DNA of 64,000 bases, from assembly GCA_964036045.1 (NCBI GenBank), contig OZ038381.1, positions 68,634,242-68,698,241 of the forward strand, read 5' to 3'. A model generated the notes under the pieces. That model made no database searches, was not told the origin of the DNA, and saw only the letters and a list, made by a program, of their open reading frames with translations. Shown one piece after another: positions 1 to 64,000 of the stretch. Every line of letters begins with the position of its first letter. Positions within the stretch are counted from its first letter, which is position 1. The stretch is from Eutreptiella sp. 'Long Island Sound 2002' (taxonomy: Eukaryota > Euglenozoa > Euglenophyceae > Eutreptiales > Eutreptiaceae). Position numbers and translations under genes: made by a program.

Positions 1-2461
1 GTAGAGTGTTTGGCGTTGGGTTGGTGTGACACTGAATTTTGATTGAAGCTTGCGATAGCAGGATGAATGATGACGACAAACACCACGAAAGTAGAGATGT
101 GCAATTTGCACTAATTTAAAAGATGTACCAATCTGGTTGTGTCTACAGTATTCTATAGTTAAATTGTTGTGACGTGGGTTTGCTGTGAATATTTTTTTGG
201 CCTATAAATCTAAACTGGTCCCCAACACCAACACAGCAATTCAACTATGTGCCGGCATGGTATACCAAACCCACACCACGGCTAGTCAACCCCAATCCAG
301 CCAGCTTTGTTCCTTAGGGCCACGTACGGTTTGTCCGCAAGGAACATAGACGGTGGCAATCTAGGAAACAAGGCCAAGAGTCCCTGCACCTCCATCGGCG
401 AGCATGACGTACCGTGCGGGAATAGCAAACGTACCACACCCACCTTTTGGTGGCACGTTGCCTTGACTGTTGTGCCCTCATGCCTCACTGCTACACGGGG
501 CGCAGCTGACAGCACATTACGTCGTTGTGCCCTGGCTCCAACGTTGCCGCCATGGCATGTTGCGCCCACATCATATGTTTATCTTGGCAACAACTTTCGC
601 AGCAACAAGCAAGCGTGCCTCACGGCCAGGCGATGAGCCACCAATTGGCACCTATGTCTCAAACAGCACACGACCTTCACGTGCCCCTCATCGAAATTTT
701 TCCCCCAATGTGTTGTATGCTTAAAGATGGGAGAACCAAACACCTGTGCCAACAATGTCCAAGCGCCAACAAAATATGCATCCATCAATTGGGCCTGCTT
801 GGGCAGGCACCGTCGCACTACGCAGCGGTACCAATGCGACGCCATGCCATGAACTTTCGATGAGAAAGCGACCAATGGGTCTAAGTACCCACATATCATT
901 ATCTTCGTAACTCTAGATAGCTTTTGCCAGTATGGTGTGGTGATTGCCTGCCACAGTAGGACTGGCATCTACATTTTATGTACATGAGCTATGGGGGTGC
1001 GCCAGGTGCCTTGACATTGAGGGATCCAATGTATCGGAAACGTGGGTCAACCAAGTTTGCAGAACCATCTTGAGTACGCGTGAACTCTTCAAGCCAATCC
1101 CACCCCAAAATATCAACGTCTGCCCGTGATTTAAGAGGATACAATGGTCGATAACGATGGTGATAATGATCTATGGGCCCAAAATGGAAGACTACCGAAT
1201 CTAAACAAATGCCGTAGACCACACAAGCCCACAAAATGTTGTAACGCTACATTCTGAAATCGTGTAGTTGATTGGTTGATGATGCTGCATGATTGCAAAA
1301 TGGGGAATGCTCAATATGAATTTGCTTGAGAAGCCACATGTACGGTTGTGTGTGCAATATTCCAAAGTCCGCTCATGTTGTAGTTGGTTTGGTCCAAAAG
1401 TGAGTTGTGGGGCATCGGGTGGTGCTCTTAATTGAGCCTTTTATAAGGTGTCCAGCGGAGGTTCAAATTTTCATATGCGCTAAGAATGATTCATGCTACA
1501 CTCTTGGAACACAACAACATGCTTTGTGCATGTCATGGACGGCCATTTTTGTTGCGCAGTACGAAAGCTGATGTGTTGTTAAAGGTCACAATACACCCCA
1601 AAACAGAGTTTACAGGGGCAATTGTAGGGCCTTTATAGCTTTGCCGCTTGAACCTACATTCAGGGATTCACGGTAGGGATTTGCCAAATTTTCCATGCAT
1701 TCCTCCATATTTGGTCTAAGAATAGTTTTATATTTGGTTGATCACACCCCGCCCTACCCCTCGATGTTGGTCCAAATGGAAAATTCGCCAATGCCTACCT
1801 TCGTTCCATTCCTCCTCACACAAGAGCGAACTACATCCATCAACATGAAAGGAGTCAATTGGTTCGCCAAAGCCCAAGTGGAGGTGCTCGACAGAATTGA
1901 GGAAGTTGGAGTGGACACACAGGAGTGTCTCAGATAGCTCACGGGGGCTAGTGCTCTTGCAGGAGATGGTTGTATCCTGTTCAGGGCAATATTGGCCTAC
2001 AAGGCTGCCCATGCGCAAAACCATCGACCTCGGGTCTATTGAATTCAGGGCTGCCCTGCATGGACGAGGTCCGCAGAGAAGACACGTCGTGTGGGAGAGC
2101 GTGGTTGGGTACTCAATCAAACAACTATCAAACTTCGCGGTTCTCGCCTTTGAGGTGCACCTATCGGCCGTGGATGGCCTCTGCTGGCTAAAACCGACGC
2201 AAATATCGGATTGAGAATGGCCAATGGTGGAATGGAGAAATTTATAGCTTGTGATATGCTCCCGACAATGTTTGAAGACCTGGGGTTTGCAAAGGAAGAT
2301 GTCCTATGAGTTCGTGGTGCGTATGCATTGTATACGGATAAGCGGGGTTATCTGAAGGTCAATGCGTCTGGAGCTAGTTTGACGTTCACTCGCAGTGCGA
2401 ACCTTGGTGATGGGAACAAGGGACACGATCCAATGGTCAAGGAAACAAGCACAAGGATAAA
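1..2461. other. No supported gene
   Basis: AT-leaning sequence with only short open frames on both strands (for example 1695-1937 plus and 1728-2120 minus, which shadow each other). None shows a recognisable motif, a splice-site pattern that joins frames, or a repeat family found elsewhere in the window. It could be the eroded remains of a mobile element. Confidence 0.5.
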
Positions 2462-2851
2462 AAATTGGAAGGCAAGTTAGGGGAGCAAGCCGAAGAAAAA
2501 GTTCGTCCCGAATTGTGTGAAGAGGCTGTGAGGACAATGCAATGGGGGAAAGGGGTACCGAAATGGATGGAAAAGCCGGGAACCGCGTTGGTGCAACTCT
2601 TCAACAACCCAGAGGGCCTTGAGACTCTGAAGCTCATCAAGTGCTTGAGTAATGATATGTGGTGCACAATGTTGCATGCAAAGGAATCCTATGCCACAAA
2701 GTATCACCACAAGTCAAAGAAAAGACGTGGAAACGGGGATAGGGCATGCCAATCACAAGGATTGAGGCCAAGGATGAAGCAAAACATGTCGTTGGACCGG
2801 ATGCTTGACAGGGCGGACAGAAATACAACGAAAATGGCCAAGGCGGGGTAG
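2462..2851 (+). CDS. Hypothetical basic open frame
   Basis: An open frame of about 130 codons that starts directly after a TAA at 2459-2461. The first usable codon is TTG at 2465, and there is no good ATG until the QWGKG region. The product is hydrophilic and lysine-rich, with a KKRRG basic patch near residue 85. I do not recognise it. Open frames in other phases continue to 3612, including a CxxC at 3366-3377, so this may be a worn fragment of a longer transposon gene with frameshifts. Low confidence that it is expressed. Confidence 0.25.
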   Translation, partial: KLEGKLGEQAEEKVRPELCEEAVRTMQWGKGVPKWMEKPGTALVQLFNNPEGLETLKLIKCLSNDMWCTMLHAKESYATKYHHKSKKRRGNGDRACQSQGLRPRMKQNMSLDRMLDRADRNTTKMAKAG

Positions 2852-3785
2852 TTCTGGGTAATGTATTTTGGGGACGAGAAATACCATGTCCCGAAAACTG
2901 GAGATTGGTACGACATGAACAACTACCCATCATAAAAGTGCCGTTAGTGCGGAAAGTGCACTAGGTGGGGATGAGTGACCTCATTTGACGGGGCACGATT
3001 TTGAGAATTGGCAAAACCTTGGGATTGCCGGCACACAAGGGAGGCGACGTGTTTGGGGACAGAGCAATGGAGGTTATGTGCCATGTCTCTTGCCGTGTGG
3101 AGCCTGCACCCTCCTGACATCATGCCTCCAAATAGACAACAGTGCAAGACCAACAAGAAAAACAGCTGGGACTGCCCCGTGATATCAGACTTGACGACAA
3201 GGGTCGAGAAGTACCAACGGAGAGGAGGAGGAAAATAAATGGGGCTTCCCGAAATCATGGCCGACTCACACAATAGCAGCGGCTGTCATGGGAGGCATCG
3301 TCAAGCAAGGACAATGAGCTGAGCCACAAGACAAAAGGACCTTACCCTCCCCTGTATGCGAAATGTCACACCTGTCCCAATTCGTTGAAGGAATCCATAA
3401 ATTAGGAGGAAGGCAGACGGCTACACCAAATGGTCCACTGTGGAGGATCCTGGAATAGCAGCTCCAATATGGCTTGGCAATTCGAAGCAATCCGAGCACA
3501 ATCAAAAAAGTACTATTATCGGCCAAACGGGCGTCATCCATGGGGATTGCAAAGCAACATGTCCCAAGATTTTTCTGCAAAATGTCCAAGGCGCGGAGAA
3601 CGCATGAGATGACATGAAAGTACTATGTGGATGGTTTGCGGCCCTGCAGACAATGCCTGCCTAGGCCGAAAACCAAATGGGCTGGGCGGTGGTGGCAACG
3701 GTTGTATTGTTGTGTGAGGCAGGCTTACGAGTGGGGAAAACGGCGGGAGGCAAGATACGACATTTGGATGGAATGTGTGGAACCG
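2852..3785. other. No supported gene; possible worn coding remains
   Basis: Short open frames occur (3008-3238, 3430-3612, 3627-3851 plus), none with a recognisable domain. The gypsy integrase reading on the minus strand stops at 3786-3788, and I see no chromodomain, long terminal repeat or polypurine tract beyond it, so the retroelement is cut off here. Confidence 0.4.
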
Positions 3786-4525
3786 TCACCAGGCATGCCG
3801 AACAACGGCGGGGAAAACCTCCACCCAATTGGTGCCCTTCCTCACGGTTAGAGCCTTAGCCACAAGACGCCTCAATTGCTTGCTAGTGCTTTCGGCTTTA
3901 CCATTGCATTGGTGCCTACCCGCAAGACACATAGCCGAGCGTGCACCAATTTCTGAGCAAGGCTTAGAAACATTGGCTCACAAATTGTCCGCCATGATGG
4001 GAGTAAATCTCACGGGGGGCTCCGAACGGATCAACCCACCGCTGCATTACAAGGTGGGCAGCTCTTTTCCCCGTTAGGCCTTCATTCTTGTCCTCATGAC
4101 GAGGTTTAGGGATAGGAATCGCGATGACGTAGCCGGAAAGCCAGCATACACATAGGAGCATTCGATCATACTCCTCTCCATCATTGAAGTTGGACTTAAT
4201 AAATGAAACACATGAAGGGCTATAGAGTCCATAGGCTCCATAGGTATGGGAATAGGAGTCATTTGCCCAAATTTGCGTTTAGTATCATGCGTGTGAATGG
4301 TACTTGAGTGGCATGTTTGGTATTGCACTTCCACTACTTTGTAGAACCACTCACCCTCCACACCATGATTTATTTCTTTCTAGTGTTTCTCCACCCTGGA
4401 CGTAGTTAGGTGAAGGGCATCGTGGTATTCCGGCACCAAGCGTTGCACTGGAGGCGTAGGGACGCACCACCGTCCATTACACATCAGTTTGTTGTCCAGT
4501 AACCTCACTCCGTCCTGGAAACTTC
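3786..4525 (-). pseudogene. Ty3/gypsy integrase domain, broken
   Basis: Integrase inserts retroelement cDNA into chromosomes. Reading from 4525 downward, an N-terminal H...H/C zinc-binding type stretch (HDALHL, then CHSST) is followed by a catalytic-core segment with FGAPREIYSHHGGQFVSQ and, in another phase, GKAESTSKQLRRLVAKALT. The last holds the expected catalytic glutamate (KAES). The aspartate normally found in the IYSDHGGQF block is histidine here, so one of the three acidic residues is gone. At least three reading phases are needed. The reading ends at a TGA at 3786-3788 after VVRHAW. Confidence 0.8.
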
Positions 4526-4842
4526 CGTTCAAGGGTTCTTGCTACATTTTTTTTATAGCGGTCACAATTTGGGTACTACTTCCCCCAATTTATTTCAAAC
4601 ACAATGGGGGCCCCCTCTGCATGTACTTCAATGGGACATATTTTCTTGTGCCCCCTCCATGATTTTTTTATCTTGCTGATTCGGTCGAGTTTCCGCGCTT
4701 TTTGTTTCGCTTCGCCCCCCCCCCCCTCTGGGGCCAAAGCCCGGGGGGGGGGGGGGGCGCATGGGGGCGCCCCAACCGCGTGAGACAAGGGTTTCGCATT
4801 CCCCTGGGACCGAGTAACAACGGGTGCCACAATATCTGGAAA
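4526..4842 (-). other. Pol linker with G/C homopolymer expansions
   Basis: Between RNase H and integrase the minus strand reads a TRSQ-containing linker of the kind gypsy polyproteins often have. It is disrupted by a 10-base C run and a 15-base G run at 4716-4757, which shift frame and encode artefactual proline/glycine strings. Confidence 0.5.
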
Positions 4843-5405
4843 CTAGAGTGGACGGGTGAGGAGCTCCTCCCGCTCGGCCGCCATCATGCCGTGTACGTCC
4901 CCATACGCTTGGGCCGTTTCATGTATGGACACATTGCCCCCAACGGGATTAACAGGGTACGCCCAACGGGAGAGGAAATCACCAACCAGGTTCACGACCA
5001 CGGCAGTGTACAAAACGCGTAGGTCAAATTTAGAAAACAACTCATGCCACCGTGCTTGGCACAGAGAGGGCCCACCCTCTCCCACACGGTTTTCAGGTCC
5101 TATGTAGCCCCATCTTCAAGGCTACGATGGTCCGTGCGCACCTCCACATGTTTATTCTCCACGCACCCAGGCCACTGAAGAAGGGCGTCCCTTATGGTGC
5201 AGCACTCCTTTTCTCGAGGGCTCCAATTCAATTGGCTCCTCAAGCGGCAGAAAAAGGCTAGGGGGCGGAGTGCGCCGTGAGGACCCTCTTGTTGTAGAGC
5301 AACCCCCACCGCCCAATTACTAGCCTCCGGGATGAGGACAAAGTCTTTACCCCAATCCGCTGGTTGCAAAGCCACAATATAAGTGATAGCTTGCTTGAGC
5401 CTCAA
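4843..5405 (-). pseudogene. Ty3/gypsy RNase H domain
   Basis: RNase H degrades the RNA strand of the cDNA hybrid. Two overlapping phases are needed. The first (5405-5100) holds SNWAVGVALQQ, LRPLAFFCRL, NWSPREKECCTI and VRTDHRSLE, the usual gypsy RNase H blocks. The second (5085-4843) holds RWHELFSKFDLRVLYTA and FLSRWAYP, the C-terminal tether. The catalytic aspartate before WAVG appears as PEASNW rather than the usual DAS, another sign of decay. Confidence 0.75.
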
Positions 5406-5474
5406 AAAGGCCTCGTTGGCCGACGCATCCCATGTGATCTATCTTTTTGTCATTTTTGTGCTTGGGCAAATTGT

Positions 5475-6539
5475 TCAACATCTTAAGGGGTGGGTGGCTA
5501 TGGAGGCGTAGTGTTGGGCAGACCCCGAATAATAGTTGGTGCACCCCAAGAACCCACGGGGCTTACGAACATTATCCGCTTTTGTCCAATGTTCAAGCGC
5601 CAACATTTTCTTTGGCGCCGGCCGAGGTGTGCCATTGTCCAACACATGGCCACAAAACTCCAACGAACGAACCAAGAAAACGGTTCTGCTCACCGAAGCC
5701 GCAAGCTCTTCCCTCCGTAGCCGATCCAACGCGGCTCGCCCATCGCCGTCGTGACTGGCAAACAGTTCGTGCGTTGTGGGACCGGAGGAACCAATAATGA
5801 TCTCATCAATACATTCATCTGCACAATCCAACCCCCTCAAGACGTGTTCCATGACCCGTTGAAAAATAGCAGGGCCGTTTTTTATACCCATGGGCATAAC
5901 ACGCCATTGATACCCTTTACCCGCCAAAATCATGGCGGTTTTGGCCCGGTACTCTGGGTGAAGGGGAATTGGGTAGAAACCCTTACTCAAGTCCACAATA
6001 GTGAAAATCTTATGGTAGGATCAATTTTCGAGCATATTTTCAATAAGGGGGAGAGGGTGTGTCTTGGGCATAGTAGCCTCATTGAGTTGGCAATAATCAA
6101 CCACGAGCCGCCACTTCCCCTTCTCCTTATTGGGCACGACGAAACCGTTGGAAGCCCACTCGGAGGCCTCACAAGGCTCTATCCACCCACGAGCCAGAAA
6201 ATCCTCCGCAATCTCTAACTCCGCCGCGGCGTGCTCCCCCACCAATCTTATAGGTTTTACCCACTTGGACTTCGGCCGAGGGTAGGGTTCAACATTAGCG
6301 AACCCAATACCATCCAACCCACGGACTTTAGGGTGTGCCTGGACGGGAGGTAGACGAGCCTCCCCACTAAACACATCCCGCTCATAGTTCGCGAGGATGT
6401 GTTTTCTCATGAGCTCTACCTTCGGAGACGTTATAGGCTCTTGAATGGTAACTACACCACCCACACACGAGGCAACCAACAAACTCGTGGCGCCATTAGT
6501 TTTCCGCTCGCGCCTCACGGTAGCAACACCTGCTCTCAA
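5475..6539 (-). pseudogene. Ty3/gypsy reverse transcriptase
   Basis: Copies retroelement RNA into DNA. The minus strand reads RGWIEPCEASEWASNGFVVPNK and WRLVVDYCQLNEATMPKTHPLP (6539-6021), a stop after the LIENML block, then VDLSKGFYPIPLHPEYRAKTAM, YQWRVMPMGIKNGPAIFQ and CIDEII (5996-5475). These match reverse transcriptase blocks 1-5 in order. The YxDD-type active site is CIDE here, with the second aspartate replaced by glutamate. The domain is followed by LEFCGHVL and the usual thumb/connection region. Confidence 0.85.
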
Positions 6540-7203
6540 TCATTCTTTTCCAATTTGGGCAATGCGTGAAGGCACGCATTCTTGAGCCTCAAAATCTTCG
6601 GCAGTGGGCCCAAGAGCAACATGGGTGTGTAGTTCTTTATGAGCTGCTTGGTGCGGGAGGGAATGCACCGCAACCAAATGGTTGGGCACCCTCGCATCCT
6701 CCGACTCCTCCTCCGAGGTCGTACCCGGCTCATCATCCGTGTTGGGGTTAAAAACACCTGAGAGTGAAACGGAGGCCACATGACTTTTAGTGCCCACCCA
6801 ATTCTCTTCGGCAAGTCCGCCGTCCACATATAGGGCCACAGTGGACCTTTTGCCTTCAGGTAGGGGCGTGAGATAGGAACCTTGATAGAGGCGGGCCTTG
6901 GACTCGGGCCCGGGGTGATGATACCTTTGCAAGGTAACCTGCATAAGGGGTCTCCACCACTCTTGATGTGTCCATTTTGTCCCTACAACTATCACTCGTA
7001 GTTTCTCAGGCCAATTTTTCTTGACATACTCGGAAAACCTATGGTGCGGTGGACACATGTACTATAATTCGCAGGGGTCCGCGGGTGTTGAGAAAAAATC
7101 ATTCCTGGGCGAAACCCATCACTTCGTGTTTCGTGGACTGCAAGGCGAGCACTTGGGCCATCGGGTCTTGGATGCACCTTTCGTAGTGCACCATGCACCT
7201 AGG
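6540..7203 (-). pseudogene. Gag-pol junction region, protease not recognised
   Basis: A 172-codon minus frame (7058-6540) lies between the gag-like part and reverse transcriptase, where gypsy elements carry an aspartic protease. I see no DSG/DTG active site; the closest stretch is ALYVDGGLAEEN. The C-terminal half is acidic (DDEPGTTSEEESED). It is either a degraded protease region or a spacer peculiar to this lineage. Confidence 0.4.
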
Positions 7204-8619
7204 TTAGTCACATCTGTGCCGTAGGTTACTACTCCCCCGTGAGCGAACGGGGACCGTCAAATGACGGGATGGAAACCCCCCGCCGCCATGAGGAGGCGTA
7301 GAACCGTCGCCACCCCCTCTAGTCGCCCCACCAGCCACAAAGGGACGACCAGTAGATTGTAAACCACCCATAGGACGAAAAGGGGGCGCCGATTGCACCG
7401 GAGCTGATGTAGGCGCCGCCCCACTCGAGCAATGTTCCCCAGCAACCACCCCTCCAAGGGACGGGCACACCAGAGCAGGAATCCCACCAGGCCCTCTCTG
7501 GATGTAATCCTTCAGCAAAGGACACGGGGGCGTGGATAAAGAAGAAGTAGGAGTATGCTTGGGGGCGGCGGTGGAGATTCATCCACCACTGTATAGTGGG
7601 ACGCTTCATGAACCTTGATCAATGACACATGCGGATCGTGAGCAAAAACAGGCTCAACGTCCGATGCAGTCCCCCCCGCCCACAAAAAGAGGCTGTGGTG
7701 GGGGCTCTCCAGTATGGGATATTGATGTTCGGGGAGGGACCAAATTTATTGGGAGGGTTGCTCCTCCCTCCACCAACCTCCCTCCAGCGGATTCTCCCCC
7801 CCCCCCCCCCCGCCCGGATGATTCGCCGTAGGCACCATCGCAGAGTCATCCACTAGGGATGGACGCTCCTTCGTACCACTCATAGGCGATTGATCCAAAA
7901 TGATGTCCTGATTCCCCAGGGAATTCGGGGGGTTTCCACAATGAGGCATGGGCGACCCCTGGTACCACTCATGGGCACCAGGGATTCCTGCGCCACCGTG
8001 GAATGGTCCCTTGTCCCTGACGGAGGCACCGGGGATGCGGGCCATGCGGCAACAAAGGACGGAGGAATGCTTCTGCTACTTTGCCACAGCGCGCCACCGC
8101 CGTCCCCCTCGTCGTCACTCCCGGCCTTCAAGGAGGGGAGGGAGCACGGGTCCTCCTCATCATCCCCGATGACAATCCGATTGTCAGGGGTGCCCTCAAT
8201 GGGCGTAGGTGACTCAATGATCACCGCCCGATTAGAGCGAGTGCCGCTGAGCGGCATGGGCGAGTCTTCGACCCAAGACGGGTACGCCCTCGATCCGCTC
8301 ATAGGAGCCGGGGAGGGGTCCAAGCTCGAGGGATTATGTGTTGTGCGACTCATAGTTTCCAGCGATTGGTGGATCAAGGTGAAGGCGTCGCGCACACACC
8401 CTCGATGATCGTGGGGATCGGGCGTAGATGGGCCCAGCCTTGACTCGGAAATGGGGCTGAGTGGTCGAGCCGAGAACAGATTGCCTCCGACACGGGGCTC
8501 CAAAAACCCCCCCAGCGACGGGGATTCGCCGGAGAGCACCCCGATGGGCCCAATTGGAGACACCATCGTACCCCGGTCGGCGAGATTAAGGGACAGCACG
8601 ATCTGGCTGGTGCCCTCAA
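7204..8619 (-). pseudogene. Gag-like region with SGTR peptide repeats
   Basis: The minus strand frame 8599-7880 encodes a proline/serine-rich protein with an imperfect ~20-residue repeat built around SP(M/T/V)P(M/L)SGTR followed by a hydrophobic-acidic VxED or VIxES step, seen about six times (around 8310, 8255, 8210, 8000, 7950 and, in another phase, 7880). It lies upstream of pol in the gag position. I see no CCHC zinc knuckle. A 14-base C run at 7797-7810 breaks the frame. The function of the repeats is unknown. Confidence 0.5.
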
Positions 8620-8759
8620 ACTTCAGTGTCTACTATTGGCTATTCCCTGGCGCTATTAGCGGTTCCCACGTTGATCGCTGACGATGATGGTATGATATGA
8701 TTCTCCTGAGGCTGAAGCTCTATTTCCCCCCCAAGCGATGTAGATTCACCGGCTACACT

Positions 8760-9194
8760 TTACGGTCGAGGGGCCACAAGGGGAACTCTTGCGGATGCGG
8801 GACACCCTGCATGAGTACTCATTTGAGCTTTGGCCCGTGTTTGCGGTCCCCGTCCGGTTGATGGAGTGAGGGCCGAGGAGGTCCTAAGGGTAGGGACCAG
8901 GACAATCTCGAATGGCCCTCCCGGGGATGTCAATTGGGTTTGCAGTTGGTCCATAATTTCCAGGATCGATTGCTTGCTGCGACACCAAGCGCCTGACAGA
9001 GATGAAAAAATTTTGCCTGTGCTACCATGATACCGGACCAAAGGATTGTAGTTGAGCTCGAAGTGGTAGTGGCAGCAACTTGGCTTGGAATCACACACAT
9101 AGCACAATTCGAAGATATCCTGCATAGTGACATGGTCCGAATGGCCAATGCACATACAAGTATGCACATATGTGAACCATAGCATATCATCCAC
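8760..9194 (-). pseudogene. Probable gag N-terminal region
   Basis: A 144-codon open minus frame that leads into the gag-like frame with a phase change near 8700. It contains ELCYVCDSKPSCCHYHF, a cysteine/histidine cluster, and KQSILEIMDQLQTQL, a short amphipathic segment. Assignment to gag rests only on position; I do not recognise the fold. Confidence 0.35.
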
Positions 9195-11639
9195 TAATTC
9201 TTATAAGAATTAATCATCCAACATTGCCTTATCTATCTCATATGGCACAATCCTAACAACGAAATGCAACGTATACGATCCAAAGTCCCATATATAGGGT
9301 CAAACATTGCCCTTAGGGGTAATATCATTAGGGTAGGGTTGTAACCTGCTTCAGGGCAGGACGGTGTGGGTCCACCTATGTTGGCATTGCCACGTTAAGG
9401 GCCCCCGTGGATTCCTTTATCATGTTTTGGGCAGGGAAATCAAGAAATTTTTCTATATTTGTTGCTACCTTGAGCACGTCATCCTCATTCTGTCAGCATG
9501 TGCTAGGCGTCTTGCTGTGTTATTCTGTTCCTTGGTGCGGCATGTGGTTGTCCCCTAGCAGTCCCGCCATTTCTTTGTCCTTTGATCCCAAAAGCAAGTT
9601 CCTTTTTTCTCATTGCGGCCAAGACCACCCCTTTGGAGCTTGATGTCACGGGCCACCCTTCCCCCTCTTTTAAGGATGAGATCGATGACACCGACCTTGG
9701 AACTTGGGGTGTGGGGCCTTATTTGCCTCTCTTCATTGGTTCACCACGCATCTCCAAAAATATCATTGTGACTTTTTGCCATTTGCAGCTCAATGCCATG
9801 TTGGGTGTGGTCACTGTGAATGTTCCGTTCACCACTCTGTATGCACCTCTCTGGCACCCGAGATGGGAGCACAAGCTAGCCATCAAATTACCCCATGGAA
9901 TGGCTGTCCGCCGTTTGTGACTTGCTTGGTCAACCGAAGGTGTCGCTTTGTTTTCACAATCATTGACGCATGAACACATTCGGCCAACAAGCACAAATTA
10001 AACCATCCACAACGAAGCTCAATCATTTGGCGGGACCACTAACTTGCTGTTTGCCAACAATGATCAATGTTGTAATAGAAGTCTTCGAAAACCACAGCCC
10101 ATGGTTCATGTGAGGAAGGAAAAACTCTCCATTGGTTCAATTACATACATTTGCTGCAAACAACGCGACTATGCATTGGAGATTTTAGGGGGTGCAAACT
10201 TGTTGGGCCATTGTGGCCACACTCTACAAATGAAATATTGGGTCAACGTACGTGGACGACATATGAATAGATTCTTTTGGCATGGAGTGGCAGAGGGTTG
10301 TCCCTGGGTTGCCCAGGAACGAAGTAACTAAAAATTGGATGCAGATGCCATGTGATGATTGCTCCTTCAAGATATTCATATCCCCGAACCCCTTATGCAA
10401 CTATGATTGCAAGGACATTTGGAAAGAGGGAAGAGGGGCGAGGGTCATTGAATCCCACAGCAAAGCAAGTGTGTGCATCATTGATATGTGGGCCATTGGG
10501 TGCGGCAGTGGTATTCAGCACGAAGAGAGATCGCTACATTCAGTTTGAGGTCTACTGTATCTTTGGTCTAAAAGAGCACATTGGCACTTTTAGTTTGGCC
10601 TATTTGATTATAAAAAAAAATGCAAGGACAAAGGAGTGGAGAGAAGGCTACATGCAAACATTGGGATGAAAACCATGCTTCCAATTGCATTCGCCGATGT
10701 CGCCCTATGTCTTATTTACACTACTTCTTGTTGGACCGCCTATGCTAATTTAGTTGTAGGTGTACAAGAAGACCCGACTATTTTCATTTGTGATGAATGG
10801 TAGTAGAAGGTTTTACCCAACTTGTATTTATTCACAATGCTCCGAATCAAAACAGGGAATGTCTAAATTGCCCCCAAACTCTGAAAAAAGCTCCTCCCCC
10901 TACTTTTGCACCTCCTGCCCACACCGCAGGGTACGGGGTGTCTAACCGAATTTAGCCACCCTCGGGGCGGTGCCTTTCATAGCATGTTTCACTTTTGTGC
11001 TATTGCCCCCACTTTGGTATTTTTTGGGTGGAATTTTTGCGAATGCCTAGTCTTGGCCGCCATTGCCGCTCGGGCAGCTATATTGCTAAGCACAAATTTC
11101 GGCACAGCCCCGCTGTAGATGCGGAAGTCAGCCGTGGGCTGGTTCCCCATGGTTTTACGTTGATGTTGGTGTTTGTGTGTAGGTGTGAATGTTCCACTTT
11201 GGTGGATCCGAATGCGCCTGATGATGTTTGGATACGGATTGCAATGGAACCTCCCACAAGGTGGGGTACCACTCCTACTATACTTGTTGGCGCTTGAGAT
11301 GTCGTGTTTGCTGTTCGCTGTTGGGTGCATGCAGGTACATTGTTTCTTTCCGATTGCAAGATTGTGTTGTAGGTGAGAAACATAACCCTTGTACCAAAAA
11401 ATCATCAAGTCGTACAATTTTTCTAAGGTAAATGCGTGTAATTTTTTGTTTGCAGTAGGTCGTGTAAATTTTGAAAGAAAATCCAATATTTTCGGCGGTA
11501 AACACGTGTAATTTTTTATGCGGCCGTGTAATTTGTGTAAGCTATGAAAAAAGAATACAAAATGAAAGCAAAGGCAATTTTTGAATGCATGAGTAATATG
11601 TACAACTGCCGGTTCTGTATGCCCCCCCCCCCCCCCATC
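9195..11639. other. No supported gene
   Basis: Plus-strand open frames of 60-112 codons occur (9582-9920, 10044-10331, 10282-10548), and a minus one at 11486-10989. None shows a motif I recognise. The run 10044-10669 reads a cysteine-containing hydrophilic stretch in two phases and could be a worn coding segment. An A-rich run lies near 10612-10620 and a 13-base C run at 11622-11636. Confidence 0.4.
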
Positions 11640-11689
11640 GCGACCTTAACATAGGGACGGCAAGTCCACAGTGCACCTACTACCCTGTA

Positions 11690-12029
11690 TGGCCAGCAAT
11701 TGGTTGGAACTCAGCCAAAATGACATAGTATTACATGGTGTCATGGGCACTAAAGGAAAAATGAGGCCCAAAAAAAGAGTTTTGACATGGCCATGGTCAA
11801 TGTTCATGCCACCATTAAGGGCCACCAAGGCAGTGGGATGGGGCCAATGTAATAACATGCAATGTAAGATTGTTTCTCATGGTGTCATTGGCACTAAACA
11901 CGAAATCAAACCCAGCTAAATATCTCAAGGCAACATCTCGTGTGCGTGCATTAGGAACAAAATGATGCCCAAGAAAAGAGTCTCTACAGGGCCGTGGCCA
12001 ACGCTATTGCCCCCATTATAGGCCACCAA
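11690..12029 (+). repeat. Two-copy ~165-bp repeat, the landing site of transposon A
   Basis: Two diverged units start near 11705 and 11875 with the shared phrase TGGTGTCAT then GGCACTAAA. Each continues through AAATGA(G/T)GCCCAA, a CC(A/G)TGG step and GGCCACCAA. In unit 1 the phrase runs on into GGCAGTGGGATGGGGCCAAT. In unit 2 it is broken after GGCCACCAA by transposon A and resumes at 20,678 with ACCAAGGCACTGGGACGGGG. Unit 1 therefore shows the empty site. Confidence 0.8.
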
Positions 12030-12051
12030 CTTGGGGGTACGAACCTGACAT
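12030..12051 (+). repeat. Transposon A left terminal inverted repeat
   Basis: 22 bp starting CTTGGGGGTACG, directly after ACCAA. It matches the reverse complement of 20,656-20,677 with one difference (G/A at position 12). Confidence 0.9.
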
Positions 12052-15000
12052 CCCAAGGTGTCAGCCCCCACCCGGGATAGGTAGTTTCACTGTTGCACAA
12101 AAATGACCACAAACCCTCAAACATTCATTAGATTTCCGAAAACACCAGTTTTTGACCAGTGCTGTTTTTTGAAACCATGTTTTGACTCCCTAACCTCCCA
12201 GGGTTTCACTGTCAACGGTGAAACCCGTGGGCAAGGTCCATGCTACACGACAATCTGGGCCGTACCGAACCCCTTACACGTGTCTACATACCCCCCCCCC
12301 CTTGGGTAGTGGTGGTGGTTCACTTTGGGTGGGGTGGATTAAGTGAGCACCTGACTTTGCTTATTAGTGGTAGGAAAGGTACCCCACCAGGACCTGGAGG
12401 CATCAACAAAGTTGTGCCTGACCCCTCCAGTGTGTTTCACTAATTGGTATGCTCCAGAGGGAGGAAGAGTTTCACTGTTGACAGTGAAAGTACCATGCAT
12501 CCGGGCCAGAAATCCGGTGTTTCACCACTTGGTCACCTATACACTACAAAACATGTAAAAAAACGACCGGTTTGGTTGTGCTAGTAGCGTACCGCCCCTA
12601 CAACGGGGCATTTACCATGCCTAGTGGGTGGTGAGGTGGTGGGGTGGTATGCACCATGGTGGGTGGGTGGGGGGTCTACTGGGAATCAAACCCGGCTCCC
12701 ACAGGTACGAGACGAGGGTGGTAATTACTGGACACGACAACGGTCCGGCAATTTTTCCGGTTTGGTTCTTTAAGGCCTTTCCAAAAAAAAACACTTTACT
12801 CGTATTCCCTGTTTACCCATTGACACCACAGTATGGGAAACTATGGCCCTTGTCCCACGGCGAAGAGTGGCTGTCTGCCCACTGTTTTTCCGCACAACGT
12901 ACTGCGTGTTGTACCCTATACCAATGTATTCTTATCATTGTAAAAGTGGGATTTCACGTTGAAATTTGTTGTAACTTTTGAAAATACCTGAGTTTATATC
13001 TGCTGGCATTACCCTTCCATCCTTAACATTACCTTTACCTTCATGGCCACTTAGTTTTCCTCCGACACTTCCATTTTATAGACAGGGTTGTAGCTTTTGC
13101 CGTTTCGTTTCGTTGCGGTTTATTCTGCATTATAATCACCTGTTTCCCTGTTGACAGTGAAACAGCATCCCGGGACTTGTCCCCCGCTAGTGAGGCACGT
13201 ATTCCTAATACAGTGTTGGGCACGCGCTATGCATACACACGTAGTTAGTTTCTTATGTTGGTGCCGGCCCCAAAAAGAGGCGGTGGCCCGGTCTGCAGCC
13301 CAGAGGGATTCGAACTTGTGACGGTGATAACCCTATGGCGTGTCATTTGACCACTAGACCACGGTCCCACCTTGTACTACAGTCAACGCAGGTCGGCCAT
13401 ACTCAACACATTATGACAAGGAGTTTCACTGTTAACAGGGAAACTCCCGTACCAAACGTACCCACTGCATTCTTACAAGAAGTTTCACTATCAACAGTAA
13501 AACTACCCGAAGCAAGTGGGCACTTGGTACTTATGTGTCCACCTACTTCCTTCCTCTTGCTCTGTACCGGTAGTTTCTGAGGTATCACGGGAAGTTTCAA
13601 GACAGGTAAGACAAACACCAGGCAACTAGTGGTTTCACTGTTGACAGCGGAACTCCGTTCTCAAAAAGTGTCAACGGTCAAAGTACCCGTATTTGCATAG
13701 GCAGCGAACTACAAAACCTCCCGGGAACAGTCAATGCCTGCAAGTGGCTTGAGGTAGTTTCACTATTAACAGTGAAATTGCTTGCCATAGTGCGGTAAGT
13801 ATGGTATCTAGCTTCAAGTAGTTTCTGTCAACAGTGAAACTACTTGTCATAATGCTATAGGTATGGCAGTGGTACCCGGTTCCGAAAAATATAGCGCTAA
13901 AAAGAGCGAATTTTCTTTTTGGGGGGGGCGGGGGGGGGGGGGGCTACAAAAAGCCGGAACTCGAAATGGGGTATAGGAATCTTCTGGTCACATACAAACA
14001 GAACGAGCAGACGGCAACCAGTGGTTTCGCTGTTGACAGTGAAACTCAATTGTGAAAAGGTGTCAGTCAACAGAATAGCAAAATAGTAGAACTTGTACAG
14101 AGGGTGAAAGACAACACGTGGTGCTAAGACGAAGTGGCTGCAAGTGGTTTCGCTTTGGACAGTGAACGTCTGCGTGATCTAGTTCTTTGCTTGCCTCCCA
14201 CGTGAAAGGCGGGTGGACAACAGAGTGAATGCAGGCACATTTGGGGGGATAAGATCCTCACCTAGCACCTCACTGTCCCCCCACCCAACACAACCACAAG
14301 AAAGCACAGGGACGCATAACTATAGGAACCATGTGTACTCACTCGATGACCGGAAGTAGTTTCACTGTTGACAGTGAAACTTCTCGTGATACTGTGGTCT
14401 GCATTGGTGCTCACATAAAACTGTGGTAGTAAGACGTGTCCAACAGGTTCACTGTTGAAAGTGAAACTGTTGCCAGGATAGTGGGGGCTGTCGACACAGC
14501 CGTCCGCTTATGAGCACCTGCTTACCTAGTCCGTCCCCCGCCGGTCACAACAAACAACAAGAGAGGAAGTGGTTAGGCATGCATGCTGTGAAACAAACCT
14601 GATGGGTGGCGGCCAGGGGTTCGTTATCACGGGGGGCTACCAGTCGTAACTTGCAATGCCACGCGCGTCACCTGTGACAACGGACCTTACAACCACCAAG
14701 TCAAATGAAGAATGGTGTAGTGAATGCCATCTTGTGCTTTGCCTAGCCCGTTCTCTAAGGATTTACGGCCATGATTCCCCTTTTCGTACATCAGTGCCAG
14801 TTCATTTGGCGCCGCTACATGTGCCTTACCTCTTTATGTTGCACCACTCTCCACCATTTCTGTACCCTGTGCAACAATGTGGAATTGCCTGATGAATGCC
14901 ATTCCATACTGTACTATGGAGAAACGTGGTTGGTGAAAAGTACCGAAAAAGCAAGCGAAATTGGACAAAATTGGCCGTTCTAAGGCCGTTTTATGGGGGG

Positions 15001-15635
15001 GTTTCACTGTCAACAGTGAAACTGTGACTGCACAAAAATCCACTCACCTTGTTGTCAGGGGCATCTCATTTCATTTGCATGAGTTTCATTTGCCCAATAA
15101 GACCAAATGGCTTGTGCTTACCCTATACCACCTGTCTCCAAAGTCCATACACCGCTTTTCATGGTGTCACGCTTAGCAATCATCCATTCTCGATACTTAC
15201 ATTGTTGTTTAGTGGTGCACTATGGGGTCCCCCACTCGTCAGCTTTGTGCAGTGCTAATGCATTCCCATCTTGGTAGGCGTCACCACGGTCAAGCGAGGT
15301 GCACAAGTTGCATACCCCCCGAGGAAAAGCCCCGCAAACTAAATGTGGATGCATCAGTGTGGGCCATTGCAGCCTCTGTGCAGCCAGAGCAAGTAGAGAA
15401 ACAGGTGACAAAGCAGAACATGATCAAGTAGTTTCACTGTTGACAGTGAAACTCCGTGCTATGTAACGGCCAAACATCCCATTAGCAATAATTCTACAGG
15501 CACACATTGGAAAGCACACAGGAACTCCCTGTTATGGTCACCAGCTGCAAGTAGTTTCACCGCTGACAGTGAAGCTAACTGCGTGTGTATTAGGATGCAT
15601 GGTCCGCTCTACATGTTCGAACATGCAAACGTTGT
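12052..15635. other. Transposon A left part, noncoding or unresolved exons
   Basis: Palindromes every 60-250 bases dominate. A frame at 15,271-15,431 plus (C-terminal ...EKQVTKQNMIK) ends in a TAG that immediately precedes the palindrome at 15,430, and could be a terminal exon. A frame at 14,656-14,892 plus has no recognisable motif. A mixed G run sits at 13,920-13,943. Confidence 0.4.
13258..13374 (-). repeat. tRNA-like segment (possible SINE head)
   Basis: On the minus strand TGGTCTAGTGG (13,361-13,351) fits the RNA polymerase III A box, and AGTTCGAATCC (13,316-13,306) fits the B box at tRNA-like spacing. The acceptor, anticodon and T stems do not pair properly, so it is not a working tRNA. 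It could be a tRNA-derived SINE or a tRNA pseudogene. It lies within transposon A. Confidence 0.45.
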
Positions 15636-16066
15636 ACAGGCACACAATTGCTAAAACACAAAAACTCCCCGTTGTAGTCAAAAGATGCAAGTAGTTTCGC
15701 TGTTGACAGCGAAACTACCTACTTCTGTATTCACATGCATGAGTCCCCACTAGAATGCAAAGGCAAATGCAAATGACATCCCATGGCACATCGGAGGGTC
15801 TGGGTTGGGCTAAACGCACCGACTTAGAGGAGAGGGGCATGGGGCCAGTGGATCTCAGAAGACATTTGCAAAGACAATGCTCTCAGCCAGCCATTTGCTT
15901 AACGATGGGGAGGCCGGGGGGGGGGGGGGGGGGTCATTGTTGGGTTGCTTGAGGACCAGGTTCTTGTTGGCCTGAACCCACCCACTCACCCAAATTGTAA
16001 CAAAAGTTTGATGCACTCAAACTCACGTTTTGCCCATTACTATTGTTTTCTTTTTGTATAACAAAG

Positions 16067-16445
16067 GGCTGTCATCTTCCACAATATGTATCCTGCTTCA
16101 CCTCCGTGCGCACCTGCCGTACCTCAAGTACCTCAAGGACCGGGACAAGGTCAGGGGCCAGGACAAGGACACGGACCAGAGGGACAGGGCCGGCAATTGC
16201 CTCCCGGTGTGCTCACTATCAATCAAAGTGAGCCTGTCACCACAATTCAATGTGTTGGGTACCACCCCAATATCTCTTTCGATATCAGTATGAGCGGGGT
16301 GTCCATTGTCATCGACATGCCCCATGAGGCAGTACAACCCACCTACATGACGGCCGGCCGATTTTTGATGCCTCCGGTACAAGTACCTGAGGTAGTGTGG
16401 TACAATGGCTACTACATGTGGCGCTACGAGTGGCTGCACTTCTAA
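16067..16445 (+). CDS. Exon of unknown transposon A gene, copy 1
   Basis: A pyrimidine-rich tract ending TATAACAAAG (16,057-16,066) gives a good 3' splice site, then an open frame of about 126 codons to TAA at 16,443-16,445. The product starts with a proline/glutamine/glycine-rich stretch with repeated QGPGQG-type steps (residues about 20-45). It continues into an ordered-looking part with GYHPNISFDISMSGVS and PEVVWYNGYYMWRYEW, rich in aromatic residues. I do not recognise it. The copy at 18,817 differs mainly in one PHEAVQP/PQGALEP step. Confidence 0.55.
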
Positions 16446-16848
16446 TGATTCTGCCACCACGTTTAGGCCAAGGCTTGTCGTCGTAGCACCGTCTGCCTTT
16501 CGGCTAGTTCGTTGCAGTGCACTTTCACTGTTAACAGTGAAACACCATGCAACCCTAATGTGTATGTGCACACGGCATGAAAGCAGAGCTCAGTTTTTTC
16601 TTACCACTTCTCTGTTACCCAAGCTCTCTGCTTTGATGCTAAGCTGTTTACCTACCTCCGGCTGCATTCCAACGCACTAGCCTCTTCCCAGTTTCTATCC
16701 GGCAGGTACATGAATATATCCAAAGGAAAAATGTTCTCGGCCGCTTTCTTGGGCCGAGGTTTCCTTTTTCCTTGCCATTTTCTGGCCCTGTTTGGCAATG
16801 CCTCCACAGTGAAACACTGTCTTTGTACCTAAACTCAATATTGACAAG

Positions 16849-17016
16849 GGCCAGCAGCAGGCAATTGCAGCGCACATCGAGGCTGCCAACAACGTGGGAC
16901 CTAGTGGACGAAGAGCCCTAGGGCTGAAACGCAAACACAAAGCCACGGCCGTGACCATCACCAGTGTGGCTCAGCTTCAGCACGCTTCCCGGAGGACCCG
17001 AAGTGCAAAGCAGTAG
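16849..17016 (+). CDS. C-terminal exon of unknown transposon A gene, copy 1
   Basis: A CTAAAC branch-like motif followed by ...TTGACAAG (ending 16,848) gives a 3' splice site; 55 codons follow to TAG at 17,014-17,016. The peptide begins GQQQAIAAHIEAANNVG and has a basic region RRALGLKRKHK that resembles a nuclear localisation signal, and it ends RRTRSAKQ. How it joins 16,067-16,445, which has its own stop, is not clear; they may be different genes. Confidence 0.5.
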   Translation, partial: GQQQAIAAHIEAANNVGPSGRRALGLKRKHKATAVTITSVAQLQHASRRTRSAKQ

Positions 17017-18055
17017 GCTGAATGGGACCTGTCAGTTGTGCTGTTCTGGTAGCTGCCTCTGTTTGTACTATTGTTGTCCCGTAAACACTGGCTGGTGTGC
17101 TGGGTCATCACATTGTACTGTTCACTGCTGCACTGAGTTTCACTGTCAACAGTGAAACACACTGCCACCATGGCCTCCGTGGCTGAAATGCCTGAGACCA
17201 TCATTCGTTGTTCTGCTCTGTGATGATATACTGTTTCATTGGGCAGTGCACTGCCCTCATTTCAGCTTTTGTTTTCCAACAGACAACAACACTCGGTAAT
17301 AAGCCATAAATTTTGCCCTCCAGCCGCTGTCCTGGGCTGTTGTTGCATCACGTGCACTGTGTATCTGCTGACTGCTCGCACTTGAAAGTAGGCACAAAGT
17401 TTTTATTTTCTACGTGCTTTTTTTTTTTTTAACTTTCTAACTGCTTTTTCCAGGTTGCACCTCTAAGTGCATTACAAAGATGTGTTTCACTGTTAATAGT
17501 GAAAGTGTCTCCCATGCTGGTGTGATTTGCTGGTTCCAAAGTGTTGCATTAGAAATACAGTTTTACAACACATGCAGCGGCCCCGTGTGTACACGTACCG
17601 TGCTTGTGTTTTGTGTTGCATGTTTGCATACACGTCTTTGTCACAGGGGGAAGTTGTTCGTGTATGACTGCAGTCCACCGCAGCAGACTGCATGGAAGGG
17701 GGTGGGGGGGGGGGTCTTGGGATACGGTCTGCTACACCTGATGCTTCCACATCTGTAGGAGTTTCACTGTTGACAGTGAAACAATATGAAATATGAGCCC
17801 CACACTGGGGTTTTGGGAAATTGAATTTTTCTGTGAGTTTCACTGTTGGCCACGGAGGCCAACAGTGAAACTTTTTGCCCGTTTTTGGGGTCCCCGTCGG
17901 CCCGTAATGTCAGGTTTGTACCCCCAAAACCAAGGCACTAGGATGGGGCCAATATAATAGCATTGTTATACGCTCCACAATTGGTACACCAAACCGGCGG
18001 AGGAAATTTCAGCACACAAAAAATGCACCCGCTACAGGTAGTTGTAGAATGCACG

Positions 18056-18388
18056 CTAAAAGATCAACTGAGGTTTTGTGTTCCTAGTTTTGGGCTTCAC
18101 AGTAGGATGGATGTTGAGGTAACAAGCAGTGCGCAACTCCACATCTAAATGCTTGGCTAGGTCATTGATGAAAAGCTGGTCACAATCTTGTTGGCCAAAT
18201 GCAGTAGTCTGGTAGCCATTCAGTACTTTGTGTTACTGTCCAGGGATGAGCACCTTGAGACAGGTGTATTTCTCTGTGGGAGTGGCCTTGGAAGGGTGCC
18301 CCTTAGCCTTCAGGCCTTCCAGGCTTTGCTGGGCAAGGGTCTCCTTGCCTTCGAGTGGGGTGGGGGTGGCTCGAACACTGTCCTCGCT
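18056..18388 (-). pseudogene. Unknown gene fragment in A flank, truncated copy
   Basis: The minus strand reads a peptide with SVRATPTPLEGKETLAQQ and EKYTCLKVLIPGQ, a TAA, then in the same phase HKVLNGYQTTAFGQQDCD and INDLAKHLDVELRTACYL to TAG at 18,058-18,056. This flank of transposon A was copied by the tandem duplication, so this copy lost its upstream part at 18,390. Function unknown. The internal stop may mark an intron or a mutation. Confidence 0.4.
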
Positions 18389-18816
18389 GTACAGGCACAC
18401 AATTGCTAAAACACAAAAACTCCCCGTTGTAGTCAACAGATGCAAGTAGCTTCGCTGTTGACAGCGAAACTACCTACTTCTGTATTCACATGCATGAGTC
18501 CCCACTAGAATGCAAAGGCAAATGCAAATGACGTCCCATGGCACATCGGAGGGTCTGGGTTGGGCTAAACGCACCGACTTAGAGGAGAGGAGCATGGGGC
18601 CAGTGGATCTCAGAAGACATTTGCAAAGACAATGCTCTCAGCCAGCCATTTGCTTAACGATGGGGAGGCCGGGGGGGGGGGGGGGTCATTGTTGGGTTGC
18701 TTGAGGACCAGGTTCTTGTTGGCTTGAACCCACCCACTCACCCAAATTGTAACAAAAGTTTGATGCACTCAAACTCACGTTTTGCCCATTACTATTTTTT
18801 TTTTTCTATAACAAAG

Positions 18817-19195
18817 GGCTGTCATCTTCCGCAATATGTATCCTGCTTCACCTCCGTGCGCACCTGCCGTACCTCAAGTACCTCAAGGACCGGGACAAGG
18901 TCGGGGGCGAGGACAAGGACACGGACCAGAGGGACAGGGCCGGCAATTGCCTCCCGGTGTGCTCACTATCAATCAAAGTGAGTGTGTCACCACCATTCAA
19001 TGTGCTGGGTACCATCCCAATATCTCTTTCGATATCAGTATGAGCGGGGTGTCCATTGTCATCGACATGCCCCAAGGCGCACTAGAACCCACCTACATGA
19101 CGGCGGGCCGATTTTTGATGCCTCCGGTACAAGTACCTGAGGTAGTGTGGTACAATGGCTACTACATGTGGCGCTACGAGTGGCTGCACTTTTAA
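18817..19195 (+). CDS. Exon of unknown transposon A gene, copy 2
   Basis: Duplicate of 16,067-16,445 with the same 3' splice site and stop. The differences are few, and several change the amino acid in the segment PQGALEP. Both copies keep the frame open, so the duplication is recent, or the exon is under constraint, or both. Confidence 0.55.
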
Positions 19196-19596
19196 TGATT
19201 CTGCCACCACGTTTAGGCCAAGGCTTGTCATCGTAGCACCGTCTGCCTTTTGGCTAGTTCGTTGCAGTGCACTTTCACTGTTAACAGTGAAACACCATGC
19301 AACCCTAATGTGTGTGTGCGGAGCATGAAAGGAGAGCTGAGTTTTTTCTTACCACTTCTCTGTTACCCAAGCTCTCTGCTTTGATGCTAAGCTGTTTACC
19401 TACCTCCGGCTGCATTCCAACGCACTAGCCTCTTCCCAGCTTCTATCCGGCAGGTAAATGAATATATCCAAAGGAAAAATGTTCTCGGCCGCTTTCTTGG
19501 GCCGAGGTTTCCCTTTTCCTTGCCATTTTCTGGCCCTGTTTGGCAATGCCTCCACAGTGAAACACTGTCTTTGTACCCAAACTCAATATTGACAAG

Positions 19597-19764
19597 GGCC
19601 AGCAGCAGGCAACTGCAGCGCACATCGAGGCTGCCAACAACGTGGGACCTAGTGGACGAAGAGCCCTAGGGCTGAAACGCAAACCCAAAGCCCCGGCCGT
19701 GACCATCCCCAGTGTGGCTCAGCTTCAGCACGCTTCCCGGAGGACCCGAAGTGCAAAGCAGTAG
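19597..19764 (+). CDS. C-terminal exon of unknown transposon A gene, copy 2
   Basis: Duplicate of 16,849-17,016 with KRKPKA in place of KRKHKA in the basic patch. The frame and stop are kept. Confidence 0.5.
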   Translation, partial: GQQQATAAHIEAANNVGPSGRRALGLKRKPKAPAVTIPSVAQLQHASRRTRSAKQ

Positions 19765-20655
19765 GCTGAATGGGACCTGTCAGTTGTGCTGTTCTGGTAG
19801 CTGCCTCTGTTTGTACTGTTGCTGTCATGTAAACACTTGCTGGTGTGCTGGGTCATCACATTGTACTGTTCACTGCTGCACTGAGTTTCACTGTCAAAAG
19901 TGAAACACACTGCCACCATGGCCTCCGTGGCTGAAATGCCTGAGACCATCATTCGTTGTTCTGCTCTGTGATGATATACTGTTTCATTGGGCAGTGCACT
20001 GCCCTCATTTCAGCTTTTGTTTTCCAACAGACCACAACACTCGGTAATAAGCCATAAATTTTGCCCTCCAGCCGCTGTCTTGGGCTGTTGTTGCATCAGG
20101 TGCACTGTGTATCTGCTGACTGCTCGCACTTGAAAGTAGGCACAAAGTTTTTATTTTCTACGTGCTTTTTTTTTTTTAACTTTCTAACTGCTTTTTCCAG
20201 GTTGCACCTCTAAGTGCATTACAAAGATGTGTTTCACTGTTAATAGTGAAAGTGTCTCCCATGCTGGTGTGATTTGCTGGTTCCAAAGTGTTGCATTAGA
20301 AATACAGTTTTACAACACATGCAGCGGCCCCGTGTGTACACGTACCATGCTTGTGTTTTGTGTTGCATGTTTACATACACGTCTTTGTCCCAGGGGGAAG
20401 TTGTTCGTGTATGACTGCAGTCCACCGCAGCAGACTGCATGGAAGGGGGCGGGGGGGGGGGGTCTGGGGATACGGTCTGCTACACCTGAATGCTTCCACA
20501 TCAGTAGGAGTTTCACTGTTGACAGTGAAACCATATGAAATATGAGCCCCACGCTGGGGTTTTGGGAAATTGAATTTTTCTGTGAGTTTCACTGTTGGCC
20601 ACGGAGGCCAACAGTGAAACTTTTTGCCTGTTTTTGGGGTCCCCGTCGGCCCGTA

Positions 20656-20677
20656 ATGTCAGGTTTGTACCCCCAAG
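20656..20677 (-). repeat. Transposon A right terminal inverted repeat
   Basis: Ends ...GTACCCCCAAG and is followed by the ACCAA target duplicate. A second copy with AAA in place of AAG at its end stands at 17,907-17,928, followed by ACCAA at 17,929-17,933, and is a product of the tandem duplication. Confidence 0.9.
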
Positions 20678-20804
20678 ACCAAGGCACTGGGACGGGGCCA
20701 ATATAATATCATTGTTATACGCTCTACAATTGGTACACCAAACCGGCGGAGGAAATTTCAGCACACAAAAAATGCACCTGCTACAGGTAGTTGTAGAATG
20801 CACG

Positions 20805-21185
20805 CTAAAAGATCAACTGAGGTTTTGTGTTCCTAGTTTTGGGCTTCACAGTACGATGGGTGTTGAGGTAACAAGCAGTGCGCAACTCCACATCTAAATG
20901 CTTGGCTAGGTCATTGATGAAAAGCTGGTCACAATCTTGTTGGCCAAATGCAGTAGTACGTTAGCCATTCAGTACTTTGTGTTACTGTCCAGGGATGAGC
21001 ACCTTGAGACAGGTGTATTTCTCTGTGGGAGTGGCCTGGGAAGGGTGCCCCTTAGCCTTCAGGCCTTCCAGGCTTTGCTCGGCAAGGGTCTCCTTGCCTT
21101 CGAGTGGGGTGGGGGTGGCTCGAACACTGTCCTCGCTGTGTGAGAGTGACCCTTCAACTTGGATGCGTCGGGGTGGGGGGCTCAA
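20805..21185 (-). pseudogene. Unknown gene fragment in A flank, original side
   Basis: Same sequence as 18,056-18,388 but joined to its native upstream DNA (reading from 21,185: MSPPPRRIQVEG then SHSEDSVRATPTP). It has an additional TAA where copy 1 has a tyrosine codon. Function unknown. Confidence 0.4.
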
Positions 21186-21354
21186 AAGGGCAAGGAAGCT
21201 CAGTCACACTGTCTAAATCATCACCAGGCGGTTCAATGACGATCAACATTAACAATCCTTAACACATAGTCAACAAAACCAAGACCCGTTTGGGTGAGGG
21301 GCAATTACGAAAAAGAACCCCAAGGATCCACCACCAGGTTTGTGATGTGCCTCC

Positions 21355-21545
21355 TTTGAAAGTGGCCCACAGGTGGGCCAAGCGGCAACATTACGCCCGC
21401 CGCCCGGAGGCTGCCCAAACTCGCACAACTTGGGACAGGAACAGAAGTGGCCCACAAGTGTGGCGAATGGCTACATACCAACTGCAGCGTCACGGGTTCC
21501 CAATGCCGCATAGTGGGGCACAGAATCAGAAATGGCCCAAACATC
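21355..21545 (+). repeat. Two outlying units of the ~95-bp satellite
   Basis: Two units with GTGGCCCACA..GTGGGCC / GTGTGGCG, a GGCTACATA step and GGTTCCCAATGC match the large array at 41.4-43.2 kb (reverse orientation of that family). They lie right before the decayed ORF1 copy. Confidence 0.65.
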
Positions 21546-21549
21546 TTCT

Positions 21550-23050
21550 TCCGGGATGTTGTACCCTTCCGGTACTTCCTCAAATCCAACGTATATGCTA
21601 CAAAGGAGGATGTATCTTATGCGGTAGGGAAGGATAAGGGTGTTGACAAGTTCTATCCATCGGTGTTAGATCTTAGGGACGACTGGCCTGGTAGGAAGTC
21701 CATAGGGGATTGCATCTAGCAGAGGGACAGGCGTACCGTTAATACAGTACCCGATCTTTGGTACCGTGTTGCCGAGCAGCAGTGTTTTAACATTTGGTCG
21801 GTTTGACACAAACGATGTGGTCCTCGTGCAAAGAGGCCAACAAATGTTTATGCGAAGAGTGGTAAACAATGTAGGTGGTCGTCGCACATGGGTCAATGTT
21901 CTTACAATGTCCCTTCGTTCGCCGTTCAAGCACGGGCTGTTTGTACTAGTCATTGGAATGCACTACAGGGTGCACAAGGTGTTCTTTGCATGGATAATTT
22001 TTGTCCACGTAGCCTCAAACCGGTGCCCGGAAATGAGAAACGGTCCCTTAACTATACATCCGCCGCCGTCTTAATGTTGGATAGACCAGTGGATGTCTTG
22101 CCTTCTTTTCCCAGTTTGGATGTATTGTGCCGAGGCAAGGCAATGCTGCGACCCTGTTGGTACACAGTCATAAGAATTTCATCGACGGCCTGCAGTCATC
22201 GATGGAAGACCCTATCCGCCTTCAGTTTGTGCGTTGTCCCTTGGACATGCGACGCACCAATGATACCAGCCCTGCTCGGTACGCATTCTTCCTTACTCCC
22301 TTGGCATTGTTAGCCACCCTTGACCTTGTCCCCATTATACACGGCCTTCAAGAGGTGCGGCAACACACGCAGCAAAGCCTTCTGCTATTGGTAGATGATA
22401 ATATTCACGACCGTTTTCTGAGACTGATGTACAGGGTCAGCTATGCTCAGTACAACCTCCCTTTGTTTCTTACGCGCACCCTTGTAGTGTACGGGACATA
22501 GCACCCATATAAATGCTGCACAACTCTTTGTTACAGAAGATCTTCCCCTTTATTTACCTATTTTCCTTATGGTTCACTGAGTTTAGGAGCTGAGTTCCCA
22601 TCTTTTCGAAACTCAACTGCATGGAGCGTATGATGCGTGTTCTTCGACACTTGGCGCACAAGTGCCGTCAACCTTTAGAACGGAAGTCAAATACCCTCAA
22701 AGGCTTGCATACACTTGGTAATGCTAATCATAGTACACGAGATACACAAGTGCAGGGGTTAATAAATCTTCTATATGGGTACATTCCAGCTCTGTTTATG
22801 AATGGGTCACAAGTCAGGGACTGTCATTCGGCACCGCAGAGCGGTGAGCATGGTTCAGGTCCTTGACGCAGTCGTTGTCTGCACGTCTTGATGCGTGTCA
22901 CTATAAGGAGATGGTTGAGTATGTTCAAACTGTTGTTTTTACGTGGTTGCTATGGTCACAGTGGTAGGCATGCCTGCCAGGTGTTGCACATAGTGAGGAC
23001 CCATGTGAAGCACTGTTGAGTAGAGTTGTTCACTTAATGGCACAACACCC
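21550..23050 (+). pseudogene. Decayed ORF1 relative (B'), 5' part
   Basis: Colinear in DNA and protein with ORF1 of transposon B from KVYASKEDL to the MAQHP block. In-frame stops include TAG for Gln (21,718-21,720, after SIGDC), a TGA at the IWSV step and TAG for Trp in YGTWHPYK (22,499-22,501). Indels force phase changes after about 22,070. It retains ...SHMGQCSYNVPSF, MDNF for the WFDNF block and LLVDDNIH. It lacks a start codon and terminal repeats. Interrupted at 23,051 by transposon B and continued at 29,590. Confidence 0.85.
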
Positions 23051-23055
23051 TAATA

Positions 23056-23080
23056 CTTAGGCGGCTCTATACGCACGTAG
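23056..23080 (+). repeat. Transposon B left terminal inverted repeat
   Basis: 25 bp, beginning CTTAGGCGGCTCTATACG, identical to the reverse complement of 29,560-29,584. Preceded by the TAATA target duplicate. Confidence 0.95.
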
Positions 23081-23833
23081 ACTTCGTTGCCAAAAGGCAC
23101 AATTCATGGCGATTTCAACATCCGTTTTTTGCACCCAAAAAAAGCATATCATTTTTTCGGCCAACTCCACGTGTATTTTCATCGTTGGATACAACAACCT
23201 CGCCTTTTCTTGCTTCCAGAGGTGCACATATACACCCCCTATTCCGGGCTGAAAATTGTATGATTTAAAATTTTTGGGCACCGCAGTGCCCAAAAATTTG
23301 AAATGGCCTTTTTTAGTGGGTTCTCCGGTACACCTCTGTAGTCATCTCCACAAGTGATGTCCTACTGTAGCAGCAGGCATCAAAACTTGGCATACCCGTT
23401 ATCAATGGGTCATCGCACTGCGGTGTTATACTCGGAAGGCCACGTATAATGTACCTTGCCCAATCACTTCCATTCCCGTCCAAATGTGCACTTGAAAATG
23501 GACTTCCAGTACTTTTGGGCACTGCAGTGTCCAAAAAATTTAAAACTCCGCATCTCACTCCTATTGGTTCCCATTGCGTAACACCTGACAAAGGACGTGT
23601 GAATCATTGGACGTTGGCACTCATCCTCTGCTCATTGGAAATGTACTGCCGGTTGTCTGACTGCCACCTTGGAATGTACCCAGGCTTTGAAACGTTCCAC
23701 GTCCATTGGGGGGTACATTGTTTGGATCTTCGCTAGCTGCTTTTGGTCTATGCCGCATCAGGTTTGTTTTGTGATAGCGTCTCTGTTTTCTTTGTCCCCT
23801 TACCTTTGCTGCCTGCGAACATGACTTTTGTCC
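23081..23833 (+). promoter_or_regulatory. Transposon B leader with two palindromes
   Basis: No coding region is supported. It holds two palindromes (23,268 and 23,513) between the left end and the ORF1 start, the expected position for promoter and transposase-binding sites. The segment from ACCCAAAAAAAGC (about 23,137) to GTGTATTTTCATCG (about 23,170) is alignable with the leader of transposon C near 59,337-59,390. Confidence 0.45.
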
Positions 23834-26148
23834 ATGGATGCGGCTCCCTTCCGGCAGTTCCTTAGTTCAAAGGTATATGCTTCAAAGGAGGATCTATCTG
23901 AGGCTGTGGGTAGGGATAAGGGTGCCGATGAGTTTTGTACGTGGGTGTTAGATCTCCGGTTGGAATGCAGAAGTAGGCGGTCCGTTGGTGAATACATCCA
24001 ACAAAGGGACATGCGGACTATTAATTGTCTGCCGGACCAATGGTTCCGTGTTCCTGCGCAAGAGATTTTTAATATATGGTCTGTTCTACACAAGAGGTGT
24101 CATCCACGTGCCAAGAGGGCTGTAGGTGTCCAACCCAAGAGTCGTGTGCAACGTAGGTGTTTGGCTCACATGGGTCAATGTTCTCACAATGTCCCCTCCT
24201 TTGCTGTTCCAGGAGCAACTACGTGCACCAGTCTTTGGCAGACCTTGGAAGGTAAACCCGCTGTCCTATGGTTCGATAATTTTTATAGACGTAACTTCCG
24301 GCCTGTGCCTGGTAATGAGAACCGGTCCCTTAATTGTACAACCGGTGCCATCATACTCCTGAAACGACCTGTTGACGTTATGCCGTCTTTTCCTAGCCTC
24401 TCGGTTTTGCGACAGAGGATTGGTTACACTGCAGACTTGTTGGTGCAGAGCCATAAGAACTTCATTGATGGCTTGCAAGGGTTGATGGACGACCCCATCC
24501 GCCTTCAACATGTTCGTTGTCCATTGGACATACGACGGGCTAATGTTACCAGCCCAGCTTGGACCCCCTTTTTTCTCACAGACCTAACTGTGTCCGCTAC
24601 CCCCGACCTTGTCTCTATTATTCATGGGCTCCAGGAGGTGCAGCAACACACACAGCACCGTCTTCCACTGTTGGTCGACAAAAATATTCACTACCGTGTC
24701 CTTAAGCTCGTTTACAGCATCAGCTATGCTCGGTACAACGTGCCCCTGTTCATTACACGTACCCCGGTAGTGTATGGCACATGGCACCCATATAAATATT
24801 GTGTAACCCTGTGCTACAGAAGATTCTTCCCTTTATTTACCTATTTTTCCTATGGTTCACTCAATTTGGGCACTGCAGTGCCCAACTTTCCGAAACTCAT
24901 CTATATGGAGCGTATGATTCTGATGCTCTTGCACTTGGCCCATAAGTGGCGCCAACCTTTGGAACAGAAGTTACAGACTCTAAGGGGTTTGCACCGACCG
25001 GGTAACGCTAATCACAGCACACTTCTTACACAGGTGCAAGGGTTGGTAACGCTGCTGTATGGTTACATTCCAGCCTTGTTTATTATTGGGTCGCAAGTGA
25101 GGGATTGTCATTGGTCTGCACAGGGAGAGCAGCACGCTGCAGGGCCATTGCTGAGCCGTTGCCTACACGTCCTTCTGAGGCTCACCCTAGGTGATGAGGA
25201 CAAGGTTGAATATGTGCGCACCATTGTTGTTGCTAGGTTGTTGTGGTCACAGTGGTTTGCCCGCTTACCTGGGGTGGCACACAGTGAGGAACCGTGTGAG
25301 GCCCTGTTAAGCCGTGTTGTGCACTTAATGGCACAACACCCTGGGAACTGTACGTTGCAACAGGTGCATGACCTGTTTATACTCACTCCCGTTGCAGGCC
25401 AGACCCCAAAGGACCTGCAGTACGTTAATGTTCCCAAGGGACTGCCACAACTGGTTGATCGTCGTTTCACAGAATTGATGGCGCGATTTGATGTTGGTGT
25501 TATACCCCCCCTGGTCTGGTCCAGTCAGAAGTCGAGTATCGTGCAAGACACGTGGGATCCTGCCAAGATGGATTTTCCTTGCGCACTAGATACGGTGCTC
25601 ACTGCAGAGCGTTACCGAGATCTATGTGCCAAGACATTGCAAACACTTGTTAAACCTCTTAAAGTTGATGCTGACGTGATGACAGAGCTGGGTAGACACG
25701 TGCTACAACGTCCTCCAGGTGATATGGACACAACAGTAGCACAGGCACACGACATGTTACGTGCATGTAATACACCAGACCGGTACAAGCCACGCCGGCC
25801 AGCACGCGTTTTTGCGCAAAGGGACCCCGCCCGGATACCCGCCCCCCCCCAATGCTGATGGCGACAGTGACAGTGATGAGGACCCCCCCCCCCCCCCGCT
25901 GGTGGGGCAGCCGGAGCTCCAGACATGAGGGCTGCTGATTTTGTGGGTGATGATGGATGGGACCCGGACCCCCCCCCCCCCCTCCAGAAGCAGTGTCTGT
26001 TCACAGCGATGATTCAGATGCCCCCGTGGCTGTCCTTTCGGAGCTGAATGAGTTTGACCGTCAATTTTTACCGGGTGCATCCGACTGTGATGCTATTTCT
26101 GCGATCTGTGTTCAATCGTCGAGCGCTGCCAATAGTCATCAACATTAG
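23834..26148 (+). CDS. Transposon B ORF1, candidate transposase of unknown family
   Basis: The first ATG is at 23,834 (MDAAPF). The strict frame runs 674 codons to TGA at 25,856-25,858. Three C runs (9, 15 and 14 bases at 25,842, 25,883 and 25,969) each shift phase; past them the frames read a proline-plus-acidic tail (DGDSDSDED, FVGDDGWDPD, VHSDDSDAPV) to TAG at 26,146-26,148. Comparison with B' and C picks out WFDNF (Asp148), LLVDKNIHY (Asp282), YGTWHPYK (317-321), RRFFPLF, and EEPCEALLSR (Glu485-Glu489). A D-D-E catalytic triad is an inference from this spacing. No zinc finger or known DNA-binding domain is visible. A palindrome at 24,866 encodes LGTAVPN inside the protein. It could equally be a replication or structural protein. 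Confidence 0.75.
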
Positions 26149-26228
26149 AAGCCTGTAAATCAACAATTTGCAGCCCTGTGGCCTTTTGTAGTGTGCTGTG
26201 TGACCCTTTGTTGCCCCTTTGCTAAGCT

Positions 26229-27535
26229 ATGCCTTCGGATACCGAACTGCCGGAAGGGGATGAGCAGCAGACCGCATCGCAAGCCGTTCACACAGCAGAG
26301 AAGACACGGGCGCAGTCGGGGCAGGCTCCAGTAAAGCGGACGCGGACAGACCGGGCAACGGAAACATTCCGGACAACGTGGATCAAAAAGGAACTGGTCA
26401 AGATACAGCTGACCAAGATAAAATTTGACACGGACCTCACGCGTGGGCAGACCAGAGAGAGGGACGAGGACTCAGTACTATCGCGGATCGCAAGCCTGAG
26501 GACAAATCCACCCTGCCGGCCTATCTCAAACATTCTCATATGGCGAAACGAAGGTACACTACCATCCTGTCACACACGCGTTGTAATTTTGACACGTTCT
26601 GGTCGTTTGGGCACTGCGGTGCCCATCTCGCTGATATCTCCCATCACCCATCTCCCTGTGGTGCATTTTTGTATCAGCTGAAATTCCCTACTGCTTGGGC
26701 GGGGCTCATATCCTGACGGCACTCCAAAGACTTCACTGAGAATACTGTGCGAACTCACGGGCACTGCCGGACTGGTTACAACACGTCTACTGCGAGGAGA
26801 TCAGACACGACTGTCCTGTTGACATCAGAGAGATAATTGCAGGCGATCACAACGCGGTACAACACTCAGTGACCAAGCCGAGTATGGGACAAGTGGCCGC
26901 TCGAATTTGGACTGAAGTGCAGAAGGGCAAAGCGAAAGAGATGCTGCTGGTGGCTCTGCGGAAGTGTGGCCGGCTGGGTGAGAAAACATCCGTGGTATGA
27001 GAGATGCACGATGAGACCACCGTTGTCATTCCTTTGCGTACCCGTGGCCTGTCCAACACTGTATGCCTGCCAGGACTCAATCTGGAAGAATTGGAGACCG
27101 CTGGTTTCATTACTGCAGATATCTGGTGGCCGCGTGGCTGAGTTTATTGACACCTTTGAGAAGACTGCCGGTGAAGGTACTGTGTCCTCTGAGTACCTGT
27201 TTTCGTCGTCTTTTGGCGTTCATGGGAACCGCAGTGCCCGAATTCGATGCGACCCTAATTTTTGCACTGCAATGCTCAACCCCTACACTTTGCGGCCGTT
27301 GACGGGACTGCATGGCGACCAGATGGATGAAATACTGCTGTACATGGCCGGAGATCGGGCCAAGATCGCAGGACTACATGCCAAGGCCAGACTGTTGAAG
27401 CGGGACCGCCTGTGGGAGATGCTGTACCTGCACCCGGAGAACACGCTCATCCATCCTTCTCGACGTGTGTTTATGGGGCGGCAGGGTCTGGCGCGATCGC
27501 TGTTGACCCCCCCCCCCCCCCGACACACGACGTAA
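26229..27535 (+). CDS. Transposon B ORF2, multi-exon, unknown function
   Basis: ATG at 26,229 opens an acidic, then basic N-terminus (SDTELPEGDEQQ; KRTRTDRATE), followed by KELVKIQLTKIKFD and DEDSVLSRIASL, which align with ORF2 of transposon C. The exons I infer are about 26,229-26,552 (or 26,582), about 26,730-26,994, about 27,074-27,177 and about 27,233-27,535. Conserved blocks are PVDIREIIAG in exon 2 and DRLWEMLYLHPENTLIHPSRR near the end. A one-base phase break lies near 26,760, next to a GGGCACTGCC half-palindrome, and the stop follows a 14-base C run at 27,507-27,520, so this copy may be damaged. Intron 1 contains a palindrome at 26,608-26,625 and ends TTTTGTATCAG. Function unknown. 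Confidence 0.6.
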
Positions 27536-27594
27536 GGCTGTTTGGATCCTAGTGGTACCAGTGGTCTCCTGTTCTAACAGTGAACGTGCATGAA

Positions 27595-28866
27595 ATGCAA
27601 AGAGTCCGCAAACTGCTTGCAAAGTCGCCGAGGGCCGCAAAATTGTCACTCGGGAAATGGACCTGGAGTGCCGAAAATCCTTTACCGAGCCGGGACACCA
27701 TCCAGAAAGCACCGCTGTGGCAGGATGAGGAATTGGCTGACCTGAGGATTGCGCTGGCGAGGCCTGTCAAGGGAACTGCAGTGGCAGCGACTGATGGGGA
27801 GAAATCAACAACTATCTGGCTCAACAAGCCGCAGGATGGGACTGAAGCAACTGGAGCTCAGGCAGAGGCAATTGTGTTGGTTCCTGGCAAGGCTACTCCG
27901 TATACGATTGCATTGAGGGCGTATAAAATGGTATGCAACCGTTAGGCATAAAAATGGGATCGATTTTGCATTGCTGGTCACTCTAGGCACTGCAGTGCCC
28001 ATCTGTAATGAAATGTGCTTTTGACAACACGTCTTCATTGAGTGTACGAAGGAACAAATTGACGACATTCATCCGCTGGTGCTGAAGGTTGCTGGGAAGT
28101 TGGTACCTGTGGCTATTGGTGGAAAGGCGGCCGACGTTAAGTACCTGGTTAATCAGTTGCGCGACTCTGAGGAGTGTGGAGGCTGGCAGTATATTATGAC
28201 CTCTTTTTTTTATCAGGCAGTCGGTCACCCGACCTATCGGTTCGAGGAGAGGACTATTTGCTTGTGTGTCCCAGACAAGTTTGGGGTGAAGGTCCCGAAT
28301 ATTTTCATTTGCGATCAGGGTGCATACGGCAGCACCATTGGTCTGGCAGCGGCTGGTCGGCTCCTGCGGGTGCTTGGTATTGTTCCCCGACGCGACAGAC
28401 AGTCCGAGGATGAAGTGTGGCTCGTGCTTTTGACAGGATCAGCTGTATTGCCAGCACAGCTCCTGTCTTGCCTTCGTGAGTCCCCATGTCTGGCAGCTTG
28501 TTTCACTGGGCGCCAGGGTTTGTTTAACGAGTTCTGTGAACAGCTAGCGGCGTATGTGCAGGAGATGGACTGTGTCTACTTGGTTAACTGGGACGCTTGG
28601 ATACCAAGGATTAGGGACTGTATGCCAGTTGTGGTGCAGCGGCCTTGGGACGGGGAAGATGAGGAGGGGGGGACGATGTGGAGCAAGAGGAGGAGGAGGA
28701 GATCATGCTGGTCGGAGGAGGTGACAGCAAGAAGAGGAGCACACCCAGCAAGAAGAAGCCGTCCTCCGACGACAGTGGGGATGAGGTTGATGGTCCCCCC
28801 AAAAGGCCAGCCAAAAACGCCAAGGACAGTACCCCCCTCAATATGTTTCACGCCAAAGTAGGTTAG
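27595..28866 (+). CDS. Transposon B ORF3, two exons, unknown function
   Basis: Exon 1 is 27,595-27,930 (ATG at 27,595). A clean 112-base GT-AG intron, 27,931-28,042, falls between codons and carries a palindrome at 27,985-28,001. Exon 2 starts CTKEQIDDIHPLVLKVAGK. Exon 1 has KWTWSAENPLPSRD and APLWQDEE, matched by the start of the third gene of transposon C. Exon 2 includes ICDQGAYGSTIGLAAAGRLLR and ends in an acid then basic tail. Near 28,668-28,674 a G run breaks the frame: one extra base would join DGEDEEGG to DDVEQEEEEE and a KKRSTPSKKKPSSDD stretch (to TAG at 28,864-28,866), which looks like a nuclear-targeting tail. I do not recognise the protein. Confidence 0.65.
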
Positions 28867-29559
28867 GCCAAGGGTAAGAAAGCTCCCCCAAAGAAGAAGT
28901 AGACTGCGTTGTGCGGTTGGCCCTGCCTGTGTCCATGTCCGTAGGTTTTTCGCCTGGATTTGCACACTGTCGCGCGTCCTGTTCTATGCAGGTGTGAGAT
29001 TGGTGCCCTTTTTCATGTTTTGGTAATTTTGGGCGCTGCAGTGCCCAAATTCAGCGACTCGCCATTTTTTTACCCCCGCTGCGTCATTTCTTTTGCAGGC
29101 ATTGTTGCCGTCATTTATTATTGCATTGGCTGCATTGGCGGCGCCTCCGTTGTTTGTCGGCACCACTGGAGGTGCATTATTTGTCACGCTTCGCATACAA
29201 TCACAGTGACTGGGTCAGCAGACGCGGTAACAAAAAGCAAACCAGAGTTTTGCATGTGTTTGCCTGTCATCCTCCTTGCTTCATTTTTTGGGTTGCATTT
29301 TGCGGTGTGGTTTCGAAAATGCAGCAGCGGATGATTTGGAACAATTGGATTTTTCTTCGGATGGACACAGCGGTGCCCAAATTTGAAGGGGATACATGAC
29401 TTTTGACTGGCACATGTTGTACCCCCTACACACAGTCATTTTGGATAATTCACAGGTTATTGGGGGTGTTCCCTGCGGAGCACAATTGTACAATTTTTCA
29501 AAGTGGTTTTTCAGCTCCCGTTTTGGGGTGGTACCCATTTGGGAACTGTGGCAATTTTG
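28867..29559 (+). other. Transposon B trailer
   Basis: No supported gene. It contains palindromes at 29,025-29,051 (AATTTTGGGC.. arms) and a worn one at 29,360-29,383, mirroring the two palindromes in the leader. Confidence 0.5.
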
Positions 29560-29584
29560 CTACGTGCGTATAGAGCCGCCTAAG
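29560..29584 (-). repeat. Transposon B right terminal inverted repeat
   Basis: 25 bp, perfect inverse of the left end, followed by TAATA at 29,585-29,589. Confidence 0.95.
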
Positions 29585-29589
29585 TAATA

Positions 29590-30325
29590 ACCGCAGGTTT
29601 GAACATGTCCATGACCTTTTCATGCTGTCTCCGCTAGCTGGGCTATCCCCGAATGACCTGCATAACGTTCATGTTCTGAAGGGATTGCCACAACTTGTTG
29701 AGCATCGCCCGCCTTGTGTTGTTCTCGTTAAAAGGCCAGTGTTCTGCTCGCTGCATGGGATCCAGCCAGGTTGGATTTTTCGTGCTCGCTAGACACCCTG
29801 CTCCCTGCAGAGCATTATTGTGACTTGTGCACCAAGATTTTATAGACCCTTGCTAAGCTAGTCAGGGTTGATGCAGAGGTACTGGTTTAGCGGGCAAGGC
29901 ATGTCCAGCAAGCCTTCCCCCCCGACATGGCCACTGCCACAGCACAAGCATAGGACATGCTCCGTGCATGTAACACACTCCAGAGCTACAAGCGGCGCCG
30001 TGCGCCACATGCTTTTGGGCAGCGTGACCCCCCCCCCCCCCCTTGCGTCGGCTGCCCCCCCAAAAAATGATGGTGACGGTGACAGCGCCAGCCCCCCCCC
30101 CCCATGGTTGCAATTGGAGGTTTAGACCTGCAGTGATGTGTACGTGGGTGGCGATGGACCCGACAATGAAGCCCCCCCCCCCCCTCTAGAAGCTATGTCT
30201 GCTAACAGTGGCGACTCAGATGCCCTTGTGGCAATCCTTTCGGAGCTGCAGGACTTTAACCCTAGTTTTTTGCTTGGTGCCTCGGAGGGAGATGAGAACT
30301 CTGTTGTTTGTCATCTATTAGCCAG
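29590..30325 (+). pseudogene. Decayed ORF1 relative (B'), 3' part
   Basis: Continues the copy from 23,050: HVHDLFMLSPLAG, GLPQLVEHR, then a poorly aligned stretch and the tail with C runs (30,028-30,042, 30,091-30,103, 30,172-30,183) and SANSGDSDALVAILSELQDF. Homology to transposon B stops after GCGCTGCC at about 30,325, within the ORF1 tail, so the trailing part of this older element is gone. Confidence 0.8.
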
Positions 30326-31434
30326 CGCTGCCGAATTTTTCCGGGCAACTTTGAAAACTTCCAGGCGATTTTCAATTGAAATTTGCTACGTTGAGAGAGG
30401 GCAATGTTGTCCACCCATACACCTAACCTCAGCAAAAGAACATGCAAAAAAGAAAAGAATACTTGTCCCGAATTCGAACTATCAATGTTGCACTCCCCTT
30501 CATTGAGCATATGCACGGGCCATCCACACAGTGTGCATTTGGTAGTGGACACATGACACAAATCTTGTTCACAAATATTGTTCATGGACCACCTTGCAGG
30601 CAAAGCAGGCACCAAGCATGTAACTAAAGTTCCAATAGGTTCAAGTTCCACAGATGCCACCAAAATTTCTTCCGAGCCTTCCATGGAACCTCGGCTGGAG
30701 GGTCCCCAGAGCATTCCAAGCGATATTGGTTGCGCTTTGGGGCTCGAGGTGGCGTCCAAAACTTCCAAGCGGTTTTCCGGGGTCGTACCCAGGTGTATCT
30801 AAAATGGGGGAAGCGACCCCACCGAAGCATATCGCATGCACCTCGGCGGGTATCCCCAAAAATTGTCCTCCGTGATGGAAGCCTATTGCTCTCTCTTGCA
30901 ATGTTCTATGCTAGGCACCGGTGGTACATGTGTTAGGCACTGCTAATTCTGAGGCTCGGAAGTTTTGGCAACCAGCTCGGGACCCAAAGTGCAACCAATA
31001 TCGCTTGGGATGTTCTATGGACCTTCCAATCAACCGTCCTTGGGTAGCTCGGAAGAAATTTTGGTGCCGATTTCTGAAATGTACGGTGCGATACAGGTCC
31101 CATTTGGTGACCATAAGTGCTAAGCCTTTCCCAAAACCCCGTGCAAAATACCTAGCTTTTTCTTGCCATTTTTTACCTTCTATGTTGTGCGTTCCAGCGG
31201 CATGTGAATGTTCTTTTCGCAGTACTGCTGCCAATTTTATTCTAATGTTTGATCATTTGTCGGCTTTCTGAGTGTCTATTTTTTTCCACAGCAATCATGA
31301 CCTGTCACCCGACATCCCGGCGGTAAGTCCTTCGCAGCGGCCACGCCCCCAGAAGGACAGGCAGTAAGTCCGGGTCCAGCCGGCCCCCCATCCAGTCCCA
31401 GCCCAGAGCCAGCCCAATCCCAGTCCCAGCCTCG
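30326..31434. repeat. Inverted repeat of ~110 bp, otherwise no gene
   Basis: 30,655-30,770 (ACCAAAATTTCTTCCGAGC ... CCAAGCGATATTGGTTGC ... CAAAACTTCC) is repeated inverted at about 30,946-31,062, with roughly 175 bases between. Identity is high but not perfect. It resembles a fold-back or MITE-like element. The rest of the interval has no supported coding. Confidence 0.65.
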
Positions 31435-32631
31435 ATGTTGACCTCCGCCTGTGTCACCCAATTCGCTCCATCCCCTGTGGCCATGTTCAGCGCCTATGAC
31501 CGCAAGGCTACCGAGTTGGACGCCATGTTCCCCACGGCGCCCCAATATAACGGAGTGTACGGGGCAGGTATGGACTCCACTGAGTACGCCGACACATTCG
31601 CCGTGACAGGTATGACCAACGCCAATATCATCCAGTTCGCTCCCTCCCCTCTGGCCATGTTCCCCACCACTGTCTGCTGTGGCCCCGAGCGCAGTAATTG
31701 GTTGGACCCATTCTCGGATGCCTCCACCCTTGACTACCTTACTGGACAGTACCCTGGTGACTACAGTTGGGACGCCGGCGGTTTGGCCGATGACCCTACC
31801 ACCTTCACCGCATACCATGAGGCCGAGGACCCCGACACTGTCACTGGGCTGAAGGTGAAAGAGATCAAGAACGACCGTTTGGCTATGTCCTCCATGTTCT
31901 GCTACTACGTGCAGATCAGCGCGACTGGTGAGGGTCCCGTTGAGAGCTTGGTGTCCCACATCGCCGACCCATTCGCCGAGAAAGGTATGACCACCGCCAA
32001 TATTACCCAGTTCGCTCCTTCCCCTCTAGCCATGTTCGCCACCAATGCCTGCTATGGCCCTGAGCGCAACAATTGGTTGGACCCATTCTCTAATGCCTCC
32101 ACCCCTGACTACCTCAATGGAGAATACCCTGGTGACTACGGTTGGGACGCGGCCGGTTTGGCCGCCGACCCTACCACCTTCGCCGCATACCGCGAGGCCG
32201 AGATGATCCATGCACGTTGGGCTATGTTAGGCACTTTGGGCTGCTTGACCCCTAAGTTGTTGGCCAAGTGCACTGGTATGCAGGTCGATCAGCCTGTGTG
32301 GTTCAAGGCTGGTGCTCGGATCTTCCCTGAGGGCGGTCTGCACTCCCTTGGCAGCTCCAACCTGGTGTACACCCAGCCCATCCCTGCTATCGTGGCCTGC
32401 CAGTTTGCCCTGATGGCTGCCGTTGAGGCCTTCTGTGTGAACGGTGGTCCTTTGTGCAAGGGTATGCACCTGCACCACCCTGGTGAAGCCTCTGACCATC
32501 TGGGTTTGGGTGACGACCCTGACACTTTCACTGAACTGAAGGTGAAGGAGATCAAGAGCGGCCGTTTGGATTTGTTCTCCATGTTCTGCTACTACGTGCA
32601 GGCCATCGCGACCGGTTCAGGGTCCTGTTGA
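31435..32631 (+). pseudogene. LHCII (chlorophyll a/b-binding) repeat array, units 1-2
   Basis: LHCII proteins bind chlorophyll in thylakoid membranes. One open frame of 398 codons holds two units. Unit 1 has [14 protein letters not shown] and [17 protein letters not shown], then jumps from AYHEAE straight to [20 protein letters not shown], losing helices 1-2. Unit 2 is nearly complete: [41 protein letters not shown] (helix 1), [24 protein letters not shown] (helix 2), [17 protein letters not shown] (helix 3). The helix-3 chlorophyll-ligand asparagine (EIKNGR in the family) is serine in unit 2. No transit peptide is seen. Units are joined by a repeated [10 protein letters not shown] linker, as expected of a polyprotein. 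It ends by frameshift at 32,621. Likely a dead locus. Confidence 0.8.
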
Positions 32632-33260
32632 GAGCTGGGTCTCCCACATCGCCGACCCATTCACCCAGAAAGGTATGACCACCGCCATCGTGACCAGTGA
32701 GGGCCTAGTTGGGAGCTGGGCTACCCAAGTAGCTGATGCTTTCGGCTCCTACAGCTTGTCCCTTGCTCTGATGGACCAGGTTGCTCCTTCCTCTGAGGCC
32801 ATGCTAGCCGCCTGTGACCGGGTCTCTGACAACTTGACGGCCTGGTACGGACCTGAGCGCAATGAGTGGTTGAGCCCGTCCCCCGATACCTCCGCCCCTT
32901 ATTACCTGACTGGTGAGTTCCCTGGCAACCCCAGTTGTCTGGCCGCCATGGCCTCTGTAAAGCAGACACAGGGGCCGTTTCGCATGCCCCCAGACCACGC
33001 CCCAGTCCCGGTCCCAGGTGTATCTCAGCGTGCAGCATGCCACGGCCTCGCACCACTTTTAGGCGCAGTAGGCACTAGCCTCGCGTCATGGCACTGCACT
33101 GGCGAGCTCAGCCCCCCCCCCTCCCTTGGGGTCACGTCCGCTGGGCCACATCTGGCACCCTCCCCTGGGACCGTACTTGCTGCCCCCGGCCCAAATATGG
33201 ACACAGTGGCAGCTTGGTACAATCCACAGCACAACACGCAACCGGCCCCTTTCCCGGCTG
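32615..33260 (+). pseudogene. LHCII array, units 2 end to 4, worn
   Basis: After a one-base shift the reading resumes [13 protein letters not shown], then unit 3 with AWYGPERNEWLSPS and YYLTGEFPGNPS, which breaks off before helix 1. A further worn echo (HLAPSPGTVLAA, AWYNPQHNTQPAPF) runs to about 33,250, where the 3' end of the LINE begins. Confidence 0.65.
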
Positions 33261-33264
33261 GGAG

Positions 33265-36015
33265 TCATGCCGAGGTGTGTGGGTCCGCGGGTGATGTGCT
33301 GCCCAAACCACAGCAAGGGTGCATGGTACCGCCCGCTCGGGCTGCGAGGTCGGCCAATTCGTTGCCAATCCTGTCGTGATAATCTTGGAAACTATGCGCC
33401 GTTTTAGGGTCCCCATGCCCACGTGCCCAACGTATTTGGAGTGCCTTGGTGGAGATAAGCTGGTACGCTGCGTTGTGCAAATCATAGTCGGACAATTGTG
33501 GGCTGGGTGGCTTGGAGACGCATCGGGCCGCGGCCCGGTTGTCAAGCACGATGGAGTCCCCCGGTTGGGCTAGGCACGCCGCGATCCATACGCCGTACAT
33601 TTCAGCCCCATAAATTGTCTGCGGGCCCGGTACTCTCGCCTGGATGCGCATAGGTCCGTTGACCACCCCTGTGCAAGCACGCCCTTCCAACAAGCTGCCG
33701 TCACTGTACCACGTTGACCCCGTGGGTTGCCCCTGCTGGTGCCAGGCACGGCCTGACTGCTCAACGTTGGGTTGCACGGGACTATTGCCGCTCTTGGGAC
33801 GCAGGGATTGGAGGTACTGGTGGGGTACAAGCGACTCAAACCTGCAATCGACGGAGTCCTCATCATCGAAGAGTGACTCGAGGTCATCGTGGGCCCGTTT
33901 GGGTGCCTTTCGACCTATCGATTGGCCGGCGCGAGGGAGGCGCCCCATTTCCATACCAAAGGACAGCAGGATTTTGCGGTACTTCTCCACCATGTGTGGG
34001 AGATGACCTGAGTTGGTATGCCTCGTCATACGCTTGTGTGGAACTCGCAAGGCCCGTTGGACTAGCTGGATAGGGGCGCATAGACCGGCCCGGGACGCGC
34101 TGTGGAGGCCCAGTCCCGCTTGAGTGACGTCCGTGTAGAGGCAGTACTTCAGGTACTTTTCCACGCGGGGAGCCTGAAGGACAAACTCTTCGAAGGCGGT
34201 CTCCATGCGGTTGCCCCAACACACATCCCACACAAAGAGACTCTTATACACCCACCTAGGGTTGAGTACGGAATTGACGATTTGTGCCCGCTCAAAGCTT
34301 GTCAACGGGAGGATGGTGTATGCGGCTACCTGAGCTTGCAGGGCGGCGAAGAGCGCATCCCTAGCCTTACCCCTATACCCTACACCAGCGACGGTGTGGC
34401 CCAAGTAGGTGAACATGGGATCCTTGAAGTTGAGGTGATGCTGTCCCCACCAGATGTGCTTTGCCTGCTGGGCACCCCCTGAGGTAGCGCCCGAGGACCT
34501 TGGTCTGTGGAAGTGATACACTTCTGTCTTGTTAGGATTGAACTGGATCCCAATCTGGGACCCCCAAGCGGAGAGGTCGGTGAGGAGTCGTTCCAATTCA
34601 GAATAATCTTTGACTATGATGGCAATATCGTCAACATAAACGAATGTGTCCGGGTACTTGGCGATCAAACGCTTGATCAACAACTCATATACAATAGCGA
34701 ACAAGAGCGGGGAGCAGGGGCATCCTTCTTTGACGCCCCGCGTGGGCTTGAAATAAATCCGTTCTCCTTGTATGTCCGTGTATGTGTCAGTATGTGCATA
34801 GATCGTGCGGAAGGCATTCACATAGTTCGGCGGGAGCCCGGCATGGTTCACGATGGAAAAAATGACCTCATGGATTGTGGACGGGAAGGCTTTGGCAACA
34901 TCCAACAAAACAACAATAGGCTCCCGGCCCTCCATTTCGTGCTCGTGGAGGGAGTTGACTAAGTTTGTAGCTTGCTCAGCTGCGGTGTGCAAAGGCCTTG
35001 ACCCATACTGCTCGGGGCTAGCAACCCGGTCCACGAGGCGCTGCAGACGGGGCCTGTACAACTTCATGATAACACGATATATACTGTTGGTCACGGCAAT
35101 GGGTCGATAATTCTCGGGGCAGTCAGGATCCCCTTTGTTGTACATCAACACCACCTCAGACCGCAGCCAATGCTGCGGGATAGCTCCTGCTCTCCATACT
35201 TCCAGCACCCCCTCATACAATGTGTGTAGCGTATCGTTTGGCAGCATACCCAGCAAGCGGTGCGGAACCCCATTAGGGCCCACGGCTTTCTTGCGCTTGC
35301 CCATACATGCCCTTTTGAATTCATCGAAGCTTGGTGGGTCGTCAGTCATGTGCCCCTGTGGGATGAGTTCCGGGATGAGTGCTTCAATGGCCGCCATGTC
35401 ATAGGGGGGGTTGCCACTGAAGTTGGCCAGCAAAGCGCGCGCCAGGTCCGGACTGGGTTGCTTTTGCGTGGGCTTCAATGGTCCGCGGGTCCAATTTTTG
35501 GTCAAGCGGAAGAATACCCCATCCTTGCGGAGGGCAGCATGACGCATGGTATAGAGGCGCTTGTTGGCCACTTCGCGCAGCTCCTGCGCGATGCGCTTCT
35601 TGACCACTTGGAAGTGTTTGTGCCACTGTTGTTTGTTAGTTTTGAGACGGGTCCGCTTGATGCGCTTCCCCTGTCGAATGACGGCCTGCACCACCGCCTT
35701 GAGGACCGCATCAGCGCGTGATACTGCATCCATTGGGGTGTCTTGCCCGGCGAGTATGTGTTGTGTCCCTTGCACGGCGGCTCGCTCTTGCCGCACATTC
35801 CACTTCTTGGCAGGGTGCGTGGCTTTGATGAAGGACTCACAGTCCGTGGAGGTGAGGCCTGTAGTCATTAGGACGAGCCGGTGGTCGGAGGTGGGCATGG
35901 CGACAGTATGGTATGTCATGGGGCTAACATTCCCCAGCACCGCGAAGAGACCAGGATGGCATCCAGGCGGTGGCACCCTCTGGTGTGTCCCGCCTGTACG
36001 GACCCATCGGGGCAT
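33265..36015 (-). CDS. LINE ORF2: reverse transcriptase and RNase H
   Basis: An uninterrupted 916-codon frame. The N-terminal stretch holds the end of the endonuclease (SDHRLVLM). Reverse transcriptase blocks follow: KKAVGPNGVPHRLL, YNKGDPDCPENYRPIAV, ASPEQYGSRPLH, IVVLLDVAKAFPS, TRGVKEGCPCSPLLFAI, and the active site FVYVDDIAII. RNase H follows with YSDGSLLEG, YGAEMYG, VLDNRAAA and GNELADLAARAG, giving D-E-D-D. An RNase H after the reverse transcriptase is known from several LINE clades. The frame is complete enough to have been active recently. Confidence 0.9.
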   Translation of the reverse strand: MPRWVRTGGTHQRVPPPGCHPGLFAVLGNVSPMTYHTVAMPTSDHRLVLMTTGLTSTDCESFIKATHPAKKWNVRQERAAVQGTQHILAGQDTPMDAVSRADAVLKAVVQAVIRQGKRIKRTRLKTNKQQWHKHFQVVKKRIAQELREVANKRLYTMRHAALRKDGVFFRLTKNWTRGPLKPTQKQPSPDLARALLANFSGNPPYDMAAIEALIPELIPQGHMTDDPPSFDEFKRACMGKRKKAVGPNGVPHRLLGMLPNDTLHTLYEGVLEVWRAGAIPQHWLRSEVVLMYNKGDPDCPENYRPIAVTNSIYRVIMKLYRPRLQRLVDRVASPEQYGSRPLHTAAEQATNLVNSLHEHEMEGREPIVVLLDVAKAFPSTIHEVIFSIVNHAGLPPNYVNAFRTIYAHTDTYTDIQGERIYFKPTRGVKEGCPCSPLLFAIVYELLIKRLIAKYPDTFVYVDDIAIIVKDYSELERLLTDLSAWGSQIGIQFNPNKTEVYHFHRPRSSGATSGGAQQAKHIWWGQHHLNFKDPMFTYLGHTVAGVGYRGKARDALFAALQAQVAAYTILPLTSFERAQIVNSVLNPRWVYKSLFVWDVCWGNRMETAFEEFVLQAPRVEKYLKYCLYTDVTQAGLGLHSASRAGLCAPIQLVQRALRVPHKRMTRHTNSGHLPHMVEKYRKILLSFGMEMGRLPRAGQSIGRKAPKRAHDDLESLFDDEDSVDCRFESLVPHQYLQSLRPKSGNSPVQPNVEQSGRAWHQQGQPTGSTWYSDGSLLEGRACTGVVNGPMRIQARVPGPQTIYGAEMYGVWIAACLAQPGDSIVLDNRAAARCVSKPPSPQLSDYDLHNAAYQLISTKALQIRWARGHGDPKTAHSFQDYHDRIGNELADLAARAGGTMHPCCGLGSTSPADPHTSA

Positions 36016-36709
36016 AGTTCGTGCAGCGCGTCGTATAGACGGCGGTTCAGAAGGTCATCGTGCCAAAACCGACTTGGGGTGTTGCTCCAAATAGAGTCGT
36101 TGAAGTCGCCCATGAGTACATCGTATTGGTGTGTCTCAACGAAGGCATCTTGCCTCTTCTTGGTGGCTGCAGTTTGGAGTCCATAGTAGTTGAGGACCCG
36201 TAGCCGTGGCTTGTTAGGAAGCTGCACGAGAAAGGTCCCGTCTGGGTCTACAAAAAGCGAGGCACGTTGATTGCCGTCCTTGAGCACGAAGTGGTCCATT
36301 GTGTTGCGGAGCAGGAATGCCACCCCATTGATGGTCCCGGACGGGTGTGGGTGATAGTAAATCTGCCACTCGGGGAAGGTTAATGTTGTTGCCGCCTCTA
36401 TGTTGGGGAAGGTAGGCTTAACTTCTTGTAAGCCGACAATGTCGAGGCGCATGACAAGAGCTGTACGATGGTGACCCATCGGTCCCAATCAACTGTGGGG
36501 CCCCCAATATTGAAGGACACCCACCGGAGGCCATCGCCACTTGGTTGCGTGCAACCGGTAGCAGACTTGACCACTCCCTTGTTCAGTGCGGTATACACGG
36601 CAGCCCATTGACCACTCGAAGGCCCGGGGTTGAGCTCGATGTCTCCCCCAAGCAACAGTAGAAGGGCTTCCCACGGCTTGTAGGGGCCCAGGTGCCCCCG
36701 AAGATATGC
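35916..36709 (-). pseudogene. LINE 2A-like peptide and AP-type endonuclease
   Basis: Open from the codon after TAA at 36,712-36,710. It begins with a leucine run (WEALLLLLGG) and DIELNPGP at 36,643-36,620, the consensus of ribosome-skipping 2A peptides. The endonuclease follows: WVSFNIGG, then after a phase change DIVGLQEVKPTFPN, VAFLLRN, LRVLNYYGLQ, LMGDFNDS and RLDAILVS, then a second phase change into the 36,015-33,265 frame, which carries SDHRLVLM. No ATG precedes the 2A motif in this frame, so translation must come from upstream, from a non-AUG codon, or the start has been lost. Confidence 0.8.
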
Positions 36710-36996
36710 TTATAAATGAAGCAACTGAAAGGCCGCCCCCTGTCTCAGACCCGGTATATGCGCGCCCCACGGTGTTCCCATCTCATGCCATGGGCCCACC
36801 ATGTGCGTCGGGGCGAACGGCGCCTCACCCGTGACGGTCTGACTTACCATGTAATCCCGCGTCCTGCCCCCACTATGACGAGCTCATGAATATCGAGGAG
36901 TAGCGAGTGCCGCATGACGTGGCACACACAACCCTCCAGGCAGACGAGGAGGCATAGGACCCACAGGTAGAATCCCAGCGTGCCCCCAGACTGGGG
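36710..36996 (-). other. LINE inter-ORF region
   Basis: Between the ORF1 stop and the 2A motif. One minus-strand frame here is open over about 45 codons and strongly hydrophobic (LGFYLWVLCLLVCLEG), which may be chance or a lost membrane segment. Confidence 0.4.
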
Positions 36997-39031
36997 TCAC
37001 TTGCGTGTTGGTTTGGGTACACCCCGCCGTGCGGGCGTGGGCGGTTTGGGCTTTACAGTTGGTTTGTGTGCCGGGGCAGCCAGCTGTGGCTTGGAGGCAC
37101 TAGTCTTGATCTTAAGGTCGCTGGCGGTGGAGGCCGTAGGTCGGCGCGTGTCCATGCGGAGACGGGCGTCCTGGGCTTCCGTTTTGGCACGCTTCGGCTG
37201 GAGGAGAGGGTCCTTTGTATCCCATTGCATCATTTTCTCTTGCGCGTCCATGGCGGGTTCGTGGAGACGTTTCGTCTTGAGGTGCTCATCATGCAGTTTT
37301 GCCATGGCCTCCTTGGCTCCCAAGAACTTCGCAGCGTACTGGAGGCGATGTGGAAGGCGGACCTGAGAGGAGTCCGGGACCACATCCAACAACATGGAAT
37401 CGATGCGGTCCCGGATTAGAGCATCCTGGGTAGAGTCGCCCGTGGAACATTGGAGGACCCCAGTTTTAACCTTAAGGAACTGCCACAAGACCCGCACGTT
37501 GGGGGTTTTCGTAGGTGGCCCTCACATAATGCACGTAAGTGGGTTCCAAGTAGAAGCTAGGTTCCTGGGCCAACGTCAAGTACCGACCAAAACTGGCGAC
37601 GGTCACTCGCAATTCCTACTCGGAGACTCCCAGCGATGCTCCCCAAAAGATCTCCGTAGCGTGCGGGCGGTCGGGGTTCGGGAGCAGGGCTTGTGCCTTG
37701 ACTGCCGCGTAGCCCCATTTACTCCGTGATACCCCTCCCGACATCATGTCGTTGGTGAGCACGTTTTGCGCTTCGTAATGGTTGATTTGTTTCAACACAG
37801 AGGCGAGTGTCACGCGGTCTAGGGTCGTCTTGAACTGCACCATCAACCGATAATTGTCGACGGGCTTCATCCCCACAACATGCTCCATGAGTGTGCCGTG
37901 AATCAACTTGTAATTCTGGCGGAAGTCCCGTATAATATCCTCGTGAGAGGAGATTTTGTCCTCTTTTTCCACCCGAAAACGTTGACGCACAATCCAGAGC
38001 TCCCGTGCCGATTCGTTGATGATGAAGGGGCCCACTAGCTGGTCGTCTTGTTTGTATCTAGCCTCCGCTGCCTCGGCCACCACTCGCGTGGCTTTGGCCA
38101 CCAGTCGTCTTGGGAGGCGGACCTCGTATGCCGTGTATTGAGACCGCGACACGCGAGCCTCCATAGCCCCCATGAAGGGGAAGCTATTAGAGGGTAGCTG
38201 CATGGCAATACTGGTTTGGACCTCCATGTATGTTTCGTTGAGGAACTTGAATATGCGATGGAGCGTGTTGACTTTCATGGCTTCCGGGAACTTCAGGACA
38301 ACCTTATCCGTGTCCTCTTCAATGGCGAACTTCCCGCCGTCTTGTATGTTCCCGTACAAATCATCGTGGTCCATGTTTTGCACGTCCAACTCACGACTCT
38401 CAACGGCCTCCACAGGTCGCCACTCAGCCGAGTTGTCCAACACGACGCCCATGAGGGGGAGCGGTTCAGCAAATCCGGGGGCAAAGGTTTCATCACCTGT
38501 CCACCCATTGTACTTTGCGTTCACCGTGCCCGTCCACTTTGTCACCCCGGCCAGATATCTGTTGGCCGCACGAAGCGAGGGTCTTTCGACTTGCTCTAGA
38601 CGCAGTGTGGCAATGGCTGAGTCCCGGTTTTTGTTGGCCACGTACACCATGAGTAAACGCTTACGCGCATGCGCTTTTTGCCCTTGGGCCAGCACATCTA
38701 CCATTTCCCGGATGGCGTCGTCCTCCGTACCGCCCCACACGACAGGCGTTGCGTTGGGCCCGTTTTGTGCCTCCATGAATCCCTTTTTTGTCCCCTGTTC
38801 ATCCGGGAGGACGAGGACTCCGGTCCGATTGGTGAGGTCCCCGTAGTAGGGATCCAAATTTTGAGTGACCTCGGTGTGGTGGACCTTTTGCATCACATTT
38901 GTGGCCACCTCTTTGGACATGGCAACACCAAAACCGATGGCGTGTTGCTGTTGCAAGTACACGCAACACACCAGTCACCCCGCAAGCACGATTCTTAGCT
39001 TTCGATGCAATTGCAAGCTTCCTCTGGGCAT
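36997..39031 (-). pseudogene. LINE ORF1 protein
   Basis: The ATG at 39,031-39,029 (MPRGSLQL) is supported by the same start in the facing copy at 40,412. A TGA soon after (VLAG*LVCC) is absent from that copy. The frame then runs from 38,971 to a single TAG at 37,616-37,618, continues in phase (RVTVASFGRYLTLAQEP), and shifts by one base in a C run near 37,500 into 37,497-36,997. Together this gives about 660 residues. The C-terminus is basic and proline-rich (KPTVKPKPPTPARRG), fitting an RNA-binding ORF1 role; no known ORF1 fold is recognised. Confidence 0.65.
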
Positions 39032-40060
39032 GGCGGCGGCTGATGCTGGCCCGCGCGCGCTCGCAGCTGCGCGTCCCCGGCCTTCACTTATGCTTGCCTT
39101 TGGAGGCCGTGTGCGAAGAGGCGTAGCCTCGCGACATGCAAAGAAACTAGCGTAGGGCGGTAAGCCAATCGGCAAGATAAGCCAGTGGCTATGTTTCGTA
39201 GAGCACAGCACCCTGCGCAGCGACCCTCATTTCCAAAAAAGCACATCCCTGAACTCGCACCCCTCCAGGTTGGAAGCGGATCGTATCTCACACCGCCAAG
39301 TTTTTTAGGGCACAAAGGGGCCAAACGGAAAACCAACCGTCCAAAGGGACACCGATTTATGAGCTAGCACGGCCCACCGGGCCCGTAGACACGTGTGCCA
39401 ACTGCAGCGCCGCTTACGTATCACCATTGCAATCTGTACACAATTTGATGGCTAGGTCCGCCGGGTTGAGAGCACAATATACCCACTAAAGATGTATTCT
39501 GTTCCTGAAGCCCTTGTTCAAAATGTACAAAAGCCATCGGAAAACCTTCTCTGGGAACAAGTATCGCACCGGCGCGAAAAAGCAAAGCAACATAAAGGGT
39601 TTTGTCGCATTGGCCAAAAACACGATTGCCACAGGGAAATGAACATGGAGTACCAAACAGAGGCCCCAAAGCAGAGCTAGAACCTCTGCGCCCAGTTGGC
39701 TAAAGGGTTGAACCTTTGGGACCACCGTACGCATACGGAGCGTGAGAGGGAAACCACCGAGCCCAAACAACGAACTATCACACACTGGGTGGACGAACAA
39801 AAGCAAAAGTTTTGCCGCGGAAAAGGGGCGCACCGGACAAAGCCGCCAAGGCTGCATGTTTATGACCATGACACCCGCCACTCTACGCAAAAGCGCAAAA
39901 AGTGTGCCGGGGATGATTGTTTTACCCAATAGCGTCGTCGCCCACAATCACGAGAGAAAAGTTGCATGGCCCAAAGTACCCCTTGGGTTCTGCCTATGAA
40001 GTGCTGCCGTGTGCGCTAGGTGCAACGCCCCACCGCCAACTAGGACCAGCGCGGCAGAAG
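39032..40060. other. LINE leader and interval between facing LINE ends
   Basis: 39,032-39,390 is the leader of the minus-strand LINE. Between the leaders, a plus-strand frame from 39,492 to 39,932 is open over about 146 codons with one TAG at 39,678-39,680. It is hydrophilic, with CRGKGAHRTKPPRLHVYDHD and a QKRKKC end. I do not recognise it. The opposite strand is also open (39,947-39,486) but reads a low-information hydrophobic peptide. Confidence 0.4.
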
Positions 40061-40570
40061 GGACACCAATGCCGTAACGGTCGGCTTGTAAATGAGTGTT
40101 CTTTGGAGCGGTTGGTTTTTCGTTTGGCCTTGTTGTGCCCCCACACACTTGGCGATCTAAGATACTATCTCCTCCCGGCCCGGAGGGGCGCGAGTCCAAC
40201 GCTGTTTTTTTTTTTGGTATACGGACCCCCCCGGAGGGTGTTGTGCTCTAGGAACCATAGCCACTGCCTTGTCTCTCCCATTTGCTTTCCGCCCTCTGCT
40301 ACTTTCTTTGCATGGCGCGGGGCTAGTTCGCGGACGCGGTTCCATGGGCAAGTGGAAGCGTAGGCCGGGGACGCGCAGCCGCGAGTGCGCGCGGGCTGCC
40401 GTCGGCCGCCGCCATGCCTAGAGGAAGTTTGCAATTGCAGCAAGAGCTAAGCACCGTGCTTGCCGGGCTGCTCGTGTGTCCTGTGTATTTGGGCCCGCAA
40501 GCCGGCATCCATTTTGGTGTCGCCCTGTCCACGGAGGAGGCCCCCAATTGGATGTAGAAGGTGGTGACCG
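40060..40570 (+). mobile_element. 5' fragment of a second, diverged LINE
   Basis: Inverted relative of 39,390-38,930. It shares the GGCCAAACGAAAAACCAACC-type leader block (as its reverse complement), a CCTAGAGCACAACACCC block, and an ORF1 start at 40,412 reading MPRGSLQLQQELSTVLAGLL and FGVALSTEEAPNWM, stopped by TAG at 40,556-40,558. Similarity to the first LINE fades after about 40,570, so the rest is lost or belongs to a different subfamily. Confidence 0.7.
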
Positions 40571-41374
40571 CGGCCGCTCGCAAGGTGAACGGGGACGCAC
40601 AACAAGTGCTCGCCGACGGGCCCCCTGTCGTTAAGAAAGGGATTTGGCATCGGTGTTGCCACATGTGCATTTTGGTTTTCGGTAAGCGCCATGCAGTGCA
40701 CCTCGCCATCTCCCTCTCACATCACCGGAAGGTGGACATACAACGGGTTCCCTGCCTTTGGAAACAGGGTTTTCGTGCATCCGTATGGGCCGGGTGCGCC
40801 CACTTCAATCCATGAAGTTGGTCATTTTTGCCTGCCGTGTTGCTAGTGCCACGTTGTTTGCGCAGTGCCGCGGTGCATACTCGCTACGGTTGATATATTC
40901 TCTTCTCTTCAACCCCTCTGGCATGGCACAGATTGTAGTTGCCGTTATGACACAAGGATGTGGGGGTTGGTGCCTTGTGTGGATGATGTGCTGCTGCGGA
41001 CCTTGACCTCTTCCTGCCTGGCATTCTATGATTCCATTTATCAACTATTTCGTGCCCTATGGGGAATGTCATCTGGATTGTTTGGGTGTGCTACTTGGTT
41101 GTGGGGTTGCAAGCGGGAATGGTCCAACCAGGAGTCCTACCTCTAGTGGAAGCTAGCTAGTGGAATAGGCTAGCAAGAGGGGCACTGTATATGGGGTTCA
41201 GCCCAAAGGCGCTCCTAATATGCCGAGGACGTTGTGTCTTGATGTTTTGCATGTCCTTGGCAACATTCCAGATCGCCGCAGGGCTGTGGTTTGGCTCTGT
41301 TCGATGTGTCTGGCGTGCACGGTGATGTGATGTATCACTGTAAGCAGTTGTTTTTAGCCCTGCAGGGGTTATGC
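40571..41374. other. No supported gene
   Basis: Frames of 80-95 codons are open on the plus strand (40,561-40,815; 40,865-41,146) without motifs. The part up to about 40,820 may be further ORF1 of the second LINE, too diverged to confirm by eye. Confidence 0.35.
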
Positions 41375-43165
41375 AGCCGCCTGGCCCATTCGTGGGCCAC
41401 CTTTGATTCTGTCCCCCGGTGTGAGGCGTTGGGGACACGTCATAAGGCAAGGGTTACACAGCCACCCGGTTCACTTGTGGGTGTCTTCTGATTGTGTCCC
41501 CCGCTTTGAAACGTTTGGGGCCCCTTAGGCAGTACGGGCTATGTAGCCACGCGCCCTCCTTGTGGGCAATCTCTCAACCTGTCTCCCACTTCGTAATGTT
41601 GAGGACTCCCCACGTGGTTACATGGCCACCCGGCCCACCGCCGGGGGAGTCTCCAACGCTTCGAAGACGCAAACACAATCACAAGTGCCCGAGAATTGGG
41701 CTGGGTGGCTACAAAAACTCTTGCCGCTTGCGGGTTTCCAACGCTGCACAACGGGGTGACAGACACACAAGTGGCTCACAATTGTGCCGGGTGGGTACAT
41801 AACCCCTACCGCTTGGGGGGTCCCCAACACTTCACAACGGGACAAAGTCAGTTACGGCCGCATGTGGGCCGGGTGGGTACATACCCCATTGGGGGTCCGT
41901 TGCCCAATTGCAAATGCAACATTGGCCAGCTGGGTGACAAAAACACAGGTTGCCGACAAGTGTGCCGGGTGGCTACATGACCCGTACCGCCTACTGGGTA
42001 CAGTTGAGAGCGGGGGACACAATGAGAAGTGGCCACATGCGGGCCAGCTAGCTACATAACCGCATCGAGGCCCCCAACGCTGCAGAGCGGGGGCACCACA
42101 ACAGAAGTGGCCAACAAGTGGCCCCAGCAGCAATGCCCACATGTGTGCCGGGTGGCAACATAACCCCTAATCCTTAGGGGCTCCCAAAAGGTGCAAAGCG
42201 CGGGACGGAATCACAAGTCGGACGGAACCACAAGTGGGCCGGATGGCGACATAACCCATGTCGTTTGACAGGGCCCTAACGCTTCACAACGGGGGAAAGA
42301 ATTAGATGTGGCTCACAAGTCGGACGGGTGGGTGCATAACCCCTGCCACCCTGGGGGTCCCCAACACTGTACAGCGGGGGACAGACTTAGAAGTGGCCCA
42401 CAAGTGCACCCGGCCCAATTTTGGGCCACTTTTGATTTCGTCCTCCGCTCTAAAGCCGTGCCCCCCTCCCCCTAGGTGGCAGGCGTTATGTAGCCCCCCG
42501 GTCCACGTATGCGCCATTTCTTGTTCTTTCCCACGCTTTGAAGCGTTGGGAACCCCTTAAGCGGGAGGGGTTACGTGGTCACCCGGCCCACTTGTGGGCC
42601 ACTTTTGATTCTGTCCCCCGCTCCAAAGCACGGGGGACCTCTTAGGCGGTAGGGTTCGTGCAGCCACCAGGCCCACTTGTGGGCAACTTATGATTGTGTC
42701 TCCCGGCTTTGCAGTGTTGGGGACCCCCTAAGCAGGACCCACCAGACGGTAGGGGTCATGTAGCTACCCCGCCCACATGTGGGCAATTTTCCATTGTGTT
42801 CCACGCTTTGCAGCGTTGGGGACGCCTCAAAGCGCAATTGCTATGCATGCACGTGCCACACTTGTGGGCCACTTGTCATTCTGTCCCCCGCTGTGAAGCT
42901 TTGGGAAGCTCTAGGCGGCAGGGGTTATGTTGGCACCTGGCCCACATGTGGGCAGTTTTTCGAATCTGTCCCTAGCGGTGCAGCGTAGGGGACCCCTGAG
43001 GCCGCAATTGTTATGAAGTCACCCGCCACAATTGTGGGCCAAACATGATTGTGTCCCCCGATGTGAAGAGTTGCCGACCCCCAAGGAGGTAGGGGTTTTG
43101 TAGCCAACGGGCACACTTATGGGCCACTTGTGATTCTGTCCCCCGGCTGTAAACCACTGGGGACC
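41375..43165. repeat. ~95-bp satellite with two orientation switches
   Basis: The unit contains GTGGGCCAC, TTTGATTCTGTCCCCCGCT, GAAGCGTTGGGGACCCC, GGTAGGGGTTATGTAGC and CACCCGGCCCA. Units run forward to about 41,640, reversed from about 41,640 to 42,410, and forward again to about 43,165. Units are 70-90 percent alike. The many overlapping open frames here are by-products. Confidence 0.85.
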
Positions 43166-43439
43166 CCAAACCCGGTTATGATATATAACAATGTTAGGAG
43201 TTGCAAAACCGTTTAGAAGCAGAGATTGGCTACGCAATCCCCACCAGATTATGGAACGTGGAGAGGAGAGTGTGTGGCATGGAGGGGGTTCGAACAACAT
43301 CGCCCTTGCATGTTTGAATCCCATGTTACATTCCGCCATATTTGACTACAAGCAAGCGGAGGGCAAAAAAGCTCTTGATCACTCACCATTAGAAACACAC
43401 CACAAGGAAATGCTTGCACACACATGAATAAAATTGGGA

Positions 43440-44151
43440 AAGCGGCAAACGGCCCGTAATGTTTGTTGTCAACAGAATTGGTAGGCAAATAAACCCCCCC
43501 CCCCCCTCCATACGTTTTGGGGTCCGAAAGGGGATGTTGGGGTTCGTGGTCTCACTAAAAGAGCCCGATGAGCATAATTTTTGCCGTATTGGGCCCCCGG
43601 GGCAAAACGACAAAAATGGCTCTGTGATCCCTGCTGTATCAGATCCCTAGAGCAGAGATCAAGAAAATGGTGATGCAACCCCTTTCATAGAGGGGTCCCA
43701 AGAGTTGGGGGGCAAACAATGTCTGCAGTATTGGAGTCTGCAGAGTGGGCCAAAGATTGCTGCAGCCTCAAACGTATTGGCCCCCTGAGGCAAGAGGCCA
43801 TGGGAGTCACTGGCGCTGGGCAATATGACCTGGCGATAAGCCCAGTGTGCCATCATGGCACCTGACTCGAAAGAGGGCGAGCCTCACCAAACACGGGTCC
43901 TTTGACACGGCACTAGAAGGGTTCTTGAGACATGACCATCAACGCCACAGGGAATCGAGGCCGGATATCTTTGTGTTTGAGGGAACGCAATACCAGAGGT
44001 AAACAATCATGGCAGGCAGGGGGAAATCCTTGCAATGTGCACGCACTGTGCGCCACTTTTGAAAAATACGTTCCCAAAACACCGTCCTTAGCCCCCCTTC
44101 AAAAAAGAGCCCACAAAACCAGTTTTCAACGAAGCCCATATTACAAGACTA
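43440..44151. other. Outer left arm of E, no supported gene
   Basis: Open frames such as 43,459-43,650 plus have partners in the right arm but differ by frame-breaking changes, so coding is not supported. A 13-base C run lies at 43,494-43,506. Confidence 0.4.
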
Positions 44152-45015
44152 CCCTAGGTACCTGTATGAAAAGTAGTATTGTTCATAATTCATTTATCAT
44201 TTATGAAAGATTCATATATGAACCATGAATTATGAACAGCTTTTATGAACGCTTCTTTTTCCACGGATTTTGTTATGTCTTACCCTTACTCCGTCTTCAC
44301 GGAGCCGAACATGATGGTTGTTCGGCTCAGTGGTGCCACTAGTCTTCGGGACAGCAAGTCTTCCGACGTGTTGCCCCAATGGATGTCATCGTCCCCACTC
44401 ATCCGCACCCGTTTCACTGAGGCAATGGACCACGTTCTCCTCCCGGCGGCCCACAAAACCAAGGTGCAAGCCATCTGTACATATGCGGAGGCCCTCTTTC
44501 CCGCACCTTATCTCATAGGGCTCCTTTTGGAGTTGGGTGCACCCCGGTCCGGCTTCCGCGTGTTGTCTCAGTACATCATCCGCCGGGGTGACGCCTACAC
44601 CGCCCGAAGGTACCTGAGATCCAGCCCAAAGCTGCCCCTGAGGCCGCCCCCATGGAGGTGGATGCCCCAACGCAACCCTCGGCCAAACCCGCAGTGCAAC
44701 CACCTGCCCAAACCCATGCCCCGGCCCTTGATGGGGGCAAAACCCAGGCCACGCCCCCCCCTTTCGGAGGACTGGACAGGCCCCAGCCCTGCAGGCTAGG
44801 GCGGCAAGAACGAGCAAGGACAAGGGACAAAGAAAAGCAGTGAAGTGGACGGGACATATTGAAAATTGAGCAGCATTTGTGTGCATGTGCATCTGTTCAT
44901 AAAAAGCGTTCATAAAACGTATTGATAAGACGATCGGTGAGTTCATCAAACCAGATCTGAATTATGAATGGAATTATGAATGGAATCATGAACAGGGGAG
45001 GGTGTTTTCATAATT
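44152..45015. repeat. ATGAATTATGAA-type subterminal motifs of transposon D
   Basis: TTCATAATTCAT, ATGAACCATGAATTATGAAC and ATGAATGGAATTATGAATGG recur in both orientations at 44,180-44,240 and 44,895-45,015, around the gene. They resemble the TTCATAAA/TTTATGAT motifs beside the right end (49,441-49,490). Confidence 0.6.
44245..44843 (+). CDS. Transposon D gene of unknown function, frameshifted
   Basis: The frame from 44,245 encodes MNASFSTDFVMSYPY, then a globular-looking part with FTEAMDHVLLPAAHKTKVQ and APYLIGLLLELGAPRSGFRVL to about residue 120. Near 44,600 the sense moves to another phase, which reads EIQPKAAPEAAPMEVDAP, a proline/alanine-rich linker, and ends RQERARTRDKEKQ at TGA 44,841-44,843. 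The tail phase looks the more protein-like. Not recognised; possibly an accessory or captured host fragment rather than a transposase. Confidence 0.45.
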
Positions 45016-45660
45016 TGCGTAAACACCAGCTATGTGTATAGCGACCTAGTCGGCTATTAGACATCAGACATCAGACTTTTATGGACCATCACCCCCCCCC
45101 CCCACCCCAACACCCTTTCTGACCCCCCCCCCCCATGTGTCAGACTTCGCCCCCCCCCCCCGTGTCCCCCCCCAATATCAGACTTGTCCCATTGTCACCA
45201 CACCCTTGAGGTGTAGAAGTGGGTTGTGGTCTCGACCCTAGCGTCTGAAACCCAACCAGTGCTTGCAACCCCTTCAACGATGGTACTTGCCCCCCCCATC
45301 CCCCCCACCCCACCCCAACCCACCCCACCCCATCTCTCTGACTGCAACCGATCGGGGGGCTCATATGTGACTGAAGACAAGTGGGAACAGAATCCTGATG
45401 TCCGGCCCAAGCAACCTCACCTGAGCTAATTGGGTCAGTTTTGGTGGCGGGGTGGGTTGGTGGGGGTTCATCGGGTTGGGCCGGAACTGTGGAGAGGGGG
45501 GGTAGTGGGTTTCGAGCACGGCACAACACAGCACGGCACAGCACGGCACATCACAGCACATCACATCACAACACACCACAGCACAACATACAACATAGCA
45601 CAGCATATTACAGCACAACACAGCACAACACAGCCCCTACGGCCGCCCAAGAGAGCCTCC
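45016..45660. repeat. Poly-C and CACAGCA-type simple repeats in D
   Basis: Poly-C blocks occur at 45,091-45,175 and 45,292-45,335. A degenerate CACAGCA/CATCACA run occupies about 45,517-45,635. AGACATCAGACATCAGACTTT at 45,057 recurs in direct orientation at 49,263, and AGCTATGTGTATA at 45,024 recurs inverted near 49,290, so an inner unit of about 4.3 kb may be nested here. Confidence 0.7.
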
Positions 45661-45715
45661 CTCCCTCCCTCCCTCCCTCCCTCCCCTCCCTCCCTCCCCT
45701 CCCTCCCTCCCTCCC
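45655..45715 (+). repeat. CCTC microsatellite
   Basis: About 60 bases of CCTC/CCTCC repeats on the plus strand. Confidence 0.9.
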
Positions 45716-45929
45716 ACCCCGTCATTTCCCTGCTTGTGTGGTTGAGGTTAGGGAGGGTATGCCTGTTTTTCTTTTTCAGGTTTTCTTTTCCAGTAGAGTG
45801 TTTTCCCACCAGCTTACCAAGGTCCGAACCCCAAAAAAATTAGAATAGGAGGTATGTTACTCCGTTCCTTAGTTAGTTCCGGTGGAGGGTGGATGGGGCA
45901 CCGCTCCCCCAAGCGCCCCCTTGACACCT

Positions 45930-46830
45930 ATTTACCCCCCCATCAATTTCATATGCCACCCCTATCAATTTCATAGCCCCCCCCCCCATCCATTTCATAG
46001 CCCCCCCCACATCCATTTCATAGCCCCCCCCATCAATTTCATAGCCCCCTCCCATCCATTTCATAGCCCCCCCCACATCCATTTCATAGCCCCCCCTATC
46101 AATTTCATAGCCCCCTCCCATGCATTTCATAGCCCCCCCCGCATCCATTTCATAGCCCCCCCCTATCAATTTCATAGCCCCCCACCACCATTTCATAGCC
46201 CCTCCCGCATCAATTTCATAGCCTCCTCCCATCAATTTCATAGCCCCCCCCTATCAATTTCTAGGCCCCCCCCTATCAATTTCATATGTGCCCCCATCAC
46301 TTTCATAGCCCCCCCCTACCAATTTCATAGCCCCCCCCCCTTATCAATTTCATAGCCCCCCCCCATCAATTTCATAGCCCCCCCCCATCAATTTCATAGC
46401 CCTACCCCCCATCAATTTCACAGCCCTACCCCCCATCGATTTCATAGCCCCACCCCCATCAATTTCATAGGTCCCCCCCATTCAATTTCATAGCCCCCCC
46501 CCATCGATTTCATAGCCCCCTGCCCTATCAATTTTATAACCCCCCCTTTATCAATTTCATAGCCCCTCCCCCATGAATTTCATAGCCCCGCCCCCATCCA
46601 TTTCATAGCCCCCTCATCAATTTCATATGCCTCCCTATCAATTTCATAGCCCCCCCCCCATCCAATACATAGCCCCCCCCCATCAATTTCATAGCCCCCC
46701 CCATCCATTTCATAGCCCCACCCCCATGAATTTCATAGGTTCCCCCCATTCAATTCCATAGCCCCCCCCCCAATTGATTTCATACCCCCCCCCCATCGAC
46801 TTCATAGCCCCCCCCCCCCATGGATTCACA
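45930..46830 (+). repeat. Minisatellite of ~20 bp, CCATCAATTTCATAGCCCCC
   Basis: About 45 units of ATCAATTTCATAG or ATCCATTTCATAG separated by 6-10 C residues; the length variation lies almost wholly in the C run. The open frames over it (45,882-46,355 plus and 45,873-46,241 minus) are repeat artefacts. Confidence 0.95.
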
Positions 46831-46837
46831 GAGGGGT

Positions 46838-47625
46838 GTAGACCCCTGTTAGGAATTGGCGCGTGGGCACGCGCTGATTCTTAGAGGGGTCTTATTTGGG
46901 GGGTGTAGACCCCCCAAATAATTGACGCATGGGCATGCGTCAATTATTTGGGGGGTCTACACCCCCTAGATAACTGACGCATGGGCATGCGTCAAATATT
47001 TGACGGACATGCATCCGTCAAATATTTTGGGGGTCTACACCCCCCAGATAACTGACGCATGGGCATGCGTCAAATATTTGACGGACATGCATCCGTCAAA
47101 TATTTGGGGGGTGTAGACCCCCCAGACAACTGACGCATGGGCATGCGTCAAATATTTGACGGCCAGGCATCCGTCAAATATTTTGGGGGTGTAGACCCCC
47201 CAAATATTTTCCGGATGTATGTCCGTCAAATATTTTGGGGGTGTAGACCCCCCAAATATTTGACGGACATGCATCCGTCAAATATTTGGGGGGTCTACAC
47301 CCCCTAAATATTTGACGGATGCATGTCCGTCAAATATTTTATGCATGTTCATGCGTCAGTTGTCTGGGGGGTCTACACCCCCCAAATATTTGACGGACAT
47401 ACATCCGTCAAATATTTGGGGGGTCTACACCCCCTAAATATTTGACGGATGCATGTCCGTCAAATATTTGACGCATGCCCATGCGTCAGTTGTCCTGGGG
47501 GTCTACACACCCCAAATATTTGACGGATGCATGTCCGTCAAATATTTGGGGGGTGTAGACCCCCTAAATATTTGACGGACATACATCCGTCAAATATTTG
47601 GGGGGTCTACACCCCCTAAATATGG
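46838..47625. repeat. Array of three alternating palindromes
   Basis: Three self-complementary modules alternate: TGACGCATGGGCATGCGTCA, TTTGACGGACATGCATCCGTC(AAA), and GGGGGTGTAGACCCCC or its GGGGGTCTACACCCCC form. They are joined by AATATTTG. One module pair spans about 55-60 bases, with roughly 13 repeats. The whole block can fold on itself at many scales. Confidence 0.95.
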
Positions 47626-48980
47626 GGGCCTATGGGGGCCTATGGGGACCTTTGGGGACCTATGGGCACCTTTGGGGACCTACGGGGGCCTATGGGGACC
47701 TTTGGGGACCTATGGGGACCTTTGGGCACCTTTGGGGACCTATGGGGCTCTATGGGGACCAATGGGTGCCTATGGGGGCCTATGGGGGTCCACGGGGACC
47801 CTTGGGGACCTATGGGGACCTTTGGGCACCTTTGGTGACCTATGGGCACTTTTGGGGACCTATGGGCACCTATGGGGATGGGGGCCGATCGGGACTCATT
47901 GGCATCTAGGGGGACCTATGGGGGCCTACGGGGGCCTATGGCGGCCTATGGCGGCCTATGGGGGCCTATGGGCGTCTATGGGGGCCTATGGGGACCTATG
48001 GGGACCTATGGGGACCTATGGGGGCTTGTGGAGGCCTATGGGGGCTTGTGGGGACCTATGGGGGCCTATGGGGGCCTATGGGGGCCTATGGGGGCCTATG
48101 GGGTCCCATGGGGGCCTATGGGGAATTTTGGGGACTTTTGGGCACCTTTGGGGACCTACGGGGGCCTATGGGGACGTTTGGGGACCTATGGGGACCTTTG
48201 GGCACCTTTGGGGACCTATGGGGGTCTATGGGGACCTATGGGGACCTATGGGGGCCTTTGGGGATCTACGGGGACCTTTGGGGACCTATGTGGACTTTTG
48301 GGCACCTTCGGGGACTTATGGGGGTCTATGGGGACCTATGGGGGCCTATGGGGGTCTACGGGGACCTTTGGGGACCTCTGGGGACCTTTGGGCACCTTTG
48401 AGGTCCTTTGGGAACCTATGGGGATGGGGGCCGATGGGGACTCATCGGCATCTAGGGGGACCTATGGGCGCCTATGGCGGCCTATGGCGGCCAATGGGGG
48501 CCTATGGGGACCTTTGGGCACCTTTGGGGACCTATGGGGACCTTTGGGCACCTATGGGGATGGGGGCCGATGGGGACTCATCGGCATCTAGGGGGACCTA
48601 TGGGGGCCTATGGGGGCCTATGGCGGCCTACGGCGGCCTATTGGGGCCTATGGGGACCTTTGGGGGTCTATGGGGACCTATTGGGGCCTATGGGCACCTT
48701 TGGTGGCCTATGGGGGCCTATTGGGGCCTATGGGGACCTATGGGGGCTTGTGGAGGCCTATGGGGGCCTGTGGGGACCTATGGGGACCTATGGGCACATT
48801 TGGGGACCTATGGGGACCTTTGGGGGCCGATGGGGACTCATTGGCATCCAGGGGGACCTTTGGGGACTTATGGGCACCTTTGGGGACCCATTGGGCACCT
48901 TTGGGGGCCTATGGGGGCCTATGCGGGCCTATGGGCACCTTTGGGGGCCTATGGGGGCCTATGGGGGCCTATGGGCACCT
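47618..48980 (+). repeat. 10-bp minisatellite, TATGGGGACC
   Basis: About 136 units of TATGGGGACC, TTTGGGGACC, TATGGGGGCC, TATGGGCACC and similar, strikingly strict in length. Because ten is not divisible by three, all three plus frames read the same ten-residue peptide in rotated register (MGTYGDLWGP), which creates several overlapping long open frames including one of 515 codons. Higher-order blocks are visible: a GGGGATGGGGGCCGAT(C/G)GGGACTCATTGGCATCTAGGGG interruption recurs near 47,877, 48,421 and 48,558, with a partial one at 48,825. Confidence 0.95.
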
Positions 48981-49503
48981 TTTTTTTTTGCCACTTTCCC
49001 TGCTCACAAATTTTCCCCATTTTCCCATTTTGGTGTTCAAAGTCTTTTTTGCTGCTGTACTGCCATGTTTCTGATTGTCTCAGGTGGTTCCCCAATGATT
49101 TTTCAATTGTGTCCTCCCTTTTTGTTATTTTCATTTGGGGGGGGGGGGTTGATTTAGATTTAGGCATAATTTCTCCCAATTTCCTCTAGGCATTGGACCC
49201 CTAGACCCACCTCCAGTAGATAAGAATATCAGACATCTGCTTGGACAGACCGCACACACAACATCCCTGATCAGACATCAGACATCAGACTTTATACACA
49301 TAGCTGATAAACACGCAAAAATGGCAGTTTTCCCAAAAAAATCACCGGTCCACAAAAAAAAAACTCACCTCGAGGGTGTCGACCCAAGCCCCCAAGTTTT
49401 GAACAAAAATGGCCCATGGGTACCCTAGCAATAGCAAAATGCTTTCATATTTCATAAAACGATTTATGATGAACAAAACTACCTTTCATAAAGGTACCAA
49501 AGG
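48981..49503. other. Right part of transposon D
   Basis: No supported gene. Contains a T run, a G run at 49,137-49,148, the AGACATCAGACATCAGAC block (49,263) and the right terminal inverted repeat. Confidence 0.5.
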
Positions 49504-50795
49504 TAAGTGCAAGTGCCCCAATAGTACCCATTCCCACGACACAAGCGTGAAGAAGCCCATGTGTTCGCACAATGGTGGTGGCTCTTGTTAATGTGCCGCT
49601 TTCACAGTCACATTCTTTGTACCTTTGCATCCCCATGTCCATGGCTTGCGCCACAACATGCCAGATCATCAAAGAAGTCCTATTGCCTTCGAAGGTACCT
49701 CGAAGAGAAGTTGACAGTGCGCCCATCCGTCATTCAAGCGGTTAGGCAAGAAGTCAGTCAACGAGTCTGTCGGGCAAGCGGATAGACAGGAAGACATGCA
49801 TTAACACACAACTTGGCTTTTTTCAGTGACAGATTGCATCTACAAGCAGTGGGGGAACAATAATCCAAAGGAACAATCAATCGTCAATTGGTGGTACACT
49901 TGCCCAACAATCAGCCTGGCGGCGGATCAAACCCCGGCTAGCGACTGCTGGCACGCGCCGATCCGTGGTTGAGCTTTTCTTTTGACCTTACCCTAGATCC
50001 AGTTTCAAGGTGATAGAGGCCTCAAAATGAAACAACCCGTCGAGTGACCGTTTTTTTTGGGCCAAATGATGATTTTACAACGGGTTAGACATCCAATATC
50101 ATATAATATTGGCTTACACTATGCACACAACCCCCAAAAAGGTAGGTGTATAGCATGCGCACCTACGTTTGATCTAACAACCTCTCTTCGAGGTAATTCA
50201 CAGTTCACATTCTTCAACCCAATCAGATAAACATCTTCAAAGACACCTTCCATGACGAAGTAGAAAGAAGCTTTGAGAAAGGGGCAACATGAACCCTCGG
50301 AAGTGGGGAGGAATGTGGGAAATTAACATCAATACACGCTAGCTTACACGGCATGCACTGGACACGAAGTGCCAATTGGAGGAAATAGTTTGCATGCAGT
50401 AATTGGCGAGAACGGCATGCGCAAAGCAACCAACCTACACTCTGCCCTCTAGGGTGGAAGCGTGCAATGTCCACATTGGCAACCGTCTTTAAGTGGTAGT
50501 TGGTAAATACATCACAAAATTATCCCACGACTCACTCAAACAATGGGTGCCCAGGCTGCTCTAACACCCAAGAGCTGGCACTGTGCATGCATTGCGCTCA
50601 AGGTATCCTTGTTGGGGCGGTGCTTAGTGGGTATCTGGTGATGGTAGGAAGATACAACGGTCGGACAGTAAATGGGGTGGTCACTAAGATTGGTCCCACA
50701 AGATATGAAAAAAATTGTGTGTCCTCAGGGGGCTAGCCGTGGCTGAAGCAAGGAACCAATGCAACTATGGTGGCGAGGGGAATGAACTGCAAGCA

Positions 50796-51840
50796 TCAAA
50801 GACCCCTAGCCCAGCAGTAGCACAACCCGAATTGCAACGACCATTGGTGTAGCTTCAACACAACCTTACCATTAGTTCCCTTCCCACGGAACTTTGCCTT
50901 AGCACATTCGCCTTTGCCATGTAGCGCTGCCATGACTTTCACGCCGATATCAGCCACACTCTCGGCTGGTCCAGACACCAAAAACTGAATATCTGGGGCA
51001 CATGTACCAGGGGTACCATGGTATTGCAAGCACACACACTAGTCTGCAATGCACTTGGTGTCAAGCGGTCAAGCAGCACTGTACCATTCAAGAAATTGGT
51101 AACAAATTGTAATAGACCCGCACAGCAGGAACCCGGATCTCAAAATGACTGCAATTACACAATGCTTCATGCCCGAAATGCCCATGTTATAATTCTCTGT
51201 GTTATGTGTGACCACCAAATTGAAACTCCTGCACTCCCTTCCCTTTCCATTGAAGAACAAATGTGTGTTGGCTATTGACACGCCTTAGAATTGCACTATC
51301 CCACAACTCCGCCTTTACGGTTTTTGTGAACCACATGTGCCTCCTCGTTCTCACTTCGCACCCCAGACCGACAATCATAGACCATTGTCTTTCGGAGTGC
51401 CACAAGTCAACACACTGGTCAGATTGGGATGTGCTGCTAGCAACTTAACACATACCACACCAACGAACTTGGCCGTGACCTGGTCCCAAAAGGTCAAAAT
51501 ATTACTCATGAGATGCAATGCAAAGCCTCTCAATCAATCCGTTTCTGCAGAATACGCATTGGCATGCACACACAGTCGGGTGGTTTGATTGTTATAGGGT
51601 CGGCCAAGGAGGGGGGTGGGCTTGGGAGTGTCCAAACATGAAGAGCACTCTCACATTCACCACGACTATTGGCATCCTTTTGACCGCCTGGCAAATGTCA
51701 CTCCACGGACTGGCTTTGCTGCACCCCTTCCTCATGCAGCCTTCACTCACTGCCCTGCTGCAATCTAGCCTGCAACTAGTAAAACTGGCAAATAGCAATT
51801 CACAAGACTGTGGCATCAGGAGTGCAGGCCTGTGAAGGCT
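50796..51840 (-). CDS. Unknown gene in left arm of E
   Basis: On the minus strand the conserved segments are PIVVVNVRVLFMFGHSQAH (near 51,650), HSERQWSMIVGLGCEV through FVLQWKGKGVQEFQF (51,393-51,225), and APDIQFLVSGPAESVADIGVKV through LHQWSLQFGL to TGA (51,004-50,796). Frame breaks between them suggest introns; a GT at the end of the QFG segment and ...GCATTGCAG (about 51,041) are plausible borders. The last segment differs from its right-arm twin by four bases in about 200, three of them silent. Not recognised. Confidence 0.5.
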
Positions 51841-52078
51841 GCTTTAGCTGGTTGACTCTTACAAGAAGCTGGCACTCACAATAGCCGAGGATACGCGGCC
51901 TTTAGACTTCGGTCGGCGGCAATGACATGTGCCTCCTGGGGGCCTGACAACCACGTGCGTTGTGGTGCACCTAGTGCAGGCCTAGCAAGTCTGGGCACGG
52001 ATGAAGAACGACCACGTCGATAGTAATTGTCGCCTCAAGCATGACGGGTCTTAAAGATGCAACAAACGTATGTATGGG
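51841..52078. other. Spacer between the arms of E
   Basis: 238 bases without self-complementarity to the arms and without a supported gene. It is the loop of the giant inverted repeat. Confidence 0.6.
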
Positions 52079-52142
52079 ACCAGCCTTCACAACCATGCGT
52101 TCCTGATGCTGCAGTCCTTTAAATTGCTATTTAGCACCTTCA

Positions 52143-53124
52143 ATGGTCGCAAGACAGAATGCAGCTGGGCAATTGGTGCAGGCTGCAAGAGGAAGTGGTG
52201 CGGCAAAAGCCAGTCCGTGGAATGACACTTGCCAAGGCGGTCACGAGGAGGCCAATAGTCGTGGTGAATGTGAGAGTGGTTTTCATGTATGGACACTCCC
52301 AAGCCCACTCCCCTCCTTTGATGATCCTTTACCACTCAAACCACCCAATCGTGTGTGCATGCCAATGCCCATTCGAAAGAAACAGATTGATTGAGAGGCT
52401 TTGAATGCATCTCTTGAGTAATATTTTGACCTTTTGGGACGAGGTCACGTCCGAGTTCCTTGTTGTGATATGTGATAAGCTGCTAGCAGCACGTCCCAAT
52501 CTGACCAGTGTGTTCGCCTGTTGCACTCCGAAAGATAATGGTCTATGATTGTCGGTCTGGGGTGCGACGTGACAAGAAGGAGGCACATGTGGTTCACAAG
52601 GACCGTAAAGGCGGAGTCGTGGGATAGTGCAATTCTAACGCGTGTCAATAGCCAACACACATTTGTTCTTCAATGGAAAGGGAAGGGAGTGCACGAGTTT
52701 CAATTTCGTGGTTAGACATAAACAGGAAATTATAACATGGGCATTTCGGGCGGAAGCATTGTGTAATTGCAGTCATGTTGAGATCCGGAAGGTGCTGTGC
52801 GGGTCTATTACAATTTTTTACCAATTTCTTGAATGGTACAGTGCTGCTTGACCGCTTGACACCAAGTGCATTGCAGACTAGTGTGTCTGCTTGCAATACC
52901 ATAGTACCCCTGCTGCCAGTGCCCCAGATATTCAGTTTCTGGTGTCTGGACCAGCCGAGAGTGTGGCTGATATCGGCGTGAAAGTCATGGCAGCGCTACA
53001 TGGCAAAGGCGAATGTGCTAAAGCAAAGTTCCGTGGGAAGGGAACTAATGGTAAGGTCGTGTTGAAGCTACACCAATGGTCGTTGCAATTCGGGTTGTGC
53101 TGCTGCTGGGCTAGGGGTCTTTGA
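52143..53124 (+). pseudogene. Unknown gene in right arm of E, one copy broken
   Basis: Mirror copy of the left-arm gene, transcribed away from the centre. PIVVVNVRVVFMYGHSQAH, then HSER followed by TAA where the left copy has CAA for glutamine, WSMIVGLGCDV, FVLQWKGKGVHEFQF, and the almost identical APDIQFLVSG...CWARGL end (stop at 53,122-53,124). The nonsense change suggests that this arm's copy is dead or that the segment is spliced differently. Confidence 0.5.
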
Positions 53125-55361
53125 TGCTTGCAGTTCATTCCCCTCGCCACCATAGTTGCATTGGTTCCTTGCTTCAGCCACGGCTAGCCCCCTGAGGACA
53201 CCCAATTTTTTTCATATCTTGTGGGACCAATCTTAGTGACCACCCCCCTTACTGTCCGACCGCTGGATCTTCCTACCATCACCGGGTACCCACTAAGCGC
53301 TGCCCCCACGGGGGCAGCTTGAGCGCAATGCATGCGCAGTGCCAGCTCTTGGGTGTTAGAGCAGCCTCAGCACCCATTGTTTGAGTGAGTAGTGGGACAA
53401 TTTTGTGATGTATTTACCAACTACCGCTGAAAGACGGTTGCCAATGTGGACATTGCACGCTTCCACCCTAGAGGGCAGAGTGTAGGTTGGTTGCTTTGCT
53501 CATGCCGTTATCGCCAATTATTGCATGCACATTGTTTCCTCCAATTGGTGGCACTTCATGCGCAGTTCATGCCGTGCTACGTTCCCACATTCCTCCCCAC
53601 TTCCCCGACTTCATGTTACCCCTTTGTCAAAGATTTTTTCTACTTCATTAGGGAAGGTGCCTTTGAAGACGTTTGTCCGATGGGCTGAAGACTCCCTTCA
53701 ATGAATTACCTCGAAGAGAGGTTGTTAGATCAAACATAGGCGCGGATGCCATACATCCACCTTTTTTGGGGTCGTTTGCGTAGCATATTCCAATATTACA
53801 TGATATTGGATGTCTAACGCCTTATAAAATCATTATTTGGCCCGAAAAAACGGTCACCCAACGAATCATTTGATTTGGAGCCCTCTATCCACCTCAAAAT
53901 GGATCTAGGGTCAAGTCGAAAGAAAAGCTCACCCACCGATAGGCGCGTGCCAGCGGTCGCCAGCCGGGGCTCGTTTTGCTGATAGGCGGACTGTTCGGCA
54001 AGTGTTCCACCAGTTGACGATTGATTGTTCCTGTGGATTATCAGTTCCCCAGTGTTTGTAGCCGTAGTGTGCCACTGAAAAAAGCCAAGCTGTGTTTTAG
54101 TGCATGTCTTCCTGCTTGTATGCTTGGCGGAATGACTGCTCGACTAACCGCTTGCATGACTATTTGACTAATTGGCTGACCGTCTTCTTCTCTCAAGGTA
54201 CCTTTGAAAGCCATTGGGTTTCTTTGAAGTTTGAAGTTGCATGTTGTGGCGTAAGCCATGGACATTGGGATGCAAAGCTACACAGAATGTGGATGTGAAA
54301 GTAGCACATGAACAAGGGCCACAAACCATTGTGCGAACACATGGGCATCTTCACGCTTGTGTCTTGGCAATGGGAGCTATTGGGGCACTTGGACTTAGTC
54401 TTGCAATATGGGCTTTGTTGAAAACTAATTTTGTGGGCTTTTCTTTTTAAAGGCGTGCTAGTGGGACGCTGTTTTGGGAACGTATTTTTCAAAAGTGGCG
54501 CACAGTGCGTGCACATTGCAAGGAGTTCCCCCACCGCCTGCCATGATTGTTTACCTCTGGTATTGCGGCCCCTCAAGCACGGAGATACCCGGCCTGAATT
54601 CCCTGTGGTGCTGATGGTCATGTCTCAAGAACCCTTCTAGTGCCGTGTCAAAGGACCCGTTTTTGATGAGGCTGGCCCTCTTTCGAGTCGGGTGCCATGA
54701 GGGCACACTGGGCTTACCACCAGGTCACATTGCCCAGCGCCAGTGGCTCCCATGGCCTCTTGACTCAGGGGGCCAATACGTTTGAGGTTGCAGAGCAATC
54801 TTAGGCCCACTCTCGAGACTCCAATACTGCAGACATTGTTTGCCCCCCAACTCTTGGGACCCCTCTATGACAGGGGTTCAATCACCATTTTCGTCGACTC
54901 CGCTCCATGGACCCGATACAGCACGGATCACAGAGCTTTTTTTGTGCTCTCAATCCGGGGGCCCAATACAGCAAGAATTATGCTCATTGGGCTGTTTTAG
55001 TGAGAACAGGAACCCCAACACCCCCTTTCAGACCCGGAAACGTATGTAGGCGGGGGGAGAAGGGTTGTTTGCCTAACAGTGGTGTTGATAAGAACATGAT
55101 GGGTCGTTTGCTGCTTTGCGAGCTCAGTAATGCATGAGCAAGAATTTCCTTTTGTGGGTTTTTTAACGTTGAGTGATCCACAGCTTTTTTGCCCTCCACT
55201 TGTCTATAGTGAGACCGGAATGAATGTAACAAGGAATTTAAGCATGCCTGGGCATCGTTGTTCCAACCCCTTCCATGCCACAGACTCCCCTCTCCAGGTT
55301 CCCCAATTTGGCGGGGATTGTGTAGCCAATCTTTGCTTATAAACGGTGTTGCAACTCCTAA
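53125..55361. other. Outer right arm of E, no supported gene
   Basis: Matches 49,504-50,795 and 43,194-44,151 inverted. Short open frames differ between arms by indels, so coding is unsupported. Confidence 0.45.
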
Positions 55362-57480
55362 AGCAGTTCTACATCGTATACCATTCTCAGGAACATTTTC
55401 TAGAGTCATTTCATCACTAATCCTGTGCCCCGAATGAATGATACGTGCTTTGTGATGACATAGTGCTTGAGAATGATGTTTGGGACCATAGGCATTTCAT
55501 ACATATCATTCGGTGCAAATATTATTCCTGCCAACACTGGTTTACCCATTTATGTCCGCACAAATGATTGTGCGTCTGTTACTAGCAGAATGCAAGAAGG
55601 CAGAAAAGAGCATTAAAAGAAACACCATACCTTGGTTCAATCATCTGCAGTTCGTCATTTGCGGAAGTGTCAAGTGTGCGTCAACACACATTGCATAGTG
55701 ACACACCGTTTACAGGATATGTTGCATTATGGTTACCCCACAATTCTCTGTTCTCTGGACATTGTTCTCGGGACAGTCTTTTTTCGGATCAATATGCTTT
55801 TGGAGTTGTCATATTCGGGGTACACTTGTGCTGCGTTGTTTCTTTATTGCAAATTTGCACCACATATATTACATAAGACGAGATGATTTTTGGTGCGCCA
55901 CAGTGATTGTTGTTTGTTGTAGTGTTCTAGTGTTGTTTGTGGTAGTTGTTGGGTGGGTTTGAGTTGGTGTGTGGGTGGTGCAACCCTTCAATGTGCGAAC
56001 CAAAAGTCCGCTGCTGTTAATCAGCAGGTGTCACAGCTCCTAAAGCATCATAAGAACAGGATTATGTTATTTTGTTGTTTGGGTTTTTGGGCACATTGGT
56101 GGAAATTGCGTTCATCGGACCATGATATTTGATGTTTGACTCTTGACCTTTTGTTTGAGTCGTGTCCTCCGTCTCGTATATCATAAAAGTGCGTGCACTT
56201 TAGCCAGCTTGTGACGACACAAGTTTGCGATGCCGGTCTGTAGTTATGCTGTTTTGGGCCCCATCATGGATGCAGTTGTGGACGCTCATCAGCATTTGGG
56301 CTCATTTGTTAACAGTATAGTTATGATTCCAGTGGTGGGGGGGGGGGGGGGCATTTATGGTTTGCACTCGCTTTGGGTGGGTGAAAGCTCCAAGGCCGCT
56401 ATGTACTATTTTGCTGGACGTTCAAGTTGTCCCCATTGGAGGATGTGTTAGTTTATCGGGATGGCTATCTTTGCATCTGCAAATGTTGTTGGTTAAAAGT
56501 CCTGCAACCGGTCTTAGTTTGAGAATGCTTCTCATGATTCAGTTCGTGATTTCTATTCAAATTCATATGTTGTAACACACTAACAGGCCATTGCAATGCC
56601 GCAACAAATGATGTCCTTCGCAATTTTGAACGCTCTTCTGGCGGGTTGTTAAATTGGCATCCTTGTGCATTGTGCCCGGTAGTTGAAACGTTGCTGCACA
56701 AGGCAAGGTCCGAGAAACAGCCTCCTATGGATTGCAAGTTTGGAGGGGGGCTTTCCGGGTTGGGATTTTTTTTTCCGCGGGATATTTTGCGTTTCGAATT
56801 CATGCGAAATTTCCCTCACAATTTTCGGGCCATTTTGCAAACTACACCCGCTTCGATGATTAGCAAGATATCTTGTCCAACGGTTGCCTTAGCATTTGGG
56901 GACGGGGTATGGTGGGGTCTGTGGTTTTTGTACGATGCAGCCTTTGATCCAGGACTGGAGACGGATTGAGCATGCCCCGTTGCTCAATTGCCCGATAGGA
57001 GCGATGACGGAAAAGTTGGACTCGGAGCAACGTTCCGTGTTCTAGACAAAGAAGGTTGGGATTTTCAATCAGAACTCACCCCTTCCCGGCCGCCCTTCCT
57101 ACCCTCCAAGCAGGGAATCGGTGTATGGTGTTCCCCTCAGTGGGGAGCACGCACCATGTCATGGTCCACCCATGCATGACCTCTGTGCCATGGCAACTTG
57201 GGATGAGTTTTGCTCAAACCATTTCTGTGGATTTGCATACCTTGGTCGTTGCCTATATTTGGTGCAACACTGAGGATATCCGAGCGGACCACCGTGATTT
57301 GCTGAGGATTTTTTTCCCCAAGGTGGCGGAGCTATGCACTATTTTTACACTAGTAAACATGTATCCCCCCGCGACCCTCCCCAACTTTCCTAACTTCGTG
57401 TATCAAAGTGCAAGTGGTCTTTCAAGCCCATGGCACGTCAAGCATATGCCAATGACCCGCCGGCAGACATAGGTGTTGAA
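55362..57480. other. No supported gene
   Basis: A plus-strand frame of 138 codons (57,056-57,472) and shorter ones at 56,230-56,451 and 56,646-56,969 show no motif. A 14-base G run at 56,337-56,350 disrupts one. Several could be parts of one worn gene with a histidine/aromatic-rich product, but I cannot connect them. Confidence 0.4.
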
Positions 57481-57566
57481 TTCCCTAACAGTGCATGCGG
57501 GCTGTAGTTGTCGTGCTAGAGCTCCCTATAGGTTTGTGGCTTTGTGTGTACCGGTGCGGATAGCGG

Positions 57567-59291
57567 TTGGCCTGCCACCAGCTGAACCACGTGGTGGACG
57601 CCTCTAACATGACTTCACACTTGACGGGCCGGCTCGACAGACTACCCCACAACGTGCAACATGACCTGCTGATAGAATACGACATAAATGATGAATCGGC
57701 ACCATGCAGCTCTCCTACGGGCCCAAACGGACTTGCGAGCATGGGACGGGGACATGCCCAACCAGTACCCGGCCCTACGTCAGCCACAACATGGCACATT
57801 AGACGCACTCCCGTACCCACAGGCATACCAGCGGGTACCAAATCCCACAAAAGCCGGGGACGTGGAACCGAACCCAAGCCGGTAATCACACGGACCAGTT
57901 GCCTCATACCCCCCCCCCCCCTCTCCCCTCAACAACGAGACCCATGCGGGACCTACCCCCTCCGGTATAGATGTACCGGTACGGGTGTACCGGCACCCCT
58001 TGATGGTTGTTACCCCTTGGGCAGTGAGCACAACGCACTTGAGCGTGACGCTCCCATAGGTGACGTAAAGGGGATAGGTACCCTCGGTCAAACACATGCG
58101 CCAACACCCCCACCCGGGCACGAACCAACAATCAACACATGCTCGGGTTTCCTCTCCACACCGCCGGCCCCATAAAAGGATCCAAGGGCGTACATGTTCC
58201 AACATTCCACAGACCCACGCCAACACATAGCCGCGCCAACGGTGCCGCGGGAAACCAAAATCATCGAAGAACTGATAAAGCTACACACGGCGGAAAACGA
58301 GACAAACATCACACAGTGGGAACAATAAACAAGCAAAATGTCCACCATACGGGAGGCCCACGGACATTTTCAGTGCGTAGCTCGCCAAACACCACCAACG
58401 ATTCGTGACTATTGAACACATTTGGCGACAAACACAACACGGCACCTGGTACGATAGGAACACATACCAATTATTGACCAACACGTAACATGAACTACGG
58501 AAAATTATGACGGTGCAACATGCGGCGGACTCCAACGGGCTGCACACCGTAGCCAATATGGCTGACGTTGAACACTAGACCGTGCACACAGGGGTAGACA
58601 AGGATGGAATCCAAGAGGTACGCAACCGCTCATACCTCATGCTACCCCAATCAACCGCAATCAGCACAACCACGAGTGGCGGATGCAAAGGGGGGCGTTA
58701 CAGACCGAGTGGGGCAGTAGCGACGACGAACGGGTAAAGCAGATCCTCCGTGTCCCCGGCAAACTGGATGCACGGGACCTAGTGGTAGCCGAGCAGGGCG
58801 ACAGGTAGGAAACCATGGCGCTCCAAACCTACTGCATGGACTGCCTCCACGGGGCACCTTTACGGAAATTATACTAGTACCTCTGAGCTGTTTGCGGATT
58901 CGACAAATTTCTTGTCCACAAATGGTTAGATGAACACGAGAAGCTGACAAGTCACCTCCAACCGAGGCCCATCATGGCCTTGCACCTCCACAACACCATA
59001 AAGCAAGGACAGGAGCCCACACACCGAGCGTACACCGTGTCCAAGGGTACCCCCCTACAAAATCGTCCAGAAAACCCAAAGAACACACTAGGACCAAAAC
59101 CGGCAAAGACCTTGGTGGTGGTGGAATGTCCCCCAGAGACGTGGATCCGCAACCAAGACGCTTTCATGAAGCGCATCAATGGACACCAGTCTGATGTGGC
59201 CTCCATGATCACCAGCAAGGACCCGCACAAAGCATTCAAGTGGAAATGTGCCTCCGAACACACAGCCGGGCAAAGTGGTTCACAAGCTTAG
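57567..59291 (+). pseudogene. Worn coding region with a 2A-like remnant
   Basis: Multiple phases are open in turn: 57,567-57,700 (HVVDASNMTSHLTGRLDRLP), 57,688-57,885 (HHAALLRAQTDLRAWDGDMP ... NPTKAGDVEPNPSR), and 58,974-59,291 (MALHLHNTIKQGQEPTHRAY ... LVVVECPPETWIRNQDAF). GDVEPNP at 57,856-57,876 matches the first part of a 2A motif, but the closing GP is SR. The whole may be the eroded 5' half of another retroelement. A 14-base C run at 57,909-57,922 shifts frame. Confidence 0.35.
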
Positions 59292-59998
59292 GCCACGCAA
59301 ACTGCCCACCCCTGTGGCACACTTTTGCCGGGTTCTATACCCAAAAAGAGCAGTGTAAAAAACTCAACTTTTTTGAACATGTATTTTCGCGGCCGATGAA
59401 GTTAGGGGTTCAAAACACCCTTTCTACACTAGTACTTCATGATGATTGAAAATGCTGATCTCAAAAGTATGTTTCCCATGATTGCAGCTGGGGCCAGCAC
59501 CTTCCTTGACGAAAAGTACTTGTGGGATGTCCCGCAATTACATTTGTTGGTGATATTCAATCGTGCACATGTTGGTTACTATAGTCACCGCGTATTGGAC
59601 ATGTCTTGTTACTTTGTATCTTTGGTATCAAGTTTATCATTGAAGCAGCTGGGGCCAGCACCTTTGCAAGCAATTTCACCTTTCCTTGGTTCTCTTTGGC
59701 AGAAAGGTGCGGGTGCAAGCACCTGCTGACTCAAATGGTCTTCTCGAATTCCTTTTTGGCTCAAAGTAGCTGGTGCCAGCACCTTTCAACGCAATCGAGT
59801 CTCTGAGATGATGTTCCGGACTATGAGTGCTGGCACCAGCACCAACTCCAGTGAGCAACCTGGTTAGTATTATGCCCATATCGATTCCACCGATGTTTAT
59901 CTTCATAAGGTACGTGCATCTCATTGAAGGATAGGGAGTGTGCTGTGTTTTACCACCATGTGCATCGTGTATTTCACTTGCATCACCAGACTTTTGTA

Positions 59999-62056
59999 AT
60001 GAAATTTTCCTACTCCGTTGTTCGCCATCTACTACGTACTGGACATTATTCAAATGGGTCTTCTTTATTACGTGATGCCCATGCTGGCGAGCCGGGGGTT
60101 CCGATGTTAGTGCACCTATTGGCACAGGTCCGCTGCAACCGTCGTACTCGTAAGACTGTACCTCAAATTGTTGTTGCAAGTAGGCAAAATAGGAAGCCTC
60201 GTTGGTTGTCCGTCTTTACGAACCAATTATATATGCTATGGTCTGTCCTGCACAAGGCTGCACGTCCAACTAGTAAGGTATCACGGAAAGACACACTTAC
60301 AGGTCAACCTTTGACGCAGGGTGTTCGCCGTGTTTTAGCAAACTGTGGTGTTGTTACCAATCGCCCTGTACCACTATCTGCCAAGGCTACCTTGGCTGCA
60401 CAACAACTGTGGTCGTCCATGTCAAACCACTCAGCTGTGCATTCCACTGCTACTGCACTTCGCTCCTTGAACGATGTTACACGGGTTTCGCTTGATGCGG
60501 AGCCTGAGTTTATTCGTGTTCCCCTCGATATTGAACGGGACAACGTTAGGTCACTACAATTCCGGCCACTGTTGTTGACCAATTTGACTACCGGTGGGAT
60601 CCTTGATTTGCTACACATTCTACAAGAGATTTAGGACATACAGCGGCACACCCGGCGCCCCATGCCCCTAATAATTGATATGAAAATACATTTTTATTTA
60701 CGGCGTTTTTTGTACGGGGAGTCATATGTGCAGTACAATTTCCATGAGCATCTGTCCATGTTGCCTTGTATGTACGGTGCGTGGCACCCTTACAAACACA
60801 CTGCCCTTGAGGTATACAAGGCCTTCTTTCCTATCTTTGCTGCCTTGGAAAACTGTAATTTGCAAGTGGGTGCCATGGTGTACCACCACCGTAAGCTGCT
60901 CCAAATTGAGAAAGTGGTAGCAGCACTACTACTTGTAGGTAACTCTGTACGTGTACGTATTCAACGCAAATTGGAATGGTTGCAGCTGGCACCAGCATCT
61001 CTCTCATAAGTTCAAGTGGATACAGCTACCCGTTGGTTGCAAGGCCTACAGTCCTTGCTGTTTAGTTATGTCCCTGCGCTTTTTGCGTTAGGCGTACAGG
61101 TACACCACTGCAACTGGTCAGGGCGACAGCCAGGCACTGGTCAGGCAGCCCACACAGTTTTGCAATGGAGCCTGTTGCTACATCTGTTTCTTACTGGCGA
61201 TTGGGACGCCAAAACAGAATACGTTAGCAGGTTGAGTGTCACACTTGCAGTGTGGCAGGAGTGGATGAGTAATACCCTAGGTTGTCTCTTTGCTGAAGAG
61301 ATTGGTGAGGCCCTGTTGTCCCGGCTCTCCTCCCGGGTCAAGCTCCATCCAACTGCATTATCGCAACCCGCTCTAATGGACTTGTTCCTCAGCATGCCAC
61401 ACCCGCGCATGGGCACCAAAACCCTTCGCGGCAAGCTACGCACTGGTCTGTGCGATCTTTTTCGAGCACGCCTCCGTCGCTTTATCGCCTGGTGTACCAG
61501 TCCCCAGCTTTTGTTTGCCCCATTTACTACAGCTAAAACCACTGCTTTTGTTGGCCTTCTACCTGAAGGACACACGTTTCCCAAGCCCATCCCTGATTCT
61601 GTTAATGAGGCTGCTCTGCGAAAGGTTTTTCGCAGGAGTGTGCTGTTATTATTATCCAACCGGTCCCCTCCGGAAGGTGTTACTGAGTACTTGGATCAAT
61701 GCAACTTTGGGAGAGACCCTGCAGAGGTTGCACGGCTCACTAGCCTAATGGAACGGTTCCGCACACGGAACAGGCGCGGGAAAGGGGGGGGGAAGGGCAA
61801 GGGTAAGGGTGCCCCTGATGCTGATGATGCTGATGCACCAGATCGGTTTGTGGGGGTAGAGGATGACCACATATCCGTGTCCAGTGCTGATTCCCTTGGC
61901 TCCCTGGGGCATCTGGTAGTTGATGTGGATACCATGAGTGATGCCCCCCCCCCCCCCCCTTGGTTTTGCCTCAAGAGGAAGACGAATTCAGTTTGCCTCC
62001 CAGTGACGATGAGGAGGGGGCAGTGTTCCAAGAATAACCCCCCTCCCCCTGCCTAA
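59999..62056 (+). pseudogene. Transposon C ORF1, two stops and a lost block
   Basis: The ATG at 59,999 (MKFSYSVVRH) places LWSVLHK at the same distance from the start as in transposon B ORF1. One phase runs to about 62,056 with only two stops, TAG at 60,632-60,634 and TAA at 61,007-61,009. Conserved with B: VPLDIERDNV, LTNLTTGGILDLLHILQE, IIDMKIHF, MYGAWHPYKH, FFPIF, SYVPALFALGVQVHHCNW and EEIGEALLSRL. About 50 residues are missing where B has WFDNF, so Asp148 of B has no counterpart. The tail has a basic stretch KGGGKGKGKG, DDADAPDRF, a 17-base C run at 61,944-61,960, and past the run an acidic PQEEDEFSLPPSDDEEG end. A palindrome sits just before the TAA. Probably not a working protein. Confidence 0.75.
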
Positions 62057-62500
62057 CTATAGGCTAGGGTTACGCTTGTCTGCATGAGTAGCTGGTGCCA
62101 GCATTCCCTCCTATTGTTCCTGCTTTCCTCGCCGCACATTGCACACGCACCGTTGTCTGTTGTCTGTCACACTGTTTTCTGTTCGGTCTGTTTGGTCTGG
62201 ATGCAATGGAATCAAAGTCTGGCACGTGTACTGACCAGTCACGAAAACATGATCATTTGAGACGGCCGTCTCCTTCCAGGGCTTTGGAACAAGTGCGCAA
62301 TTTACCAGTGCCATGTCAGTAGTAGCGAAGCAGATGCCGCTGTCGGGGATTAATTGACTGCGATGTGCGCTGCCCTTCGTATGGACAGAGCCACTGACAC
62401 ACCGCTCAATTTGCGCCATTTTCTGCTGAAACTGCTGTTCCATTACTGATTTCTGTCGATTTGCCACACCATTTCCCTTCAAACGAGACTCTTCATCATA
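62057..62500 (+). other. Transposon C ORF1-ORF2 interval
   Basis: No supported gene. One palindrome at 62,090-62,103 lies just after the ORF1 end. Confidence 0.5.
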
Positions 62501-63721
62501 ATGTCAGATGCAACCCCTGCTGAGGGTGCTGGTGCAATGTCACCTCTACCAATGACACCGTCAACGAACGGGGGATTCCTAAGCCAGCCTCAGGATGTGA
62601 CAGCATCACAGCCAGTTCCAGCGCCAGGTGGTAAAGGAGGCAAGAAAGACAGTGCACTGAAGATCAAGCTCGCGGACCACTGTGAAAAAAAGGAGGTGGA
62701 AATACCCTTGGAGAAACTGCGATGGGACGAGAAGATGCAGTTTGGGCAGATACGAAAGTGGTCCGAGGATGAGGTACTGAACAAGGTCAAGGACCTGAAG
62801 GACCGACCGCCGACTACCCTTATCCGGATTGTAATATGGGGTGGTGGAAGTATGCTGCCTTCTGTGCGCACATTTTGCTGTTTCGTTACCAATAACGTTC
62901 GTCGGTGCTGGTGCCAGCATCGCTTGTCCAAAATTGCCGTTGACTTTGATCATTTGTGACCGGGTGCAATATCAGGTGGGATCTACTGGATATTGTCTGG
63001 CCAGCACATAGTGGAGGCTCCTCGGCGCGTGAAACTGGAGCTGGAGAAGCCAAACTTGCCCCCTCCCCGATGGTGTTCCCATTTCTTGGCGACTGTTGTG
63101 CGGCCTGAGACCCCGTTGACCATTCGTGAGTCCCTGGCAGGAATCAGTCAAGCCAACCAGACAGCACGAGCACCAACTTTGTGTGAGAGAGTTCAGCGAC
63201 TCGTGGTGGAATACGAAAGGGATACCGAGGGGAACTTGACTGCCAGAGAGCACCTGACGAATTTGTGGGTGAAAGGTGGATTCAGCGCTCAAGATGGCAC
63301 ACTGGTGTGTGTCTGCCCGTCAGCACGTCCGTTTGTTTGTGGTTTCATCGCCCTTTCAGCGTACTCCGCCATCTGTTGCCCGGTGTGAATCCTGTGGTAC
63401 CCCTTGTAGGCCAATATGATAAAGCAGTGGTCTCCTGTGGCTCTGTTGGTGAGTACTTGTGGACGTGAAGCAGCGTTTGCCGTGCAGATGCTGGGGGCCC
63501 GCGGTCATAGCATGACTGTGAAACAAATGCGTTGCTTCGAAGGACAGGTGCCCCCCGATATCCGGACAATCTGCAAGTTTATGGCTGACACGGCCAATGG
63601 TGGAGCACAGCTCAAGAAGATGGGAAAGCGATTGAAACTGGATCGGTTATGGAGTTGGCATCTGTGTCATCCCGAGAACAATCTCATCCATGAATCTCGC
63701 CGTATGTTTGCCCTCCCATAA
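62501..63721 (+). CDS. Transposon C ORF2, four exons, 300 residues
   Basis: Exons 62,501-62,830, 63,005-63,304, 63,410-63,448 and 63,488-63,721 join in phase 0 throughout with GT-AG borders, giving 300 residues without a stop. Introns are 174, 105 and 39 bases. The N-terminus is low-complexity (SDATPAEGAG...); VEIPLEKLRWDEKMQFGQ and DEVLNKVKDL align with transposon B ORF2; then TPLTIRESLAG and, near the end, DRLWSWHLCHPENNLIHESRR, the best conserved block (DRLW..L.HPEN.LIH.SRR). The third intron is unusually short and could be retained (39 bases keeps frame). No known domain is recognised; a DNA-binding or accessory role is a guess. Confidence 0.75.
62831..63004 (+). other. Palindrome-bearing intron of transposon C ORF2
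   Basis: GTAATATG donor and GTCTGGCCAG acceptor. TGCTGGTGCCAGCA stands near the middle (62,906-62,919). It is positionally equivalent to intron 1 of transposon B ORF2, which carries the B palindrome instead. Confidence 0.7.
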
Positions 63722-63852
63722 GGATGCATCTGCGGTGGCTGTTCGATTGCAATTTGTTGTGAGAGGTGCTAGGGCCAGCACCCATCGTTCGGAAATGCCG
63801 TTTTGGTGCCTGCAAACACTGGGGTCTCAGAGTTTGTACTATGATTGCTAAG

Positions 63853-64000
63853 GTGGACTGGGTGAAAGAGAAAAGTGTGAATCCCTCCTGGCAAGCCGAA
63901 GTGACTTGTATTTCGAGACATACACCTGGCGTTGGACAGAAGAGGACCCTTTTCCACCGTGGAAATACGTTGTCAGTGCGCCGATTTGGAAGGATGTCAG
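63853..64000 (+). CDS. Transposon C ORF3, start only
   Basis: After a possible 3' splice site (GATTGCTAAG, ending 63,852) an open phase reads CESLLASRSDLYFETYTWRW and EEDPFPPWKYVVSAPIWKDV to the window edge. It matches the beginning of transposon B ORF3 (KLLAKSPR, KWTWSAENPLPS, APLWQDE). Start codon and the rest are not resolved. Confidence 0.6.
   Translation, partial: MDWVKEKSVNPSWQAEVTCISRHTPGVGQKRTLFHRGNTLSVRRFGRMS

Follow-up and report, generated by a model that had tools for sequence, protein, structure and literature searches.

Transposable elements in the window

The window (the whole stretch of 64,000 nucleotides that was analysed) contains two elements bounded by paired CTTRGG ends, A and B, the left part of a third, C, and the remains of an older relative, D, into which B has been inserted (Table 1). 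The GC content of the window, 51.8%, and an a/b-binding antenna gene suggest that the host is an alga of the green lineage; Cymbomonas, with 51.4% GC (PMC10675990), came into consideration, but nothing links the window to it.

Every forward-strand CTTRGG was paired with each reverse-strand copy that follows at a distance above 300 bp. In the window, three pairings were flanked by identical 5-bp sequences: those of A and B and a third, which has CCCCC on both sides and an inverted repeat of 10/20 and was dismissed as due to chance. The inverted repeats are identical at 21 of the first 22 bp in A and at all 25 bp in B, and the target duplications of both elements are exact. CTTRGG by itself is not enriched in the window (78 matches versus 87.75 expected); the case rests on the paired ends and the duplications. 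B lies within ORF1 of D, whose reading frame runs on across a single TAATA, the exact empty site of B; alignment with P0001 across this junction shows 0 gaps in 91 positions. The original prediction was silent on this nested empty site.

Table 1. Coordinates of elements, genes and palindromes in the window
Feature	Position	Strand	Description
A left target duplication	12025..12029	.	ACCAA
Element A	12030..20677	.	8648 bp, ends CTTGGGGGTACRAACCTGACAT
A palindrome	12204..20530	.	TTTCACTGNNNNCAGTGAAA; 24 dispersed copies, ≤3 mismatches
Tandem duplication	15630..21139	.	copies 15630-18390 and 18385-21139, 97.2% identical
Long palindrome near A right end	20585..20621	.	A-type arms around GGCCACGGAGGCC
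A right target duplication	20678..20682	.	ACCAA
Element D, decayed ORF1 relative, part 1	21555..23055	+	split by B
B left target duplication	23051..23055	.	TAATA
Element B	23056..29584	+	6529 bp, perfect 25-bp inverted repeats CTTAGGCGGCTCTATACGCACGTAG
B palindrome	23276..29378	.	GGGCACTGCAGTGCCC; 9 dispersed copies, ≤3 mismatches
B ORF1, candidate transposase	23834..25858	+	conserved acids, WHPYK, CEALLSR
B ORF2	26229..27535	+	exons 26229-26553, 26678-26994, 27074 onward; last intron limits provisional
B ORF3	27595..28861	+	27595-27933, then from ~28040; splice sites provisional
B right target duplication	29585..29589	.	TAATA
Element D ORF1, part 2	29590..30028	+	54-56% identity
Element C	59287..64000	+	putative left end CTTAGGCCACGC, ACAAG before; right end past window
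C palindrome	59484..63782	.	GGTGCTGGNNCCAGCACC; 8 dispersed copies, ≤3 mismatches
C ORF1, defective	59999..62056	+	in-frame TAG and TAA, no WFDNF block
C ORF2	62501..63721	+	329 aa, open; exons 62501-62849, 62976-63304, 63410-63721
C ORF3, comparable stretch	63927..63995	+	WRWTEEDPFPPWKYVVSAPIWKD; remainder past window end

B and C carry ORF1, ORF2 and ORF3 in the same order. The ORF1 sequences of the two elements matched with a tblastn E value of 3e-53, the ORF2 proteins are 30% identical over 296 aa (pairwise blastp, 2e-31), and the ORF3 comparison, for which the best of three frames was taken, gave 39% identity over 23 residues (pairwise E 3.7e-6). Exon 2 of B ORF2 contains one in-frame TGA, and the introns of C ORF2 are GT-AG. 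The left end of C was tentatively placed from its sequence and position. Part 1 of D is 60-75% identical to B ORF1 at the amino acid level, in pieces. A genetic code in which TAA and TAG specify Q was considered for the stops in C ORF1 and set aside; decay is simpler because the WFDNF block, whose absence was read by eye against the alignment of ORF1 proteins, is missing too.

No match to ORF1-3 was found in A at E 1e-3 among the matches listed (8 of 44 queries), and its putative membership in the group rests on its ends, the length of its duplication and its palindromes. The tandem duplication, of ~2.75 kb of A, spans the right half of the element, its right end and ~460 bp of flank, and is taken to postdate the insertion of A. 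The original prediction had described CTTRGG ends with 5-bp duplications for A and B and had noted that such ends are unlike those of Transib; both statements were borne out, the ends being CTTGGG and CTTAGG with no CA..TG termini. It had also made the three-gene cassette a trait of the group, which holds for B and C, whereas for A no such gene was among the matches listed.

The ORF1 protein family

The protein family that includes ORF1 comprises at least 39 clusters (19 in one search and 35 in another, in which the best 8000 candidates were scored), the largest of which has 288 member sequences; the first exon of C ORF2 matched a cluster with 107 members. Inspected by eye, one database protein (P0003) joins ORF1 and ORF3 sequence and another (P0031) joins ORF1 and ORF2 sequence. 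The conserved acidic residues of B ORF1, numbered from the TTG at 23828, are D150, D234, D284, E361, E461 and E491. Among 17 ORF1 proteins aligned, D234, E361, E461 and E491 are present in all, D284 and E488 in 16 each, and D150 in all 16 rows that have a residue at this position. These residues would fit a D-D-E set, which makes ORF1 a candidate transposase.

Pfam searches with the 17 members and the family consensus, and a search of PDB sequences, gave no credible match to ORF1. The analysis supports the coherent group of DNA transposons of the original prediction, with CTTRGG ends, 5-bp duplications and a three-gene cassette, and gave no credible sequence link between ORF1 and a described transposase family; ORF1 as the transposase, and the rank of a superfamily as against a very diverged branch, are putative. 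In none of the three proteins was a credible known domain found. Several weak Pfam matches, all below the curated cut-off where one was shown, were not believed: CENP-N (E 0.011, 15.5 bits versus a cut-off of 25), DUF6633 (0.21) and HPIP (0.18) for B ORF2; CBM_AftD (0.053) for the first exon of B ORF3; Dickkopf_N (0.16) for part of C ORF1; EGF_laminin (0.065), G3P_pilus-bind (0.093) and Phage_C (0.16) for one ORF1 member each; and Focal_AT (0.038) and three others for the ORF1 consensus. Pattern-based scans of viral contigs and GTDB genome contigs confirmed no ORF1 relative.

The first part of ORF2 (IPLEKL, QxR, ILSGQHIVEA) recalls a ParB domain by eye, and the arm GTTTCAC of the A palindrome is reminiscent of the parS site. 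The idea of a ParB/KorB-type site-spreading protein was rejected. In a profile comparison for the ParB N-terminal domain, alignment by hhalign with ten ParB proteins from environmental plasmids scored 15.17, a weak test given an ORF2 profile of two sequences; 26 of 100 column shuffles scored as high, and the reversed sequence scored 16.87. A profile search of PDB with ORF2 returned one unrelated match (E 0.47), and no match was found in NCBIfam, in PHROGs or by tblastn in phages.

Dispersed palindromes of A, B and C

Each of A, B and C has its own dispersed palindrome, present at 24, 9 and 8 sites, respectively. With spacing fixed, inside and outside counts in the window were 24/0 for A, 9/2 for B and 8/0 for C, and both outside sites of the B palindrome are located in A. 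When the three element stretches were shuffled 60 times, 56 shuffles contained no site and 4 contained one. With free spacing (0-6) and ≤3 mismatches, look-alikes outside the element made up 3 of the 33 A-type sites, 4 of the 13 B-type sites (two of the four located in A) and 3 of the 11 C-type sites. A scan that presupposed no motif returned 25, 8 and 7 for A, B and C, 2 and 0 for the two parts of D, and 0, 1, 1, 0, 4 and 2 for six control stretches, chosen outside 41301-47699, a region with palindrome-rich tandem arrays (up to 10 recurrences); the 4 lie in a 10-bp tandem repeat. The specificity of the palindromes thus described applies to one window and a single copy of each element. The exact A and B palindromes are absent from the viral contigs. 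Palindromes specific to each element had not been mentioned in the original prediction.

The B palindromes begin at positions 23276, 23517, 24868, 26609, 27224, 27771, 27985, 29031 and 29363; two of the nine are inside exons as annotated and seven outside, the latter including the one at 27224, which lies in the last intron of ORF2, an intron with provisional limits. Those of C (59484, 59645, 59706, 59766, 59826, 60982, 62904 and 63765) are outside exons in seven cases out of eight and inside in one. Of the 24 in A, five belong to copy 2 of the tandem duplication, and the long A-type palindrome near the right end recurs in copy 1 at 17836-17872.

In the window, the observed/expected ratio is 0.64 for CpG, 1.30 for TpG and 1.31 for CpA. 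The central pair of the A palindrome (n=19) is TG in 10, CA in 4, TA in 4, GG in 1 and CG in 0 cases, the pattern expected if a CpG at the centre had decayed. In C, three of the eight centres are GG, which such decay does not explain.

The motif-free scan gave D no palindrome of its own, and a candidate, GGGAACTNAGTTCCC, was dropped, having 2 matches in the window versus 3.48 expected. A region at ~41.4-43.1 kb with GGCCCAC arms, which resembled a further element, is a partly tandem repeat.

Interpretation and comparison with known systems

We consider it probable that these elements form an apparently undescribed group of DDE-like transposons whose own proteins bind their palindromes, much as VANC does in the VANDALs of Arabidopsis. 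ORF1 would most likely be an RNase-H-type (D-D-E) transposase acting at the CTTRGG ends, and the duplications together with the conserved acids suggest that it makes staggered 5-bp cuts. The proteins of ORF2 and/or ORF3 would be accessory, with at least one of them binding the palindrome of its own element in the form of a symmetric dimer or a larger oligomer. Spread over introns, intergenic gaps and ends, the sites would label the element over its full length for the proteins that belong to it, the most likely use being anti-silencing or self-specific regulation of the VANC/VANDAL kind in a host genome that is CpG-depleted and probably methylated. In A, where no cassette was recognised, sites may have been kept for a protein supplied in trans.

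It is possible, though doubtful, that the palindromes are instead sites of the ORF1 transposase with an unusual, element-wide subterminal spread and no anti-silencing role. Ac and Spm commonly have subterminal sites for their transposases, the first palindrome lies 174 (A), 220 (B) and 197 bp (C) from the left end, and ORF1 has more database relatives than ORF2, these being the two ORFs searched. However, transposase sites are not generally known from outside the ends of elements, whereas the palindromes extend through introns and the middles of the elements.

Somewhat less likely still, ORF1 may be a very diverged hAT-type transposase and the group a branch of hAT, not a superfamily. Its SxxxCExxLS block may resemble the hAT C-terminal motif, a likeness seen by eye, but CTTRGG does not fit the ends generally known for hAT, and no hAT model was among the Pfam matches of the 17 members (E up to 0.5) or the consensus (E up to 10). 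The 5-bp duplications named for hAT5 (PMC12730594) are like those found here, whereas our ORF1 matches no hAT sequence profile. The original prediction had left such hAT families out of account.

We think it improbable that the palindromes, rather than being protein sites, form RNA hairpins or DNA cruciforms that function within introns or untranslated parts, with roles in, e.g., splicing, stability or small RNA production. The B and C sites are mostly in introns and non-coding parts, the long palindrome near the right end of A has 37 nt and perfect 16-nt arms, and over all eleven arm pairs of the A palindrome, 31 changes are one-sided and 3 two-sided, all three complementary. In the nine-base core, however, there are 18 one-sided changes and 1 two-sided change versus 1.11 expected if the arms were independent; this lack of excess covariation favours DNA dyads over RNA hairpins, and in the B palindrome no nucleotides are left for a loop. 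Another reading, in which a tiny palindromic repeat nested in each element spread there by chance and left the copies as relics, would account for their near-identity within each set but is most improbable: the same habit in three diverged elements is unlikely by chance, and the site in B ORF1 lies in a stretch that aligns with other ORF1 proteins without an inner gap, so that insertion there is hardly likely.

Repbase distinguishes 24 superfamilies of eukaryotic DNA transposons (PMC12730594). Because transposon superfamilies are few, a group that combines an unmatched transposase candidate, an end rule of its own and a nested empty site that is exact would add to their catalogue. More important, palindromes that are private to each of several related elements would offer a direct test of self/host recognition and of escape from silencing, with the sites mapped, three candidate proteins per element and VANC as a yardstick.

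Transib has 5-bp target duplications. The CMCT clade, Transib included, is described as having duplications of 2 to 5 bp, mostly CA..TG termini, and C(2)C and H(3-4)H motifs (PMC12730594). The duplications of A and B agree in length, and DDE-type acids are plausible, but the ends are CTTGGG/CTTAGG. With D284 taken as the second D and E488 as the last E, a choice on which the result depends, the two motifs occur together between these residues in 0 of 17 ORF1 proteins, CxxC in 1 and Hx3-4H in 7 (at a similar offset in P0004, P0005 and P0006). Accessory genes next to a large transposase are shared with KDZ (Kyakuja, Dileera, Zisupton), but Zisupton and a Dileera are given 8-bp duplications (PMC12730594), against 5 bp here, and there is no profile match either. 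Of the Transib/CACTA and KDZ features tested, some are absent here.

Ginger has TG..CA ends, and Ginger2 and IS481EU have an integrase core of a kind that a Pfam search should detect. Duplications of 5 bp do occur among them, Ginger2 being reported with 4 or 5 bp and one IS481EU family with 5 bp in 1 of 11 copies, and IS481EU likewise has TG..CA ends (PMC10045372). The ends of A and B are not of this type.

MULEs make 9-bp duplications, in contrast to the 5 bp here, and neither the ORF1 members nor their consensus gave a Pfam match to the VANDAL (MULE) transposase. VANDALs are described as carrying short family-specific motifs in their non-coding parts, rare in other elements, beside accessory genes, and VANC motifs as short, with arrays of a single orientation and spread via tandem repeats (PMC5735166); ours, unlike these, are long dyad palindromes, singly dispersed. 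The trait of a motif dense in the element's own non-coding DNA and rare elsewhere was found here, in one window and with a few looser look-alikes outside. As in VANDALs (PMC5735166), the motifs occupy introns, gaps and ends, differ between families and adjoin accessory genes.

Element ends, insertion sites and the shared cassette

Each CTTRGG on the plus strand was paired with each later CTTRGG on the minus strand, and equal flanks of 5, 6 or 8 bp were required. Three pairs were retrieved by this search of the whole window, all with 5-bp flanks. Two of them, elements A and B, have long inverted repeats, and the ends and target size that the original prediction held to be common to A and B are thus confirmed. 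The third pair (CCCCC flanks) has an inverted repeat with only 10 of 20 positions matching. The CTTRGG hexamer alone is not enriched in the window (78 observed against 87.75 expected by chance). The sample consists of one window, with one copy per element.

B is inserted within ORF1 of D, an older relative. Once B and one TAATA are deleted, the D frame is continuous through the insertion site (...EALLSRVVHLMAQHPNNRRFEHVHDLF...), which shows the 5-bp duplication of B at base resolution; the restored site aligns to P0001, a database relative of ORF1, with no gaps over 91 residues. D provides an exact empty site for the B insertion.

The right half and right end of A, together with ca. 460 bp of flank, are doubled in tandem, the copies being 97.2% identical. 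Since flank is included, this duplication should be younger than the insertion of A, which would have measured ca. 5.9 kb at that time. By eye, a small frame (MYPASPPCAP...WLHF) is seemingly open in both tandem copies (ca. 16.09-16.45 kb and ca. 18.84-19.20 kb) and is a possible gene of A.

The order ORF1-ORF2-ORF3, in which ORF1 is the candidate transposase, is common to B and to C, an element that runs past the window edge, and the proposed sharing of the three genes was borne out by sequence comparison. C ORF1, which has two stops and is without the WFDNF block, matches B ORF1 at E 3e-53. C ORF2 is an open frame of 329 residues in three exons with GT-AG introns, 30% identical over 296 residues (pairwise E 2e-31) to B ORF2, which holds one TGA. 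C ORF3 is truncated by the window edge, and its 23 comparable residues are 39% identical to B (pairwise E 3.7e-6, best of three frames). A gave no match at E 1e-3 among the matches listed (eight of 44 queries). As expected of further cassette copies, ORF1 is, by eye, joined to ORF3 sequence in one database protein (P0003) and to ORF2 sequence in another (P0031).

Elements, palindromes and other features of the window
Feature	Position	Details
Element A	12030-20677	flanks ACCAA; inverted repeat 21/22 bp
Element B	23056-29584	flanks TAATA; inverted repeat 25/25 bp
Element D, ORF1	21555-23055 and 29590-30028	pieces 54-75% identical to B ORF1
A palindrome		AGTTTCACTGTYRACAGTGAAACT
B palindrome		TTTGGGCACTGCAGTGCCCAAA
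C palindrome		GGTGCTGGNNCCAGCACC
Chlorophyll a/b-binding protein frame	31435-32628	Pfam E 9.5e-50
Reverse transcriptase frame	33265-36015	minus strand; 916 residues; weak RNase H match
Degenerate repeat with GGCCCACNNGTGGGCC arms	41380-43150 and 21363-21560	
22-bp minisatellite	45935-46817	adjoins nested palindrome array
Long nested palindrome array	46892-47623	
10-bp repeat TATGGGGACC	47621-48980	137 copies; within 515-codon frame; adjoins nested palindrome array

The window as a whole (64 kb, 51.8% GC) has a eukaryotic look, with genes carrying GT-AG introns. Parts of the antenna protein are repeated, by eye, within the chlorophyll a/b-binding frame, suggesting fusion or partial duplication of an antenna gene, and the reverse transcriptase is probably that of a LINE. 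One occurrence of the repeat with GGCCCACNNGTGGGCC arms lies upstream of D and the other at 41-43 kb.

The ORF1 family

Two protein searches with ORF1 retrieved 19 and 35 clusters, 39 distinct ones combined; the second search scored the best 8000 candidates only, and four of the first 19 clusters are absent from its list. The largest ORF1 cluster has 288 member sequences, and the cluster of the first ORF2 exon of C (P0041) has 107. P0019 and P0031 belong to two different branches of the ORF1 family.

Pfam gave one weak match each for three of 17 aligned ORF1 members (best E 0.065, no transposase), while the profile consensus retrieved Focal_AT at 0.038-0.053 and three weaker matches, none reaching the cut-off and none a transposase. 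No match was found in PHROGs with B's own proteins, in PADLOC with part of the ORF1 consensus and C ORF2, or among PDB sequences at better than E 0.5. Judged by these sequence searches, the ORF1 family is an unnamed one.

Conserved acidic residues, numbered along B ORF1, are D150 (16/16 rows with a residue there), D234 (17/17), D284 (16/17), E361, E461 and E491 (each 17/17) and E488 (16/17). Spacing, measured in 16 rows, is 132-149 residues for D150-D284 and 198-280 for D284-E488. These acids and their spacing would fit a D-D-E enzyme carrying a long insertion.

Element-specific palindromes

Each of the three elements A, B and C has a palindrome of its own, repeated along the element. At fixed spacing, with at most three mismatches over 16 fixed bases, the whole window contains 24 A, 11 B and 8 C sites, of which 24, 9 and 8 lie inside their own element. 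The two B-like sites outside B are both in A (17241 and 19989) and correspond to each other in the two tandem copies; the second tandem copy also contributes 5 of the 24 A sites, leaving 19. With free spacing (0-6) there are 33, 13 and 11 sites, with 3, 4 and 3 outside their own element. Among 60 shuffled element stretches, 56 had no site and four had one.

A motif-free scan, in which every perfect palindrome in a stretch served as a seed, gave 25 recurrences in A, 8 in B and 7 in C. The two parts of D had 2 and 0, and six further stretches had 0, 1, 1, 0, 4 and 2, of which the 4 fall within a 10-bp tandem repeat. These controls left out 41301-47699 (palindrome-rich tandem arrays, up to 10 recurrences), where palindromes form head-to-tail arrays, unlike the dispersed sites of A, B and C.

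Outside annotated exons lie 7/9 B sites (one in an intron with unsettled boundaries) and 7/8 C sites, the coding share being 61% of B and 67% of C. The first palindrome is 174 bp from the left end in A, 220 bp in B and 197 bp in C, whose left end we infer. The B palindrome at 24868, inside ORF1, encodes GTAVP, and since P0005 (about 37% identical) also has GTAVP, DNA site and protein sequence may be tied there.

A selected RNA hairpin should covary more in its core; no such covariation is required where a pair of equal subunits reads the duplex. Across the 19 A sites, arm pairs of the nine-base core show 18 one-sided changes and one two-sided change, with 1.11 expected under independent arms; all eleven arm pairs show 31 one-sided and three two-sided changes, those three being complementary. 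The simplest account would be that an element-encoded protein binds the palindrome of its own element, the candidate readers being ORF2, ORF3 or ORF1.

The central pair of the A sites is TG in 10, CA in 4, TA in 4, GG in 1 and CG in none (n = 19); the B centre is CTGCAG in 5, CCGCAG in 2, CTGCGG in 1 and CAGCGG in 1 (n = 9); and the C pair is GG in 3, TG in 3 and CA in 2 (n = 8). The A and B centres are what decay of a methylated central CpG would leave, and C fits only partly; this stays a suggestion because the whole window is CpG-poor. Observed/expected ratios in the window are low for CpG (0.64) and high for TpG (1.30) and CpA (1.31), a pattern like that of a methylated genome.

Comparison with known systems

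A 5-bp target duplication fits Transib. The ends do not, as had been noted from the sequence: the available parts of one source give the CMCT clade, which includes Transib, CA..TG ends in most cases, in contrast to CTTRGG here, and a joint C(2)C and H(3-4)H, whereas among ORF1 members, between D284 and E488, CxxC is found in 1/17, Hx3-4H in 7/17 and both in 0/17 (PMC12730594). The same parts assign Zisupton and Dileera an 8-bp duplication, against 5 bp in A and B (PMC12730594). hAT5 and some Ginger2 are described, in the portions consulted, with a 5-bp duplication like that of A and B (PMC12730594, PMC10045372). No hAT, KDZ or integrase profile is among the Pfam matches of the ORF1 members and consensus. 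On this end, motif, duplication-length and profile evidence, as far as these source portions go, we file the group in none of the lineages compared. A search of titles and abstract openings, with most subscription journals outside its scope, returned no report of the group, and an earlier description is possible.

The known parallel for an element protein on its own element's motifs is VANC, the anti-silencing protein of Arabidopsis VANDAL elements (MULE type). According to the available parts of its description, VANC21 accumulates in the non-coding regions of VANDAL21, where it binds YAGTATTAY, a motif rare in other VANDAL families; VANC6 has other motifs, and VANC binding is accompanied by methylation loss (PMC5735166). 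Compared with VANDAL/VANC as described there, the sites found here are dyads, single and not arrayed, and the proteins are without known relatives.
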